From positions 8,844,501 through 8,908,500 of the forward strand of contig NC_134031.1 in NCBI RefSeq assembly GCF_964204645.1: a stretch of DNA of 64,000 nt. The letters are read 5' to 3'. The translations under genes and the position numbers were made by a program. A model generated the notes under the pieces. The model was not told where the DNA came from and did no database searches. It was given only the letters and a program-made list of their open reading frames with translations. The stretch comes from Tubulanus polymorphus. Taxonomy: Eukaryota; Nemertea; Palaeonemertea; Tubulaniformes; Tubulanidae. Shown piece by piece: positions 1-64,000 of this stretch. Positions within the stretch are counted from its first letter, which is position 1. Every line of letters begins with the position of its first letter.

Positions 1-354
1 TTGTTGATGTAGTTAAATATTTACCAGCAATTGAAAAAATGTTTGTAATTATAGATTTTATATATAGAAATCAAATGATGTATTGGAAGAAACGACTGAA
101 CAACTTGTATAATGTATTGTGTAAATTTGATTGGTGAATTTTTATGTACGGTCGTTTCTATTATGATTAGCGCATGCGCATTAAGCAGAAGCGCGCATGA
201 ATGCGCGGTTTTGCTCAGTGGTATTATTTAGATATCAAGGAATCGAAACTGACTTATCAAAAAGCAGCGAGGAATGAAAAAGGATGACGTTGGTCGAAGA
301 AATGGAAGAGGATTCTGAAATATTAACCAATTTAGTAAAAAATACATATAATAA
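1..354. repeat. Polinton right-arm subterminal region (P1a part)
   Basis: This non-coding leader upstream of the HNH gene matches, reversed, 25,884-26,400 and 57,690-58,300. At about 170-225 it holds one GC-rich palindromic unit: GCGCATGCGC, followed by a CGCGCAT/ATGCGCG hairpin. The unit type is repeated in the other arms. No gene is visible in it. Confidence 0.75.
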
Positions 355-1018
355 ATGGAACCAGAACAACCACAAATTATCAATATTACAAATAACACTG
401 CTGGTGTTATAAATATATATTACAAGAAGTGTTCTAAATGTGAATTAGATAAATTAGCTTTAACAGAATTTAGTAAGCGTAAGATTAGCAAAGATGGTTT
501 TCAATATTGCTGTAAAACTTGTTTTAAACTATATACCAAACAATATCGAGAAGATAATATAGAACATTATAATTATTATATGTCAGAATATATGAGAGAA
601 AGATATCAAACAGATCTTAATTTTAGATTGAAACAATGCTTAAGATCTAGATTAACACAATTATTCAACAAAGAAACGCATTCAGAAACACTATCTAATT
701 TATTGGGTTGTTCAGATGAATTTTTCAAATCATGGATAATATATCAATTCGACGATAAAATGAATATAGATAATTATGGTGAATACTTTCATATTGATCA
801 TACGTTACCGATTTCTAAATTTAACATGAATGATGAATACAATGAAAAACTTATTTAGAATTGGAAGAATTTAAGACCTTTAGAAAAGAAGGAAAATATA
901 ATTAAATCTAATAAACTAGATTTACAGTTATATTTAGAACAGTTAACAGAAATTTATTGATCAATGGAACAATGATCCAAATAATGAACAATACGTTGAG
1001 TCTTTAATGAGTGGTTAA
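355..1018 (+). pseudogene. Polinton HNH endonuclease (P1a, broken)
   Basis: Predicted HNH (His-Me finger) nuclease. Seen: an N-terminal zinc ribbon (CSKC near residue 26, CCKTC near residue 53), a basic helical middle, then the HNH core with FHIDHTLPISKF near residue 144, followed by NWKNLRPL. A TAG at 856-858 replaces the Trp codon read in other copies, just before NWKNLRPL, and a small deletion lies near 950. The start follows an ATAAATG motif. The family is known from viruses and mobile elements for cutting DNA; a role in replication, packaging or recombination of the Polinton is inference. Confidence 0.75.
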
Positions 1019-1224
1019 AGATTAATATATCTCAAATAAAAAATATAAACAATTACATAACTTCAACTAACCAGTGAATTCTATTATATTTTTAATATTT
1101 TCTTTTCAAAAAGAGAATACTTTATATTTTGAATAGATCCGAATAGAAACACTTTAGCTTTAACTAGCTAGTATCATTTGAAGAATACTTATAATATTTT
1201 TTTTGCTTTTTTTCTCTAATATAA
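1019..1224. promoter_or_regulatory. HNH-B intergenic leader
   Basis: An AT-rich spacer of about 200 bp, present with the same layout at 24,950-25,215, 56,772-57,018 and 61,656-61,950. It holds short inverted words (CTAGCTAG) and A/T runs just upstream of gene B. It is the longest spacer in an otherwise packed gene cluster, so it probably carries the promoter for B-C-integrase-ATPase (inference). Confidence 0.4.
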
Positions 1225-1827
1225 ATGTCAAAGAAATCTAATAAGAATAGTATTGATATTGAAAAAACATTAGATGATTTGGGTATAAGCGATAATAAAG
1301 ATACAGTTGTAACTAATTGTGCTCAAGTTAATTGTAATATAGATTATGAATACTATTTTTATTGTAAGCATCATCTTGAATTATTAATTGCTGGCGGGAA
1401 ATCTAAGGATTTCTTTGGAAAAATAATAACTTTTCAAGAATTAGATGCTATGAAACCCGACAAAGTAATAAAATATTTTAAGATTTATGAAGAGGCAAGA
1501 TTAGCCCGAATAAATGATTCTATTTCAGATGGTATTGTCAAATGTTATTCTAAGTTATGTAACCAGTTAATACCAATTAATGATGAAAATAAATTATATA
1601 GTGATTTGAAAAATGACTATTTAGTTATGACTGAATTACAAAAATGGGTTGGTTATGCTTCATTTCAATTAGGCTCTGTTATGACATTAATTTCTACTGG
1701 CGTCATAACATTTTCGAACATCAAACCTATGGAATATAAATCAGGTAAGAACGAAACAGATGTACTACAACCAAACCGTGAAACAGAAAATGAATCAGAA
1801 CAAAAATTAACTAAAATAAATGAGTGA
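1225..1827 (+). CDS. Polinton protein B, unknown function
   Basis: An intact 200-residue frame present in all four right arms of the window. The N-terminus is polar, with a Lys/Asn/Asp-rich stretch (residues 1-45). The middle is alpha-helical and carries YCKHHLELLIAGGKS. A hydrophobic segment at about residues 139-160 (GYASFQLGSVMTLISTGVITF) could span or lie on a membrane. The acidic tail overlaps gene C by 8 bp, suggesting coupled expression. I recognise no known family. Conservation of the open frame in P1a and P1b suggests it was under selection before decay. Confidence 0.7.
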   Translation: MSKKSNKNSIDIEKTLDDLGISDNKDTVVTNCAQVNCNIDYEYYFYCKHHLELLIAGGKSKDFFGKIITFQELDAMKPDKVIKYFKIYEEARLARINDSISDGIVKCYSKLCNQLIPINDENKLYSDLKNDYLVMTELQKWVGYASFQLGSVMTLISTGVITFSNIKPMEYKSGKNETDVLQPNRETENESEQKLTKINE

Positions 1828-2188
1828 TGGAGTTAAGAAAAAGGCTAGATCCGAGAAACAAATTAAATGGGCAAGAGAATTAGGTAAAAGATCTTCAGAA
1901 TTAAAAAAAGCCAAGAAAAAGAAATTAACTGATATAAATGAATCACAGACTTTATCTGATATTGATTCAAATAATAATCCATCTGATTCTTCTAATGCTG
2001 GAAGTAATTATAAATTATATATTACAATTGGATTAGTAACAGTTATTATATTATCCGGTGTAATATATAAATCAAAATTCAAATCTAATGATAAAGATGA
2101 TTCCAATGACAATAAACCTACTATACCAGAAAATAAGTCAAATCATAAAGCCATTGAAACTAAATCTAAATTATTATTAATGGATTAA
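1820..2188 (+). CDS. Polinton protein C, basic membrane-anchored protein
   Basis: A 122-residue frame that overlaps the end of B by 8 bp. It has a strongly basic N-terminus (residues 1-36, with RSEKQIKWARELGKRS), a Ser/Asn/Asp linker, one clear transmembrane segment at about residues 66-83 (YITIGLVTVIILSGVIY) and a polar tail. Basic arm plus membrane anchor would suit a DNA- or virion-associated membrane protein; this is inference, and no named family is recognised. The integrase gene starts 7 bp later. Confidence 0.65.
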   Translation: MSDGVKKKARSEKQIKWARELGKRSSELKKAKKKKLTDINESQTLSDIDSNNNPSDSSNAGSNYKLYITIGLVTVIILSGVIYKSKFKSNDKDDSNDNKPTIPENKSNHKAIETKSKLLLMD

Positions 2189-2194
2189 AATAAG

Positions 2195-3286
2195 ATGAAA
2201 AAAGAACAATATTTAAGAGATTTATATTATAACCCAGAAAGTGAAGAATCATATTCTAACGTTTCAGAATTATGGAATAAAATTAAATCTGATAATGAAA
2301 ATGGTAATATAAAATATAGTGAACTAAAATCATGGTTACAAAATCAACCAACATATCAAATCCACAAGGAAATGGATAAAACTTATTTAACAAGAAAAGT
2401 TATGGTTTCATATATCGATCAACAATGGCAAGCAGATTTAATTGACATGAAGAACTTAGAAGAATACAACAAAGGATATTTCTGGATATTAAATGTTATA
2501 GACATATTCAGTAGATACGCATGGTCAATTCCAATCAAAAATAAAACTGGTATAGAAGTAACAAATGCTTTTAAATCAATATTTAAAGAAGCTATTCCAG
2601 ATAAGATACAATTTGATGAAGGTAAGGAATTTTATAACAAACATTTCAAAAAACTATTATCTGATAACGATGTAGATTTTTTTTCAACACACTCAGATAA
2701 AAAAGCATCTATTATAGAAAGATTTAATAAAACATTGAAAACTAGAATGTGGAAATATTTTACTGCTAATGAAACATATAAATATATCGATGTATTAGAT
2801 GATTTAGTGAAAGGTTATAATAATTCTAAACATAGTTCTATAAATATGAAACCTATACAAGCTAGAAAAGAAGATAATTCAGAAATAGTTTGGAATAATT
2901 TATATGGCGCATTTGTTACACATGATTTCGGTGAACCTAAATTTAAAATAGGACAACACGTAAGAATATCTAAATATAGAAAAACATTTTATAAAGGTTA
3001 TACCCCTAATTTTACAGAAGAAATATTCAAGATTAAAAAGATAATATTAACTAAACCATTTGTTTATAAATTAGAAGATTTAAAAGATGAAGAAATATTA
3101 GGTTATTTCTATGAACAAGAATTATCACTTGTACCAAATCCAGATGAAATAGAATACAAAATAGAAAAAGTATTGAAAACAAAAACTCTTAAAAGAAAAA
3201 AGTATTCTTTGGTGAAATATAAAGGATACGATGATGAATTTAATGAATGGATTTTATCTAGTAAAATTAAAAGAATAAATGAATAA
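2195..3286 (+). CDS. Polinton retroviral-type integrase with chromodomain
   Basis: Complete 363-residue integrase, the best-preserved copy in the window. The rve catalytic core runs from about residue 70 to 225, with the three acidic residues in QADLIDM, QFDEGKEF and ASIIERFNKTLK. It is followed by an SH3-like region and a C-terminal chromodomain (about residues 308-360, KYSLVKYKGYDDEFNEW). Integrases of this family join element ends to host DNA and give 6-bp target duplications in Polintons; P2 in this window shows such a duplication. The chromodomain may guide integration to modified chromatin (inference). The last 8 bp overlap the ATPase start. Confidence 0.93.
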   Translation: MKKEQYLRDLYYNPESEESYSNVSELWNKIKSDNENGNIKYSELKSWLQNQPTYQIHKEMDKTYLTRKVMVSYIDQQWQADLIDMKNLEEYNKGYFWILNVIDIFSRYAWSIPIKNKTGIEVTNAFKSIFKEAIPDKIQFDEGKEFYNKHFKKLLSDNDVDFFSTHSDKKASIIERFNKTLKTRMWKYFTANETYKYIDVLDDLVKGYNNSKHSSINMKPIQARKEDNSEIVWNNLYGAFVTHDFGEPKFKIGQHVRISKYRKTFYKGYTPNFTEEIFKIKKIILTKPFVYKLEDLKDEEILGYFYEQELSLVPNPDEIEYKIEKVLKTKTLKRKKYSLVKYKGYDDEFNEWILSSKIKRINE

Positions 3287-3887
3287 AGATTTATTCATAT
3301 TCGAACCGCATAATATGTTAGTTACTGGTGTAACCAATTGTGGTAAAACACATTTCATATTAGACTTGTTAGAAACTATTTATAAGAATCATTTTGATAA
3401 TATAATATTATTGTCCTACTTATGAGATGAATAAAACATATAATAGAGATATAGTTAAGATGAAAAAGTTTATTATATTAGATCCTAAAACAGTAAAAGA
3501 AAATTTAGATAATTGATTAAAATAGCAATTGATATTTATAAAGGATCAAATACATTATTCATTGTGGATGATTGCGCAAATTTACATGATTCAAAAGTTA
3601 GAGAAAGTGAGTCATGTTACTTAGCTTTCTCTGGGAGACATTTTGGGATAACAACATGGGTTTTAAATCAAAAATATAATTCAATTGTTAAAGACTTTAG
3701 GGAGAATATGAGATTTCTAGTTTTATTTCATAACAAAGATAGAAAATCTATGCAACAATCATTGGAAGAAAATCAAATTATACCTACTGAATTACATGAT
3801 GAATATATGAATAAATTAAAGAATAATAAAGGTTCAAAATTATTACTGAGACTACAATTTCCCTATGAATATAAATTTATGAAATAA
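3279..3887 (+). pseudogene. Polinton genome-packaging ATPase (FtsK/HerA-A32 type, broken)
   Basis: Starts inside the integrase end. Walker A is visible as TGVTNCGKTH near residue 17 and Walker B as LFIVDDCA later. The frame is broken near 3,420 by a frameshift and near 3,512 by a stop. The remainder (3,513-3,887) keeps the expected C-terminal half with FSGRHFG and LNQKYNSI. In Polintons and related viruses this ATPase pumps the genome into the capsid. It ends the plus-strand gene cluster and faces gene E across a repeat-filled gap. Confidence 0.85.
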
Positions 3888-4077
3888 ATATTTGTATACC
3901 TATGTATTAGATACCCTAATACCCTAATACCTGATACCCCCTATTAGATACCCCAATACCCGATACCCTATTAGATACCCTAATACCTTAAATACTTAAA
4001 ACCCCCTTTTTTAAAATAAATATTATTTTTACAATTTTCAACCTTTATTACTTTTTGAGTTAAATATGATTAATATC
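3888..4077. repeat. Convergent intergenic region with ATACCC-type repeats
   Basis: Between the ends of the two opposing gene clusters. Positions about 3,896-3,990 are short imperfect tandem repeats built from TAGATACCC, AATACCC and TGATACCC. A C-run/T-run (ACCCCCTTTTTT) and an AT-rich stretch follow. The same block, longer and duplicated, lies at 21,882-22,312. Likely a transcription end region; no gene is seen. Confidence 0.6.
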
Positions 4078-4290
4078 TTAATCACTTTCACTATCAGATC
4101 CCCCTAACAATTTATTCAAATGCTCTATCGAATCTTCTTCTAATTCGTCATTATTTTTATACTTATTCTTCACCCTTTTTACCGCATCATCAATAGTTGT
4201 TTCATTGTTATGCTTATTCATCCAATCAAATTTATCATTATTTTCTACTTTATGTTTCATAGAATCTTTATTATCGATATCTGTAACTAT

Positions 4291-4317
4291 ATCACCATGT
4301 GGGTGCCGTATGGCACC
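4291..4317 (-). repeat. 27-bp palindromic in-frame mini-insert, copy 1 (in gene E)
   Basis: Read on the coding strand the insert is GGTGCC-ATAC-GGCACC followed by CACATGGTGAT. It begins right after AAAAT and ends before ATAG. The P1b copy of gene E (near 21,700) has the uninterrupted AAAATATAG. It adds nine codons without changing the frame. Confidence 0.85.
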
Positions 4318-4660
4318 ATTTTCATTATTATCTTTATTAGTGTTTGCTCCTAATATTTCATTTACAATGTTTGATCCTAATATTTTATTAGCAACGGTTA
4401 AATCTAATTCATCTTTATTAGGCGTTGCTAATAATAAATCTTTATATAATTCCTTACCATTTACTTTTTCATTTGCAACAAACTTTGTAACATATCTAAA
4501 TGGGTGTTCTATAAATTCTTTTAAACCAACGCGTTCTATAACATTATTTATATGTACCCTTATATTCATATGTTTATTCCAATTTGATGGAACGTTTGAA
4601 TATTCACCTTTACAATATCCACAATAATTTCTATTTTCACTAACATTTAATATTATTTCA

Positions 4661-4764
4661 TTATTTGATGTAGAAGGTATTACATTATTAGATGTAGAGG
4701 GTATTACATTATTAGATGTAGAAGGTATTACATTATTAGATGTAGAAGGTATTACATTATTATC
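4661..4764 (-). repeat. 24-bp coding tandem repeat (4 units)
   Basis: Four near-identical 24-bp units encode NNVIPSTS inside gene E; P1b has three units at 21,288-21,366. The difference in unit number between sister copies shows replication slippage after they split. Confidence 0.85.
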
Positions 4765-4985
4765 AATTACATTACTTAAATTATCAACAACACCACTTTT
4801 ATTATTATCGATTTATATTAGTTTAGTTTTATAAATTTTGAAAATAGGATCAAATATCAAAGCTATATTACAAGGTATTACATAATATAAACCATCATTA
4901 TTTTCATGTGTATCGATGTATGGAATATGTTTATATACTTTACCTCCTTCCATTTATTATAAAATTTTTTATTAAAATTAAAATT

Positions 4986-6230
4986 CTAATACATAACACT
5001 ATTTAATTGAGAATTTACAATATTTAATTGCGCGTCAGATATAATATAAATGTGCATTTTAAAATTTTTGATTCCTTTATTCTTTGTCATGAATAATTGT
5101 ATTCCATCTTTAGTGTTTTGTAGTTTTTTTTCCAGAACCATGTAATGAATTATCCTCTGTTGTTCTAAAATCTAACCATAATGCATATTTATTACCGGTA
5201 TAATAATCAATTTGATTAATGTTACAATTTTCAGATGATTTCACTTTTTCATTCATAAAATGTTTTCTAATTTCTGGCCATTGATCAATCATTCTCATTC
5301 CTTGACAAAATATTTTATTTGCTATTCCTTCGATAGTTATTTCTACTTTTGTTATTTCAGAATTATAATAATTATCAACATTTATTGCGCCATTAGTATA
5401 TGTTGCAATGGTAAAAAATATTAATATACCTTTAATAGATCTTCTTGGGAAGTAAATATTCTCATTAATTATTTCATCATTTGCATTAATAGTTACAGTT
5501 TTAAATTTATCAATGTAATCATATAATAATGAAAATCCTTGATTGTATTTAGTTTGAATTATACTTGAAATATTTTCATCAGTTACTGTGTCATATTCTA
5601 AACATATATTCGATAATTTATAACTCATATCTTTAACAACGCTAGATATTACAATTTCATTAACAGGAGCAAATGTTATTTCGAATATAACGTCTTCTTG
5701 AATTGCGTATTTATATAAAGGTGCATTGTTATTTATCAATTCAAAGTCTAATGGAATTTTATGTTTGCTTCCATATATACGTTTTATCAATTTATCTATA
5801 GCATTAGTTAATATTGCATTTTGCGCTTCTGATCTTAATTTATTTTGGTTTTCTGATTGGATTCCTTGAAATATCATATTATTTCTATTTTCTTTAGTTA
5901 ACCATAAATCTTTATAATGCATAAATAAATTATAATCATCTTATGAGAAAACTGTTTCCGGACCAATCTTTATTGTTAATTTTTTAATCAAATATCTTCC
6001 AACATTATCAACAACATAATTATTATTACCGATTACTTTTATATCGGCTGATAAATAAATACTATTTGGAACGTAAAAGTATTTTGTGTTAATCTTGGAA
6101 TTCTAACATATAAAGTTTCATCGGGATTAATATTAGAAGGGTTATGAGTAATTATATGATGTGATCTTTCTGCTTTAATAGCATTAGATATTCTATGATT
6201 CTTAGAAGGATTGATATAACTCCCACTCAT
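4986..6230 (-). pseudogene. Polinton major capsid protein (double jelly-roll, broken)
   Basis: Hexon-type major capsid protein that would form the pseudo-hexagonal shell capsomers. The ATG at 6,230 follows (T)7-N-TAAATAAATG. Family signatures: THNPSNINPDETLYVRIPRL near the N-terminus; YYTGNKYALWLDFRTTEDN and SLHGSGKK near the C-terminus; then IISDAQLNI before the stop. Damage: a frameshift near 6,075, a TAA near 5,943, and a frameshift in an A-run near 5,125. Full length would be about 410 residues, short for the family. It lies between G and E as in P1b. Confidence 0.88.
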
Positions 6231-6251
6231 TTATTTAACAAAAAAATTAAT

Positions 6252-7792
6252 TATTTATTTTTTGATATCATATTCACTAACCCAAAAATAATAGCACTTA
6301 CAACTGTAATTAAAAATAAAATAATATGTTCAGCAGCAAAGTTAATAATACTTCCAGCAGATTTCAATATAAAACCAACAATTGATGCAATAACTCCGGG
6401 CAATGCTGCAGCAGATTTTTTAGATAGTTCCCATAAATATTTTGCTAATTTCTTTAAACCATCTTTAACTTTATCTTGTATAGAATTATTATCATTCGGG
6501 GGTTTATCCGGTTTATTTGGAGTAGGAGTAGATTTCAGTGAATTTGATATTGCTAAACCAATTGTTTAACTTAAAACTTAACTCTGCCTTCAAACTTAAA
6601 TAATAATTTTATTCTATCTTTTAGTGATACGTCAGAATTTGGTTTTATCAACAAATCTTTAAAAATAACTTTTAATTTTTTAATATGATTAAGATCATAT
6701 GATTTTAATAATGTGTCTCTTTCTTTTTCCTGTAATTCTTTGTTATATTTTAAATCATCTATTTCTTTTTCTAAAGCTAACTTTCTGCTTTCATAATCAG
6801 CTTCCTCGATTAAGATCTCTATTTAATTCTAATTGTTTTAATTCTTCATTTGCATTAGTTAATTCTTTTTCTAACATGATTATTTTAGAAAATCTCATCT
6901 TGATATTAGCAATTTCACCAGCTGATTCTTGCATACCTTTAATTTCTCTACGTGCTTGTTCAGGAAATGCTTCTAATTCATCATCAGTTAAATCAAATAA
7001 TCCTTTTTCTAGTAAAGATTGTATTCGATTTATTCCAGTTTCAACACCGGGTGTATCTAAAACACTATTCATCTCTTCTTCAAATGAATTCATTGTATCC
7101 AGTAAGTTATCTAAATGTTTTCCTAATTGTAATTGGCTTGAATCATTACCAATTTGTTGAATATCTCTTCTCGATGTTTCGGTTGTTGAAGATCTTAATT
7201 TATCTAATCGATCTCTATACTCTTCCATTTCTGTTTCTGATTTCTTTTTGATTGTTTCAAATAATTCATTAATTCTTTGTTTAAATACTTTTCTATTTTT
7301 ATTCATTTCTTTTTGTGTTAAATCTTCTTCTATTTCATTAATATTACTTATTCTTTTAATTCTATCTGGATCTAAATCACTCAAAGTTGATTTTGTTAAT
7401 ATTTTATTTTTATTATTTTTATAAGTGATATCAATATAATAATCATCCTTCAAATGATAATAACATTTACCATTATCTAAAAATCTTAATTGATCTGCTA
7501 AAGGTCCAACGTCTTCATCATTTATGTTAAGTTTAGAATTTTCAATTAAATCTTCTCATTTAGGTATTTTGTTTAAATTATCTAAATCTTGTTTCACTAA
7601 ATATGGGTCTAAATTTTCAGGATTTAATTGTGATTCTGCATTTTTAATATAATCATGCATATTTAAATTATTATTATATTCTGGCTCATTACCGTCATTA
7701 AAACTTGTTTCACTAAAATCAGGTTGTTGTTCATCAGTTATACCAGGTTCATCAAAAGGACCCATTGGAAAATCTTCTCCACCTTCTGCCAT
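6252..7792 (-). pseudogene. Polinton large virion candidate G (coiled coil plus hydrophobic C-domain, broken)
   Basis: The N-terminus is acidic and disordered (MAEGGEDFPMGPFDEPGITD). It is followed by a long charged coiled-coil region (about 6,650-7,450) and a C-terminal hydrophobic module with KKLAKYLWELSKKSAAALPG and two membrane-like segments. Breaks: TGA at about 7,556, a frameshift near 6,815 and another near 6,590. The C-terminal LWELSKKSAAALPG pattern recurs in Polintons from memory of the family, but I cannot give a function; a minor virion or internal membrane protein is the likely class (inference). Confidence 0.7.
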
Positions 7793-7807
7793 TTACATAA
7801 TAAAAGA

Positions 7808-9194
7808 TTAAAATTTAAAATATAATATTCCTCCGATTACAATTCCTATACAAGTTATAGCTAATTTAATATTTTCATGGGATTTATTATCATCATTTAG
7901 TTTAATTATATCATGTTGAATATTATCAGTTCTAATATTTTCTGATGTATTGTAATCTTTTATTTTAGAATCATTATTTTATTTAATATTATTAGTTTTA
8001 GTTTCTGTTGATTGAATATGTTTTTTGTTTTTTTCACCTTCCATTAATTTTGGAGCAGTAATTATCTTTTTATTTATATCATTTAATCCAAATGAATTAT
8101 TTATTGTTGCAGTTTTAATTAGATTATTGTAACCAATTATGTTTCCCATCTTTAATACTATATCATTAGAAATAATTAATAGATTAGGGCCTATACAATA
8201 ATTTAATCTAATATTGATTTATCTAAATAATTTTGATATCTTACAATGTTTTCTGGAATCGATCTATTTTTATCATTATGAATTGAATTTCAAATATTAC
8301 TTTGAATTGTTTCTGTGTATCAAATGATGTATTTAAATTTCCAATTATTGGGGATCTTGTTTCAACTTGCGCACCTAAAATACATATCAAATAAGTTCTA
8401 ATAGATTGATTCATTCTTTCTATACCTGATTTAGTAAAACCTTCACTATTTTCTAAAATAAAATAAACCCAACCATTATTGTTTTCTTGTTTCAAATGAT
8501 CATAAAATTTCGGTAATTTATTGAAATTTAATGTTCTTAAATCCTTTGTTTCTATTTAACCATAACCTAATTTATTGTTATAGATATTATAAAAACTATT
8601 AGATGGTATGGGAAGTGCACAATATTCTGCAATCTTTTTAGGGCAAGGAAGTGATCTTATTGTTCCAATTTTTGTTCTAAAATCAGAATTATTTATATCT
8701 ATATTAAATTCATTACAAATTTTATAAAACTTTGATAAATTAATATTATTATTTAATTCTTTAAAATATCTAGATCCTGGTAAAGCGCACTCTAATTCAT
8801 TTAATATTATTCTGATTTGAAAGTATGTATGAAATCTAAATAAACTTTGAATTAATTTATATTTAGAATTATTCAAATGATCATTCCAACTAATTCCACA
8901 ACCTGTTGTTGCACAATAAACAGCTAAATTTAATTGGTTCTGCCAATACTTCATATTAGATTTTAATAACCATTGTTTTTCATCTTTCAATTTTTTAAAA
9001 TTAATTAAATAGACATGAAATATATTTTCCATCTTTGCATTAAAATTATTAGTTTCAGAAACATAAATTTCTAAATTAGTTAATGAATCTAAAACTTCAT
9101 TTCTATATGTAATATCTTTATTAAAATCTATTGCTGGAATATTATATTTAATTGATTTATTATATTGGAAAGCTTTTGGAAAACTATCTGCCAT
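7808..9194 (-). pseudogene. Polinton conserved protein H (broken)
   Basis: A large conserved Polinton protein of unknown function. Landmarks in order: FQYNKSIKYNIPAIDF near the N-terminus, LAVYCATTGCGISWNDHL, FRFHTYFQIRIILNELECALPG, then GWVYFILENSEGFTKSG, IRTYLICILGAQVETR, FDTQKQFKVIFE, and a C-terminal membrane segment ending ILYFKF. A stop near 8,556 and further breaks near 8,290 and 8,220 split it. Gene position among capsid genes suggests a virion protein (inference). Unlike the P1b copy, it has no 27-bp insert near 7,945. Confidence 0.72.
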
Positions 9195-9210
9195 TTATAT
9201 AATTAAAGAA

Positions 9211-9645
9211 TTAATAACCTATTAATTCTTTTAATAATTTATCTTGTTCTTCAACTGTTATATGACCATTTAAACTTATTATATAATCTAGTGTATTCTT
9301 TAATTTATTAATTTCTTTTATATTAGTTTTAATTTTTTCTTTATTACTTTTTATATTTAATTTTGAACTTATACCAGTTAAAACACTTGAACTTAATCCT
9401 AACACGCCAATTGATATAGCTAAAGTTGTTAATGGACTGAATATTGCTAAAAATGTTATTACAGAACTAATTGTAACCGAACCACTAATAATAAGAAAAT
9501 ATATAATTTTACTTTTTAAATATTTTTTCTTTTTAACTTTTAAATCACTTTCAAATTCTAATATTTGTTTTTCTAAATATGTTTTTAATTTAGTTTTATT
9601 TATATCATGAGGAATAATATCAACATTATCAACTTTATCATCCAT
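9211..9645 (-). CDS. Polinton small membrane protein I
   Basis: An intact 144-residue frame. The first half is a basic helix (residues 15-45). Two hydrophobic segments follow (about 46-68, IIYFLIISGSVTISSVITFLAIF, and about 72-92), then a second Lys-rich helix and the ending VEEQDKLLKELIGY. The two-helix hairpin layout suggests a membrane protein of the virion or of the infected cell. No homologue by name is recognised. It starts from a TAAATGG motif 20 nt after J. Confidence 0.65.
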   Translation of the reverse strand: MDDKVDNVDIIPHDINKTKLKTYLEKQILEFESDLKVKKKKYLKSKIIYFLIISGSVTISSVITFLAIFSPLTTLAISIGVLGLSSSVLTGISSKLNIKSNKEKIKTNIKEINKLKNTLDYIISLNGHITVEEQDKLLKELIGY

Positions 9646-9664
9646 TTATTTAGAAAAGAAATTA

Positions 9665-10087
9665 CTAATTAGTAAATTTATAAGCAGCAAATAATACAAT
9701 AACTGTTCCACCTAAAATCCAAATTATTTCATATCTCTTCTGTTCTTTACTTGGGGTATAATAATCTTATAATTTAGGTTTGTATAGATGTAATTTTTCT
9801 TTATTGCTTACCGCGTTATATAAACTCATTGCATCATCAACTGATTGAAAATCTCTATGTGAAATCTTCTGATCATATAATTCCTTGTTAATATAATCCA
9901 TATAGTTTTGCCTCTTTTCTCTATATTCTTCTGCTGCTTTATTGTATTTCTCTAATGCTAAGTTATGTCTTCTTTGCTCTCCTGATGAACTATTTTTATC
10001 AATATGCTTAAATGAATAACCGCCACCAGTAAATGCTAAAGCGTTAACAATTGCCGATCCTATAATAGTTATAATTGCAGAAGCCAT
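9665..10087 (-). pseudogene. Polinton protein J (nonsense mutation)
   Basis: Conserved Polinton protein with an N-terminal hydrophobic segment (SAIVNALAFTGGGYSF), a charged coiled-coil middle (QRRHNLALEKYNKAAEEYREKRQNYMDYINKEL) and a C-terminal membrane segment (about 9,670-9,740). A TAA at 9,767-9,769 replaces the Ser codon found in P1b and P2, removing the C-terminal membrane segment. Function unknown; the NALAFTG motif is typical of the group from memory. Confidence 0.7.
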
Positions 10088-10111
10088 TTATTTAGCAAAA
10101 AAATTACGCAT

Positions 10112-10333
10112 TTATATAGGAGGAATATATTTTTGTTTTTCCAAATAATCAATAGTTAAATTAGATAAAGTAACTGCTAATGTTAATTTTAGAATATCAT
10201 TTATATCAAATCTATCAACATTAACACTTCCCATTTTAAATACTTTTTTAAATACCATTGAATAACCAACAGTTCCAACTGATAGTAAGGCTCCATTATA
10301 TAATCCAGTTATTATCCACTTGTTATCACTCAT
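10112..10333 (-). CDS. Polinton small protein K
   Basis: 73 residues, with two hydrophobic stretches: residues 6-27 (IITGLYNGALLSVGTVGYSMVF) and 45-60 (DILKLTLAVTLSNLTI). It is identical to the P1b copy at 14,646, while the P2 copy differs at a few sites. A small membrane protein is the best description; no family is recognised. Confidence 0.65.
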   Translation of the reverse strand: MSDNKWIITGLYNGALLSVGTVGYSMVFKKVFKMGSVNVDRFDINDILKLTLAVTLSNLTIDYLEKQKYIPPI

Positions 10334-11182
10334 TTATTTATCAAAAAATTACTATCATCAAAATATTTAGTTATCTTAGTGATGATTATTTCAACTTATT
10401 TCATTACTACTTTTATGATTATCATATATTTTGGTTAATATGTTTTTAATATCATCAATAATTCCATCTTAATTCATTATATTCTAAAGGCGTTTTAATT
10501 AAATCAATTACTTTTTCTATATTATAATTTTATTTATTAATCATTGATGCATTATTAAATGATTTACTTTTTATATCAGTAATTACATCATTTGCGTTCC
10601 AAATTCTTTAACATTTTTCAATGGTAAAATGTTTAGTAAACCAGAATTACAAGTTATATCTTTAGTTGCTTCAAATGTTTTTGTAGGATCGATTAAATTG
10701 CAATAAATATTAAAGTGTGTAAAAGGTATTAAGTTGGGTATAGCATCAATATTTGTAAAGGATTTATCTGGAGGAATTCCTAACAGTTAAGCTATTGGTT
10801 TTTCTACCATAAATGCATGTTTTTCAATATCAGCCAACCTTATCTTTATTTTGTTAGAACTCTCACTTTTTAAAAATCTAATATTGAACTCGGAATTATT
10901 ACCTGACTTGTGCCAGGCTTTTCTATTAATTTCTTGTGCCAATGTATCTAAATTATATAACCCCGGTTTTAAATATATATTGGCCCATTCATTTTTATTT
11001 TTATTAAAAATTAAAAAGGCTCAACAGTTTTATTCGATATATTGTAAAATGAGTTACATAAACTTATATTTACTAATTTTAAATCAACACAATTTTTATA
11101 TTCCCTATCTAATTGAACTAGTAAATTATGAGATTTATAATTTGTAAGCCTTCTAGAATCAACAAATATTCTGTATTCTTAA
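10334..11182 (-). pseudogene. Fused remnants of genes X and L (P1a)
   Basis: Reading leftwards: most of minor-capsid candidate X, then, after its GTQ residues, an abrupt jump into the middle of gene L (DVITDIKSKSFNNAS). P1b has exactly the same join (14,385-14,400), while P2 keeps X and L as separate complete genes. The start of X is replaced by polB sequence through a 3-4 bp microhomology near 11,180. Several stops are present. Confidence 0.75.
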
Positions 11183-11345
11183 AATCATCATTATTTGGAT
11201 AGTGTTGCTTTAATATTTTTAATTCATCATCAACTAATGATTTTGATAAGTTATCTAATGAACTATTTAAAAATCTATATGAATCTATAAATCTTAGACA
11301 ACCAAATTGGAATGATATATAATTCTCAGATGTTTTAGCTATTTT
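11183..11345 (-). pseudogene. polB fragment (P1a)
   Basis: About 54 codons of the polymerase (SENYISFQFGCLRFIDSYRF region), matching the minus-strand complement of 11,484-11,650. It forms one arm of the inverted repeat around 11,400. Confidence 0.85.
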
Positions 11346-11442
11346 TAGCTATTTAGCTTAATTTTGTAATTAAACCCTTTCGTGAAACCGAATTTTAATC
11401 GTAATTAACTAATCATGATTAAGGAAATTTAATCATGATTTA
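11346..11442. repeat. DNA-transposon remnant at the palindrome centre
   Basis: The spacer between the two polB arms contains AATTAAACCCTTTCGTGAAACC and a run of TAATCATGATTAA words. The same roughly 95 bp appear at about 18,790-18,882, inside the small DNA transposon that interrupts gene G of P1b. This marks a transposon terminus exactly at the point of symmetry of the P1a/P1b pair. Confidence 0.75.
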
Positions 11443-13394
11443 GGAATAGATCAAAAGATAAAATACCAACTTATAAATTTAAAATGTTAGCTAGAACATC
11501 TGAGAATTATATATCATTCCAATTTGGTGGCCTAAGATTTATAGATTCATATAGATTTTCAAATAGTTCATTAGATAACTTATCAAAATCATTAGTTGAT
11601 GATGAATTAAAAATATTAAAGCAACACTATCCAAATAATGATGATTTTAAATTAATGAGATATAAAGGCGCAATTCCATATTCTTTCTATAAAAATCATA
11701 ATGATTTTAACATAACTGAATTATTAAAGGAACAATTCTATGATGAATTAAAAAATGAATTTGTTAAAGATGAAGTATATAATAGAACATTGAATATTTG
11801 GAATCATTTCAAAATAGAAATCATGGACAATTAGAAGATTTATATTCAAAATCAGATGTATTATTATTAACTGATATATTTGAAAGGTTTAGAGATGTAA
11901 ACCTAAAATATTTCAATATTGATCCTTGTCATTGTTATTCTAGCCCAGGTTTAACATGGGATTGTGGATTAAAACTTACAGATATAAAAATGGATTTGTT
12001 AACAAATATAGATCAATTACTATTATTTGAAAAATCTATAAGAGGAGGAGTTTCAGGTGTATTAGGCGATAGATATTTCAATGTAAACGATAACCCTGGA
12101 TATAAGTTATTATATATAGATGCAAATAATTTGTATGGTTGGGCAATGATGGAACCACAACCTTATGGAGTATTTGAAATAAGTGAAGTTTTACAACGTG
12201 AAAATAATGATAAATTTGATTGGAAGAAAAGAATCGTAGATATTGCAGATGATTCAGATACTGGTTACTTCTTTGTTGAAGATTTAGAATATCCTGAACA
12301 TATTAAATTTAAATCTAGAAATCTATCATACTGTCCAGATAATAAAACTGTAACTGATGAAGAATTATCAAATCATCAAAAAAGAATTAAACCTGAAAAT
12401 CATAATCATACAGAAAAGTTAATGGTAACTCAGGAAGATAAATATAATTATGTAGTACATTATAGAATGTTGAAGTTTTATTTGAATCAAGGAATGATCC
12501 TAAAAAAAGTACATAGATATATTTCATTCAGTCAATCTAAATGGTTAGAAAAATATATAGATTTCAAACACCAAACAGAGAACTGAAGCTAAAACTGATT
12601 TCGAGAAAGATTTCTTCAAGTTAATGAATAATGCATTCTATGGTAAGACTTGTGAAAATATTAGAAATAGAAATGATATTGAGTTAGTAAGTAATGGCAA
12701 AAGGATAAGGCATTTACAAACATATCCTAAATTTATAGGTAACAGAATATTTGATGAAAATTTAGCCGCAGTTAAAATGAGAAAAACTTCGATGAAATTT
12801 AATAAACCAATTTATGTTGGAGCATCAGTTTTAGAAATATCAAAGCTATTGATGTATGAATTCTATCATAATGTATTACAACCTCATTTTGGAGAAAAAC
12901 ATATAGAAATCTTATATTTTGATACCGATTCTTACATATTAAAGATAAAAACTAATAACATAACTGATGATTTAAAAACATTAAAACATCCTTTTGATTT
13001 TAGTAACTATCCTAAAGATCATGAATTGTTTAGCAATGATAATAAAAAGGTTCCCGGGAAGTTTAAGGATGAATTAGGTGGTGAAGAAATGATAGAGTTC
13101 ATAGGAATTAGATCTAAAATGTATTCATATAAAACTAAAGAACATGAAGCTAAAAAGTTAAAAGGAATAATAAGAAGTTAGAAAACATAAGATGAGATGT
13201 TTAAGATCTGAAGATCATGAAATGTTTATTGAAGAGATTGAGAAGATAAGTTGAATCCATTTGATGATAAAAGATATATTCTGGATGATGGAATTCATAC
13301 AGTTGCTTATGGTTGTAATTTAGATGAATATGTAAAATTTAAAAGAGAGGAAACCAAAGAGAACGAGATAATAAAAAGAATTCTAACGTGTTAG
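11443..13394 (+). pseudogene. polB: Protein-primed type B DNA polymerase (P1b, C-terminal part, broken)
   Basis: Polymerase of the protein-primed family B that would copy the Polinton genome. Motif A region: LLYIDANNLYGWAMMEPQPYG. Motif B region: [14 protein letters not shown]. Motif C: ILYFDTDSYILK. The exonuclease half is absent because of the inverted junction at about 11,443. Frameshifts near 11,818 and 12,580 and a deletion near 13,170 break the frame. It ends at 13,394, then gene M follows 30 nt later. Confidence 0.9.
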
Positions 13395-13423
13395 TCAAAT
13401 TTTAATGAAAATATGTATTATAA

Positions 13424-13768
13424 ATGGAGAGTAAACAAGCACACAGTGAGAACAACAAATTATTTCTATATAGAATAAAAGATACTTCAAATGTCAAATC
13501 AGTAGATTATAAATTTAAGAAGTTAAAAGAATTAACAATCCATAAGAAATATCTTATTACAGATATTGTTACAGTTACCAACAAATATGGAGATAAATTA
13601 GTTATACACTTAGAATATGAAGGATTAAAAGGAAATACATATAAATTCAGAACATATTTACCAGATAGATTATCAAGTGAAGATCTAGAAGAATTATGCT
13701 CTGGAGATTTCTATTTCGTATACAAAGGTAAGAATGAAATGGGGCACCATGAAATAGATTTCGAATAA
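13424..13768 (+). CDS. Polinton small protein M (OB-fold-like candidate)
   Basis: An open 114-residue frame directly after polB. It has a beta-rich pattern with LTIHKKYLITDI, TNKYGDKLVIHLEYEG, KFRTYLPDRL and FYFVYKGKNE. Small proteins of this pattern accompany polB in Polintons; an OB-fold or single-strand-binding role is my inference from the pattern. It lacks three codons (FHR) present in the P2 copy. The start lies in TATTATAAATGG. Confidence 0.6.
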   Translation: MESKQAHSENNKLFLYRIKDTSNVKSVDYKFKKLKELTIHKKYLITDIVTVTNKYGDKLVIHLEYEGLKGNTYKFRTYLPDRLSSEDLEELCSGDFYFVYKGKNEMGHHEIDFE

Positions 13769-13786
13769 GAAAATATGTAAAATAAA

Positions 13787-14650
13787 TGGTAGAATTAAAA
13801 GAATACAGAATATTTGTTGATTCTAGAAGGCTTACAAATTATAAATCTCATAATTTACTAGTTCAATTAGATAGGGAATATAAAAATTGTGTTGATTTAA
13901 AATAAGTAAATATAAGTTTATGTAACTCATTTTACAATATATCGAATAAAACTGTTGAGCCTTTTTAATTTTTAATAAAAATAAAAATGAATGGGCCTAT
14001 ATATATTTAAAACCGGGGTTATATAATTTAGATACATTGGCACAAGAAATTAATAGAAAAGCCTGGCACAAGTCAGGTAATAATTCCGAGTTCAATATTA
14101 GATTTTTAAAAAGTGAGAGTTCTAACAAAATAAAGATAAGGTTGGCTGATATTGAAAAACATGCATTTATGGTAGAAAAACCAATAGCTTAACTGTTAGG
14201 AATTCCTCCAGATAAATCCTTTACAAATATTGATGCTATACCAAACTTAATACCTTTTACACACTTTTATATTTATTGCAATTTAATCGATCCTACAAAA
14301 ACATTTGAAGCAACTAAAGATATAACTTGTAATTCTGGTTTACTAAACATTTTACCATTGAAAAATGTTAAAGAATTTGGAACGCAAATGATGTAATTAC
14401 TGATATAAAAAGTAAATCATTTAATAATGCATCAATGATTAATAAATAAAATTATAATATAGAAAAAGTAATTGATTTAATTAAAACGCCTTTAGAATAT
14501 AATGAATTAAGATGGAATTATTGATGATATTAAAAACATATTAACCAAAATATATGATAATCATAAAAGTAGTAATGAAATAAGTTGAAATAATCATCAC
14601 TAAGATAACTAAATATTTTGATGATAGTAATTTTTTGATAAATAAATGAG
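13787..14650 (+). pseudogene. Fused X (minor capsid candidate) and L remnants (P1b)
   Basis: X starts at 13,787 (MVELKEYRIFVDSRRL) but meets a TAA about 39 codons in, then continues in pieces. Near 14,390 it jumps into L in the same way as P1a. L residues then run to about 14,650, where K begins. Compare the intact X (48,324) and L (49,092) of P2. Confidence 0.75.
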
Positions 14651-14867
14651 TGATAACAAGTGGATAATAACTGGATTATATAATGGAGCCTTACTATCAG
14701 TTGGAACTGTTGGTTATTCAATGGTATTTAAAAAAGTATTTAAAATGGGAAGTGTTAATGTTGACAGATTTGATATAAATGATATTCTAAAATTAACATT
14801 AGCAGTTACTTTATCTAATTTAACTATTGATTATTTAGAAAAACAAAAATATATTCCTCCCATATAA
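14646..14867 (+). CDS. Polinton small protein K
   Basis: 73-residue frame with two hydrophobic stretches, identical in sequence to the P1a copy. It starts in GGATAAATAAATGAG-type context after a T-run. Function unknown. Confidence 0.65.
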   Translation: MSDNKWIITGLYNGALLSVGTVGYSMVFKKVFKMGSVNVDRFDINDILKLTLAVTLSNLTIDYLEKQKYIPPI

Positions 14868-14891
14868 ATGCGTAATTATTTTACTAAATAA

Positions 14892-15315
14892 ATGGCTTCT
14901 GCAGTAATAACTATTATAGGATCGGCAATTGTTAACGCTTTAGCATTTACTGGTGGTGGATATTTATTTAAACATATTGATAAAAATAGATCATTAACAG
15001 AACAAAAAAGACATAACTTAGCATAAGAGAAATACAATAAAGCTGCAGAAGAATATAGAGAAAAAGAGACAAAACTATATGGATTATATTAACAAGGAAT
15101 TATATGATCAGAAGATTTCACATAGAGATTTTCAATCAGTTGATGATGCAATGAGTTTATATAACGCGGTAACAAATAAAGAAAAATTACATCTATACAA
15201 ACCTGAATCATCAGATTATTATACCCCAAGTAAAGAACAACAGAAATATGAAATAATATGGATTTTAGGTGGAACTGTTATTGTTATATTTGTAGCGTAT
15301 AGATTTAGTAATTAG
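14892..15315 (+). pseudogene. Polinton protein J (P1b, broken)
   Basis: The N-terminal hydrophobic part (NALAFTGGGYLF) is followed by a stop near 15,025 and a one-base insertion near 15,065 (AAAAAGAGAC). The C-terminal part is open, with EQQKYEIIWILGGTVIVIFVAY as a membrane segment. The three copies of J in the window are broken in different places, except P2, which is intact. Confidence 0.72.
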
Positions 15316-15335
15316 TAATTTTTTTTGCTAAATAA

Positions 15336-15764
15336 ATGGATGATAATATTGATATTATTCCTCATGATATAAATAAAACTAAATTAAAAATATATTTAGA
15401 AAAACAAATATTAGAATTTGAAAGTGACTTAAAAAGAAAAAAGAAAAAATATTTAAAATCTAAAATTATATATTATTTTATTATCAGTGGTTCGGTTACA
15501 ATTAGTAAAAAAAAAAAAACATTTCTAGCAATATTCAGTCCATTAACACCTTTAGCTATATCAATTGGTGTATTAGGATTAAGTTCAAGTGTTTTAACTG
15601 GTATAAGTTCAAAATTAAATATAAAAAGTAATAAAGGAAAAATTAAAACTAATATAAAAGAAATTAATAAACTAAAGAATAGACTAGATTATATAATAAG
15701 TTTAAATGGTCCTATAACAGTGGACGAACAAGATAAATTATTAAAAGAATTAATAAATTATTAA
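15336..15764 (+). CDS. Polinton small membrane protein I (altered)
   Basis: Open for 142 residues and similar to P1a and P2, but the first membrane segment is changed: a run of about 12 A bases (15,509-15,522) puts KKKK where the others have SSVIT. This would spoil the hydrophobic segment. It may be a real mutation or a base-calling problem. The start is preceded by TAATTTTTTTTGCTAAATAA. Confidence 0.62.
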   Translation: MDDNIDIIPHDINKTKLKIYLEKQILEFESDLKRKKKKYLKSKIIYYFIISGSVTISKKKKTFLAIFSPLTPLAISIGVLGLSSSVLTGISSKLNIKSNKGKIKTNIKEINKLKNRLDYIISLNGPITVDEQDKLLKELINY

Positions 15765-15780
15765 ATTTTTAATTATATAA

Positions 15781-17019
15781 ATGGTAGATAGTTTTCCAAA
15801 AGCTTTCCAATATAATAAATCAATTAAATATAATATTCCTGCAATAGATTTTAATAAAGATATTACATATAGAAATGAAGTTTTAAATTCATTAATTGAT
15901 TTATATATTTATGTTACTGAAACTAATTATTTTAATGTTAAGATGGAAAATATATTTTATGTGTATACAATTAATTTTAAAAATTTAAATGAGGCAAAAC
16001 AATGGTTATTAAAATCTAATATGAAATATTGGCAGAACCAATTAAATTTTGCTGTCTATTGCGCAACAACAGGATGTGGAATAAGTTGGAATGATCATTT
16101 GAATAAACCAAGTTTACCATTGATGTTATCACTTTTTAGATTTCATACTTATTTTCAAATAAAATTAATTTTAGATGAATTAGAATGTCCTTTACCAGGT
16201 TCAAAATATTTTAAAGAATTGAATAATAATATTAAGTTTTATGAAATATGTAATGAATTTAATATTAATTCAAATAATGATTTTAGAGCAAAAATTGGAA
16301 CAATGGGTGGATTAGGAATATTATATACTAAAGAATTTGGAAAAATAATGACAAATTCAGATATGAGAACACTAAATTGGATTGAATTACCAAAATATTA
16401 TGATAATATACAACAACAAAATAATAATGGTTGGGTTTATTTCATTTTAGAAAATAGTGAAGGTTTTACTAAAGCTGGTAAACAAAGAATAAATGAATCA
16501 ATTAGAACTTATTTAATTTGTATTTTAGGTGCGCAAGTTGAAACAAGATCACTAATAGTTGGAAATGATAACACTTCATTCGATGCGCAGAAACAATTTA
16601 AAGTATTATTTGAAGATTCAATTCATAATGATAGAAATAGATCGATTCCAGAAAACATTGTAAGATATCAAAATTATTTAGATAAATCACATATTAGACT
16701 AAATTATTGTATAGGCCCTAATCTATTAATTATTTCTAATGATTTAGTATTAAAGATGGGAAATATAATTGGTTATAATAATCTAATTAAAACTGCAACT
16801 AAAACTAAGAATATTAAATTAAATAATGATTCTAAAATAAAAGATTACAATACATCAGAAAATGGTGCCGTACGGCACCCACACGGTGATATTAAAACTG
16901 ATAATATTCAACATGATATAATTAAAACTGATAATGATAATAAATCCCATGAAAATGCTAAATTAGCTTTAACTTGTATAGGAATTGTTATAGGAGGAAT
17001 ATTATATTTTAAATTTTAA
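15781..17019 (+). CDS. Polinton conserved protein H (longest open copy)
   Basis: 412 residues without a stop. Landmarks: FQYNKSIKYNIPAIDF; QNQLNFAVYCATTGCGISWNDHL (about residues 82-104); FRFHTYFQIKLILDELECPLPG; GWVYFILENSEGFTKAG; IRTYLICILGAQVETR; FDAQKQFKVLFEDSI; IVRYQNYL; and a C-terminal single membrane segment (CIGIVIGGILYFKF). Relative to P2 it lacks about 20 residues in the middle and a short stretch before the tail, and it carries the 27-bp insert at 16,864. A virion protein of unknown role (inference from gene position). Confidence 0.75.
   Translation: MVDSFPKAFQYNKSIKYNIPAIDFNKDITYRNEVLNSLIDLYIYVTETNYFNVKMENIFYVYTINFKNLNEAKQWLLKSNMKYWQNQLNFAVYCATTGCGISWNDHLNKPSLPLMLSLFRFHTYFQIKLILDELECPLPGSKYFKELNNNIKFYEICNEFNINSNNDFRAKIGTMGGLGILYTKEFGKIMTNSDMRTLNWIELPKYYDNIQQQNNNGWVYFILENSEGFTKAGKQRINESIRTYLICILGAQVETRSLIVGNDNTSFDAQKQFKVLFEDSIHNDRNRSIPENIVRYQNYLDKSHIRLNYCIGPNLLIISNDLVLKMGNIIGYNNLIKTATKTKNIKLNNDSKIKDYNTSENGAVRHPHGDIKTDNIQHDIIKTDNDNKSHENAKLALTCIGIVIGGILYFKF
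16864..16890 (+). repeat. 27-bp palindromic in-frame mini-insert, copy 2 (in gene H)
   Basis: GGTGCCGTACGGCACC is a perfect 16-bp palindrome, followed by CACACGGTGAT. It follows AAAAT and precedes ATTAAAA. P1a (near 7,945, minus strand) and P2 (near 51,840) have the same gene region without it. It adds residues NGAVRHPHG in frame. Confidence 0.9.
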
Positions 17020-18002
17020 TTTTTTTATTATGTAAATGGATGTAGAAGGTGGAGAAGATATTCCAATGGATACTTTTGGTGACACCCCCGGTATAAGTGA
17101 TGAACCACAACCTGATTTTAATGAAACTAATATTGATGATGATAATTCATCAGCGCGTAATTCTAATTTAGCAGATAGTGGTTCTAAAGGCTCATCAACA
17201 GATGAATTTGATAGAAGAACTAGATGGAGAATAAATCCTGAAAATGAAAATCAAGGTTTATCAAGACAAGATTTAGAATATAATAAAATTATTTATAAAT
17301 TACAACCTGTATTTGAAAATTCTGGATATAATATAAATGCTAGAGCTGTTCGACTTTTAGTAAGAGAATTAAAACTTTTAGATAATGGTGAATATTATCA
17401 TTTGAAAGATGATTATTATATTAATATCACTTATAAAAATCAAGATAAAATATTAGCGGAATCAACTTTGGAAAAATTAGAATCAGATAGAATTAAAAGA
17501 ATAAGTAATAGTATTTAAAACAATCAATAATAATTTAGAACCAGAAATGGAAGGGTATGGAGATCGATTAAATAAATTAAGATCTTCAACACCCGAAACA
17601 TCGAGAAGAGATATTCAACAAATTGATAATGATTCAAGTCAATTACAATTAGTAAAACATTTTGATAGCATGTTAGATACAGTTCATTCATTTGAAGAAG
17701 AGATGAATAGCGTTTTAGATACACCCGGTGCTGAAACTGGTATAAATCGAATACAATCTTTACTAGAAAAGGATTATTTGATTTAACTGATGATGAATTA
17801 GAAGCATTTCCTGAACAAGCACGTAGAGAAATTAAAGGTATGCAAGAATCAGCTGATAAAATTGCGCATGAAAAATGTATAAGAGATTTTAAAATTAGAA
17901 CTTTGGAAAAAGACAGACCTGATAAAATTAAAGAAATAGAACAATTAAAATTAGATAGAGATAATAAAGTTATTGAAGAAATCTAATTTAAAAATATAGC
18001 TG

Positions 18003-19365
18003 CAAGGCAGCGATAACGGGTTTTCTGGATGCATGTGATCGAAAGGAAAAATTAATTACCGGGGGCCGGCGTAATTAACCCTTAATTATGATTTAATCAC
18101 TAATCATGATTAAATTATCATGATTTAATCAAGTTAGGTGTTTCACAAAACGTAATTAACTTTAATTATAATTAAGTTAATTACAAAATTAAATTCTCCT
18201 CTTGAGTGTAATTAAACCATTTAATCATCATTAGTTTATTATTAAAAACAAGAAGCTGCAGATATCATTCATGGAATTTGGTGTTTATTAATTGACGACG
18301 GCAATTCCTACACTTATTCAGTTTTTCAGATTGTTTGGCTCAAATAATTTGGATTAAAGGCATGTCAATACTCTAAATTCTATTGATTTATTTTCAAACG
18401 TCCTATGTTTTTGTCAGCACGACCACCACATACTTAGAAGTATTGAATTAATTGATTTTGTCCATACATATGATAGATTTCTGTCAGTAGAGTACATATC
18501 TATGGAGTTAGTGTTAAAAAGTGCTAATCACTGCTCGGAAATAAACCCCATTTACGAGGATTTGATTTTGCTGAGGGAGGTGAGTTTCTATTTAAAAATT
18601 TTTGAAATATCTTGCTAAGTTTTTCCACTGGTTCCTGAGACCTTTCAGAGCAATCTTTAACTCCCAGAGGAGTGAATTTCTCTTTTCCTCTAAACAAGGA
18701 AGGTTGTTGATGCTTGGACAGCAAATGGCTGTCTAAAGTTCCGCCATTTTGATACAGTTAAATTGTAATTAAGTTGCCTAATTATGTAATTAGTTAATTT
18801 TGTAATTAAACCCTTTCGTGAAACCGAATTTTTATCGTAATTAACTAATCATGATTAAGGAAATTTAATCATGATTTAGGTCCTAATTATAATTAAAGTT
18901 AATTATGCTTTGTGAAACCGGCCCCGGGTATTCGATGGAAAAAATAAAATGAGATGATTTGGATATTATCGGAGCAATCCTCTTTTTGGTTGAATGGTCT
19001 AACCCCAGTATAGTCCCCGTGATTTGGAAATTCTCGGAGCCCTCCTTTATTTACTTACTAAATGACGTCACAAACTGTTATTTCGCCGGTGCTTGTCTAA
19101 CAATTCAATTCAATTCTTTATTTACAGTAACCTAATAAGTAATTTTAAGTTTCAAATAGGATGGAAAGTACATTCAGACAATCTGTTGGTTCAGAGAAAC
19201 CGTTATTACAGTATCAATTTATACATTTCGTTTCGAAGCTGTCAGTTGCCGAATCTGAATGAAGATGAATTTTATTTGACGAAATCGGCGGAAAATAAAT
19301 GATAATAATAATCAACAGAATTTCAAGAGGGTTTTCGACGAAAGTCAGAAAACCCTAAAAAGAAA
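18003..19365. mobile_element. Nested insertion in gene G (composite)
   Basis: Non-Polinton DNA of higher GC separating two parts of gene G. Near its edges lie GGGTTTTCTG (18,018) and its inverse CAGAAAACCC (about 19,343), plus a 9-bp hairpin (AGGGTTTTC/GAAAACCCT) at the right edge. Inside are the small DNA transposon at 18,057-18,930 and, at 19,102-19,126, the reversed tail of a LINE-like repeat (CAATTCAATTCAATTCTTTA). The exact element borders are uncertain. Confidence 0.55.
18057..18930. mobile_element. Non-autonomous DNA transposon with CCGGGGCCGG ends
   Basis: The ends are inverted copies: left CCGGGGGCCGG then TTTCACAAAACG, TAATTAACTTTAATTATAATTA; right the reverse of these, ending GAAACCGGCCCCGGG. 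The arms are filled with TAATCATGATTAA palindromic words and TAATTA repeats. There is no transposase frame, so it is a MITE-like element. A fragment of the same family lies at 11,346-11,442. Confidence 0.7.
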
Positions 19366-19931
19366 TGCGTATTTAGAAAAAGAAAAAGATGATTTAGAAT
19401 ATAACATAGAATTACAAAAAGAAGAAATTAAATCATTATTAAAATCATATGATTATAATATTAATAGATTAAAAGTTATTTTTAAAGATTTGTTGATAAA
19501 ACCAAATTCTGAAATATCATTGAAAGATAGAATAAAATTATTATTTAAATTAGAAGGAATAACAATTCTTTCAATTCCTACAGCTGTAACTATGTTACAA
19601 CAATAGGTTTAGCTGTATCAAATTCACTGAAATCTACTCCTACTCCCAATAAACCGGATAAACCCCCAGATAATAATAATTCTATACAAGATAAAGTTAA
19701 GGATGGTTCAAAGAAATTAGCAAAATATTTATGGGAACTATCTAAAAAATCTGCTGCAGCATTGCCCGGAGTTATTGCATCAATTGTTGGTTTTATATTG
19801 AAATCTGCAGGAAACATTATTAACTTTGCTGCTGAACATATTATTTTATTTTTAATTACAGTTGTAAGTGCTATTATTTTTGGGTTAGTAAACATGATAA
19901 AAAATAAATAATTAATTTTTTTGTTAAATAA

Positions 19932-21063
19932 ATGAGTGGGAGTTATATCAATCCTTCTAAGAATCATAGAATATCTAATGCTATTAAAGCAGAAAGATCA
20001 CATCATATAATTACTCATAACCCTTCTAATATTAATCCTGATGAAACTTTATATGTTAGAATTCCTCGATTAACACAAAAGATTGGTCCAGAAACAGTTT
20101 TAGATGATTAGATGATTATAATTTATTTATGCATTATAAAGATTAATGGTTAACTAAAGAAAATAGAAATAATATGATATTTCAAGGAATCAAATCAGAA
20201 AACCAAAATAAATTATTATCAGAAGCTAATAGCGCAATATTAACTAATGCTATAGATAAATTGATAAAAAGTATATATGGAAGCAAATATAAAATTCCAT
20301 TAGACTTTGAATTGATAAATAATAATGCACCTTTATATAAATACGCAATTCAAGAAGATGTTATATTTGAGATAACATTTGCTCCGTTAATGAAATTGTA
20401 ATATCTAGCGTTAATAAAGATATGGGTTATAAATTATCGAATATATGTTTAGAATATGATACAGTAACTGATGAAAATATTTCAAGTATAATTCAAACTA
20501 AATACAATCAAGGATTTTCATTATTATATGATTATATTGATAAATTTAAAACTGTAACTATTAATGCAAATGATGAAATAATTAATGAGAATATTAACTT
20601 CCCGAGAAGATCTATTGAAGGTATATTAATATTTTTTACCATTGCAACATATACTCATGGTGCAATAAATGTTGATAATTATTATAATCCTGAAATAACA
20701 AAAGTAGAAATAATTATCGAAGGAATAGCAAATAAAATATTTTGTCAAGGAATGAGAATGATTGATCAATGGCCAGAAATTAGAAAACATTTTATGAATG
20801 AAAAAGTAAAATCATCTGAAAATTGTAATATTAATCAAATTGATTATTATACCGGTAATAAATACGCATTATGGTTAGATTTTAGAACAACATAGGATAA
20901 TTCATTACATGGTTCTGGAAAAAAACTACAGAACACAAAAGATGGAATACAATTATTCATGACAAAGAATAAAGGAATCAAAAATTTTAAAATGCACATT
21001 TATATTATATCTGACGCGCAATTAAATATTGTAAATTCTCAATTAAATAGTGTTATGTATTAG
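19932..21063 (+). pseudogene. Polinton major capsid protein (P1b, broken)
   Basis: Same hexon-type protein as in P1a. A deletion of about 110 bp after the IPRLTQ residues removes a segment present in P1a. There is a stop near 20,150, a one-base deletion near 20,387 and a TAG at about 20,893. The C-terminal HGSGKK...DGIQLFMTK and IISDAQLNIVNSQL signatures are intact and in frame to the stop at 21,061. The two MCP copies are broken at different sites. Confidence 0.87.
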
Positions 21064-21095
21064 AATTTTAATTTTAATAAAAAATTTTATAATAA

Positions 21096-21881
21096 ATGGA
21101 AGGAGGTAAAGTATATAAACATATTCCATACATCGATACACATGAAAATAATGATGGCTTATATTATGTAATACCATGTAATATAGCTTTGATATTTGAT
21201 CCTATTTTCAAAATTTATAAAACTAAACTAATAGAAATCGATAATAATAAAAGTGGTGTTGTTGATAATTTAAGTAATGTAATTGATAATAATGTAATAC
21301 CTTCTACATCTAATAATGTAATACCTTCTACATCTAATAATGTTATACCTTCTACATCTAATAATGAAATAATATTAAATATTAGTGAAAATAGAAATTG
21401 TTGTGATTATTGTAAAGGTGAATTTTCAACGCTCCATCAAATTGGAATAAACATATGAATACAAAGGCACATATGACTAATGTAATAGAACGTGTTGGTT
21501 TAAGAGAATTTATAGAGCACCCATTTATATATGTTACAAAGTTTGTTTCAAATAAAAAAGTAAATGGTAAAGAATTATATGAAGATTTATTATTAGCAAC
21601 ACCTAATAAAGATGAATTAGATTTAACCGATGCTAATAAAATATTAGGATCAAACATTGTAATGTAAATTAGGAGCAAACACTAAGAAAGATGATAATGA
21701 AAATATAGTTACAGATATTGATAATAAAGATTATGTGGACACACTTTTGGTGAAAGATAAAGAAGAAACTATTGATGATGCGGTAGAAAGGATGAATAAG
21801 TATAACAATAAAACAACTATTGATGATGATACGGTAAAAAGTTTGAATAAATTGTTAGGGTCTGATAGTGAAAGTGATTAA
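21096..21881 (+). pseudogene. Polinton protein E (P1b, broken)
   Basis: Starts EGGKVYKHIPYIDTHENN. It has three NNVIPSTS-type repeats (21,288-21,366), a Cys pair in CCDYCKGEF, a frameshift near 21,455, then the ERVGLREFIEHPF region and a stop near 21,666, with a polar tail to 21,881. It has no 27-bp insert near 21,700, unlike P1a. Function unknown. Confidence 0.65.
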
Positions 21882-22312
21882 AATATTAATTATATTTAAC
21901 TCAAATAATAATATTGGTTGAAAATTGTATAAAATAATAGTAAATAAAAAAGGGGGTTTTAAGTATTTAAGGTATTTAAGGTATCTAATACATATCTAAT
22001 ACATATCTTATACATATTATTTGAAAATACCTTAAATTATATATTTTTTTAAATTTATATTGAAACCTCAGCAATAATAAATAACCTTTATTATTTTCAA
22101 ACTTATCCATATATTAGTTGAAAAAATAAAAATAAATTGGTTGAAAATTGTATAAATAATATTTATTTTAAAAAAGGGGGTTTTAAGTATTTAAGGTATC
22201 TAATAGGGTATCTAATACATAGTAGGTATTAGGGTATCTAATAGGGTATCAGGTATTAGGGTATCTAATAGGGTATCTAATACATAGGTATATAAATAGT
22301 TATTTTATAAAT
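21882..22312. repeat. Convergent intergenic region with GGGTAT-type repeats (duplicated)
   Basis: Lies between the 3' ends of E and the ATPase. Two blocks (about 21,945-22,030 and 22,165-22,300) begin with AAAGGGGGTTTTAAGTATTTAAGG and continue as imperfect repeats of GGTATCTAATA and GGGTATT. The whole block is the mirror image of 3,888-4,077 but doubled. No gene is seen. Confidence 0.6.
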
Positions 22313-22895
22313 TTATTGTAGTCTCAGTAATAATTTTGAACCTTTATTATTCTTTAATTTATTCATATATTCATCATGTAACTGAGTAGGTATAATTTGA
22401 TTTTCTTCCAATGATTGTTGCATAGATTTTCTATCTTTGTTATAAAATAAAACTAGAAATCTTATATTCTCCCTAAAGTCTTTAACAATTGAATTATATT
22501 TTTGATTTAAAACCCATTTTGTTTTCCCAAAATGTCTCCCAGAGAAAGCTAGATAACATAACTCACTTTCTCTCACTTTTGAATCATGTAAATTTGCGCA
22601 ATCATCTATAATGAATAATGTATTTGATCCTTTATAAGTATCAATTGCTATTTTAATACAATTATCTAAATTTTCTTTTGCTGTTTTAGGATCTAATATA
22701 ATACACTTTTTTATCTTAACTATATCTCTATTATGTTTTATTCATTTCATAAGTGGGGCAGAATAATATTATATTATCAAAATGATTCTTATAAATAGTT
22801 TCTAACAAGTCTAATATGAAATGTGTTTTACCACAGTTGGTTACCCCAGTTATTAACATATTATGCAGTTCAAATATAAATAAATCTTTATTCAT
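22313..22895 (-). pseudogene. Packaging ATPase (P1b, broken)
   Basis: Starts at 22,895 overlapping the integrase end. The Walker A region lies at about 22,835-22,850 and the Walker B region at about 22,600-22,620 (FIIDDCA type). Frames shift near 22,740. The C-terminal frame 22,313-22,576 ends early at LLLRLQ, lacking the last residues of P1a. Confidence 0.82.
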
Positions 22896-23979
22896 TTATT
22901 CTTTTAATTTTACTAGATAAAATCCATTCATTAAATTTGTCATCATACCCTTTATATTTCACCAAAGAATACTTTTTTCCTTTAAGAATTTTTGTTTTCA
23001 ATACTTTTTCTATTTTATATTCTATTTCATCTGGATTTGGTACAAGTGATAATTCTTGTTCATAGAAATAACCTAATATTTCTTCATCTTTTAAATCTTC
23101 TAGTTTATAAACAAATGGTTTAGTTAATATTATCTTTTTAATCTTGAGTATTTCTCCAGTAAAATTAGGGGTATAACCTTTGTAAAAGGTTTTTCTATAT
23201 TTAGATATTCTAACGTGTTGTCCTATTTTAAATTTAGGTTCGCCGAAATCATGTGTAACAAACGCTCCATATAAATTATTCCAAACTATTTCTGAATTAT
23301 CTTCTTTTCTAGCTTGAATAGGTTTCATATTTATAGAACTATGTTTAGAATTATTATAACCTTTCACTAAATCATCTAACACATCGATATATTTATATGT
23401 TTCATTAGCAGTAAAATATTTCCACATTCTAGTTTTCAATGTTCTATTAAATCTTTCTATAATAGATGCTTTTTTATCTGAATGTGTTGAAAAATAATCT
23501 ACATCGTTATCAGATAATAGTTTTTTAAAATGTTTGTTATAAAATTCCTTACCTTCATCAAATTGTATCTTATCTGGAATAGCTTCTTTAAATATTGATT
23601 TAAAAGCATTTGTCACTTCTATACCAGTTTTACTTTTGATTGGTATACTCCATGCGTATCTACTGAATATATCTATAACATTCAGTATTCAGAAATATCC
23701 TTTGTTGTATTCCTCTAAGTTCTTCATGTCAATTAAATCTGCTTGCCATTGTTGATCGATATATGAAACCATAACTTTTCTTGTTAAATAAGTTTTATCC
23801 ATTTTCTTGTGGATTTGATATGTTGGTTGATTTTGTAACCATGATTTTAATTCACTATATTTTATATTACCATTTTCCTTATCAGATTTAATTTTATCCC
23901 ATAATTCTGAAACGTAAGAATATGATACTTCACTTTCTGGGTTATAATATAACTCTCTTAAATATTGCTATTTTTCCAT
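22888..23979 (-). pseudogene. Integrase with chromodomain (P1b, broken)
   Basis: Same architecture as 2,195-3,286. A TAG occurs at codon 4, and a TGA near 23,691 replaces the Trp in the catalytic core (GYF-stop-ILNVIDIFSRY). The second Asp, the Glu (IIERFNRTLK) and the chromodomain (KYSLVKYKGYDDKFNEW) are open. It lacks the 27-bp insert that the P2 right-arm copy carries. Confidence 0.9.
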
Positions 23980-23985
23980 CTTATT

Positions 23986-24354
23986 TTAATCCGTTAATAA
24001 TAATTTAGATTTAGTGTCAATGGTTTTATGATTTGACTTATTTTCTGGTATGATAGGTTTATTATCATTGGAATCATCTTTATCATCAGATTTGAATTTT
24101 GATTTATATATTACACCAGAGAATATAATAACTGTTACTAATCCAATTGTAATATATAAGTAATTATTACTTCCAGCATTAGAAGAATAAGATGGATTAT
24201 TATTTGAATTAATATCAGATAAAGTCTGTGATTCATTTATATCAGTTAATTTCTTTTTCTTAGCTTTTTTTAATTCTGAAGATCTTTTACCTAATTCTCT
24301 TGCCCATTTAATTTGTTTCTCGGATCTAGGCTTCTTCTTGACATCATCACTCAT
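23986..24354 (-). CDS. Polinton protein C
   Basis: An intact 122-residue copy: basic N-terminal arm (RSEKQIKWARELGKRS), one membrane segment (YITIGLVTVIIFSGVIY) and a polar tail. It overlaps B by 8 bp. Unknown function. Confidence 0.65.
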   Translation of the reverse strand: MSDDVKKKPRSEKQIKWARELGKRSSELKKAKKKKLTDINESQTLSDINSNNNPSYSSNAGSNNYLYITIGLVTVIIFSGVIYKSKFKSDDKDDSNDNKPIIPENKSNHKTIDTKSKLLLTD

Positions 24355-24949
24355 TTATTTTAGTTGATTTTTGTTCTGGTTCATTTTCTGTTTCACCGTT
24401 TGGTTGTAGTACATCTGTTTCGTTCTTACCTGATTTATATTCCATAGGCTTGATATTCGAAAATGTTATGACACCAGTAGAAATTAATGTCATAACAGAG
24501 CCTAATTGGAATGAAGCATATCCAACCCATTTTTGTAATTCAGTCATAACTAAATAGTCATTTTTCAAATCACTATATAATTTATTTTCGTCATCAATTG
24601 GTATTAACTGGTTACATAACTTAGAATAAAATTTGACAATACCATCTGAAATAGAATCATTTATTCGGGCTAATCTTGCCTCTTCATAAATCTTAAAATA
24701 TTTTATTACTTTATCTGGTTTCATAGCATCTAATTCTTGAAAAGTAATTATCTTAGTTAAAAACTCTTTAGATTTCCCGCCAGCAATTAGTAATTCAAGA
24801 TGGTGTTTACAATATAAGTAGTATTCATAATCTATATTGTTATTAACTTGAATAGAATTAGAAACAACTGGATCCTTATTATCACTTATACCCAAATCAT
24901 CTAATGTTTTTTCAATATTAATACTATTCTTATTAGATTTCTTTGACAT
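24347..24949 (-). CDS. Polinton protein B
   Basis: An intact 200-residue copy with the same helical middle and hydrophobic segment (GYASFQLGSVMTLISTGVITF) as P1a. The start lies in TCTAATATAAATGTC. Unknown function. Confidence 0.7.
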   Translation of the reverse strand: MSKKSNKNSINIEKTLDDLGISDNKDPVVSNSIQVNNNIDYEYYLYCKHHLELLIAGGKSKEFLTKIITFQELDAMKPDKVIKYFKIYEEARLARINDSISDGIVKFYSKLCNQLIPIDDENKLYSDLKNDYLVMTELQKWVGYASFQLGSVMTLISTGVITFSNIKPMEYKSGKNETDVLQPNGETENEPEQKSTKINE

Positions 24950-25215
24950 TTATATTAGAGAAATTTTATAAGAAAAATATTATAAGTATTATAAGTATTA
25001 TAAAATGATACCAGCATCTCTTTGGGTTAATACTAGTTAGTTAAAGGTAAAGAATTTTAGTATTAGTTATTGTTTTTTTAGTATTTTTTATTTGTGATAT
25101 AAAGTATTCTCTTTTGAAAAGAATTGTAAAAGAAAATATTAAAAATTAAAATAGAAATAATGGATAGTTGAAGTTATTGTTTTTTTATTATATTTTATTT
25201 GAGATATATTAATCT
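24950..25215. promoter_or_regulatory. HNH-B leader (P1b)
   Basis: AT-rich spacer matching 1,019-1,224 in reverse, with the TATAAGTATTATAAG direct repeat, TAGTTAGTTA words and T-runs. No gene is visible. Confidence 0.4.
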
Positions 25216-25883
25216 TTAACCACTCATTAAAGACTCAACGTATTGTTCATTATTCGGATCATTGTTCCATTGATCAATAAATTTCTTTGCCTTTGTTAAC
25301 TGTTCTAAATATAACTGTAAATCTAGTTTATTAGATTTGATTTTATTTTCTTTCTTTTCAAGAGGTCTTAAATTTTTCCAATTCCAAATAAGTTTTTATT
25401 GTATTCATCATTCATGTTAAATTTAGATATTGGTAACGTATGATCAATATGAAAATAATCTCCATAATTATCTACATTCATTTGACAATCGAATTGAAAT
25501 ATAATCCATGATTAAAGAAATTTATCTGTACAACTCAACAAATTAGATAATGTTTCTGAATGTGTTTCTTTGTTGAATAATTGTGTTAATCTAGTCCTTA
25601 AGCATTGTTTCAATCTAAAATTAAGATCTGTTTGATATCTTTCTCTCATATATTCTGCCATATAATAATTATAATGTTCTATATTATCTGCTCGATATTG
25701 TTTGGTATATAGTTTAAAACAAGTTTTACAGCAATATTGAAAACCATCTTTGCTAATCTTACGCTTACTAAATTCTGTTAAAGCTAATTTATCTATTTCA
25801 CACTTAGAACATTTCTTATAGTATATATTTATAACACCAGTGTTATTTGTAATATTGATAGTTTGTGGTTGTTCTGGTTCCAT
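25216..25883 (-). pseudogene. Polinton HNH endonuclease (P1b, broken)
   Basis: The N-terminal zinc ribbon (CSKC, CCKTC) and basic middle are open from 25,883 to 25,512. The HNH core follows in shifted frames (HIDHTLPISKF region at about 25,430-25,455). It ends with NEQYVESLMSG at 25,216. The same ending is used in P1a and P2, but the 61,957 copy has a different tail. Confidence 0.72.
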
Positions 25884-26995
25884 TTATTATACATATTTTT
25901 TTACTAAATTGGTTAATATTTTAGAATCCTCTTCCATTTCTTCGACTAACGTCATCCTTTTTCATTCCTCGCTGCTTTTGATAAGTCATTTCTATTCCTT
26001 GATATCTAAATCATACCAGTTATAATATCCGTGCCGCATGCGCACTAGGCAAGACCGGGCATTCAGGCCCGGTTTTGATCAATGCGCATGCGCTAATCAT
26101 AAATATATATTCATTCTGTAAATAGAAACAACTGAACACAGAAAATTCAAACGCATGCGCACTAGGCAAGACCGGGCATTCAGACCCGGTTGGGATCAAT
26201 GCGCATGCGCTAATCATAATTGAAACGACTGAACATAGAACATTCACCAAGTAGATTTACACAATACATTATACAAGTATGTTCAGTCGGTTCTTCCAAT
26301 ACATCATTTGATTTCTATATATAAAATCTATAATTACAAACATTTTTTCAATTGCCAGTAAATATTTAACTACATCAACAAATGTTAAACTTAATCATTG
26401 GTATTTGTGGAGTAGTCTTAATGTTTTTGAAATGCTTATATAGTTTCTTCGAAGATCTTTTGGTGTTTCTTGTGCCAATTTCTATTGGTTCAATATCCAT
26501 TGCTGTTGATTCCTCAGTCAGAAAGAGTATCTTGAGTTTCTCTATCGCTTCTTGATGTGTATGACGTTTTATTAATCTAAAAGATATTAGTGGTAACTCT
26601 AACTATCTAAAAAATATACTAAATACACTTAAATATATCTAAAGGTTTCATATTTAATAGCCCTAATAACTACAAAAAACAGTACTTACATTTAGATTTA
26701 GAATTGTAAACTATAAACTCCTAATTGCGTTTCGAGAGATAGAATATCCTAAGCGTTATGTTACATCATCTATTCAGTTCCGGTGCGATTTCTAGAATGA
26801 ACACGTCTGCGATTATGACACGTCATCTCTATTCAGAGTTCCGGTACACCTTCTAGAATGTTCTACGCGTTTGCAGTATTATGACTCGGCGTCATAGTAA
26901 CAGCTGTGACAGCTGTGAATTTATAGATTTATTCAATAGTTCATTACATGAAATGTATATAGGCTCAAATAGAATCATGTTCTAGTACAAGCAAA
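25884..26995. repeat. Polinton right-arm subterminal region with palindromic units (P1b)
   Basis: About 1.1 kb between HNH and the terminal repeat. Two units (26,034-26,100 and 26,152-26,218) each have GCATGCGC, a hairpin with an ACCGGGC/GCCCGGT-type stem, then GCGCATGCGC, and are separated by a TAGAAACAACTGAACA linker. P2 carries three units (57,826-58,130) with different stems, and P1a at least one. The region is absent from the extra right arm of P2 (after 62,634). Confidence 0.75.
26382..26555 (+). CDS. Possible small hydrophobic protein in the right arm
   Basis: A 57-codon frame reading towards the terminus, starting MLNLIIGICGVVLMFLKCLY, with a membrane-like first half. The matching stretch of P2 (from about 58,293) keeps the start and hydrophobic part, with a 12-bp in-frame deletion, but then a 13-bp deletion shifts the frame. 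Conservation is suggestive but weak, and it may be chance in AT-rich DNA. Confidence 0.3.
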   Translation: MLNLIIGICGVVLMFLKCLYSFFEDLLVFLVPISIGSISIAVDSSVRKSILSFSIAS

Positions 26996-26999
26996 TGCT

Positions 27000-27290
27000 A
27001 TGTATTATATCATGTATATATATATATGAATTATTTCAATCACACTTTACTAACACTTTTAATGTTTAAAAATCTAACTCATACAAATATAAATATTGAA
27101 ATAATGTTTAAAATATATCTATATATCTATTCTATAAGAGCTCGTACTCTCGTACTCTGGCTTGAAAGCCTACTTTTCTAATTTCTTATATATGTTATTC
27201 ATTTATATTTTATTCATGTTTATGATTATTTTAAGAGTAATATGGATAATAGGCTTTCATATCAATGGTTGAAAGGTTGAGAAATTTTCC
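27000..27290. repeat. Terminal repeat of P1b (degenerate)
   Basis: Contains TTTCAATCACACTTTACTAAC and TTTAAAAATCTAACTCATAC, both found in reverse at 42,460-42,530 and directly at 62,690-62,750. From 27,236 it reads AGTAATATGGATAATAGGC, a diverged form of the AGTAATAGGGGTAATGGGC terminus of P2. The fold-back part is shortened and scrambled (27,140-27,180). No 6-bp duplication can be tested because the other end is lost. Confidence 0.65.
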
Positions 27291-27305
27291 AAATGTCAAA
27301 ATAAT

Positions 27306-27359
27306 AATAATTTCTACTTGAATTAGGAGTGTACGCGACTAATTCAAGTAGAAATTATT
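27306..27359. repeat. Perfect 21-bp inverted repeat (hairpin)
   Basis: AATAATTTCTACTTGAATTAG and its exact reverse complement are separated by 12 nt (GAGTGTACGCGA). It stands just outside the P1b terminus. It may be a tiny transposon or a terminator-like structure; no further evidence. Confidence 0.8.
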
Positions 27360-27365
27360 GTTATT

Positions 27366-27950
27366 TTCAGCATATTGTGTTACTATATTCGATTGGAAAG
27401 TTGTAGCCCATAACGTGTTCTATGATTTTGGTGAGTTTCAAGGTCATTGGTTTTTGTATGTAGCCACCAGGGGGCGTTGAATAAAACAATAACTTAGTAT
27501 TTCTATATTATATTTGTACCTTTGCATATTTTGTTACCACAATCAATTGCAAAGTTGAAGGTCATGACATCTTCCATGATTGTGGTGAGTTTTTAAGGAC
27601 ATTAGTTATTCCATATAGTCACCAGAGGGCGTTGAATAGTATAATAGCTTAGCTTAGTATTTCCTTATTAGATTGGTACCTAGGCATATTTTGTTACCAC
27701 GATCAATTGCAAAGTTGTATTTCACGACATGTTCTACAATTGTGGTGAGTTTCAAGGTCATTGGGTTTTGCATATGGTCACCAGGGGGCGTTGAATAGTA
27801 GAATAACTTAGTATTTCCATATTAAATTGGTAACAAGGCATATTTTGTTATCACAATCAATTAAAAAATCATGTTCTATGATTTTGGTGGGTTTCAAGGT
27901 CATTGGTTTTTGTGTATGGTCACTAAGGGGCGTTATGTATTGAAATTGTT
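27366..27950 (+). repeat. Four-unit tandem repeat with CTCF-like core motifs
   Basis: Four imperfect units of about 142-159 bp. Each runs GCATATTTTGTTACCACAAT, CATGTTCTATGATTGTGGTG, GAGTTTCAAGGTCATTGG, then (C)CACCAGGGGGCG and CTTAGTATTTCC. The CACCAGGGGGCG-type cores are at 27,464, 27,620, 27,779 and 27,921; the last is degraded. The core matches the animal CTCF binding consensus (CCASYAGRKGGC). Tandem cores of this kind occur in Helitron-like or satellite-type elements; the element type here is not settled. Confidence 0.7.
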
Positions 27951-28029
27951 GCCGGTAGATTGTTGTGCATTTGAAACCACTTCCTAAGTGGGCATGGTGT
28001 CCCTGGACCCTAGTTGGTTGCGTTGGCGC

Positions 28030-28379
28030 AACGAGTATCTAACGAACCTTAGAGAATATCATTGGTTTACAGGGGACAATCGTGAGATTGCCAAACCTGG
28101 CTCTGTTGTCATCATACATAATGAAAATATCCCTTGACTAAGGTGGAAGTTAGGAATAATTCAGAAATTGCACAGGGGTAGTGATGGTTTAGTAAGTTCC
28201 GCCACTGTCAAAACCGCTACTGGTGTAACAAGTAGGCCCATTTCAAGGTTATATTCACTCGAGATTGATACCACCATTGAAGAGAACAAAGCTTGTTTAG
28301 ATCCGGTTGTTCAGCTTCTAAACATGTCCGTAGAGCTGCAGAGTTAGCTAAACTTAAGATCAATCAGTTTTTTTGCTGA
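28030..28379 (+). pseudogene. BEL/Pao pol 3' end (DUF5641-type domain)
   Basis: Translated fragments show NLREYHWFTG, then KPGSVVIIHNENIP-stop-LRWKLGII, then VTSRPISRLYSLEI, and after a frameshift RRAAELAKLKINQFFC. These are the C-terminal features of BEL/Pao polyproteins after the integrase core. At least one stop (about 28,137) and one frameshift are present. The upstream part has been replaced by the tandem repeat. Confidence 0.75.
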
Positions 28380-29396
28380 TAATTGATAACTAGAGACTAT
28401 TTTGTATTTGTATGTATTTGTTTGATCATGTTTATATAATGCTCTATTGTTAGTCTATTTCTAGACGTATAGGCCCCACTCCGCGCGGTGGCGCCACCCC
28501 GCGGGATTTACGCGAAGTAGCAGAACACAAACACGGCCACTCTCTCAATTTTCAATGATAGAAATCGTGTGTGCATTTCAATTATTTCGGCTGTTAGAGT
28601 TTTAAGGCACAATATAAGTTGATGATGTGATATGGCGATGTTAATTAATGATAATTACGCAGTGAAGCTAGTCACGAACGGTGCCGATTGAGTGTACAGC
28701 TGCCAAAAACACTGAAATGTGCGTAGTTGCGTAACTATTTGCAGTGAATTGCAGACGAAACATGAAGCCTTAACGGCCGTTAAAAAAAAATTATACCAAT
28801 CGCAATTGTTAAATAAAAATGAGATAGAACCTAAGTTAAAATTCTGGCCATTTCTAAAATGTTATTGATTATCATTACTAATTTTTAGTCAGTGCGGAAC
28901 GTTTAGTTTTCCAACAATAGTGAGGGGTGGTAGGTAGTCATGCAATTCAAGTCATCATTTATTACACGTTACTTCCGTGTTGTTGAAAATCTCGCGAGTC
29001 CTGGAGTAAACCCCAATGAACAATCTGATCTGTGTGCTGGCCACCAAAATGCACACAGATCACACTACACTACCCATTACACACTCCAGTACCCACAGCT
29101 TTCATATATCCATCCAAATATTTAGTGACTTTCTTTCTGGATTTCTTCACTGGCGGAGTGTCGTGACTCGCACGATAGTGTTTAAGCCCCGTCAACACAC
29201 ATTGAGTTCTCAGTCACAAATCTCAAATCACAAATCTCTGTCACATATCGATGAATTTCTATAGATAAAGTTGTATACATCCAGTTATGTGTTATGAATA
29301 AAACTCAGATCGTGTTTGTATTCCAAGCTGTACTGTGTTTCTCTCTACCTCTCTTATGTGGTGTTGGCGATCTCATACTGGCAAGTATTTCAACAC
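28380..29396 (+). mobile_element. Probable BEL/Pao 3' LTR
   Basis: Directly follows the pol end. It contains a GC-rich start-site-like area (28,478-28,540), a possible AATAAA signal at 29,297 and a C/T-rich end. It stops at about 29,396, where Polinton DNA begins. No second LTR is in the window to confirm the borders. No gene is seen in it. Confidence 0.4.
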
Positions 29397-29402
29397 AAAA
29401 AA

Positions 29403-29974
29403 ACCAGAATTACAAATTGTATCTTTAGTTGCTTCGAATGTTTTTGTAGGATCAATTAAATTACAATAAATATAAAAGTGTGTAAAAGGCATTAAATTTG
29501 AATTACCGTCTACGTTCCCTGTAAAAGTATATGGTTTAATTACTAACAATTTAGCTATTGGTTTTTTACTAAAAATGCGTCTTTGTTTTCATCATCTAAC
29601 TTTATTTTAATTTCATCAGAACTATCACTTTTTATGAATCTAATTGAAAATTTATCTTCACTACTAATTTTAATCGTGCTCTTCGATTAATTTCTTGAGA
29701 TGTTTCTAAATTATATAATCTTGGTTTTAGAAATAGAGGATACCATTTATTTATATTTCTAATATGAATTAAAAAGACTGTCGATTCAATAGTTTTATCC
29801 GATATATTATAAAAAGAATTACATAAACATAAAATTACATAAACTAATATTTATTAATTTCAAATCTACAAAATTCTTAAATTCCCTATCTAATTGAACT
29901 AGTGAATTATGTGATTTATAATTTGTAAGTTTTCTTGAATCAACAAATATTCTATATTCTTTTAATTCAACCAT
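29403..29974 (-). pseudogene. Minor capsid candidate X, fragment of a second Polinton lineage (Pc)
   Basis: Begins VELKEYRIFVDSRKLTNYKSH and is clearly homologous to X at 48,324 but diverged. It is cut at ICNSG at the 29,403 edge, and frameshifts and a duplication near 29,830 break it. The gene is placed divergently from a zinc-finger gene, unlike in P1/P2 where M lies upstream, which marks a different lineage. Confidence 0.75.
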
Positions 29975-30043
29975 TATTTATAACGCAAAAAAATTACTTC
30001 GAACCACTAAAAATTAATTTTAATACAAATTTTTCCTAAATAA
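29975..30043. promoter_or_regulatory. Bidirectional start region between X and zinc-finger gene (Pc)
   Basis: A 69-bp gap with a T-run plus TAAAT motif on both strands. Towards X: TAATTTTTTTGCGTTATAAATA before the ATG. Towards the finger gene: AATTTTTCCTAAATAA before the ATG. This is the same motif seen before P1/P2 genes, here used back to back. Confidence 0.5.
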
Positions 30044-30300
30044 ATGGACGAGAAGATACGCGGTGAAATTTGTGGTGAACTTCAAAGAAAAAGTAATATG
30101 GCTCGGCATATGAAAAAACATGATAAAAGTTATGAACCCGCAAAAAAACTGCCCAAATTGTAATAAATTATTTACAAGAAATTATGTTAAAAAACATTCA
30201 GAGAAGTGTAAAATTAATGACACAACGGTTAATGTTGATAGTAACGAAAGTAATAATAATTCTGTTGAAACTGAACCTGAAATGATTTGGAAAAGACCTT
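30044..30300 (+). pseudogene. Polinton zinc-finger protein fragment (Pc)
   Basis: Starts MDEKIRGEICGELQRKSNMA. A one-base shift near 30,130 moves the frame to NCPNCNKLFTRNYVKKHSEK, a C2H2-type finger. Similarity ends at about 30,300 in unrelated DNA. It could be the N-terminal part of the gene whose later parts lie at 33,815-34,190 and 35,210-35,499 (inference). Function unknown. Confidence 0.5.
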
Positions 30301-31019
30301 TTTGGTTTACCTTTGTCAGCAGTATGAGGTTGGCATTGAGCCAATTCATGTAAAATCGCGGTATGTTTTTTTATGTGAGCATTTTTTTCATCGGTTCTCG
30401 GGTTAAACGATGTATAATCGATGCGATCGAAGACATGACGAACCTCCGTCGATGACATAGTTAACTTTGTTTACCCGGTAAATTGGACGAAAAACTGTTT
30501 TTGGCGGGAAAATTCTTAGCTCTTGCGTATAAAATTGCAATGACCTCGATTGGGGGCGTCGTCTCTACGAGCAAATGTGATTGGCTGTTTTTGGGACATA
30601 CGGGGAATTCCGGCGCTACTAAAATAATTATGGGAAATAGATCTTGGGTAGAGAGTCTAGATAATTAAAAATCCATAGCAGCAAAAACAGTACAAATCTC
30701 ATTTCTAATGAGTAACATATATTTATTATAGCGAACGTTTTCGGGAGTTACATTATCCCCTCTTCAGGCATAGCGCAAGTGATTGAATTTACATATCATA
30801 CTGGTATTTATATAGAATAAGACGAAGCTAATTACAAACAATTTCAAATTACTGAGTGACAAGATAATCATAATATAAAGATAACTAATTACACACAATC
30901 CAAATTACTGAGTGAAGATATTTGACTAGTGGTTAATTATCTAAAAACATTGAGAATGAATCCTGAACCGTTGTCGAATAGTTGAAGAGTAAACTAACAA
31001 ATAAGCAAGATATACCGCC
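30301..31019. other. Non-coding patch with repeat fragments
   Basis: No gene is supported. It contains GATTGGCTGTTTTTGGGACA at 30,579, which recurs near 41,160, so it is a dispersed repeat. At 30,731-30,768, on the minus strand, a Penelope-terminus-like motif is seen (CTGAAGAG, a GGGA/TCCC stem, CGAAAACGTT). Confidence 0.5.
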
Positions 31020-32266
31020 TCTACATCCTTAGACCAAAACACCCTTACTGATTCCGATGACATAAAAGCGGAAGTTTTTGCCGACTATTTCGCATCCGTA
31101 TTCGTTAACGAAGACTTGCAGAATATTCCTGTTTTACATGATGTGCCAGAGCGCCCAAAACTAGAAAATATAGAAATCAAAGAAGACAAAGTTTTAAAAT
31201 TATTAGAGAAAATCAAGGTCAACAAATCTCCAGGTCCAGATCGACTCCACCCCAGAGTACTCTTTGAAGCTAGAGAAAACCTTTATGTACCGCTTACAGT
31301 GATTTTCAACAAGTCGTTACTAAGCGGTGAAATACCAAAAGACTGGAAACTCGGGTGTGTTACCCCGTTGTTCAAAAAGGGAGATAAACATAAAGCTGAA
31401 AATTACAGACCCGTAAGTTTAACTTCCCTCGCATCCAAGCTTATGGAGACGCTAATTAGAGACGCTGTGACGAAACATCTGGAAGAAAATAAATTGTTAT
31501 CGAACGACCAACATGGATTCAGGTCGGGAAGGTCTACCACCACAAATCTGTTAGATTGACTTGACGATTGGACTGAAGCACTGGATAATGGATATGCAAT
31601 CGATTGTATATACCTTGATTTTCAAAAAGCATTCGATACAGTGGCCCACCATAGATTAAACTTAAAGATAAAGCACATTGGTATAACAGGCATCATCGGT
31701 CGATGGATTGAAAATTTTCTTAAAGACAGAAAGCAATGCGTTCGGGTTAATAACAGTTGTTCATCGTGGAGAGAGATCAAAAGTGGTGTACCGCAAGGTG
31801 GTGTATTGGGACCTACACTATTCACTATATACATAAACGACCTTCCAGGGGTAACAAGTGTCCCTACAAAGCTCTTTGCTGACGACACGAAGTTGTATAA
31901 CATCATCAGATCAAGAAACGATTGTGAAAAACTGCAGGAAAGTGTTCTAAACGTAACAAATTGGTCGAACACATGGGACCTAAGTTTCCACCCAGAAAAG
32001 GCAAACAGGCTCAGAATTGGACCCGAAACGAATCCTTTCAACTACAGCTTGAGTGGTGTACCTATAAAAAGAAGTACCGCCGAAAAAGACCTCGGAGTGA
32101 TTATAGATGATAAAATTAACTTTAAAACCCATATAACCGATTCTGCTAACAAAGCTAACAGAGTACTCTACACGATAAAACGAACGATGCACTTCCAAGA
32201 CATTCGTGCTTTTCTGCTACTGTATAAATCACTAGTGCGTCCTATACTAGAATACGGAATTTTCTA
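31020..32266 (+). pseudogene. Non-LTR retrotransposon reverse transcriptase fragment
   Basis: A LINE-type RT (Jockey/CR1-like from the motifs). NKSPGPDRLHPRVL and FKKGDKHKAENYRPVSL give the first RT blocks. YLDFQKAFDTV holds the first catalytic Asp, GVPQGGVLGPTLF is block 4, and LFADDTKLY holds the catalytic DD. A TGA at 31,557 splits it into two frames (31,116-31,559 and 31,641-32,267). The endonuclease part and the 3' end are missing. It breaks off at YGIF, with unrelated sequence after. Confidence 0.88.
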
Positions 32267-33814
32267 AGGAAAGTATCAATTTTTTAATTGATGTAGAAAA
32301 ACTATAATGTGTAGTTTGATCGGAAGTTGCCGCGCATGCGCAGTAGTTTCCGCCCCATCAATACGGTCGCAGGCAAAAGCGAAGCCGTTTCATCCCTTGT
32401 TATTTTAATATAGTAAGGCGTCGCGCCCGCTGATACTGATCCTTAACAGCCAATTGTTTATCGGAACTCAATAGTGGATAAATAAACAACATCAACACAA
32501 GGTATTTCTGTGATATTTTGAATTTATTTGCAGTTTAAATTTAGCGCCATTCTCGCGAGATTATCAACAACCCGGAAGTAAAATCAAAGCCAGTTTACAA
32601 GCTCCTGTGACGTTTCATTGGACGAGGTGCCGTGCGAATTTTAAATGCTCATTGCTGGTGAGAATATAATTATTTCACATATCGCCATAGGTATTGTTTC
32701 ATTCTAATACCCGGTGATTGTGTTGATTGAGATTGAAGTGAAGCGAAAGTTCACTACACAAGGCCTCCACGTGCGCGTGAGCGCTAACATTAGACTGTTG
32801 CACACACGAACACACGCTCATACACACTACTATATGGTGATGCTGTAACGCTGCTTCGCGCGTGCACGTTTAGTATGATAACAGGCTGAATAATCGTCGT
32901 AGCAGATGAGCGCTGTTTTCTGTCTGATAGAATTTGTAATAAATTGTAATTTCTTGTGACCTGAAAATACTAAGCAGCAAACTATACGTATAGGTCGAGG
33001 TCTGTTGTAGTGTAGCGAGGTCTATTGTAGTGGTAAATTCCAGGATTTCAAACGATCTAATACTACGTCCGGTTTTAGCTTCCGCAGTCGTACATTGGAA
33101 GCATCTTCACCCGTCAAGGGATTCGAACCCACTACGCTAAAGCTGTTCCCCGAACCCCTTGACCTCACGAGTCGTTGGAGTCGTTACTAGCCGACCAGAA
33201 TCCGGTCGTACCAATCACAGCGCTTGTAACAAACTGTCAGTAGACTTCTGTTGGTTTTCCCGTTAAATTGACCAATCAGCGAACGTTTTACCGAACAAGG
33301 AAGTATTTTGCAAATCGATATATGACGTCACGCGCAACAGCGCCAGTAATGAAATCACGCTTCGTGAGGCCAGGGGGCTGGTGGAAGCGAGTTCGGGAGT
33401 GATACCGGACCCCTGGCAAGCGAGGATGACGTTGGAAGAGGTTTCGTTTCCAAGACTCAATATTCAGCTACCCTCTGATATGTGACATCATATGAATTTT
33501 ATTTGAATATTTTTTCATATTTTGAAAAATATTTTTTGGAAAATATAAAATAGTTTCCAATGCCGCGCCTACCTGTACCCTACGAAATTTTGGACGTAGA
33601 CCATAAACCAATGTTTATCTTTGGTCTTATTTGACTACAAAATAATTCTTTAAGAAAGATAAAATACAATATAAACTTCTAGAACTTTGAAGTCACGAAT
33701 TACAAAGATTTTTCAAGCAATGCCCCTTACTCCAAACAACCTCTAGCTTTCAAGGTAAACCACACTTTGCCCATGGGCAATTTATTTTATTTTATGACAA
33801 GAATAATATAAAGA
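32267..33814. other. Long stretch without a recognised gene
   Basis: Moderate-GC sequence with no convincing frame. Near 33,110 (minus strand) there is GTGGGTTCGAATCCC, like the B-box of a tRNA-derived SINE, but no convincing A-box or tail. AT-rich Polinton-like sequence resumes at about 33,815. Confidence 0.4.
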
Positions 33815-34190
33815 ATCGTTTCTGTGAGCATTGTCGAATAAAATTTAGTCCTGAAAATATAGAAGATTGGGAGAATCATCAATTTAAAAAAGCACATTTA
33901 GCTAAAATTTCCAATAAATTTGAAACAGAATTTAATGACAGAAAAAATAATATATTAGAAAAATTAAATTAATATATCTAGATGAAATTTTTAAAATATT
34001 TTCTATGGAAGATCATACACCAGAATATAAGCAATGGCTTGAAAAAAATGAAAATAATAGAAAATAAGAATGGTGAAATAACTAAGAAAGATATAATAAA
34101 AACAATTATTCCATCAACATGTAACACACACAAAAAGAAAATGTATTTATATTTATTATTTAACGATTATTATAAACAAGAAAATTAATT
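33815..34190 (+). pseudogene. AT-rich Polinton zinc-finger gene fragment (Pc)
   Basis: Frames read CEHCRIKFSPENIEDWENH with HQFKKAH (C2H2-like finger), then KFETEFNDRKNN and, after shifts, ITKKDIIKTIIPSTCNTHKK. Base composition and finger type match the Polinton genes around it. It is broken by stops at about 33,970. Probably part of the gene starting at 30,044 (inference). Confidence 0.45.
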
Positions 34191-34339
34191 TTAATGAATT
34201 ATTTGACGCCTGCGAAAAAATGTAGAATTTCGCGGATAAGCTAATGTGGAATTGCAAATTTGAAATTCGAAGTTTTAAGAAATTTGGGGAATTATGAGAT
34301 TTGGCGATTGGGTAGATGATACAGGTCTTCGTCTATAGT

Positions 34340-34727
34340 GGTTTATTTTTTTTTGTCAATAATTGATCACTTGCGACCAACTTCATTCACTTTTGCCTGA
34401 AAGCTGGTCTGCTACTTCATTGCCTCCATGGTTGAGGAAAGAGCATTCTGATGTCTGCTTCATCATGACTTCGAGCATATCGTGTGGCCTAGCCAGCCTG
34501 CCCGGTCTCCGGGCCACGGGTTTGGCTGCCACTCAATATCCTAGTCTCTTGAGTCTGGGTTGAAGTAGACATTGTCATTTAAAATAACTTGTTTATGTTA
34601 TTCTGTATGAATTACCCGTGTGTCTTGTACGTTTTATTTTCTTGTTTTAAAATTTTTATTTATTGAATTTGGGAATTTTTCCAAGAATTTCAATGTAATA
34701 AGGATCAATAAAGAATTGAATTGAATT
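34340..34727 (+). mobile_element. 3' end of a LINE/SINE-like repeat
   Basis: A non-AT-rich stretch ending GGATCAATAAAGAATTGAATTGAATT. The same tail is present reversed at 19,102-19,126 and 41,514-41,535. A shared 3' tail with variable upstream length is the mark of target-primed retroposition. No frame is kept. Confidence 0.55.
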
Positions 34728-35169
34728 TTCACCTACACACATGCCATCAGAGGACGCGGAGCCGTATATTACAGCTATGCTATCGTAAATTGCTAATCTC
34801 ATGAAACCTGCATACCCCTAATATCGAACATATTTTCTAAAACATTTGAATTTTGAAATTATATGTTTACACATTTTCATATTGACCACTTGTAGCCGCT
34901 GATGAAATTCACGCCGGCCCTACACACATCATAGATAGCTTCGTCATTCCACCAGCATCCCCATGTCAGGGTCTGACTTTTATATCAGACTTCCAAATCG
35001 TGTATACATCCGCCATTTCGACCGAATAATCCGATTTACTGGTCATTACACATAGACCTGTGACGTTTTGCACATCGATTAACGGTTGTCGTTTGTAAAA
35101 TGACGCTGAATGATTAACATTGTTCAGGTTTCACAATGGTCACGTTTTATAAGGCGTCAAAAAACCTAA
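34728..35169. other. Intervening sequence, no gene seen
   Basis: Mixed-composition DNA between the retroposon tail and the next Polinton fragment. Nothing recognisable. Confidence 0.4.
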
Positions 35170-35209
35170 ATTAACAAAAGAAGTGAGGAAAATATAAAAG
35201 AAAAATTCA

Positions 35210-35499
35210 CAAAAATATTAAGATATTATGTGGATAATTAAATAACAGATTCAATTAATCATGCATTCTTTTTAAATAAGATTGTAAATTTTTTACACAT
35301 CGATATTATAATTCCATTTGATGAATTTACAAACAAAAAGAAACAAAGAGAGCGAGATGAAATGTGGAATAATATAGAATTTTATTTAAATGAGAAAAAT
35401 GATATGTAAGAACCTAAAGAAATTATAGAAAAACAATTGGATGAAAATGAAGAAACCAATAGTGATTTCGAGTATGATGATGTTGATTTTATGTTTTAA
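35210..35499 (+). pseudogene. Polinton (Pc) gene 3' fragment converging on polB
   Basis: Reads ITDSINHAFFLNKIVNF, DEFTNKKKQRERDEMWNN, and an acidic tail NSDFEYDDVDFMF. One in-frame TAA is present near 35,408. Its stop codon and that of polB on the other strand share the same TTAA at 35,496-35,499. Probably the end of the broken zinc-finger gene upstream. Confidence 0.45.
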
Positions 35500-37510
35500 T
35501 AACCATAAGGTAATGTTTTTATTCCATCACCCAAAATATATCTTTTATCGTCGAATGGATTAAAACTAGTTTTTTCAACTTCATTAATGTACATCTCGTG
35601 ATCTTCTGATCTTAAACAATTCATTTTATGTTTCATTACAATTGAGTTATATAAACACTTAATATAATCTTGAAATTCTATATGTTTATCAACCACATGC
35701 TTTGTTATTCCTTTTAACTTATTAGCTTCATGGTCTTTTGTTCTATAACTATACATTTTACTTCTTATCCCAACAAATTCAATCATTTCATCACCCCCTA
35801 ATTCATCTTTAAATTTACCAGGCTGCTTTTTATTTTCGTTACTAAATAATTCATGATCTTTTGGATAATTGCTTAAGTCAAAATGATGTTTTAATGTTTT
35901 TAAGTCTTTTGTTATGTCATTTGTCTTAATTTTTAGTATGTAAGCATCCGTACTCTTGAGGATTAATGGGAACCCAGAATTGAATGTTCCATCATCTGTT
36001 GATAAATCATAAACATAATCTGATGGGTTATATATTTCAAATAAATCTCTAACGTTTTCTGTGAACTCATTTTCTACATGTGTTTGAATATATTAGGTTT
36101 ATCCTTTATAATTTCTAAACGCATATTAAAAGCTAATTAGTTACATAACACATTTAACCCACTTATTGCAACTTTTCCTTTTTGTGCAAAGGTTATCTTT
36201 TTATCCTTTGTAAATTTTTTAGCACCATCTGCAGCATAGAATCCTAAGAAATACCCTTTTCTTAGATTATATTTTGCATTTAATACATAATCTGGCACTA
36301 TCTTTTCTTTTGTTGAAGTATAACTTTTAACTATTGCATGAATGTAGAATTCATCATTATATTTTATAGCAAAATCTTTTGGATTATTTACATGTATTCT
36401 ATAACATTGTGATGATTTCATAACATCTATGATTTTAAATATTTTATTTGGAAAAATTTCTTCACAATATTTTTTAATTTTTTCTAATAATTTCAAATCT
36501 TGATTACATAAATACCAACAATATTGAGTGCGACTAACATAATTATACACACCTGCTGAACCATCTCCCATAAAAAATCCTTTAATAAAATATTCTTTTT
36601 CTTCTAATGCTTCAGGTTCTATATTATAAATATTATCAGCTATTTCATCAAATGACATATGATTCATTCTTGGATAAAATCTTTTATGTAATAATTCACC
36701 TCCAATTTCTATATCAGTTGGTTTATTTCATCACCACTTCGTTTAATTAAACTGTGATCTTCAGTAACATCTATAAACCCTAATTTAGTTCTAACTCTAT
36801 AAAATCATTCAATTACAAGGTTTCAATTTATAATCTTTTTTGTTGGCATTATTGATTTGCAAAAATCTTTGTTATCAATCACATAATTCTTTATGTTTTA
36901 GTAATGCATTTTCAGTTCTTAATTTAGATAAACATTTTCTACATAAATTTATTTTGTTATGACTGTTGAAATCACTTTCTGTTTTAAAGAATAAATCTAT
37001 TTTTTTAACCACATAAAATGTTCATTTTCATCTTTTTTGTAATATAACAAATCTATAACATTTTCATCATCATAATATTCTGTTAAATATAATGCTTGTT
37101 ATGTATAATCTTTAATATTTTCACCTTTTGTGAAATTTTATATAATGTTTCATATTTCCGATAATCTGTTATTCTACAAACATTTTCCTGTTGGGTGTAA
37201 ACAACTAATAATTGACCATAGAAAACATTTATCATCTTCATTTTGAACATTTATTACTGCTTTTGTTGTAAATGGTAATTTAATATAAGATGATGCTTTA
37301 ATTTCCTTTTCTGTTGAAAATTTTGAATCATTTGTAAACATTTTAATACTTTTTGATATTTTATCCCTTTTTGTATTATGAATATTTAAATCTAAAAACA
37401 TAATTTCATTCAATGTTAAACCAGAACCTTGAAAATATCTTTCTTCAATATGACGTTTAAATTCATTAAATATTTTTTCTAATCTCTCTTTTTTTCGGGT
37501 ATACCAGGTT
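35496..37510 (-). pseudogene. polB: Protein-primed polB of lineage Pc, interrupted by an intein, internally deleted
   Basis: N-terminal part at about 37,510-36,870: ERYFQGSGLTLNEIMF, SSYIKLPFTTKAVINVQNED, DDKCFLWSIISCLHP, then the finger CRKCLSKLRTENALLKHKELC. A deletion then removes the exonuclease and polymerase core up to the intein. After the intein, TDAYILKIKTNDITKDL resumes at motif C and runs to the end: GKFKDELGG, EFVGIRSKMYSYRTK, LRSEDHEMYINE, FNPFDDKRYIL. The sequence is clearly diverged from the P1/P2 polymerases. Confidence 0.85.
35960..36855 (-). other. Intein with LAGLIDADG homing endonuclease at the polB DTDS motif (degraded)
   Basis: Splicing block B: YRVRTKLGFIDVTEDHSLI at about 36,745-36,805. 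Endonuclease: EYFIKGFFMGDGSAGVYN and RKGYFLGFYAADGAKK, the paired LAGLIDADG-type motifs with acidic residues, then FAQKGKVAISGLNVL. C-terminal splicing blocks: YVYDLSTDDGTFNSG, then LILKS directly before TDAY of polB motif C. The last residue is Ser where the splicing Asn is expected. Two TGA codons lie in block B's upstream stretch and stops near 36,135. The N-terminal Cys block is deleted. Viral polB inteins are known at this same insertion point. Confidence 0.85.
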
Positions 37511-37896
37511 CGATCCAAACTTAGACGACAGCGCACTCTGACAGTACTAACAACGAGGTGTATTTCTCATAGTGAACTAACCCAGTTTTGACTTTATTTC
37601 CCCTTTTATAGTTACAGAATCAGCTGAACAGTAAATTGAACAAACAAGCGTGAACAGCAGTACAGGTTGTTCGGTTGTTCGCTTTATAATAAGGATTACA
37701 GATTGCACGTCTCGAACTGCGTCTCGTAGCTCTCTGGAACCGCGTTGGGAATGATGACGGTCTCCTCAATTCCTTTCACTGTTGATCTCCAGCGGATACA
37801 GTTTGTTTATTGGTCTAGAGGTTCGTCCTGAAGTTGTGCGAATAATTGCGGAACGAACTTTGTTATCTAGTCCGCGGTTTAGGTTTTCCACGATCG

Positions 37897-38945
37897 CTAT
37901 TTCCAATTGATACGCGGTGTATCTGCGTGCACTTGGACCAAATCGCCTATTTTGATCACTTCGTTATTATCACCTGATGACAAGAGCCGCTCTCTTAGTG
38001 CCGTCAAATATTCATGGTGCCATCTAGCCCAGAAGTGCTTTATCAACTGAGCACGACGAACGAAACGCGTGTTCAACTGAATAAACCCGTAATCTGGATC
38101 ACTCATATCGTCGTCATCCACGAGAGGATGAGGTAAACCAGTCAATCGGCGACCATGCAGCAAATGGGAGGGTGTTAGAGGTAGTAAATCTGAAAAACTC
38201 GAAGAGATATAAGTTAGTGGTCGGTCGTTGACAACACATTCACATTCTACGATTAGTGTACTCAATAGACGCCATAAACTGTTTAATTTCGGATGACTGC
38301 AGTAGCTCGTTCAATTCATTTGAAGCGCATGTAAATGTTGACGCATTATCACTGATAACAACTCTCGGCAACGACCTCCATGCAGAAAATCTGCGAAAAG
38401 CTTGGATGAATGAATCAGCACTAAGATCAGAGACTAGTTCAAGGTGAATGGCACGTGTTACCGCGCATGTGAATAGGCAAATATAAACTTTTGCAAAACC
38501 CGAACTTGTTTTGACATTCAATGCCCCAGTATAATCGACACCTGAGATTGAAAATGGTGGATATTCATTCACCCGTACCGCTTGTAATGGAGCAGGATCT
38601 GGTAATTTATAAGGCTTGCTTAACAACAGCCTGCAAGTAAAACAAGATCGTAAGACAGAATTCACACACTGACGAATACTAGGAATCCAGTATTTTTCTC
38701 TGATGAAACAAATTGTTTCACCCGGACCCGCATGCATGATTAAACAATGCACATATTTTATGTACAAACGAGTAAAATGACTGTATTTCGGCAGCAAAGC
38801 AGGGAATTTTGATGAACTTAGCAATTGAGAGTTATGAATTCTCCCCTCTGAGCGCAAAACCCGGTTTTGTCTAGAAAGCATGAGTCTGCATCCGTAGTAC
38901 TTTCTTAGAAGAGCGAGGTCTATCACATTTCTGCAAATAAAACCG
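37897..38945 (-). pseudogene. BEL/Pao integrase region fragment
   Basis: Reads RNVIDLALLRKYYGC, then the zinc-binding region (HCLIMHAGPGETICFIREKYWIP, CFTCRLL). The integrase core follows (SGVDYTGALNV, VISDNASTF), then after a frameshift near 38,255 VECECVVNDRPLTYIS and PSHLLHGRRLTGLP. Family: BEL/Pao. The coding strand is opposite to the adjoining protease/RT piece, so an inversion or two elements joined at about 38,945. Confidence 0.88.
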
Positions 38946-39918
38946 TTTTGCTTAAAACTGCAGTAGCTAATGTTTACAGCCCGATATCCAACGTACAATG
39001 TACAGCAAACCTGCTCTTCGATGAAGGTTCTACGCGTTCTTTTGTTACTGAAGATTTGACTAAACAATTGCAATTAGTACCTATTCGATCTGAAAATGTA
39101 GACATCTCTACCTTTAGAGGTACGAAACAGGGTCATCGAAAGATGGACGTTGTTAGATTGTCGATTCAAGCGTTATCGGGTGAAAACATTTCAATTGATG
39201 CGTTAGTCTGTCCTAAAATAGCGTCATCATTAGTTAATTGCATTCATTCAGCGGTTGAAAAATATCCATATTTACAGGGTTTGAAGTTAGCCAGTCCTGC
39301 AGTTAATTCTAACTCTTTCGATGTTTCAATGCTCATAGGTGTTGATAAATATTGGTCATTTGTAGGCGATCAAGTGATTCGAGGACATGGACCTACCGCA
39401 GTTTGGTCAAAATTAGGCTATTTATTATCAGGGCCGCTGAATGAGCGTAATTCTAACTCAATTATCATGAATATCGTAACTTCTCATGAAGAAGAGAACA
39501 TAGATTTAGAGAGTTTTTGGAAATTAGAATCGGTAGGTATTGATAGTAAGACTGATGATGGAATGTGTTTTTATGATGATTATTGCCATGATTGTATCAC
39601 GTTCCAAGATGGTCGCTACACAGCTAGACTACCTTGGAAATCGAACCACGCCGAATTATCTGATAATTATACTGTTTCTAAAGCGAGGACACGATCTATG
39701 GTTCGAAAATTGACCCCTGAATTACGAAACACTTATGACAATATTATCCGAGATCAAGTCAATAGAGGGTTCATTGAGTTAGTTGAAGAAAGTGACCCTC
39801 TAATGAGGCCGTGCCATTATATCCCTCATCACCCGGTCTTCAAGAATAGTGCTACCACACCAATTAGAGTGGTTTATAATTGTAGTTGTAGTATTGGCGG
39901 TAAACCGAGTTATTACTA
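38946..39918 (+). pseudogene. BEL/Pao protease-RT fragment
   Basis: NLLFDEGSTRSFVTEDLTKQ is the retropepsin-like active-site region (DEGS type as in BEL/Pao). It is followed by LIGVDKYWSFVGDQVIRG, GPTAVWSKLGYLLSGP and, at the RT entry, CHYIPHHPVFKNS and TPIRVVYNCS. Open for over 320 codons, then cut at about 39,918 by the Polinton fragment. Confidence 0.88.
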
Positions 39919-39944
39919 TTTTCAACACTTTTATTTGTGTGAAC

Positions 39945-40716
39945 CTATAAATATTGGTTTATTAAATTTCATTGACGTTCTTTTTAATTTTACTGCTGTT
40001 AAATAATCTTCAAATCTTTTATTTCCTAAGTGTCTAGGACTTGATTGTAAATGTCTCAATCGTTCAGAATTATTTACTAATTCAATATCATTTCTATTTC
40101 TAATATTTTCACGTTTTCCCATAAAAACTATTATTCATTAATTAAAAAAAATCATTTTCAAAATCTGTTTTAGAAATTGTTCTCTGTTGAGTATTGAAAT
40201 CTATATATTTTTCTAACCACTTCGATTGATTAAATTCAATATATCTATGTACTTTCTTTAATTTCATTCCTTGTTTTAGATAAAATTTTAACATTCTATA
40301 ATGAACGATATAATTATATTTATTATTTTGTGTTAATATCAATTTTTCTGTAAAAACATGATCTTTCGGTTTTATTTTCTTCTGGTATTCACTTAGATAA
40401 CTATCATCTACGGCTAAATGTTCTGGGCAATAAGGTAAGTTTCTTGTTTTAAACTTTATATTTTCAGGATTTTTTAAATCAACTACAAAGAAATAACCAA
40501 TTGGAGCATCATCTTTTATACCCATGATTGCACTTTCCCAATCAGTTTTATCATCATTTTTAACTTCTGTTAATATACAATTTTTATATGGTTGGTGTTG
40601 CATCATTGCCCAACCATATAAATTATTGGCGTCAATGTATAGTAATTTATATTCATCATTTGCTTTAAAATACCTATCGCCCATAACACAACTAATTCCA
40701 CCTCTAATTGATTTTT
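39945..40716 (-). pseudogene. polB: polB central fragment (Pc or related lineage)
   Basis: Contains motif A (YKLLYIDANNLYGWAMMQHQP) and NPENIKFKTRNLPYCPEH, then the region before motif B. After a break near 40,140 come IRNRNDIELVNN and RTSMKFNKPIFIG. Both ends are abrupt (SIRGGIS at 40,716 and FIG at 39,945). It covers the part missing from the polymerase at 35,496-37,510 and could come from the same element split by the BEL insertion (inference). Confidence 0.85.
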
Positions 40717-41961
40717 GGCGAACCGTAGGTTTGACTATGCAAACGGTCTGATGAAGCAGTTTTCATTGAAAATGAATAGAGTACCGGTGTGTCAACAAGG
40801 CACAAACATTGGCTGTTGAACCAATAGTGTTGATTTTTAGTGTCATGGTTTGGCTTAATGAGTTCTCGAGCCCACAAAAATTTCATAGTGATCGAGTTAT
40901 TTTTAGGGGACTTATTCTTGAAAAACACACAAAAACCCTGCTTTTTAGCACTAAGTAATGGCACGTTTTTACATATGACAATTTGCATGCTTGGAATTGA
41001 AATATATAAAAGTTCAATCCTTCCTGGAAGTGTCGCCGTTTTTAGTTCGACTGATCTCAATGTACTTTTCGACCAACAGGCCCTCACTTTATAAAGCCCC
41101 TAAATTTCCTCGCTTCTATTTATTTGAGTTGACCTTGTAACCAGAGCTACAATGAATGTGATTGGCTGTTTGTGGGATATACGGGACATTCCGGGAATTT
41201 CGCCGTTTCTGATGTCATTAGGAAAGCCCATTGGCAAAGCCTAATGTGAAACCCAAAACAAAATGGCGCGCATTTTATTTTATTTGTTTTGATTTCTAGA
41301 AAAAAAGTCTGTATATGTTTGTATTTTTTACATTTTGTCGATGGATGGATTCTGACTTGTGAAATTGCGGTCAATCTAATACTGCGTCGCTAGTACATTT
41401 GTATATACGCACGTCAGCTGTCAGCCGCGTGTGTGCGAATATAGGTTACAGTTTGTGGTGTGTTAGTAATCACCTGAGCGAGTCTATATATAGGCAATTA
41501 TAGTATTCACAATTCAATTCAATTCTTTCTTCACAGCACTCTCACACATCTGCAGGCGCATAAATTGTCAGCCTCATACTTTTCTAATCCAAATTAATTC
41601 ATATTTAGTATAATATTTTTGACAATATATGCACTCAATGATTTAATGGTGAGCCACAGGGCGATTGGACCTTTATTTAAAATAATAAAACCATGTCTGG
41701 TTCTTTTAATAAATCTAATTCTACATTTGTATTTGTATTCTACATTTTAAACCACATTGCCAAGTTAAGGTATTGGTATAGTAGAATTTCTAAATTCTTC
41801 AAATAGCAAGTTAAAGATATTAAACCTATGGTAGTGTGACCTCTATACAAAATGTTACACATTCAAAAATTAATTTTTTTAATTTAAATCAACGGATTCA
41901 AATCTATGAGGTTTAACACCTAGCCGGCGAGCTAAGGATCTGATAACCAGCTGATGTCAAG
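40717..41961. other. Non-coding stretch before the BEL gag start
   Basis: No gene is seen. Contains a GATTGGCTG-type dispersed repeat at about 41,160 and the reversed LINE-like tail CAATTCAATTCAATTCTTTC at 41,514. The last few hundred bases should hold the LTR and leader of the BEL/Pao element whose gag starts at 41,962, but the LTR borders could not be defined. Confidence 0.4.
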
Positions 41962-41995
41962 ATGTCAAACTTCGAGACTTTAAAGCAGCTACGGA
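41962..41995 (+). pseudogene. gag: BEL/Pao gag, 5' part (split by P2)
   Basis: The first 11 codons of gag, ending in the TSD TACGGA. The same reading frame resumes at 63,258 beyond the P2 insertion and stays open to the window end. Confidence 0.75.
41990..41995. repeat. Left 6-bp target site duplication of P2 (TACGGA)
   Basis: TACGGA stands directly before AGTAATAGGGG; the identical hexamer follows the right end at 63,252-63,257. A 6-bp duplication is the Polinton standard. Confidence 0.95.
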
Positions 41996-42560
41996 AGTAA
42001 TAGGGGTAATGGGGCTTTCAAGCCAAAGGTCGAACGGTCGAGCTCATTAAAAAACAAAACATTAAAAGTAATTTAAAACTATAATATATTTTCATAACCG
42101 TGTGTATTTTATATTATAACTAAATATTTATTCTAAGATATTAATAATTTTAATTTTAAAAGCATATTACCGCGACCAATTGATTTATTTACAATACACA
42201 AATTCATATAATCAAATATATTTTAATAATAATTATTATTCTATTATTCAACTGAAATACACACGGTTATGAAAATATATTATAGTTTTAAATTACTTTT
42301 AATATTTGTTTTTAATGAACTCGACCATTCAACCTTTAACCTGAAAGCCCATTACCCCTATTACTCTTAAAATAATCATATACATGAATAACATTTAAAT
42401 TTACAGATTATTCAATATAAAAGTATATATTTACAACATTATTTCAATATTCATATTTGTATGAGTTAGATTTTTAAACATTAAAAGTGTTAGTAAAGTG
42501 TGATTGAAATAATACATGATATAAATCATTGAACTTCTAAAATCAATTTAAAAAAAAAAT
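41996..42560. repeat. P2 left terminal inverted repeat with fold-back end
   Basis: The outer 370 bp (41,996-42,365) is itself an inverted repeat. It starts AGTAATAGGGGTAATGGGG and ends with the reverse of AGTAATAGGGGTAATGGGC, with arms of about 110 bp including CATAACCGTGTGTATTT. The loop holds GCGACCAATTGATTTATTTA. The inner 195 bp (to 42,560) matches 62,650-62,840 in reverse. Relative to the right end, the left loop lost 45 bp of the GC-rich centre. Confidence 0.88.
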
Positions 42561-42571
42561 TTAGTATTAAA

Positions 42572-45500
42572 ATGGAAGCAAATAAGTACTACTGTCCAAC
42601 ATGTAATATCAATATAGATAAATCCCAAAAAGCAAGACACAATAAAACTAAAACACATTTAGAGAATAAATTGAAACTAGAATATAAAGATGATATATTA
42701 GAAACTAAATTAGATGAATTAAAGAATGAAAAAGAAACATACAAATGTGATACATGTAATCAATCATTCAGTGATAAAATATATTATAATGAACATTTAA
42801 AATCTAAAAGTCATATTAGAAATAAGAATAATGATATTTTAGGTGAAGATTATTTTGATAAAGATAATGATAAGAAACAGAAGACAATTAAAAGCATAAA
42901 AGATAAATTAAACAATAAAAGATCATACATGGAAGATGTAAGAAATTATATTAATTCATTAGATAATAAAAAAGATATAGAGATAACCGAAGCATTTAAA
43001 AGTGATATTGGCCCAGCAGCTATCGAGTTTAAATTTCATAAAGGAAAAACATTAGAAGAAAATAAAAAACATTTAGAAAATATGAAAGAAATAATAAAAA
43101 TAATAACTGATGTTGAATATCCTAAAATAAGTATATCTTCTAAAGTTAAATTCATAAAATCTGAAGATAAACATATAAATAATATAACCGTAATAATAAT
43201 ATATATATAATATAAATTCTCATTCACAACATATTATTTCAAAACAACATATAGATGAAAAATTAAAAAAATGTTAATATGTCAAAGTCGAAACTTGGTG
43301 AAGCGCACAGCCAGTCTTAAGTTTTAATGAATAAATAGAGGCGAGTGCCCTGTCGGCAACTTATATAGAACATTGTAAAAAAATAGGTTTTGCGGGGGCA
43401 CCTGTGTTCGACGTGGTCCGTGGCCAAAGAAAATCACCCAAAATGTCGAAGATCTATTCGAGCGAAGATTCGCCGTGATCAAATACATGTATAGAAAAGG
43501 AATTCATTTTTGCGAAAAAAACATGCTTTTGGAGTGTTGATTACAAATAGAAAGCCTTGTTTGTTTTACGACAATAAATCTTCCTGTATCGTCAGATATG
43601 TTCTACGAACGGCTTTAACAGTTTTATATGTTTTACACAAGAAATTTGAAGATTAAAAAAGAAAAAAATCATTTTTTGCGAAAAACAACGTAGGAGTTTG
43701 GGAATGTTGATTACGTATTGAGAGCCTATGGTTTTATCGATTATACGAAAATAAATTTTTCTAGTTTAAAAATGTCAGATTTCTACATTAAATCTCATGG
43801 CTTCAATAGTTTGATATGTTTTACACTAAAGATTTGTTCCTAAGTATTACAACGGGTTGCATGGGTACGGAATTAATGGAACAACGGTATTTTAAATACG
43901 GTACGGATTATAGCGAATTTTACTCGAAACGGAAAAGGGGAATAACGTTTGAAAAACGGGAGTAAAAAACACATAAAGATACGATATGTTAAAAAACGCA
44001 CGGCATTTTACTCCCAGGGATTGGCAAAATTCTGATTTAATTATTCAGTACTTGTGTGGAGCGGGACGGTCATTTTGTAACACGCGGACCGCGCGCGCGT
44101 TATTCTCCGGGACTCGACCCTTAGTGATGCTGTGAAACCGGCGCTCTTGTTATTCTAAAAAAAATCGACCCGTTGCTAAGGGACTGTGCTTTTTGTGGGA
44201 TTCGAATCCAGTCTTCCAATCGGTTTCTACGGAGAAATACGAACTAAAATGACATTTCTTTGACAATATTTCGTGAATATTCTTTGTAAATATTCTGAAA
44301 ATTACACAAAATCGTTTTGTTATCCTTCATTCACGTATTTAAACTACCCGCGCGACGCGGCCCGCAAGTTTCGACGAAAGTCGTCCGTGACCGTCATTTT
44401 CGTCGCCGCGATTTAGCCAATGCCCATGTGTCCCGGATGTAAACTACACTTTTTGAGAAGGACGGTATGGAGAAATATAGAAAATTTGAATTTGCCTCAT
44501 ACGCGCGATTAACTTAAGGAGCTTCCAGCTCGCGCCTTCGGCGCTCGCTGTGCGCTTATAATGAAGTGAAACTAAAATAGAAGAGAAATATTTTGAAGGA
44601 TCTGGTTTAATATTTGATGAAATAATATTTATGACTTTACATGTTTATAACACAAAATATAATAAGTTAACTAAATCAAAAACCAATAGATGAAAATAAT
44701 GTATCATATTATAAAGAACCAGATATTGAAGCATCGAGTTATATTAAATTACCATTTAAAACTAATGCTGTTATAAATGTACAAAATGAAGATGATAAAT
44801 GTTTTCTATGGGCTATAATAAGTTGTTTACATCCAGTTGAAGATTATAATAAACATACTTATAGATTAACTCATTATAAACCATTTGAAAATAATTATAA
44901 GATAGATAAGTATCCTGTAATAATTAAAAACATCCCAAAAATAGAAAGAGATAATAATATAAAGATAAATGTATTTGATTTAATCAAATTACCAAATACA
45001 AAAGGTAACAATATAAAACATTATACATTAGAACCTTTATATCTATCAAAAGATTATGATTCAAATGATGTTATAGATATATTATATTATGAGAATCATT
45101 ATATGTGGATTAAAAAATTGATTTATTTTTTAAACCAGAAAATGATTTTGATAATAAAATATATCTATGTAGAAAATGTTTACATAGATTCAGTAATGAA
45201 AGTGCATTATTAAATCATAAACAATTATGTGAAAATCATGATTATTGTAAATTAGTTTTACCAAATGAAAAAGATAAAATATTAGAATTCAAAAAATATG
45301 ATTACAAAAATAAAGTACCATTTGTTATATATGGAGATTTTGAATCATTAAATAAAGAATTAACTGATCAAGATAGAAAAGAAATATATTATAAAAGAAA
45401 GAAATTAAATTCTAATGAAAATGATTTTTCAGATGAACCACCAAAAACAAATACTATTAAAAAGATTCATCAATCAGCTGCAGCTTTCGGGTTATATATT

Positions 45501-47923
45501 AAATCTGATTATCCAGAACTAATTAAAAGTGAATATTATCATTATAGAAATGAAAATGTTTTCAATCATTTTTGTGACTTATTAATCGAGTATGAAATAA
45601 GATTTAGTAAATTATTGAATACAAATATAGAAATTATAATGACAGAAGAAGATGAAGAAGAATTTGAGTTTGCAGATAAATGTTATTATTGTGAAAAGAT
45701 ATTTAATTATAAAGATAAAAAGTAAGAGACCATGATCATTTGAATGGAAAGTTTAGAGGCGCTGCGCATGAGAATTGTAACTTACAAGCTAAGAAAATCA
45801 ATTTTGTACCAGTTATAGTTCATAATCTATCAGGATATGATGCACATTTATTCATCAAACAGTTATGCCATAAAATAGAAGAAATCAATAATGAAATAGA
45901 AATATTAAATTCAAATAGATCAAAAGATAAAATACCAACTTATAAATTTAGAATGTTAGCTAAAACATCTGAGAATTATATATCATTCCACTTTGGTTGC
46001 CTAAGATTTATAGATTCATATAGATTTTTAAATAGTTCATTAGATAACTTATCAAAATCATTAGTTGATGATGAATTAAAGATATTAAAAGAATATTACC
46101 CAAATAATGATGATTTTCAATTAATGAGATATAAAGGCGCAATTCCATATTCTTTCTATAAAAATCATAATGATTTTAACATAACTGAATTATTGAAAGA
46201 ACAATTCTATGATGAATTAAAAAATGAATATGTCAAAGATGAAGTATATAATAGAACATTGAATATTTGGAATCATTTTGGAATGAAAAATCATGGGCAA
46301 TTAGTAGATATATATTTAAAATCAGATGTATTATTATTAACCGATATATTCGAAAGGTTTAGAGATGTAAACCTAAAATATTTTAACATTGATCCTTGTC
46401 ATTGTTATTCATCACCAGGTTTAACATGGGATTGTGGATTAAAATTTACAGATATAAAAATGGATTTGTTAACAAATATAGATCAATTACTATTATTTGA
46501 AAAATCTATAAGAGGAGGAGTTTCAGGTGTATTAGGTGATAGGTATTTCAATGTAAATGATAACCCTGGATATAAGTTATTATATATAGATGCAAATAAT
46601 TTGTATGGTTGGGCAATGATGGAACCACAACCTTATGGAGTATTTGAATCAACTGAAGTTTTACAGAATGAAAATAATGATAAATTTGATTGGAAGAAAA
46701 GAATCCTAGATATTGCAGATAATTCAGATACTGGTTACTTCTTTGTTGTAGATTTAGAATATCCTGAAGATAAAAAATTTAAATCTAGAAATCTAGCTTA
46801 CTGCCCCGAACATAAAACCGTAACTCATGAAGAATTATCAAATTACCAAAAAAGAATTAAACCCGAAAATCATATTCATACAGAAAAGTTAATGGTAACT
46901 CAGGAAGATAAATATAATTATGTAGTACATTATAGAATGTTAAAGTTTTATTTGAATCAAGGAATGATCCTAAAAAAAGTACATAGATATATTTCATTTT
47001 GACAATCTAAGTGGTTAGAAAAATATATAGATTTTAACACCAAACAGAGAACTAAAGCTAAAACTGATTTCGAAAAAGATTTCTTCAAGTTGATGAACAA
47101 TGCATTCTATGGTAAGACTTGTTAAAATATTAGAAATAGAAATGATATTGAGTTAGTTAGTAATGGTAAAAGAATTAGACATTTACAATCATATCCTAAG
47201 TTTTTAGGTAACAGAATATTTGATGAAAATTTAGCTGCAGTTAAGATGAGAAGAACATCAATGAAATTTAATAAACCAATCTATGATGGATATTCAGTTT
47301 TAGAATTATCAAAATTACTAATGTATGAATTCTATTATAATATATTACAACCACTTTTTGGAGAAAAACATATAGAAATCTTATATTTTGATACCGATTC
47401 TTACATATTAAAGATAAAAACTGATAACATAACTGATGATTTAAAAACATTAAAACATCATTTTGATTTCAGTAATTATCCAAAAAATCATGAATTGTTT
47501 AGCAATGATAATAAAAAAGTTCCCGGTAAATTCAAAGATGAATTAGGTGGTGAAGAAATGATTGAATTCATCGGTATTAGATCTAAAATGTATTCATATA
47601 AAACTAAAGAACATGAAGCTAAAAAGTTAAAAGGAATAACTAAAAGTGTAGTAGAAAAGAATATTCATTTCAAAGATTACATCAATTGTATATTCAATGA
47701 AGAAGTTAGAAAACATAAGATGAGATGTATAAGATCTGAAGATCATGAAATGTTTATTGAAGAAATTGAAAAGATAAGTCTAAACCCATTTGATGATAAA
47801 AGATATATTTTAGATGATGGAATTCATACAGTTGCTTATGGTTGTAATTTAGATGAATACTTAAAATTTAAAAGAGAAGAAACAAAAGAGAACGAGATAA
47901 TGAAAAGAATTCTAACGTGTTAA
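42572..47923 (+). pseudogene. polB: Protein-primed type B DNA polymerase of P2 (near full length, broken)
   Basis: N-terminal exon-like part (42,572-43,271): two C2H2 fingers (YYCPTCNINIDKSQKARH, YKCDTCNQSFSDKIYYNEH). After a 1.3-kb insertion: EEKYFEGSGLIFDEIIF, SSYIKLPFKTNAVINVQNED, CFLWAIISCLHP, finger CRKCLHRFSNESALLNH. The exonuclease follows (FVIYGDFESLN, VHNLSGYDAHLF), then motifs A (LLYIDANNLYGWAMM), B ([12 protein letters not shown]) and C (LYFDTDSYILK). Frameshifts near 45,118 and 45,723; a TGA at 47,000 and a TAA near 47,122. No intein at DTDS. Treating the finger ORF as the polB N-terminus is inference. Confidence 0.85.
43275..44565. mobile_element. DNA-transposon-like insertion in polB
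   Basis: Higher-GC DNA separating the finger part of polB from the rest. Near the ends are inverted copies of AAGCGCACAGC (43,301-43,311 and 44,547-44,557). Just inside the right end is CTCGCGCCTTCGGCGCTCGC, a hairpin. No transposase frame is seen, so it is non-autonomous. Borders are approximate. Confidence 0.5.
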
Positions 47924-47952
47924 TCAAATTTTAATAAAAATATGTATTATAA

Positions 47953-48306
47953 ATGGAGAGTAAACAAACACACAGTGAGAACAACAAATTATTTCTAGAT
48001 AGAATTAAAGATATCACAAATGTAAAATCTGTAGATTATAAATTCAAAAAGTTAACAGAATTAACAATCCATAAGAAATATCTAATTACAAATATTGATA
48101 CAGTTACTAATAACTATGGAGATAAATTAGTTATACACTTAGAATATGAAGGATTAAAAGGAAATACACATAAATTCAGAACATATTTACCGGATAGATT
48201 TCATAGATTATCAAGTGAAGACTTAGAAGAATTATGTTCTGGTGATTTCTATTTCGTATACAAAGGTAAGAATGAAAAGGGGCACAATGAAATAGATTTC
48301 GAATAA
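47953..48306 (+). CDS. Polinton small protein M (P2)
   Basis: An intact 117-residue frame 29 bp after polB. Pattern: LTIHKKYLITNI, NNYGDKLVIHLEYEG, FRTYLPDRFHRLSSEDL, FYFVYKGKN. A small beta-barrel (OB-like) protein is my inference. It differs from P1b by three extra codons. Partner of polB by position. Confidence 0.6.
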   Translation: MESKQTHSENNKLFLDRIKDITNVKSVDYKFKKLTELTIHKKYLITNIDTVTNNYGDKLVIHLEYEGLKGNTHKFRTYLPDRFHRLSSEDLEELCSGDFYFVYKGKNEKGHNEIDFE

Positions 48307-48323
48307 GAAAATATGTAAAATAA

Positions 48324-49019
48324 ATGGTAGAATTAAAAGAATACAGGATATTTGTTGATTCTAGAAGGCTTACAAATTATAAATCTCATAATTTACTAGT
48401 TCAATTAGATAGAGAATTCAAGAATTGTGTAGATTTAAAATTAGTTAATATAAGTTTATGTAATTCTTTTTACAATGTATCGGATAAAACTATTGAACAT
48501 AGAGTCTTTTTAATTCATGATAGAAATAAAAGTAAATGGTTTCATCTTTATCTTAAACCAGGATTATATAATTTAGAAACATTAGCTCAAGAAATTAATA
48601 AAAGAGCTCGGTTGAAAATGGGTGCATCTGCTGGATTTGGATTAAGACTGATTAAAAGTGATAGCTCTGATAAAATAAGAATAAAATTAGGTAATGAAGA
48701 TCAACATCAATTTCTAGTTACAAAACCTTTAGCTAAAATTTTAGGAATAACCCCAGATGTAAGGATACGCAATGCTGATGCTACACCAAATATAATGCCT
48801 TTTACACACTTTTATATTTATTGTAATTTAATCGATCCTACAAAAACATTCGAAGCAACTAAAGATATAACTTGTAATTCTGGTTTACTAAACATTTTAC
48901 CATTGAAGAATGTTAAAGAATTTGGAACGCAAATAAATTATAATTTAACAGAATGTGATTTCAAACCATGCATTCCTAAATTTAATAATTTTAAATTAGA
49001 AATCATAATGGATACTTAA
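48324..49019 (+). CDS. Minor capsid (penton-type) candidate X
   Basis: Intact, 231 residues. A beta-rich pattern typical of the single jelly-roll minor capsid proteins of Polintons and adintoviruses: VDLKLVNISLCNSFYNV, FHLYLKPGLYNLETLAQEIN, IRIKLGNEDQHQFLVTKPLA, ILGITPD, FTHFYIYCNLIDPTKTF, NSGLLNILPLKN. It would sit at capsid vertices (family knowledge, assigned here by pattern and position only). P1a and P1b copies are fused to L by a deletion. The start is in GTAAAATAAATGG. Confidence 0.6.
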   Translation: MVELKEYRIFVDSRRLTNYKSHNLLVQLDREFKNCVDLKLVNISLCNSFYNVSDKTIEHRVFLIHDRNKSKWFHLYLKPGLYNLETLAQEINKRARLKMGASAGFGLRLIKSDSSDKIRIKLGNEDQHQFLVTKPLAKILGITPDVRIRNADATPNIMPFTHFYIYCNLIDPTKTFEATKDITCNSGLLNILPLKNVKEFGTQINYNLTECDFKPCIPKFNNFKLEIIMDT

Positions 49020-49074
49020 TTGATTTAAATAATTTCCCTGTAATTTATGAATTAGTTATAAGATGTATAGAGTA

Positions 49075-49094
49075 ATTTTTTCACTATATAAATG
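49075..49094 (+). promoter_or_regulatory. T-run/TAAATG start motif before L
   Basis: ATTTTTTCACTATATAAATG: T6, 5-6 nt, then TATAAATG with the ATG as start codon. Layout resembles poxvirus late promoters. Confidence 0.4.
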
Positions 49095-49439
49095 AATATA
49101 ACTGTTGGACCGAGTATATGTTTTGGGTTTGATTTTAAACGTGAGAAAGAAATGAGAATTAAACTAAATGATGTAATTACTGATATAAAAAGTAAATCAT
49201 TTAACAATGCATCAATGATTAATAAAGAAAATTATAATATAGAAAAAGTAATTGATTTAATTAAATCACCTTTAGAATATTATGAATTAAATGAAGATGG
49301 AATTATTGATGATATTAAAAACATATTAACCAAAATATATGATAATCATAAAAGTAGTAATGAAATAAATGTTGAATTAATCATCACTAAGATAACTAAA
49401 TATTTTGAAGATAGTAATTTTTTTTGGATAAATAAATGA
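49092..49439 (+). CDS. Polinton protein L, unknown
   Basis: 115 residues, helical and polar: GFDFKREKEMRIKLNDVITD, then NYNIEKVIDLIKSPLEYYEL and a tail ending FFWINK. No family is recognised. Its stop overlaps the start of K by 4 bp (ATGA). It is the only complete copy in the window; P1 copies lack the first third. It starts from ATTTTTTCACTATATAAATG. Confidence 0.5.
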   Translation: MNITVGPSICFGFDFKREKEMRIKLNDVITDIKSKSFNNASMINKENYNIEKVIDLIKSPLEYYELNEDGIIDDIKNILTKIYDNHKSSNEINVELIITKITKYFEDSNFFWINK

Positions 49440-49657
49440 GTGATAATAAGTGGATAATAACTGGATTATATAATGGAGCCTTACTATCAGTTGGAACTGT
49501 TGGTTATTCAATGGTATTAAAAAAAGTATTCAAAATGGGAAGTGTTAATGTTGGTAGATTTGATATAAATGATATTTTAAAATTAACATTAGCAGTAACT
49601 TTATCTAATTTAACTATTGATTATTTAGAAAAACAAAAATATATTCCTCCCGTATGA
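49436..49657 (+). CDS. Polinton small protein K (P2)
   Basis: 73 residues, intact, with two hydrophobic stretches as in P1. It differs from the two identical P1 copies at a few positions (for example VLKK, VGRF), in line with P2 being a more distant copy. Preceded by AATTTTTTTTGGATAAATAA. Confidence 0.65.
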   Translation: MSDNKWIITGLYNGALLSVGTVGYSMVLKKVFKMGSVNVGRFDINDILKLTLAVTLSNLTIDYLEKQKYIPPV

Positions 49658-49681
49658 ATGCGTAATTATTTTACTAAATAA

Positions 49682-50104
49682 ATGGCTTCTGCTGCTGTAA
49701 CTATTATAGGATCGGCAATTGTTAACGCTTTGGCATTTACTGGTGGTAGTTATTTATTCAAGAAAATTGATGAAAATGGTTCATTATCAGAACAAAAAAG
49801 ACATAACTTAGCATCAGAGGAATACAATAAAGCTGCAGAAGAATATAGAGAAAAGAGACAAAATTATATGGATTACATCAATAAAGAATTAACTTATCAG
49901 AATATTTCACATAGAGATTTTCAATCAGTTGATGATGCAATGAGTTTATATAACGCGGTAACAAATAAAGAAAAATTACATCTATACAAACCTAAATTAT
50001 CAGATTATTATACCCCAAGTAATGAACAGAAGAAATATGAAATAATTTGGATTTTAGGTGGAACAGTTATTGTTATATTTGTTGCTTATAAGTTTACTAA
50101 TTAG
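49682..50104 (+). CDS. Polinton protein J (P2, intact)
   Basis: 140 residues: an N-terminal hydrophobic segment (TIIGSAIVNALAFTGGSYLF), a coiled-coil middle (QKRHNLASEEYNKAAEEYRE), and a C-terminal membrane segment (EIIWILGGTVIVIFVAYKF). It is the only unbroken copy of three. The NALAFTG...RHNLA pattern is typical of a conserved Polinton protein of unknown role (family memory). A virion membrane or vertex role is only a guess. Confidence 0.7.
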   Translation: MASAAVTIIGSAIVNALAFTGGSYLFKKIDENGSLSEQKRHNLASEEYNKAAEEYREKRQNYMDYINKELTYQNISHRDFQSVDDAMSLYNAVTNKEKLHLYKPKLSDYYTPSNEQKKYEIIWILGGTVIVIFVAYKFTN

Positions 50105-50127
50105 TAATTTTTTTTGCTAAATAAATG
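50105..50127 (+). promoter_or_regulatory. T-run/TAAATG start motif before I
   Basis: TAATTTTTTTTGCTAAATAA directly before the ATG. The same 20 nt precede the P1b copy at 15,336, the clearest case of the motif. Confidence 0.45.
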
Positions 50128-50559
50128 GATGATAAAGTTGATAATATTGATACTATTCCTCATGATATAAATAAAACTAAATTAAAAACATATTTAGAAA
50201 AACAAATATTAGAATTTGAAAGTGACTTAAAGATAAAAAAGAAAAAATATTTAAAAAGTAAAATTATATATTATTTGATTATAAGTGGTTCGGTTACAAT
50301 TAGTTCTGTAATAACATTTCTAGCAATATTCAGCCAATTAACACCTTTAGCTATATCAATTGGTGTGTTAAGATTAAGTTCAAGTGTTTTAACTGGTATA
50401 AGTTCACAATTAAATATAAAAAGTAATAAAGAAAAAATTAAAACTAATATAAAAGAAATTAATAAATTGAAAAATACACTAGATTATATAATAAGTTTAA
50501 ATGGTCATATAACAGTTGAAGAACAAGATAAATTATTAAAAGAATTAATAAATTATTAA
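50125..50559 (+). CDS. Polinton small membrane protein I (P2)
   Basis: 144 residues, intact: a basic helix, two hydrophobic segments (YYLIISGSVTISSVITFLAIF and LAISIGVLRLSSSVLTGI), then a second Lys-rich helix. Same layout as in P1a. No family is recognised; likely a two-pass membrane protein. Confidence 0.65.
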   Translation: MDDKVDNIDTIPHDINKTKLKTYLEKQILEFESDLKIKKKKYLKSKIIYYLIISGSVTISSVITFLAIFSQLTPLAISIGVLRLSSSVLTGISSQLNIKSNKEKIKTNIKEINKLKNTLDYIISLNGHITVEEQDKLLKELINY

Positions 50560-50575
50560 TTTTTTAATTATATAA

Positions 50576-51971
50576 ATGGCAGATAGTTTTCCAAAAGCTT
50601 TCCAATATAATAAATCAATTAAATGTAATATTCCAGCAATAGATTTTAATAAAGATATTTCATATAGAAATGAAGTTTTAAATTCATTAATTGATTTATA
50701 TATTTATGTTACTGAAAGTAATAATTTTCATGTAAAGATGGAAAATATATTCAATGTTTATGAAATTAATTTTGAAAAAGAATTAAGTAAAGCAAAATTA
50801 TGGATGTTAAAATCAAATATGCAATTCTGGCAAAACCAATTAAATTTGCTGTTTATTGCGCAACAACAGGATGCGGAATAAGTTGGAATGATCCTTTAAA
50901 TAAACCAAGTTTACCATTGATATTATCATTCTTTAGATTTCATACATACTTTCAAATAATATTAATATTAAATGAATTAGAGTGTCCTTTACCAGGGTCT
51001 AGATATTTTAAAGAATTAGATAATAACGTTGATTTATCAAAGTATTATAAAATATGTAATGAATTTAATATAGATATAAATAATTCTGATTTTAGATCAA
51101 AGATGGGAACAATTACAGGGGGAGATTTATCTAAAGTAGAGAAAGCTTTGGATGCAATGAATAATTCATCATTTCCAATCGGAGGTTTTTATGTCCCTTA
51201 TACTAAAGAATATAGAAAAGAAATAAAAAATACAAACTCAAAAACGTTTAAATGGAATGAAATACCAAAATATTATATTTATATCAAACAACAACAAAAT
51301 AATGATGGTTGGATTAATTTTATTTTAGAAAATAGTGAAGGTTTTACTAAAGCTGGAATACAAAGAATAAATCAATCAATTAGAACTTATTTGATATTCT
51401 AGGTGCGCAAGTTGAAACAAGATCCCCAATAATTGGAAATTTAAATACATCATTTGATACACAAAAACAATTCAAAGTATTATTTGAAGATTCAATTCAT
51501 AATGATAAAAATAGATCGAAACCGGAAAACATTGCAAGATATCAAAATTATTTAGATAAATCACATATCAGATTAAATTATTGTATAGGCCCTAATCTAT
51601 TAATTATTTCTAATGATTTAGTATTAAAGATGGGAAACATAATTGGTTATAATAATCTAATTAAAACTGCAACAATAAATAATTCATTTGGATTGAATGA
51701 TATAAATAAAAAGATTATTACTGCTCCAAAATTAATGGAAGGTGAAAAAAATAAAAAACACATTCAATCAACAGAAACTAAAACTAAGAATATTAAATTG
51801 GATAATGATTCCAAAATAAAAGATTACAATATATCAGAAGATATAAAAACTGATAATATTCACCATGATATAATTAAAATAAATGATGATAATAAATCCC
51901 ATGAAAATACTAAATTGGCTATAACTTGTATAGGAATTGTAATCGGAGGAATATTATATTTTAAATTTTAA
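50576..51971 (+). pseudogene. Polinton conserved protein H (P2, broken)
   Basis: The same landmarks as the P1b copy (CATTGCGISWND, FRFHTYFQIILILNELECPLPG, GWINFILENSEGFTKAG, FDTQKQFKVLFEDSI). A frameshift lies near 50,860 and another near 51,400. It has a longer middle (GGDLSKVEKALDAMNN) and a longer tail (ENKKHIQST region) than P1b, so P1b H is internally shortened. No 27-bp insert near 51,840. Confidence 0.75.
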
Positions 51972-51990
51972 TTTTTTTATTATGTAAATG
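51972..51990 (+). promoter_or_regulatory. T-run/TAAATG start motif before G
   Basis: TTTTTTTATTATGTAAATGG: T7, a short spacer, then GTAAATG. A similar motif precedes H (TTTTTTAATTATATAAATGG at about 50,560). Confidence 0.4.
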
Positions 51991-52649
51991 GCAGAAGGTG
52001 GGGAAGATATTCCATTGGATCCTTTTGGTGACACCCCCGGTATAACTGATGAACAACAACCTGATTTTAGTGAAACAAATTTTAACGATGGTAATGAGCC
52101 AGGATATAATACTAATTTAGGTGAAGATGATGATTATGATGTAATTAATTCCGAATTACGTGAAAATTTAAATGAAATTAAAATTAAAATAACAGGTGTA
52201 GTTGTAAACGAAATATTGCCAAAAGATGTAATAGATGAAATTGGTTCAGAAGGTGTTGTAGAACAAATTTTAAAAGATGACCCATTTTTCATGAATAATT
52301 TAGAATTTAAAAATGATGCATGGTATTATAATGTTGAATTAAATAACAAAAATGTATCAATTCAATTATCTAGAATGGGTCAAGAAAATATGTATGAACC
52401 TGTAATGTTAGCAAGATCTACAATTGAACATTCAAAAGGTGGCACAGAATTTCTCAGAATTATATGGAATGCAATCGATAGAATAAATAAAGAAAAACAA
52501 ATTCCTAAAATTGATATAAACAAATATTCACCATTTAAAAATCCAAATTTAAATCCTCCTGATTTTGATCCAGAAATGGAAGAATATGGAGATCGATCAG
52601 ATAGATTAAGATCTTCAACACCAGAAACATCGAGAAGAGACACTCAACA
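51988..52649 (+). pseudogene. Polinton protein G, N-terminal part (truncated by Penelope element)
   Basis: Starts MAEGGEDIPLDPFGDTPGITD, then a folded-looking part (VVNEILPKDVIDEIGSEGVV, DAWYYNVELNNKNVSIQLSR) missing or degraded in P1, and SSTPETSRRDTQH where the Penelope-like element begins. The coiled coil and hydrophobic C-domain are lost. Confidence 0.72.
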
Positions 52650-52858
52650 CTGATTACTTGAATTAGTCTCTTTGTCTCTGGATTGTATATATATCTCATA
52701 ATTTCTGTTTTATCTCATTATTCCTGAAGATGACTATTAGGATATAGTCGAAACGTTGAAATATACTACTATCTCGAAGTTTCATTTTCGGACTTTTTAT
52801 TATCATTGTGGGATTCTCTCCTCATCGCGTCAACACGGATATTGTGTTCTACCTATCG
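52650..52858 (+). repeat. Penelope left terminal direct repeat (pLTR)
   Basis: Begins CTGATTACTTGAATTAGTCT and ends TTGTGTTCTACCTATCG. Carries CTGAAGAT, a 6-bp stem (GACTAT/ATAGTC) and GAAACG, a layout like the hammerhead ribozymes known from such repeats. Confidence 0.9.
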
Positions 52859-52863
52859 TGATC

Positions 52864-55262
52864 ATGCTACCCACGGATCGAAATATCGTATTAAAATTCT
52901 TCTTCTTCACGTTCCCGTACCTCGTCGCTAGCTTCCGAAATTATGAGAAATGCTATATCAAATCCAGGACTGCCAAAAGTAAAGTCAAGTTCCTTCAGGA
53001 GTGTTATGCCGAAAAAGTGGTTCCGCGATCACTTTCTTGGATTTGGAAATACGACTCCAGCTCTGCGTTTCCACCCGAAGCTAACAAGCAACTCAAATTC
53101 GCTATAGATCGTGCTAAGGAAGACTGTAACTATCAGTTCTACAAATTCCGTCAATCTCAAAATTATTTGAAGTCACACGTACCGGACCTATTCCTCTGGA
53201 AATCGCTCTCCACTATTGTTCAAGGCTCTGGAAAATATCATCAGCACAGAAAGTCCGTGGATCTTACCAACCAACTGAATAAACTCATTGATTCCAGCCC
53301 TTGGACTAGATTTAGCAACACCGAAAACATAGTAAATTTGTCTTCAACCACGTTATCTTCTACTCAGTGTCAACTTCTCGGCTACGGTTTGAATTTTTCT
53401 CTTCCTCATCAAGATAAATATGTTTTAGACTTTGTCACCCAATTGGAATATCGCAAATCATCTCCAAACAGTTTGGACTATAACTTTATATTCATGAATC
53501 TACAGGCTATATGCGATCAACTCAACAGGAACCTTTTTGAATATCTACCTCGTCGATTTCGGCTCGCCCTCCAAGAACTACGGAAGTTAAAGACTATTAA
53601 AATATCTAAGGCTGATAAAGGTGGCAAGATTGTGATTTTAGATCTGGATAATTATAATGTTAAAATGCAATCTCTCTTGGATAATCCTGGTGTTTATAAG
53701 AAACTTAAATCGAATCCTCTTCCTCGTATGCAAGCTAATTTCAACAGAAGTCTTTCGGATATTATTAAACGTTTCCCCTCCGCTAAAGAAACTCTGAATA
53801 AGTTCCATTCACGTCTTCCCTCTTTACCATATATCTATGGATTGCCTAAAATTCATAAAGATAATGTTCCACTGCGCCCTATAGTCTCCAATTGTAATTC
53901 TCCTACATACCGGTTATCTAAATTTCTCGCGAAACAGTTATCTCCGGTGCTCGGTTCGTTCTCTCCGTCGCACCTTCGCCATAATCAACACTTACTTGAA
54001 CGTATTAAGAATATTATCCCTGGCAACGACAAATTTATATCATTTGATGTTACTTCCCTTTTTACCAATGTTCCTCTTGGACCTACTCTTGATTTCTTAA
54101 AACGCAGATTACCATCACTTAACATTAACTTCGGCATTCCTACGGATTGTATCATCGACCTTATCTCTATTTGTACGACGGACTCCTTTTTTGAATTCAA
54201 CAATTGTTTTTACGAACAGACATTCGGTATCGCTATGGGAAATCCTCTTAGTCCTATTCTAGCTAATTTATTCCTAGAACATGTTGAATCTCAAATATTG
54301 CCTCTTTACACTGATATTCACCCTAAAATCTGGCTCAGATATGTTGACGATGTTCTGGCTTTGGTTCCCTTTGACTTCAATGTTGATAACTTTCTTATAT
54401 ATTTAAACTCCCTTTACCCGTCTCTGGCTTTTACGTATGAATGGGAATCTAATAGTAAAATACCTTTTCTGGATGTTTTGATTTTTAACTGTGGATCCTT
54501 TTTGAAATTCGCGGTTTATAGGAAACCTACCAACGCTGAATCCTACCTCCATTACTTCTCTTTTACTTCTCCGGATATTAAACTCGGTTTAGCTCAAGGA
54601 TTATTTCTTCGCGCTTTGAGAATTTGCGACCCCTCATTTCTACCCGATGAAATTCACCATATTAACCAATCTCTCAAAAAACTTGCCTACCCCGATTTCC
54701 TATTGAAAAAAGCTCTACTTAAAGCTCGTACTACGCATTTTAGAAATAACAACCTTAGAACTCCTACGTTGGCTACCGATAAACAGCCAATCATTGTACC
54801 GTATGTACCTTTCCTCGAGAATTCTAAAGTTTCTCTTCGGTCACTAAATAAACAACTTATCTTTAAATACAATAATAAACTTAGTAACATATTGATTAAC
54901 AACAAACCGAAAACCGAATCCCTAAACTGTGGAATTTATAAAATACCTTGTAAAGTTTGCGACAAAGTATATATAGGAGAAACAGGTATCTTAATCAACG
55001 CATAAAAGAGCATAAATTAGATGTAAAAAACTTTAAACCTGAAAGCGGAGTTGCTAGTCATGTTTTTCAGACTTCACACAATTTTGATTTTGCTAATGCT
55101 GAATTAGTTTACCCTTGCAGCGATAAAACTAGAAGACATATTTTGGAATCTGCATTAATTATGGAAAATTCGAACAACGTTGTAAACCTTAACAATGGTT
55201 TTTCACCCCATAATAAACTTATATCAAAATTCCTCTGTAAACTGGTTAAACTCAACACTTGA
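52864..55262 (+). pseudogene. Penelope-like reverse transcriptase with GIY-YIG endonuclease (one frameshift)
   Basis: RT blocks: KADKGGKIVILDLDNYN, LPYIYGLPKIHKDNVPLRPI, FISFDVTSLFTNVPL (first catalytic Asp), FGIAMGNPLSPILANLFLEH, WLRYVDDVLAL (catalytic YVDD). The endonuclease starts CGIYKIPCKVCDKVYIGET. A single frameshift near 54,985 then moves to LNQRIKEHKLDVKNF and HILESALIMENSNNVVNLN, ending at 55,262. The first ATG after the left repeat is at 52,864. Apart from the shift it looks complete (about 800 residues). Confidence 0.92.
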
Positions 55263-55504
55263 TTTCCCCTTTGATTATTTGTTATTTGTTCTCTCATCAA
55301 TTTCGTCTCTGACTTAACTTGTATTCACCTTTGTTTTAATTTAAGTGCCCCCTAGTTTGTCTTTCTTTTTACTACTGACTTTAAGTTTCATTTATATTTA
55401 TACTCACTATTGTTGTTTATAATCACCCCTTAGTTTGCTTCCCTTTAATCTATTTTAGCGTGTAACTGTTTCTTCGTTAATTTTTCCTTTAGTTTGTATC
55501 ATCT

Positions 55505-55713
55505 CTGATTACTTGAATTAGTCTCTTTGTCTCTGGATTGTATATATATCTCATAATTTCTGTTTTATCTCATTATTCCTGAAGATGACTATTAGGATAT
55601 AGTCGAAACGTTGAAATAAACTACTATCTCGAAGTTTCATTTTCGGACTTTTTATTATCATTGTGGGATTCTCTCCTCATCGCGTCAACACGGATATTGT
55701 GTTCTACCTATCG
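55505..55713 (+). repeat. Penelope right terminal direct repeat (pLTR)
   Basis: The second copy of the 209-bp repeat; it differs from the left one at GAAATAAAC versus GAAATATAC. Polinton integrase sequence starts right after it. Confidence 0.9.
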
Positions 55714-55809
55714 AGATTTAATTTTATTCCATAATTCTGAAACGTTAGAATATGATACTTCACTCTCTGGGTTATGATATAACTCTCTTAAATATTGTTC
55801 TTTTTTCAT
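55714..55809 (-). pseudogene. Integrase N-terminal stump (P2 first right arm)
   Basis: Only about the first 30 codons remain (MKKEQYLRELYHNPE and NVSELWNKIKS region), cut by the Penelope element. Confidence 0.85.
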
Positions 55810-55815
55810 CTTCTT

Positions 55816-56184
55816 TTAATCCATTAATAATAATTTAGATTTAGTTTCAATGACTTTATGATTTGACTTATTTTCTGGTATGATAGGTTTATTATCATTG
55901 GAATCATCTTTTTCATCAGATTTGAATTTTGATTTATATATTACACCAGATAATATAATAACTGTTACTAATCCAATTGTAATATATAAGTTATTATTAC
56001 TTCCAGCATTAGAAGAATTAGATGGATTATTATTTGAATCAATATCAGATAAAGTCTGTGATTCATTTATATCAGTTAATTTCTTTTTCTTAGCCTTTTT
56101 TAATTCTGCAGATCTTTTACCTAATTCTCTTGCCCATTTAATTTGTTTTTCAGATCTAGCCTTTTTCTTAACGCCATCACTCAT
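55816..56184 (-). CDS. Polinton protein C (P2, first arm)
   Basis: An intact 122-residue copy, closest in layout to P1a (GVKKKARSEKQIKWAREL, one membrane segment). Unknown function. Confidence 0.65.
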   Translation of the reverse strand: MSDGVKKKARSEKQIKWARELGKRSAELKKAKKKKLTDINESQTLSDIDSNNNPSNSSNAGSNNNLYITIGLVTVIILSGVIYKSKFKSDEKDDSNDNKPIIPENKSNHKVIETKSKLLLMD

Positions 56185-56771
56185 TTATTTTAGTTAATTT
56201 TTGTTCTGATTCATTTTCTGTTTCGACGTTTGGTTTCATTCTTACCTGATTTATATTCCATAGGCTTGATATTCGAAAATGTTATGACGCCAGTAGAAAT
56301 TAATGTCATAACCGATCCTAATTGGAATGAAGCATATCCAACCCATTTTTGTAATTCAGTCATAACTAAGTAGTCATTTTTCAAATCACTATATAATTTA
56401 TTTTCATCATCAATTGGTATTAACTGGTTACATAACTTAGAATAACATTTGACAATACCATCACTTATAGAATCATTTATTCGGGATAATCTAGCTTCTT
56501 CATAAATCTTAAAATATTTTATTACTTTATCGGGTTTCATAACATCTAGTTCTTGAAAAGTAATAGTCTTAGTTAAAAACTCCTTAGTTTTTCCACCGGC
56601 AATCAATAGTTCTAGATGATGCTTACAATATAAATAGTATTCATAATCTATATTACAATTAACTTGAATATTATTTTCAATTTTGGTCGGAATATCCTTA
56701 TTATCACTAATGCCCAAATCATCTAATGTCTTTTCAATATCAATACTATTCTTATTAGATTTTTTTGACAT
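56177..56771 (-). pseudogene. Polinton protein B (P2, first arm, frameshifted end)
   Basis: Open for 186 residues from 56,771. A deletion in the tail (after SGKNET) shifts the frame, so the usual end overlapping C is lost. It has a few residues more near residue 28 than P1a. Confidence 0.65.
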
Positions 56772-57018
56772 TTATATTAGAGAAATTTAATAAGAAAAAA
56801 AATATAAGTATTATAAAATGATACCAGTATCTCTTTAGATTAATACTAGCTTAGTTAAAGGTAAAGAATTTTAGTATTAGTTATTGTTTTTTTAGTATTT
56901 TTTATTTGTGATATAAAGTATTCTTTTTTGAAAAGAAAATATTAAAAATATAATAGAATTCACTAGCTAGTTGAAGTTATTGTTTTTTAAATACTTTTTA
57001 TTTAAAATCTATTATTCT

Positions 57019-57689
57019 TTAACCACTCATTAAAGACTCAACATATTGTTCATTATTTGGATCATTGTTCCATAATTCAATGAATTTTTTTTGCTTTATC
57101 TAATTGATCCAAATATAACTGTAAATCTAGTTTATAAGATTTGATTTGATTTTTCTTTCTTTTCTAAAGGCCTTAAATTCTTCCAATTCCAAATAAGTTT
57201 TTTATTGTATTCATCATTCATGTTAAATTTAGATATTGGTAACACGTGATCAATATGGTAATAATCCCCATAATTATCTACATTCATTTTATCATCGAAT
57301 TGAAATATAATCCATGATTTGAGAAATTCATCTGAACAACCCAATAAATTAGATAGTGTTTCTGAATGTGTTTCTTTGTTGAATAATTGTGTTAATCTAG
57401 ACCGTAAACATTGTTTTAATCTAAAATTAAGATCTGTTTGATATCTTTCTCTCATATATTCTGCCATATAATAATTATAATGTTCTATATTATCTTCTCG
57501 GTATTGTTTGGTATATAGTTAAGTACAAGTTTTACAGCAATATTGAAAACCATCTTTGCTAATCTTACGCTTACTAAATTCTGTTAAAGCTAATTTATCT
57601 AATTCACATTTAGAACACTTCTTGCAATATATATTTATAACACCAGTGTTATTTGTAATATTGATAGTTTGTGGTTGTTCTGGTTCCAT
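57019..57689 (-). pseudogene. Polinton HNH endonuclease (P2, first arm, broken)
   Basis: The zinc ribbon (57,600-57,540) is separated by a stop near 57,522 from the open part 57,132-57,467, which keeps the HNH core (HIDHVLPISKF) and WNWKNLRPLEKK. A frameshift in the A-run after EKK precedes the YVESLMSG end. Confidence 0.75.
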
Positions 57690-58845
57690 TTATTATACGT
57701 ATTTTTCTACTAAATTGGTTAATATTTTAGAATCCTCTTCCATTTCTTCGACCAACGTCATCCTTTTTCATTCCTCGCTGCTTTTGATAAGTTGTTTCGA
57801 TTCCTTGATATCTAAATAATACCACTGGGCAAAACCGCGCATTCAGGCCCGGTTTGGATCAATGCGCATGCGTTAATCATAATTATATATTCATTCTATA
57901 AATTCTGTAAAATAGAAACAACACATGCGTTACATGCGTCACATGCGGCCATTTATGGCCGGTTTTACTTAATGCACATGTGTTAATCATAATTATATTT
58001 TCATTCTGTAAATAGAAACAGCTGAACACAGAAAATTCAAACGCATTCATGTCCGCGTCACATGCGTTACATGTGTCAGTCACATGCGGCCATTTATGGC
58101 CGGTTTTGCTTAATGCGCATGCGCTAATCATAATAGAAACGAGTGAACATAAAAATTCACCAATCAGATTTACACAATACGTTATGCAAGTTGTTCAGTC
58201 GTTTCTTCCAATACATCATTTGATTTCTATATATAAAATCTATAATTACAAACATTTTTTCAATTGTCGGTAAATATTTAACTACAACAACAAATGTTAA
58301 ACTTAATCATTGGAGTCTTAATGTTTTTGAAATTCTTATATTTCTTCTTCGATCTTTTGGTGATTCTATTGGTTCGATATCCATTGCTGTTGATTCCTCA
58401 GTCAGAAAGAGTATCTTGACTTTCTCTATCACTTCTTGATGCGTATGACGTTTTATTAATCTAAAAGATATTAGCGGCAACTCTAGCCATCTAAAAGATA
58501 TACTAAATACACTTAAATATATCTAAAGGTTTCATATTTAATAGCCCTAATAACTACAAAAACAGTACTTACATTTAGATTTAGAATTGTAAACTATTAA
58601 CTCCTAATTTCGTTTCGATAGATAGAATATCCTGAGCACAATGTTACAGCGTTTGTTCATTTCTTGCCACATCATCTGGTTCCGGTTCTAGAGTGTTCTC
58701 TGCACGTTTGTAATATTATGAGTCATAATGTCTCGGCGTCATAGTAACGGCTGTAACAGCTGTGAATTTATAGATTTATTCCATAGCTCTGTACATGGAA
58801 TGTATATAGGTTCAAATAGAATCAGGTTCTAGTATAAACATCGGA
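57690..58845. repeat. Right-arm subterminal region with palindromic units (P2, first arm)
   Basis: Equivalent to 25,884-26,995. It contains three palindromic units (57,826-57,880, 57,923-57,990, 58,041-58,130). In two of them the stem is CGGCC/GGCCG around ATTTAT instead of the ACCGGGC type. Similarity to P1b ends at about 58,845, where HNH-derived sequence is joined. Confidence 0.75.
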
Positions 58846-59063
58846 TCCTTGATATCAAATTCCTCAACGTATTGTTCATTATTTGGATCATTATTCCATA
58901 ATTCAATAAATTTCTTTGCCTTTGTTAACTGTTCTGAATATAACTGTAAATATTCTAGTTTCAATTTATTCTCTAAATGTGTTTTAGTTTTATTGTGTCT
59001 TGCTTTTTGGGATTTATCTATATTGATATTACATGTTGGACAGTAGTACTTATTTGCTTCCAT
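58812..59063 (-). CDS. Chimeric ORF: polB finger start fused to HNH tail
   Basis: 83 residues. The first 38 (MEANKYYCPTCNINIDKSQKA to KLKLEY) equal the start of the P2 polB finger region at 42,572. The rest (LTKAKKFIELWNNDPNNEQY to EEFDIKDP) is the C-terminus of the HNH protein. The join lies at the shared word AAACTAGA. Upstream (right) lies a terminal repeat, as for the normal polB start. Possibly never expressed; it is best seen as a recombination product. Confidence 0.7.
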   Translation of the reverse strand: MEANKYYCPTCNINIDKSQKARHNKTKTHLENKLKLEYLQLYSEQLTKAKKFIELWNNDPNNEQYVEEFDIKDPMFILEPDSI

Positions 59064-59069
59064 TTTAAT

Positions 59070-59536
59070 ACTAAATTTTTTATTAAAATTGATTTTAGAA
59101 GTTATTCATTTATATTTTATTCATATATATGAATATTTTAAGAGTAATAGGGAATATCTTGTTTCAGGTTGAAGGTTGAATGGTCGAGTTCATTAATAAC
59201 AAATATTAAAAGTAATTTAAAACTATAATATATTTTCATAACCGTGTGTATTTCAGTTGAATATTATTATTATTTGAATATATTTGATTATATGAATTTG
59301 TGTATTGTAAATAAATCAATTGGTCGCGGAGCGGAGCGGTAGCGAAGTGGAGCGACCAATTGATTTAATACAATACGCTTTTTAAATTATTGATATCTTT
59401 GAATAAATATTTAGTTTTAATATTAAATGCACACGGTTATGAAAATATATTATAGTTTTAAATTACTTTTAATGTTTCGTTTTTAATGAACTCGACCGTT
59501 CGACCTTAGGCCTGAAACAAGATATTCCCTATTACT
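59070..59536. repeat. Internal Polinton terminal repeat with variant fold-back ends
   Basis: Fold-back unit 59,143-59,536. Both outer ends read AGTAATAGGGAATATCTTG (one as reverse complement), instead of AGTAATAGGGGTAATGGGC at the outer P2 ends. The centre is a 20-bp inverted repeat around GGTCGC...GCGACC with the loop GGAGCGGAGCGGTAGCGAAG. It ends exactly where truncated ATPase sequence begins. Confidence 0.85.
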
Positions 59537-59577
59537 AACATATTATGCGGTTCGAATATGAATAAATCTTTATTCAT
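59537..59577 (-). pseudogene. ATPase N-terminal stump (P2 second arm)
   Basis: The first 13-14 codons of the packaging ATPase, cut by the internal terminal repeat. Confidence 0.8.
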
Positions 59578-60686
59578 TTATTCTTCTAATTTTTAGATAA
59601 AATCCATTCATTAAATTTATCATCATATCCTTTATATTTCACCAAAGAATACTTTTTTCCTTTAAGAGTTTTTGTTTTCAATACTTTTTCTATTTTGTAT
59701 TCTATTTCATCTGGGTTTGGTACAAGTGATAATTCTTGTTCATAGAAATAACCTAATATTTCTTCATCTTTTAGATCTTCTAGTTTATAAACAAATGGTT
59801 TAGTTAATATTATCTTTTTAATGTTGAATATTTCTTCAGTAAAATTTGGAGTATAACCTTTATAAAATGTTTTTCTATATTTAGATATTCTTACGTGTTG
59901 TCTTATTTTAAATTTAGGTTCTCCGAAATCATGTGTAACAAATGCTCCATATAAATTATTCCAAACTATATCCGAATTATCTTCTTTTCTAGCTTGTATA
60001 GGTTTCATATTTATAGAACTATGTTTAGAATTATTATAACCTTTCACTAAATCATCTAATACATCGATATATTTATATGTTTCATTAGCAGTAAAATATT
60101 TCCACATTCTAGTTTTCAATGTTTTATTAAACCTTTCTATAATAGATGCTTTTTTATCTGAGTGTGTTGAAAAATATTCTACATCGTTATCAGATAATAG
60201 TTTTTTTAAATGTTTGTTATAAAATTCCTTACCTTCATCAAATTGTATCTTATCTGGAATAGCTTCTTTAAATATAGATTTAAAAGCATTTGTTACTTCT
60301 ATTCCAGTTTTATTTTTGATTGGAATTGACCATGCGTATCGACTGAATATGTCTATAACATTTAATATCCAGAAATATCCTTTGTTGTATTCTTCTAAGT
60401 TCTTCATGTCAATTAAATCTGCTTGCCATTGTTGATCGATATATGAAACCATAACCTTTCTTGTTAAATAAGTTTTATCCATTTTCTAGTGGATTTGATA
60501 TGTTGGTTGATTTTGTAACCATGATTTCAATTCACTATATTTTATATCACCGTGTGGGTGCCATACGGCACCATTACCATTTTCATTATCAGATTTAATT
60601 TTACCCCATAATTCTGTAACGTTAGAATATGATACTTCACTTTCTGGGTTGTAATATAAATCTCTTAAATATTGTTCTTTTTTCAT
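59570..60686 (-). pseudogene. Integrase with chromodomain (P2 second arm, broken)
   Basis: Same domains as at 2,195. A TAG at about 60,483 replaces the Lys after YQIH, and a small change near 59,590 shifts the last residues. The catalytic Asp, Asp, Glu motifs and chromodomain are open (59,586-60,482). It carries the 27-bp insert in the N-terminal part. Confidence 0.9.
60546..60572 (-). repeat. 27-bp palindromic in-frame mini-insert, copy 3 (in integrase)
   Basis: Coding strand GGTGCC-GTAT-GGCACC then CACACGGTGAT, placed between GGTAAT and ATAAAA. The P1a (near 2,306) and P1b (near 23,872) integrases have uninterrupted GGTAATATAAAA. It adds GAVWHPHGD in frame. Confidence 0.9.
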
Positions 60687-60692
60687 CTTATT

Positions 60693-61061
60693 TTAATCCA
60701 TTAATAATAATTTAGATTTAGTTTCAATGGTTTTATGATTTGACTTATTTTCTGGTATGATAGGTTTATTGTCATTGGAATCATCTTTATCATCAGATTT
60801 GAATTTTGATTTATATATTACACCGGATAATATAATATTTGTTCCTAATCCAATTGTAATCTATAATTTATAATTACTTCCAGCATTAGAAGAATCAGAT
60901 GGATTATTATTTGAATCAATATCAGATAAAGTCTGTGATTCATTTATATCAGTTAATTTCTCTTTCTTAGCTTTTTTTAATTCTGCAGATCTTTTACCTA
61001 ATTCTCTTGCCCATTTAATTTGTTTCTCGGATCTAGCCTTTTTCTTAACATCATCACTCAT
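60693..61061 (-). pseudogene. Polinton protein C (P2 second arm, nonsense)
   Basis: The basic arm is intact; a TAG near 60,861 falls at the start of the membrane segment (after SNYKL). The rest is readable to 60,693. Confidence 0.65.
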
Positions 61062-61655
61062 TTATTTTAGTTAATTTTTGTTCTGATACATTTTCTGTTT
61101 CACGGTTTGGTTGTAGTACATCTGTTTCGTTCTTACCTGATTTATATTCCATAGGTTTGATATTCGAAAATGTTATGACACCAGTAGAAATTAATGTCAT
61201 AACCGATCCTAATTGAAATGAAGCATATCCAACCCATTTTTGTAATTCAGTCATAACTAAATAGTCATTTTTCAATCACTATATAATTTATTTTCATCAT
61301 CAATTGGTATTAATTGGTTACATAACTTAGAATAACATTTGACAATACCATCTGAAATAGAATCATTTATTCTAGCTAATCTTGCCTCTTCATAAATCTT
61401 AAAATATTTTATTACTTTATCTGGTTTCATAGCATCTAATTCTTGAAAAGTTATTATTTTTCCCAAGAAATCCTTAGATTTCCCGCCAGCAATTAATAAT
61501 TCAAGATGATGCTTACAATATAAATAGTATTCATAATCTATATTACAATTAACTTGAATAGAATTAGAAACAACTGGATCCTTATTATCACTAATACCCA
61601 AATCATCTAATGTTTTTTCAATATCAATACTATTCTTACTCGATTTCTTTGACAT
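61054..61655 (-). pseudogene. Polinton protein B (P2 second arm, one-base deletion)
   Basis: A single base lost in an A-run near 61,275 splits it into 61,272-61,655 and 61,054-61,275. Otherwise like the P1 copies. Confidence 0.7.
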
Positions 61656-61956
61656 TTATATTAGAGAAATTTAATAAGAAAAATATTATAAGTATTATAA
61701 AATGATACTAGTTAGTTAAAGTTAAAGAATTCTAGTATTGACTACTGATACTAGCTATTTTAATTTAAAGAATTTCTATTTGAATCTATTCAAAATATAA
61801 AGTATTCTCTTTTTGAAAAGAAAATATTAAAAATATAATAGAATTCACTAGCTAGTTGAAGTTATTGTTTTTTATTATATTTTATTTAAATTCTATTTGA
61901 TATCTCACTACTATTGTCTATCTATTAGGAGCAATAATTATAACTGTCCAGATAAG

Positions 61957-62634
61957 TCATTTCGGATCCTTGATATCAAATTCCTCAACATATTGTTCAT
62001 TATTTGGATCATTGTTCCATTGATCAATAAATTTCTTTGCCTTTGTTAACTGTTCTAAATATAACTGTAAATCTAGTTTATTAGATTTGATTTTATTTTC
62101 TTTCTTTTCAAGAGGTCTTAAATTTTTCCAACCCCAAATAAGTTTTTTATTGTATTCATTATTCATGTTAAATTTAGATATTGGTAACACGTGATCAATA
62201 TGATAATAATCCCCATAATTATCTATATTCATTTTATCACCGAATTGAAATATAATCCATGATTTGAGAAATTCATCTGAACAACCCAACAAATTAGATA
62301 ATGTTTCTCAATGCGTTTCTTTGTTGAATAATTGTGTTAATCTAGTCCTTAAGCATTGTTTCAATCTAAAATTAAGATCTGTTTGATATCTTTCTCTCAT
62401 ATATTCTGTCATATAATCATTATAAGCTTCTCTATTATCTTCTCGATATTGTTTGGTATATAGTTTAAAACAAGTTTTACAGCAATATTGAAAACCATCT
62501 TTGCTAATCTTACGCTTACTAAATTCTGTTAAAGCTAATTTATCTAATTCACATTTAGAACACTTCTTGTAATGTATATTTATAACACCAGTGTTATTTG
62601 TAATATTGATAGTTTGTGGTTGTTCTGGTTCGAT
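61957..62634 (-). pseudogene. Polinton HNH endonuclease (P2 second arm, start codon lost)
   Basis: The usual ATGGAACC start reads ATCGAACC. A TGA near 62,309 lies in KETH-stop-ETLSN. The HNH core HIDHVLPISKF and LRPLEKKE are open. The tail is YVEEFDIKDPK, as in the chimeric ORF, and not YVESLMSG as in the other three copies. Confidence 0.75.
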
Positions 62635-62649
62635 TTATTATACATATTT

Positions 62650-63251
62650 TTTTACTAAATTGATTTTAGAAGTTCAATGATTTATATCATGTATTATTTC
62701 AATCACACTTTACTAACACTTTTAATGTTTAAAAATCTATCTCATACAAATATGAATAATGAAATAATGTTGTAAATATATACTTTTATATTGAATAATC
62801 TGTCAATTTAAATGTTATTCATGTATATGATTATTTTAAGAGTAATAGGGGTAATGGGCTTTCAGGTTAAAGGTTGAATGGTCGAGTTCATTAAAAACAA
62901 ATATTAAAAGTAATTTAAAACTATAATATATTTTCATAACCGTGTGTATTTCAGTTGAATAATAGAATAATTATTATTATTAAAATATATTTGATTATAT
63001 GAATTTGTGTATTGTAAATAAATCAATTGGTCGCGGAGCGGAGCGGTAGCGAAGTGGAGCAACCAATTTATTTATTTACAATATGCTTTTAAAATTAAAA
63101 TTATTAATATCTTAGAATAAATATTTAGTTATAATATAAAATACACACGGTTATGAAAATATATTTTAGTTTTAAATTACTTTTAATGTTTTGTTTTCTA
63201 ATGAGCTCGACCGTTCGACCTTTGGCTTGAAAGCCCATTACCCCTATTACT
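62650..63251. repeat. P2 right terminal inverted repeat with fold-back end
   Basis: Mirror of 41,996-42,560. Fold-back unit 62,841-63,251. The outer arm ends AGTAATAGGGGTAATGGGC (reverse strand from 63,251); the inner arm starts with the same words at 62,841. The centre at about 63,015-63,070 holds the GGTCGC/GCGACC-type hairpin (one base changed to GCAACC). Here HNH abuts the repeat directly, so the palindromic-unit region is missing. Confidence 0.88.
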
Positions 63252-63257
63252 TACGGA
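63252..63257. repeat. Right 6-bp target site duplication of P2 (TACGGA)
   Basis: Matches 41,990-41,995. Confidence 0.95.
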
Positions 63258-64000
63258 CCACACATCGTGGACAGTTTACCAAATTGAAGACCAAATGCCA
63301 TCAGTTACTCACAGAAGAGAGCGCTGCAAAAGGTATGTCCACCTTACTTACCTTACGTCATAAATTCGGTAAACTCGAAGAAATTGAGCGAGATCTTGTC
63401 AGTGAGTGTACGTTGAAGGGCGCAGCTTTGAGCGAATTCGTTTCAGCCGGAGACGATGAATTGAATGATAAATTGACAGATATCAATTTTCTCGAATTTG
63501 CGTTTAACGAGCTTTTGTCGAAAAATAGGTCCGATTCGAACAATGCGGCAACCCATCAAAGGTCGAGAATTTCGTTGCCAAAATTGCAACTACCGAAATT
63601 TAGTGGCGATATCCTAGAATGGTCGTCCTTCTGGGATTTGTTCGAATCTACAGTCGACAACCAACATTCGCCGAGTGACGTCGAAAAGTTCGGTCATCTG
63701 AAATGCCATTTAGGCGGTGACGCTAGGCTCGTTATTGAAGGTCTGCCTTTAACTTCCGTTAATTATGTTAAAGCTAAACAACTCTTGAAGGATAGATTTG
63801 GCGTTTCTCATAAGATAAGCGAGGCCAATTTGAACCAACTAGTTGATTTAGAACCTCCAGTCTACAGTTTAAATTCGTTGCGTCGTTTTTATGATAATTT
63901 AGAGCTGCATATCCGAAGTCTTGAATCTTTGAAGGTCGGGGCCGAGTCCTATGGTACACTTCTAGTTCCTATTATCATGAATAAATTGCCCGCTGAGGTA
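63258..64000 (+). pseudogene. gag: BEL/Pao gag, continuing after the P2 insertion
   Basis: The frame is open without a stop from the insertion point to the window end (over 245 codons). Features: LSKNRSDSN, then LPKLQLPKFSGDILEWSSFW, the DUF1759-type gag start; FGHLKCHLGGDARLVIEGLP; YVKAKQLLKDRFG; LNSLRRFYDNLELHIRSLES. The first 11 codons lie at 41,962-41,995. Classed as broken because P2 splits it, but otherwise it looks sound. Confidence 0.88.

What the first reader, a model, noticed from the sequence alone, without database searches (positions are those of the whole stretch)
4291..60572. A 27-bp palindromic mini-element inserted in frame in three unrelated Polinton genes
The same 27 bp (GGTGCC-4 nt-GGCACC plus CACA-Y-GGTGAT) sits in gene E of P1a (4291-4317), gene H of P1b (16864-16890) and the integrase of P2 (60546-60572). 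In each case the sister copies have the exact empty site: 21,700 for E; 7,945 and 51,840 for H; 2,306 and 23,872 for integrase. All three lie at AAT|AT with an apparent AT duplication, in the same orientation and reading frame. Each adds a NGAVRHPHGD-like peptide in a polar linker. P1a and P1b are sister copies, and each has a copy the other lacks, so the insertions look independent. This resembles in principle the Rickettsia palindromic elements that insert inside genes, but is much smaller; I know of no such element in Polintons.
Basis: seen in the sequence. Interest (0 to 1): 0.88.

Follow-up and report, generated by a model that had tools for sequence, protein, structure and literature searches.

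The report
Tiny palindromic insert inside Polinton genes
A 27-letter hairpin-forming DNA unit has inserted itself at several places, always in the same reading frame where it lies in genes, into Polintons (virus-like transposons) of a eukaryotic genome, resembling the palindromic inserts known from Rickettsia genes and yeast mitochondria.

Summary
The window's three copies are exact, and sister copies lack them. The genome holds 210 copies of the 27-mer pattern and 506 with up to 3 mismatches (reversed control 0). By their flanks all sit in Polintons, at nine positions; a tenth holds a 29-bp variant. Eight positions are in five genes (integrase two, H two, C two, E, B) and share strand and phase; two are intergenic. 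The typical left flank is RAT at all ten; seven targets are AT|AT. None of 240 listed related integrase and H proteins (best 83% identical) has the peptide, so the inserts look derived. At the integrase, filled and empty copies interleave on a tree (8 changes, at least 6 forced). The unit is a perfect 16-bp palindrome plus a predicted weak second hairpin; its common variants are CpG changes in the loops. At site E the loop is ATAC (19) or GTAT (15), never GTAC or ATAT, as a flipped hairpin would give. Best reading: a hairpin-defined mini-element spreading inside Polintons, like mitochondrial GC clusters and Rickettsia palindromic elements. What moves it is not shown.

The parts
4291..4317 (-). 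Element copy, site E (loop ATAC), reads GAIRHPHGD
16864..16890 (+). Element copy, site H1 (loop GTAC), reads GAVRHPHGD
60546..60572 (-). Element copy, integrase site INTb (loop GTAT), reads GAVWHPHGD, preceded by a GGTAAT hexamer
4078..4812 (-). Gene E of P1a (stop-to-stop open frame), carrying the site E copy
   Evidence: no Pfam match to its 163-aa ATG part
15781..17019 (+). Gene H of P1b; the insert lies in a polar stretch before a C-terminal hydrophobic tail
   Evidence: homologues, tails of seven read; no Pfam match
59586..60692 (-). Integrase of P2 (upstream end approximate), carrying INTb; broken by an in-frame stop after the insert
2195..3286 (+). Sister integrase (rve) without the 27-mer, holding a GGTAAT hexamer
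   Evidence: Pfam PF00665
21693..21714 (+). Empty site E
7922..7954 (-). Empty sites H1 and H2
51825..51857 (+). Empty sites H1 and H2
23839..23892 (-). Integrase site without the 27-mer (GGTAAT hexamer present)
1934..1990 (+). Empty site K in gene C (filled in L003, L098 and, as a variant, L047)
61902..61922 (-). Left flank of the empty intergenic site I (filled in 18 typed copies elsewhere)
1762..1782 (+). Putative decayed copy at site B in gene B (21 nt like the element's last 21); longer form in L040 and L041
   Evidence: alignment by eye
24392..24412 (-). Putative decayed copy at site B in a sister Polinton (16 of 21 bases as in the element, by eye)

Best explanation
The 27-mer is a real insertion unit: 25 bp (GGTGCC-RTAY-GGCACC-CACAY-GGTG) plus AT, inserted typically at RAT|AT. 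One strand is predicted to fold into two adjacent hairpins whose outer edges coincide with the ends of the insert. It has entered Polinton DNA at about ten positions and is then inherited, lost and reshuffled as Polintons multiply and recombine. Shown: discrete precise ends, hundreds of copies, ten positions, sister sites without it, AT at the left edge, AT preference at the right edge, interleaved presence and absence at the integrase, and partly deleted and tandem derivatives. Inferred: that a hairpin on single-stranded DNA is the moving form, copied into new AT|AT sites while Polintons replicate by their own protein-primed polymerase (strand-displacement replication is recalled knowledge of Polintons). 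That would confine the unit to Polintons without a transposase of its own. The shared frame is best read as a filter: a polar nine-residue peptide (GAVRHPHGD) is tolerated in linkers, helped by the target's tendency to fall between codons. My estimates: insertion unit 0.9; hairpin-defined moving form 0.6; replication-coupled copying rather than a transposase 0.4.
For: Copies: 318 perfect palindromes against 2 for the reversed control; 210 of the 27-mer pattern, control 0; 506 with up to 3 mismatches, control 0. Edges: 0 copies of the form GGTGCCRTAYGGCACCCACAYG have a base other than T just upstream; one search found 5 with a base other than A before a T, of which 4 are INTb copies ending GGTGGT and the fifth (L037) is the other strand of a mutated copy; 4 have a base other than A downstream. 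Sites: 137 unique copies typed (E 34, H1 25, INTb 24, INTa 22, I 18, H2 6, K 3 including one the script left unlabelled, B 2, C1 2, H1/H2 fusion 1); the tenth, I2, is a 29-bp variant with a 6-nt loop in L232 and L237. AT|AT at 7 of 10 sites against 13.9% of AT dinucleotides in the Polinton parts of the window, P 8e-5. Frame: 8 of 8 coding positions are phase 0 on the coding strand; 33% of stop-free RATAT options are, giving 1e-4 for eight or 1e-3 for six. Turnover: filled and empty integrase rows need 8 changes, at least 6 forced by supported branches (24 filled, 12 empty). Polarity: 0 of 240 listed related proteins hold the peptide; five H relatives at 66-71% identity run through H1 and H2 without an insert. 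Hairpins. Loop at E: ATAC 19, GTAT 15, GTAC 0, ATAT 0, interleaved on a 27-row tree, 7 changes, at least 3 forced.
Against: No source gene or mobilising enzyme was found, and none was searched for. Loop-biased change is confounded: the three variable positions are also CpG sites, copies at one site share ancestry, and pattern searches favoured intact stems. Predicted folding is modest (DNA z -1.2 to -2.2; RNA z -1.3 to -2.6). The flip pattern appears clearly only at E; INTa has one ATAC, INTb and I none among typed copies. Part of the frame bias may come from the target motif itself: 18 of 26 GAWRATAT sites are phase 0 on the coding strand. INTa and INTb may be one event; B and C1 rest on two loci that may be one duplicated Polinton. 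B, C1 and I2 do not have the AT|AT target. The trees cannot separate new insertion from recombination between Polinton copies, and the labels are somewhat clustered (24-30 of 500 shuffles as low, 48-57). Of 24 integrase sites without the element, 10 hold a GGTGAT-like hexamer in place of GAAAAT rather than in addition to it, which fits simple substitution as well as a footprint.
Confidence: 0.6

Rival explanations
1. Recombination and gene conversion only: a few ancient insertions, one per site, are shuffled among Polinton copies; the unit is not active.
For: Typed copies crowd at a few shared sites; filled and empty copies are interleaved as shuffling would give; H1/H2 fusion and tandem forms show recombination.
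Against: Does not explain how ten positions got the same precise unit; listed relatives of two Polinton proteins lack it.
Confidence: 0.3
2. Ultra-short MITE or rolling-circle (Helitron or HUH-type) element moved in trans by a transposase. Read in reverse and shifted by one base, the unit starts with TC after an A, and ends with a hairpin and an A before a T.
For: AT target and possible 2-bp duplication; terminal hairpin.
Against: No CTRR end (recalled Helitron feature; by eye); TC and A|T are partly forced by the AT flanks; 27 bp is far below MITE sizes that I recall; seen only in Polintons among 137 typed copies.
Confidence: 0.15
3. Selected peptide: GAVRHPHGD is a functional protein tag (for instance a binding or processing site) added to several Polinton proteins.
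For: All eight coding positions share frame and strand; the common change CAC to CAT is silent.
Against: 18 typed copies and the I2 variant are intergenic; the two other common changes alter the peptide (V to I, R to W); several host copies are broken genes.
Confidence: 0.08
4. Translational bypass element as reported for mitochondrial GC clusters of Magnusiomyces: the ribosome skips the insert.
For: Similar architecture; bypass of coding GC clusters is described in PMC8811140 (passage read).
Against: Undamaged coding copies are 27 bp and open in frame, so no bypass is needed; the 29-bp variant was seen only in non-coding DNA.
Confidence: 0.03

Closest known systems
Yeast mitochondrial GC clusters (for example GC42), including in-frame inserts in var1
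   Same: Short GC-rich palindromic unit in AT-rich DNA, short repeat at the edges, patchy presence and absence, more change in loops than stems, partial units, in-frame inserts in the var1 gene (PMC4478555 passages and section 11; PMC8811140 passages).
   Different: Mitochondrial, 42 bp for GC42, AG or TAG repeats, most often intergenic. Here: nuclear-type contigs and Polintons, 27 bp, AT, mostly coding among typed copies.
Rickettsia palindromic elements
   Same: Palindromic repeats fused in frame within protein genes, also intergenic (PMC2229807 passages).
   Different: 105-146 bp with long stems, bacterial, reported in 19 reading frames. Here 27 bp, seen only in Polintons; sequence relation not tested.
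Double-hairpin elements and translational-bypass inserts of fungal mitochondria
   Same: Two adjacent hairpins in a very short unit (recalled; search listing only).
   Different: Organellar; bypass inserts need not be multiples of three (recalled).
Pithovirus M1/M2 repeats and Pandoravirus submariner MITEs
   Same: Palindromic repeats that colonise DNA virus genomes (PMC10664404 passages).
   Different: About 140 bp for the Pithovirus repeats, in non-coding regions, putative TA duplication; here tiny, largely coding, AT|AT.

Membership tests
Yeast mitochondrial GC clusters | Short GC-rich palindrome in AT-rich DNA | tested here: met
   18 of 27 bases G or C (by hand); window 28%; perfect 16-bp palindrome in 318 places, some with a changed loop
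Yeast mitochondrial GC clusters | Terminal AG or TAG repeat read as target duplication | tested here: not met
   Here AT, and ambiguous because the target is ATAT
Yeast mitochondrial GC clusters | Mitochondrial location | tested here: not met
   Copies lie mostly on contigs of 11-32 Mb, in a window with other retroelements
Rickettsia palindromic elements | In-frame insertion in protein genes | tested here: met
   8 of 8 coding positions phase 0
Rickettsia palindromic elements | Length 105-146 bp with long stem | tested here: not met
   27 bp, 6-bp stem; family values from PMC2229807 passages
Double-hairpin elements | Two adjacent hairpins | tested here: inconclusive
   Predicted, second stem only 3 bp
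Helitron | 5' TC, 3' hairpin and CTRR, A|T target | tested here: not met
   No CTRR end seen by eye in the copies; end rules recalled
MITE of a cut-and-paste transposon | Terminal inverted repeats, fixed target duplication and a related transposase | tested here: inconclusive
   Palindrome covers only 16 of 27 bp; transposase not searched
Polinton (the host element) | Family B DNA polymerase and retroviral-type integrase | tested here: met
   PF03175 at 45740-46999; PF00665 at 2195-3283

The most novel reading that the evidence does not exclude
A new class of minimal mobile DNA: a 25-27-bp double hairpin with no gene, living only inside a virus-like transposon and copied into new AT|AT sites by the host transposon's own replication, in a form that leaves reading frames open. 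It would be a parasite of a parasite, and the smallest protein-coding mobile insert known to me.
Probability: 0.4. Interest if true: 0.88.

Novelty: new variant of a known kind. Interest (0 to 1): 0.73.

Why it matters
Short palindromic inserts in genes are known from Rickettsia and from organelles, but how such inserts move is unsettled. Here is a case in large nuclear-type contigs with hundreds of copies, sister sites without it and a target rule, in a transposon that brings its own polymerase and integrase. It makes the question 'can a bare hairpin move?' testable by comparing Polinton copies within and between individuals, and it shows a way for virus-like elements to gain short peptides in linkers.

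Tried and rejected
Assembly or adaptor artefact: judged unlikely, because copies lie on many contigs with coherent diverged flanks and empty sisters; reads were not available.

Chance: rejected (controls).

Presence elsewhere: the 25-base pattern gave 0 in IMG/VR contigs and 0 in GTDB genome contigs; a pattern for the peptide gave 0 in IMG/VR. Near relatives of this genome may be left out there, and exact patterns miss variants. A search of the phage collection with the 27-mer did not run (query too short).

Peptide constraint against hairpin constraint from CpG decay: tried, not decisive. In the listed rows (about 100 of 223), single stem changes are rare (C6T in 2, G11A in 1) and 2 rows carry both changes, which keeps the stem; both lie at site I with like flanks (L231, L232), so probably one event. 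But copies are not independent, and within one loop C21T against G22A is as lopsided (21 to 0 of 27 copies) as stem against loop.

Co-conversion of flanks between sites: no shared flank beyond RAT|AT seen by eye; no formal test.

Footprint reading of the integrase hexamer: kept as a possibility only; see evidence against.

Identity of the host organism was not pursued.

Literature: searches showed no listed paper on such an insert in Polintons; only open-licence PMC papers are covered, listings show at most 20 papers, and apart from passages of four papers I saw titles and abstract starts.
Full report
What was checked. The three 27-mers are in the window as described, and the palindrome is far above chance there (3 found, 0.07 expected). 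The window lies in a 268-Mb assembly of 77 contigs, taken to be a eukaryote. The host elements are Polintons by their family B DNA polymerase (PF03175) and rve integrase (PF00665). Sister copies hold exact empty sites for E and H, and sites without the 27-mer for the integrase.

How many and where. Genome-wide there are 318 perfect palindromes (reversed control 2), 210 copies of the 27-mer pattern (101 + 109), and 506 with up to three mismatches (256 + 250, control 0). By flank sequence all of them fall at known Polinton positions: E 34, H1 25, INTb 24, INTa 22, intergenic I 18, H2 6, K 3 (two plus one variant, L047, that the script left unlabelled), B 2, C1 2, and one H1/H2 fusion. A tenth position, I2, holds a 29-bp variant with a 6-nt loop, 18 bp upstream of I, in L232 and L237; L081 and L083 seem to keep pieces of it. 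Sites B and C1 rest on two loci, L040 and L041, alike in the stretches shown and 25 kb apart on one contig, perhaps one duplicated Polinton. The B copy has four changes from the element; in window Polintons the same place has 21 nt of which 16 (in one copy) match the element's last 21 (by eye). I read that as a decayed copy; a native sequence overwritten by an element in L040 is the alternative. The sample leans to contigs C1-C5 and to intact copies.

The edges. No copy of the form GGTGCCRTAYGGCACCCACAYG has anything but T directly upstream. One search lists 5 matches without A before that T: 4 are INTb copies whose left flank ends GGTGGT, and one (L037) is the other strand of a mutated copy. 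Four lack A downstream. Across the ten positions the typical left flank is RAT in all, and the right flank AT in seven (not B, C1, I2), against 13.9% of AT dinucleotides followed by AT in the Polinton parts of the window (P 8e-5). Because the typical target is ATAT, a 25-bp unit with an AT duplication and a 27-bp unit without one look the same.

Frame and strand. All eight coding positions take the element in phase 0 on the coding strand, reading GAVRHPHGD or its variants. In 29 open frames that I chose from the window, RATAT sites are phase 0 on the coding strand in 111 of 428 cases; leaving out options that create a stop, about 33%. Eight of eight has probability about 1e-4, six of six about 1e-3. 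Part of this may be target choice: of 26 GAWRATAT sites, 18 are phase 0 on the coding strand. At site I the element has no long frame (in L021 it lies between two convergent frames), and the I2 variant is 29 bp, not a multiple of three. I read the frame as a filter rather than as the purpose of the element.

Occupancy without bias towards intact elements. I searched with flanks only. At E, 13 of 37 copies that still hold the site carry the element or a damaged form (two are 17 bp); two further loci lack the site. At the integrase, 15 of 39. At H, 2 of 38 plus one remnant (L208). Places are, letters, counts by eye. These are the copies nearest the window's own, 40 scored of 387 (E), 1030 (H) and 785 (integrase) candidates, so they are not genome-wide rates.

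Gain, loss and footprints. On a tree of integrase pieces (24 filled, 12 empty) presence needs 8 changes, at least 6 of them forced by supported branches; an empty window copy and a filled copy (L069) are 99% identical. Shuffled labels average 10.4 changes, and 24 of 500 shuffles are as low, so presence is only weakly tied to kinship. Filled rows came mostly from element searches and empty rows from flank searches, and recombination is not excluded. Of 24 sampled integrase sites without the element, 12 carry a hexamer like the element's last six bases (GGTGAT, GGTAAT, GGTGGT, GGCAAT, GGTAAC) in addition to GAAAAT, 10 carry such a hexamer or an AGTGAT or AGCAAT form in place of GAAAAT, and 2 (L163, L166) have none (by eye). 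Deletion between the element's two GGTG repeats would leave just GGTGAT, and close relatives of the integrase have a linker as short as the form in L163 (P0002, P0003, P0006), so the extra hexamer looks derived. The in-place forms fit substitution as well. This is inference.

Hairpins and decay. One strand is predicted to fold as two adjacent hairpins whose bases meet the ends of the unit (-5.9 kcal/mol as DNA for the 27-mer; z -1.2 to -2.2 over four sequences; RNA). The three common variant positions (7, 10, 21) are CpG sites in the predicted loops, so the variants look like deamination of one sequence. In 27 full-length flank-sampled copies, loops (7 positions) hold 41 changes, stems (18 positions) 17 and the final AT 6. 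Shared ancestry makes these counts non-independent. At E the loop is ATAC in 19 and GTAT in 15 copies, never GTAC or ATAT, always with T at position 21; the states interleave on a 27-row tree (7 changes, at least 3 forced; 48-57 of 500 shuffles as low). Turning over the 16-bp palindrome converts one state to the other in a single step. Two separate insertions at E, or two lineages from a lost GTAC parent, would also do. Other sites do not show such pairing: INTa has GTAT 10, GTAC 11, ATAC 1; I has GTAT 9, GTAC 9.

Outside this genome. None of 120 listed integrase relatives (best 83% identical, of 2673 found) and none of 120 listed H relatives (best 71%, of 241 found) contains the peptide by a motif search; the five closest H relatives have an uninterrupted linker at H1 and H2. 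IMG/VR and GTDB contigs hold no exact match. So the inserts look derived, and so far known only here.

What it works like. Yeast mitochondrial GC clusters match in much of the behaviour: short GC-rich palindromes in AT-rich DNA, short repeats at the edges, patchy presence, partial units, loop-biased change (PMC4478555, passages and section 11), and in-frame inserts in var1 (PMC8811140, passages). Rickettsia palindromic elements match in frame behaviour but are 105-146 bp (PMC2229807, passages). It is a member of neither: compartment and edge rule fail for the first, length for the second. I therefore call it a new variant of a known kind. The mechanism of GC clusters is itself unsettled in the passages read.

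Mechanism. I favour a hairpin on single-stranded DNA copied or joined at AT|AT during Polinton replication, because the ends of the unit coincide with the predicted hairpins, no flank was seen to travel with it, and it is confined to Polintons in all typed copies. No step of this has been observed. A transposase acting in trans, and shuffling of old insertions, remain open.

Noticed in passing
60486-60488: The P2 integrase copy has an in-frame stop 28 codons after the start of the insert, so this insert sits in a broken copy.
   Followed up: partly
G000 C1-C4: Listed copies lie mostly in the central part of the large contigs (for example C1 12.8-20.3 of 32 Mb, C2 8.0-17.2 of 32 Mb), as if Polintons were concentrated around centromeres.
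   Followed up: no
L077, L026: Gene H copies with two elements 42 bp apart: L077 looks like a tandem duplication, L026 like separate H1 and H2 insertions.
   Followed up: partly
52756-55005: Long open frame with a reverse transcriptase domain (RVT_1) beside a Polinton; looks like a Penelope-type element (type recalled).
   Followed up: partly
38240-40006: Retroelement pieces on both strands (H2C2 integrase, rve, DUF1758), BEL/Pao-like by recall.
   Followed up: partly
9915-11185 and 13794-15064: A 1.27-kb inverted repeat, 98% complementary, with 2.6 kb between the arms, inside the Polinton cluster.
   Followed up: no
L237 (G000:C12:10801163-10801797), L232: Variant element of 29 bp with a 6-nt loop at a second intergenic position 18 bp upstream of site I.
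   Followed up: partly
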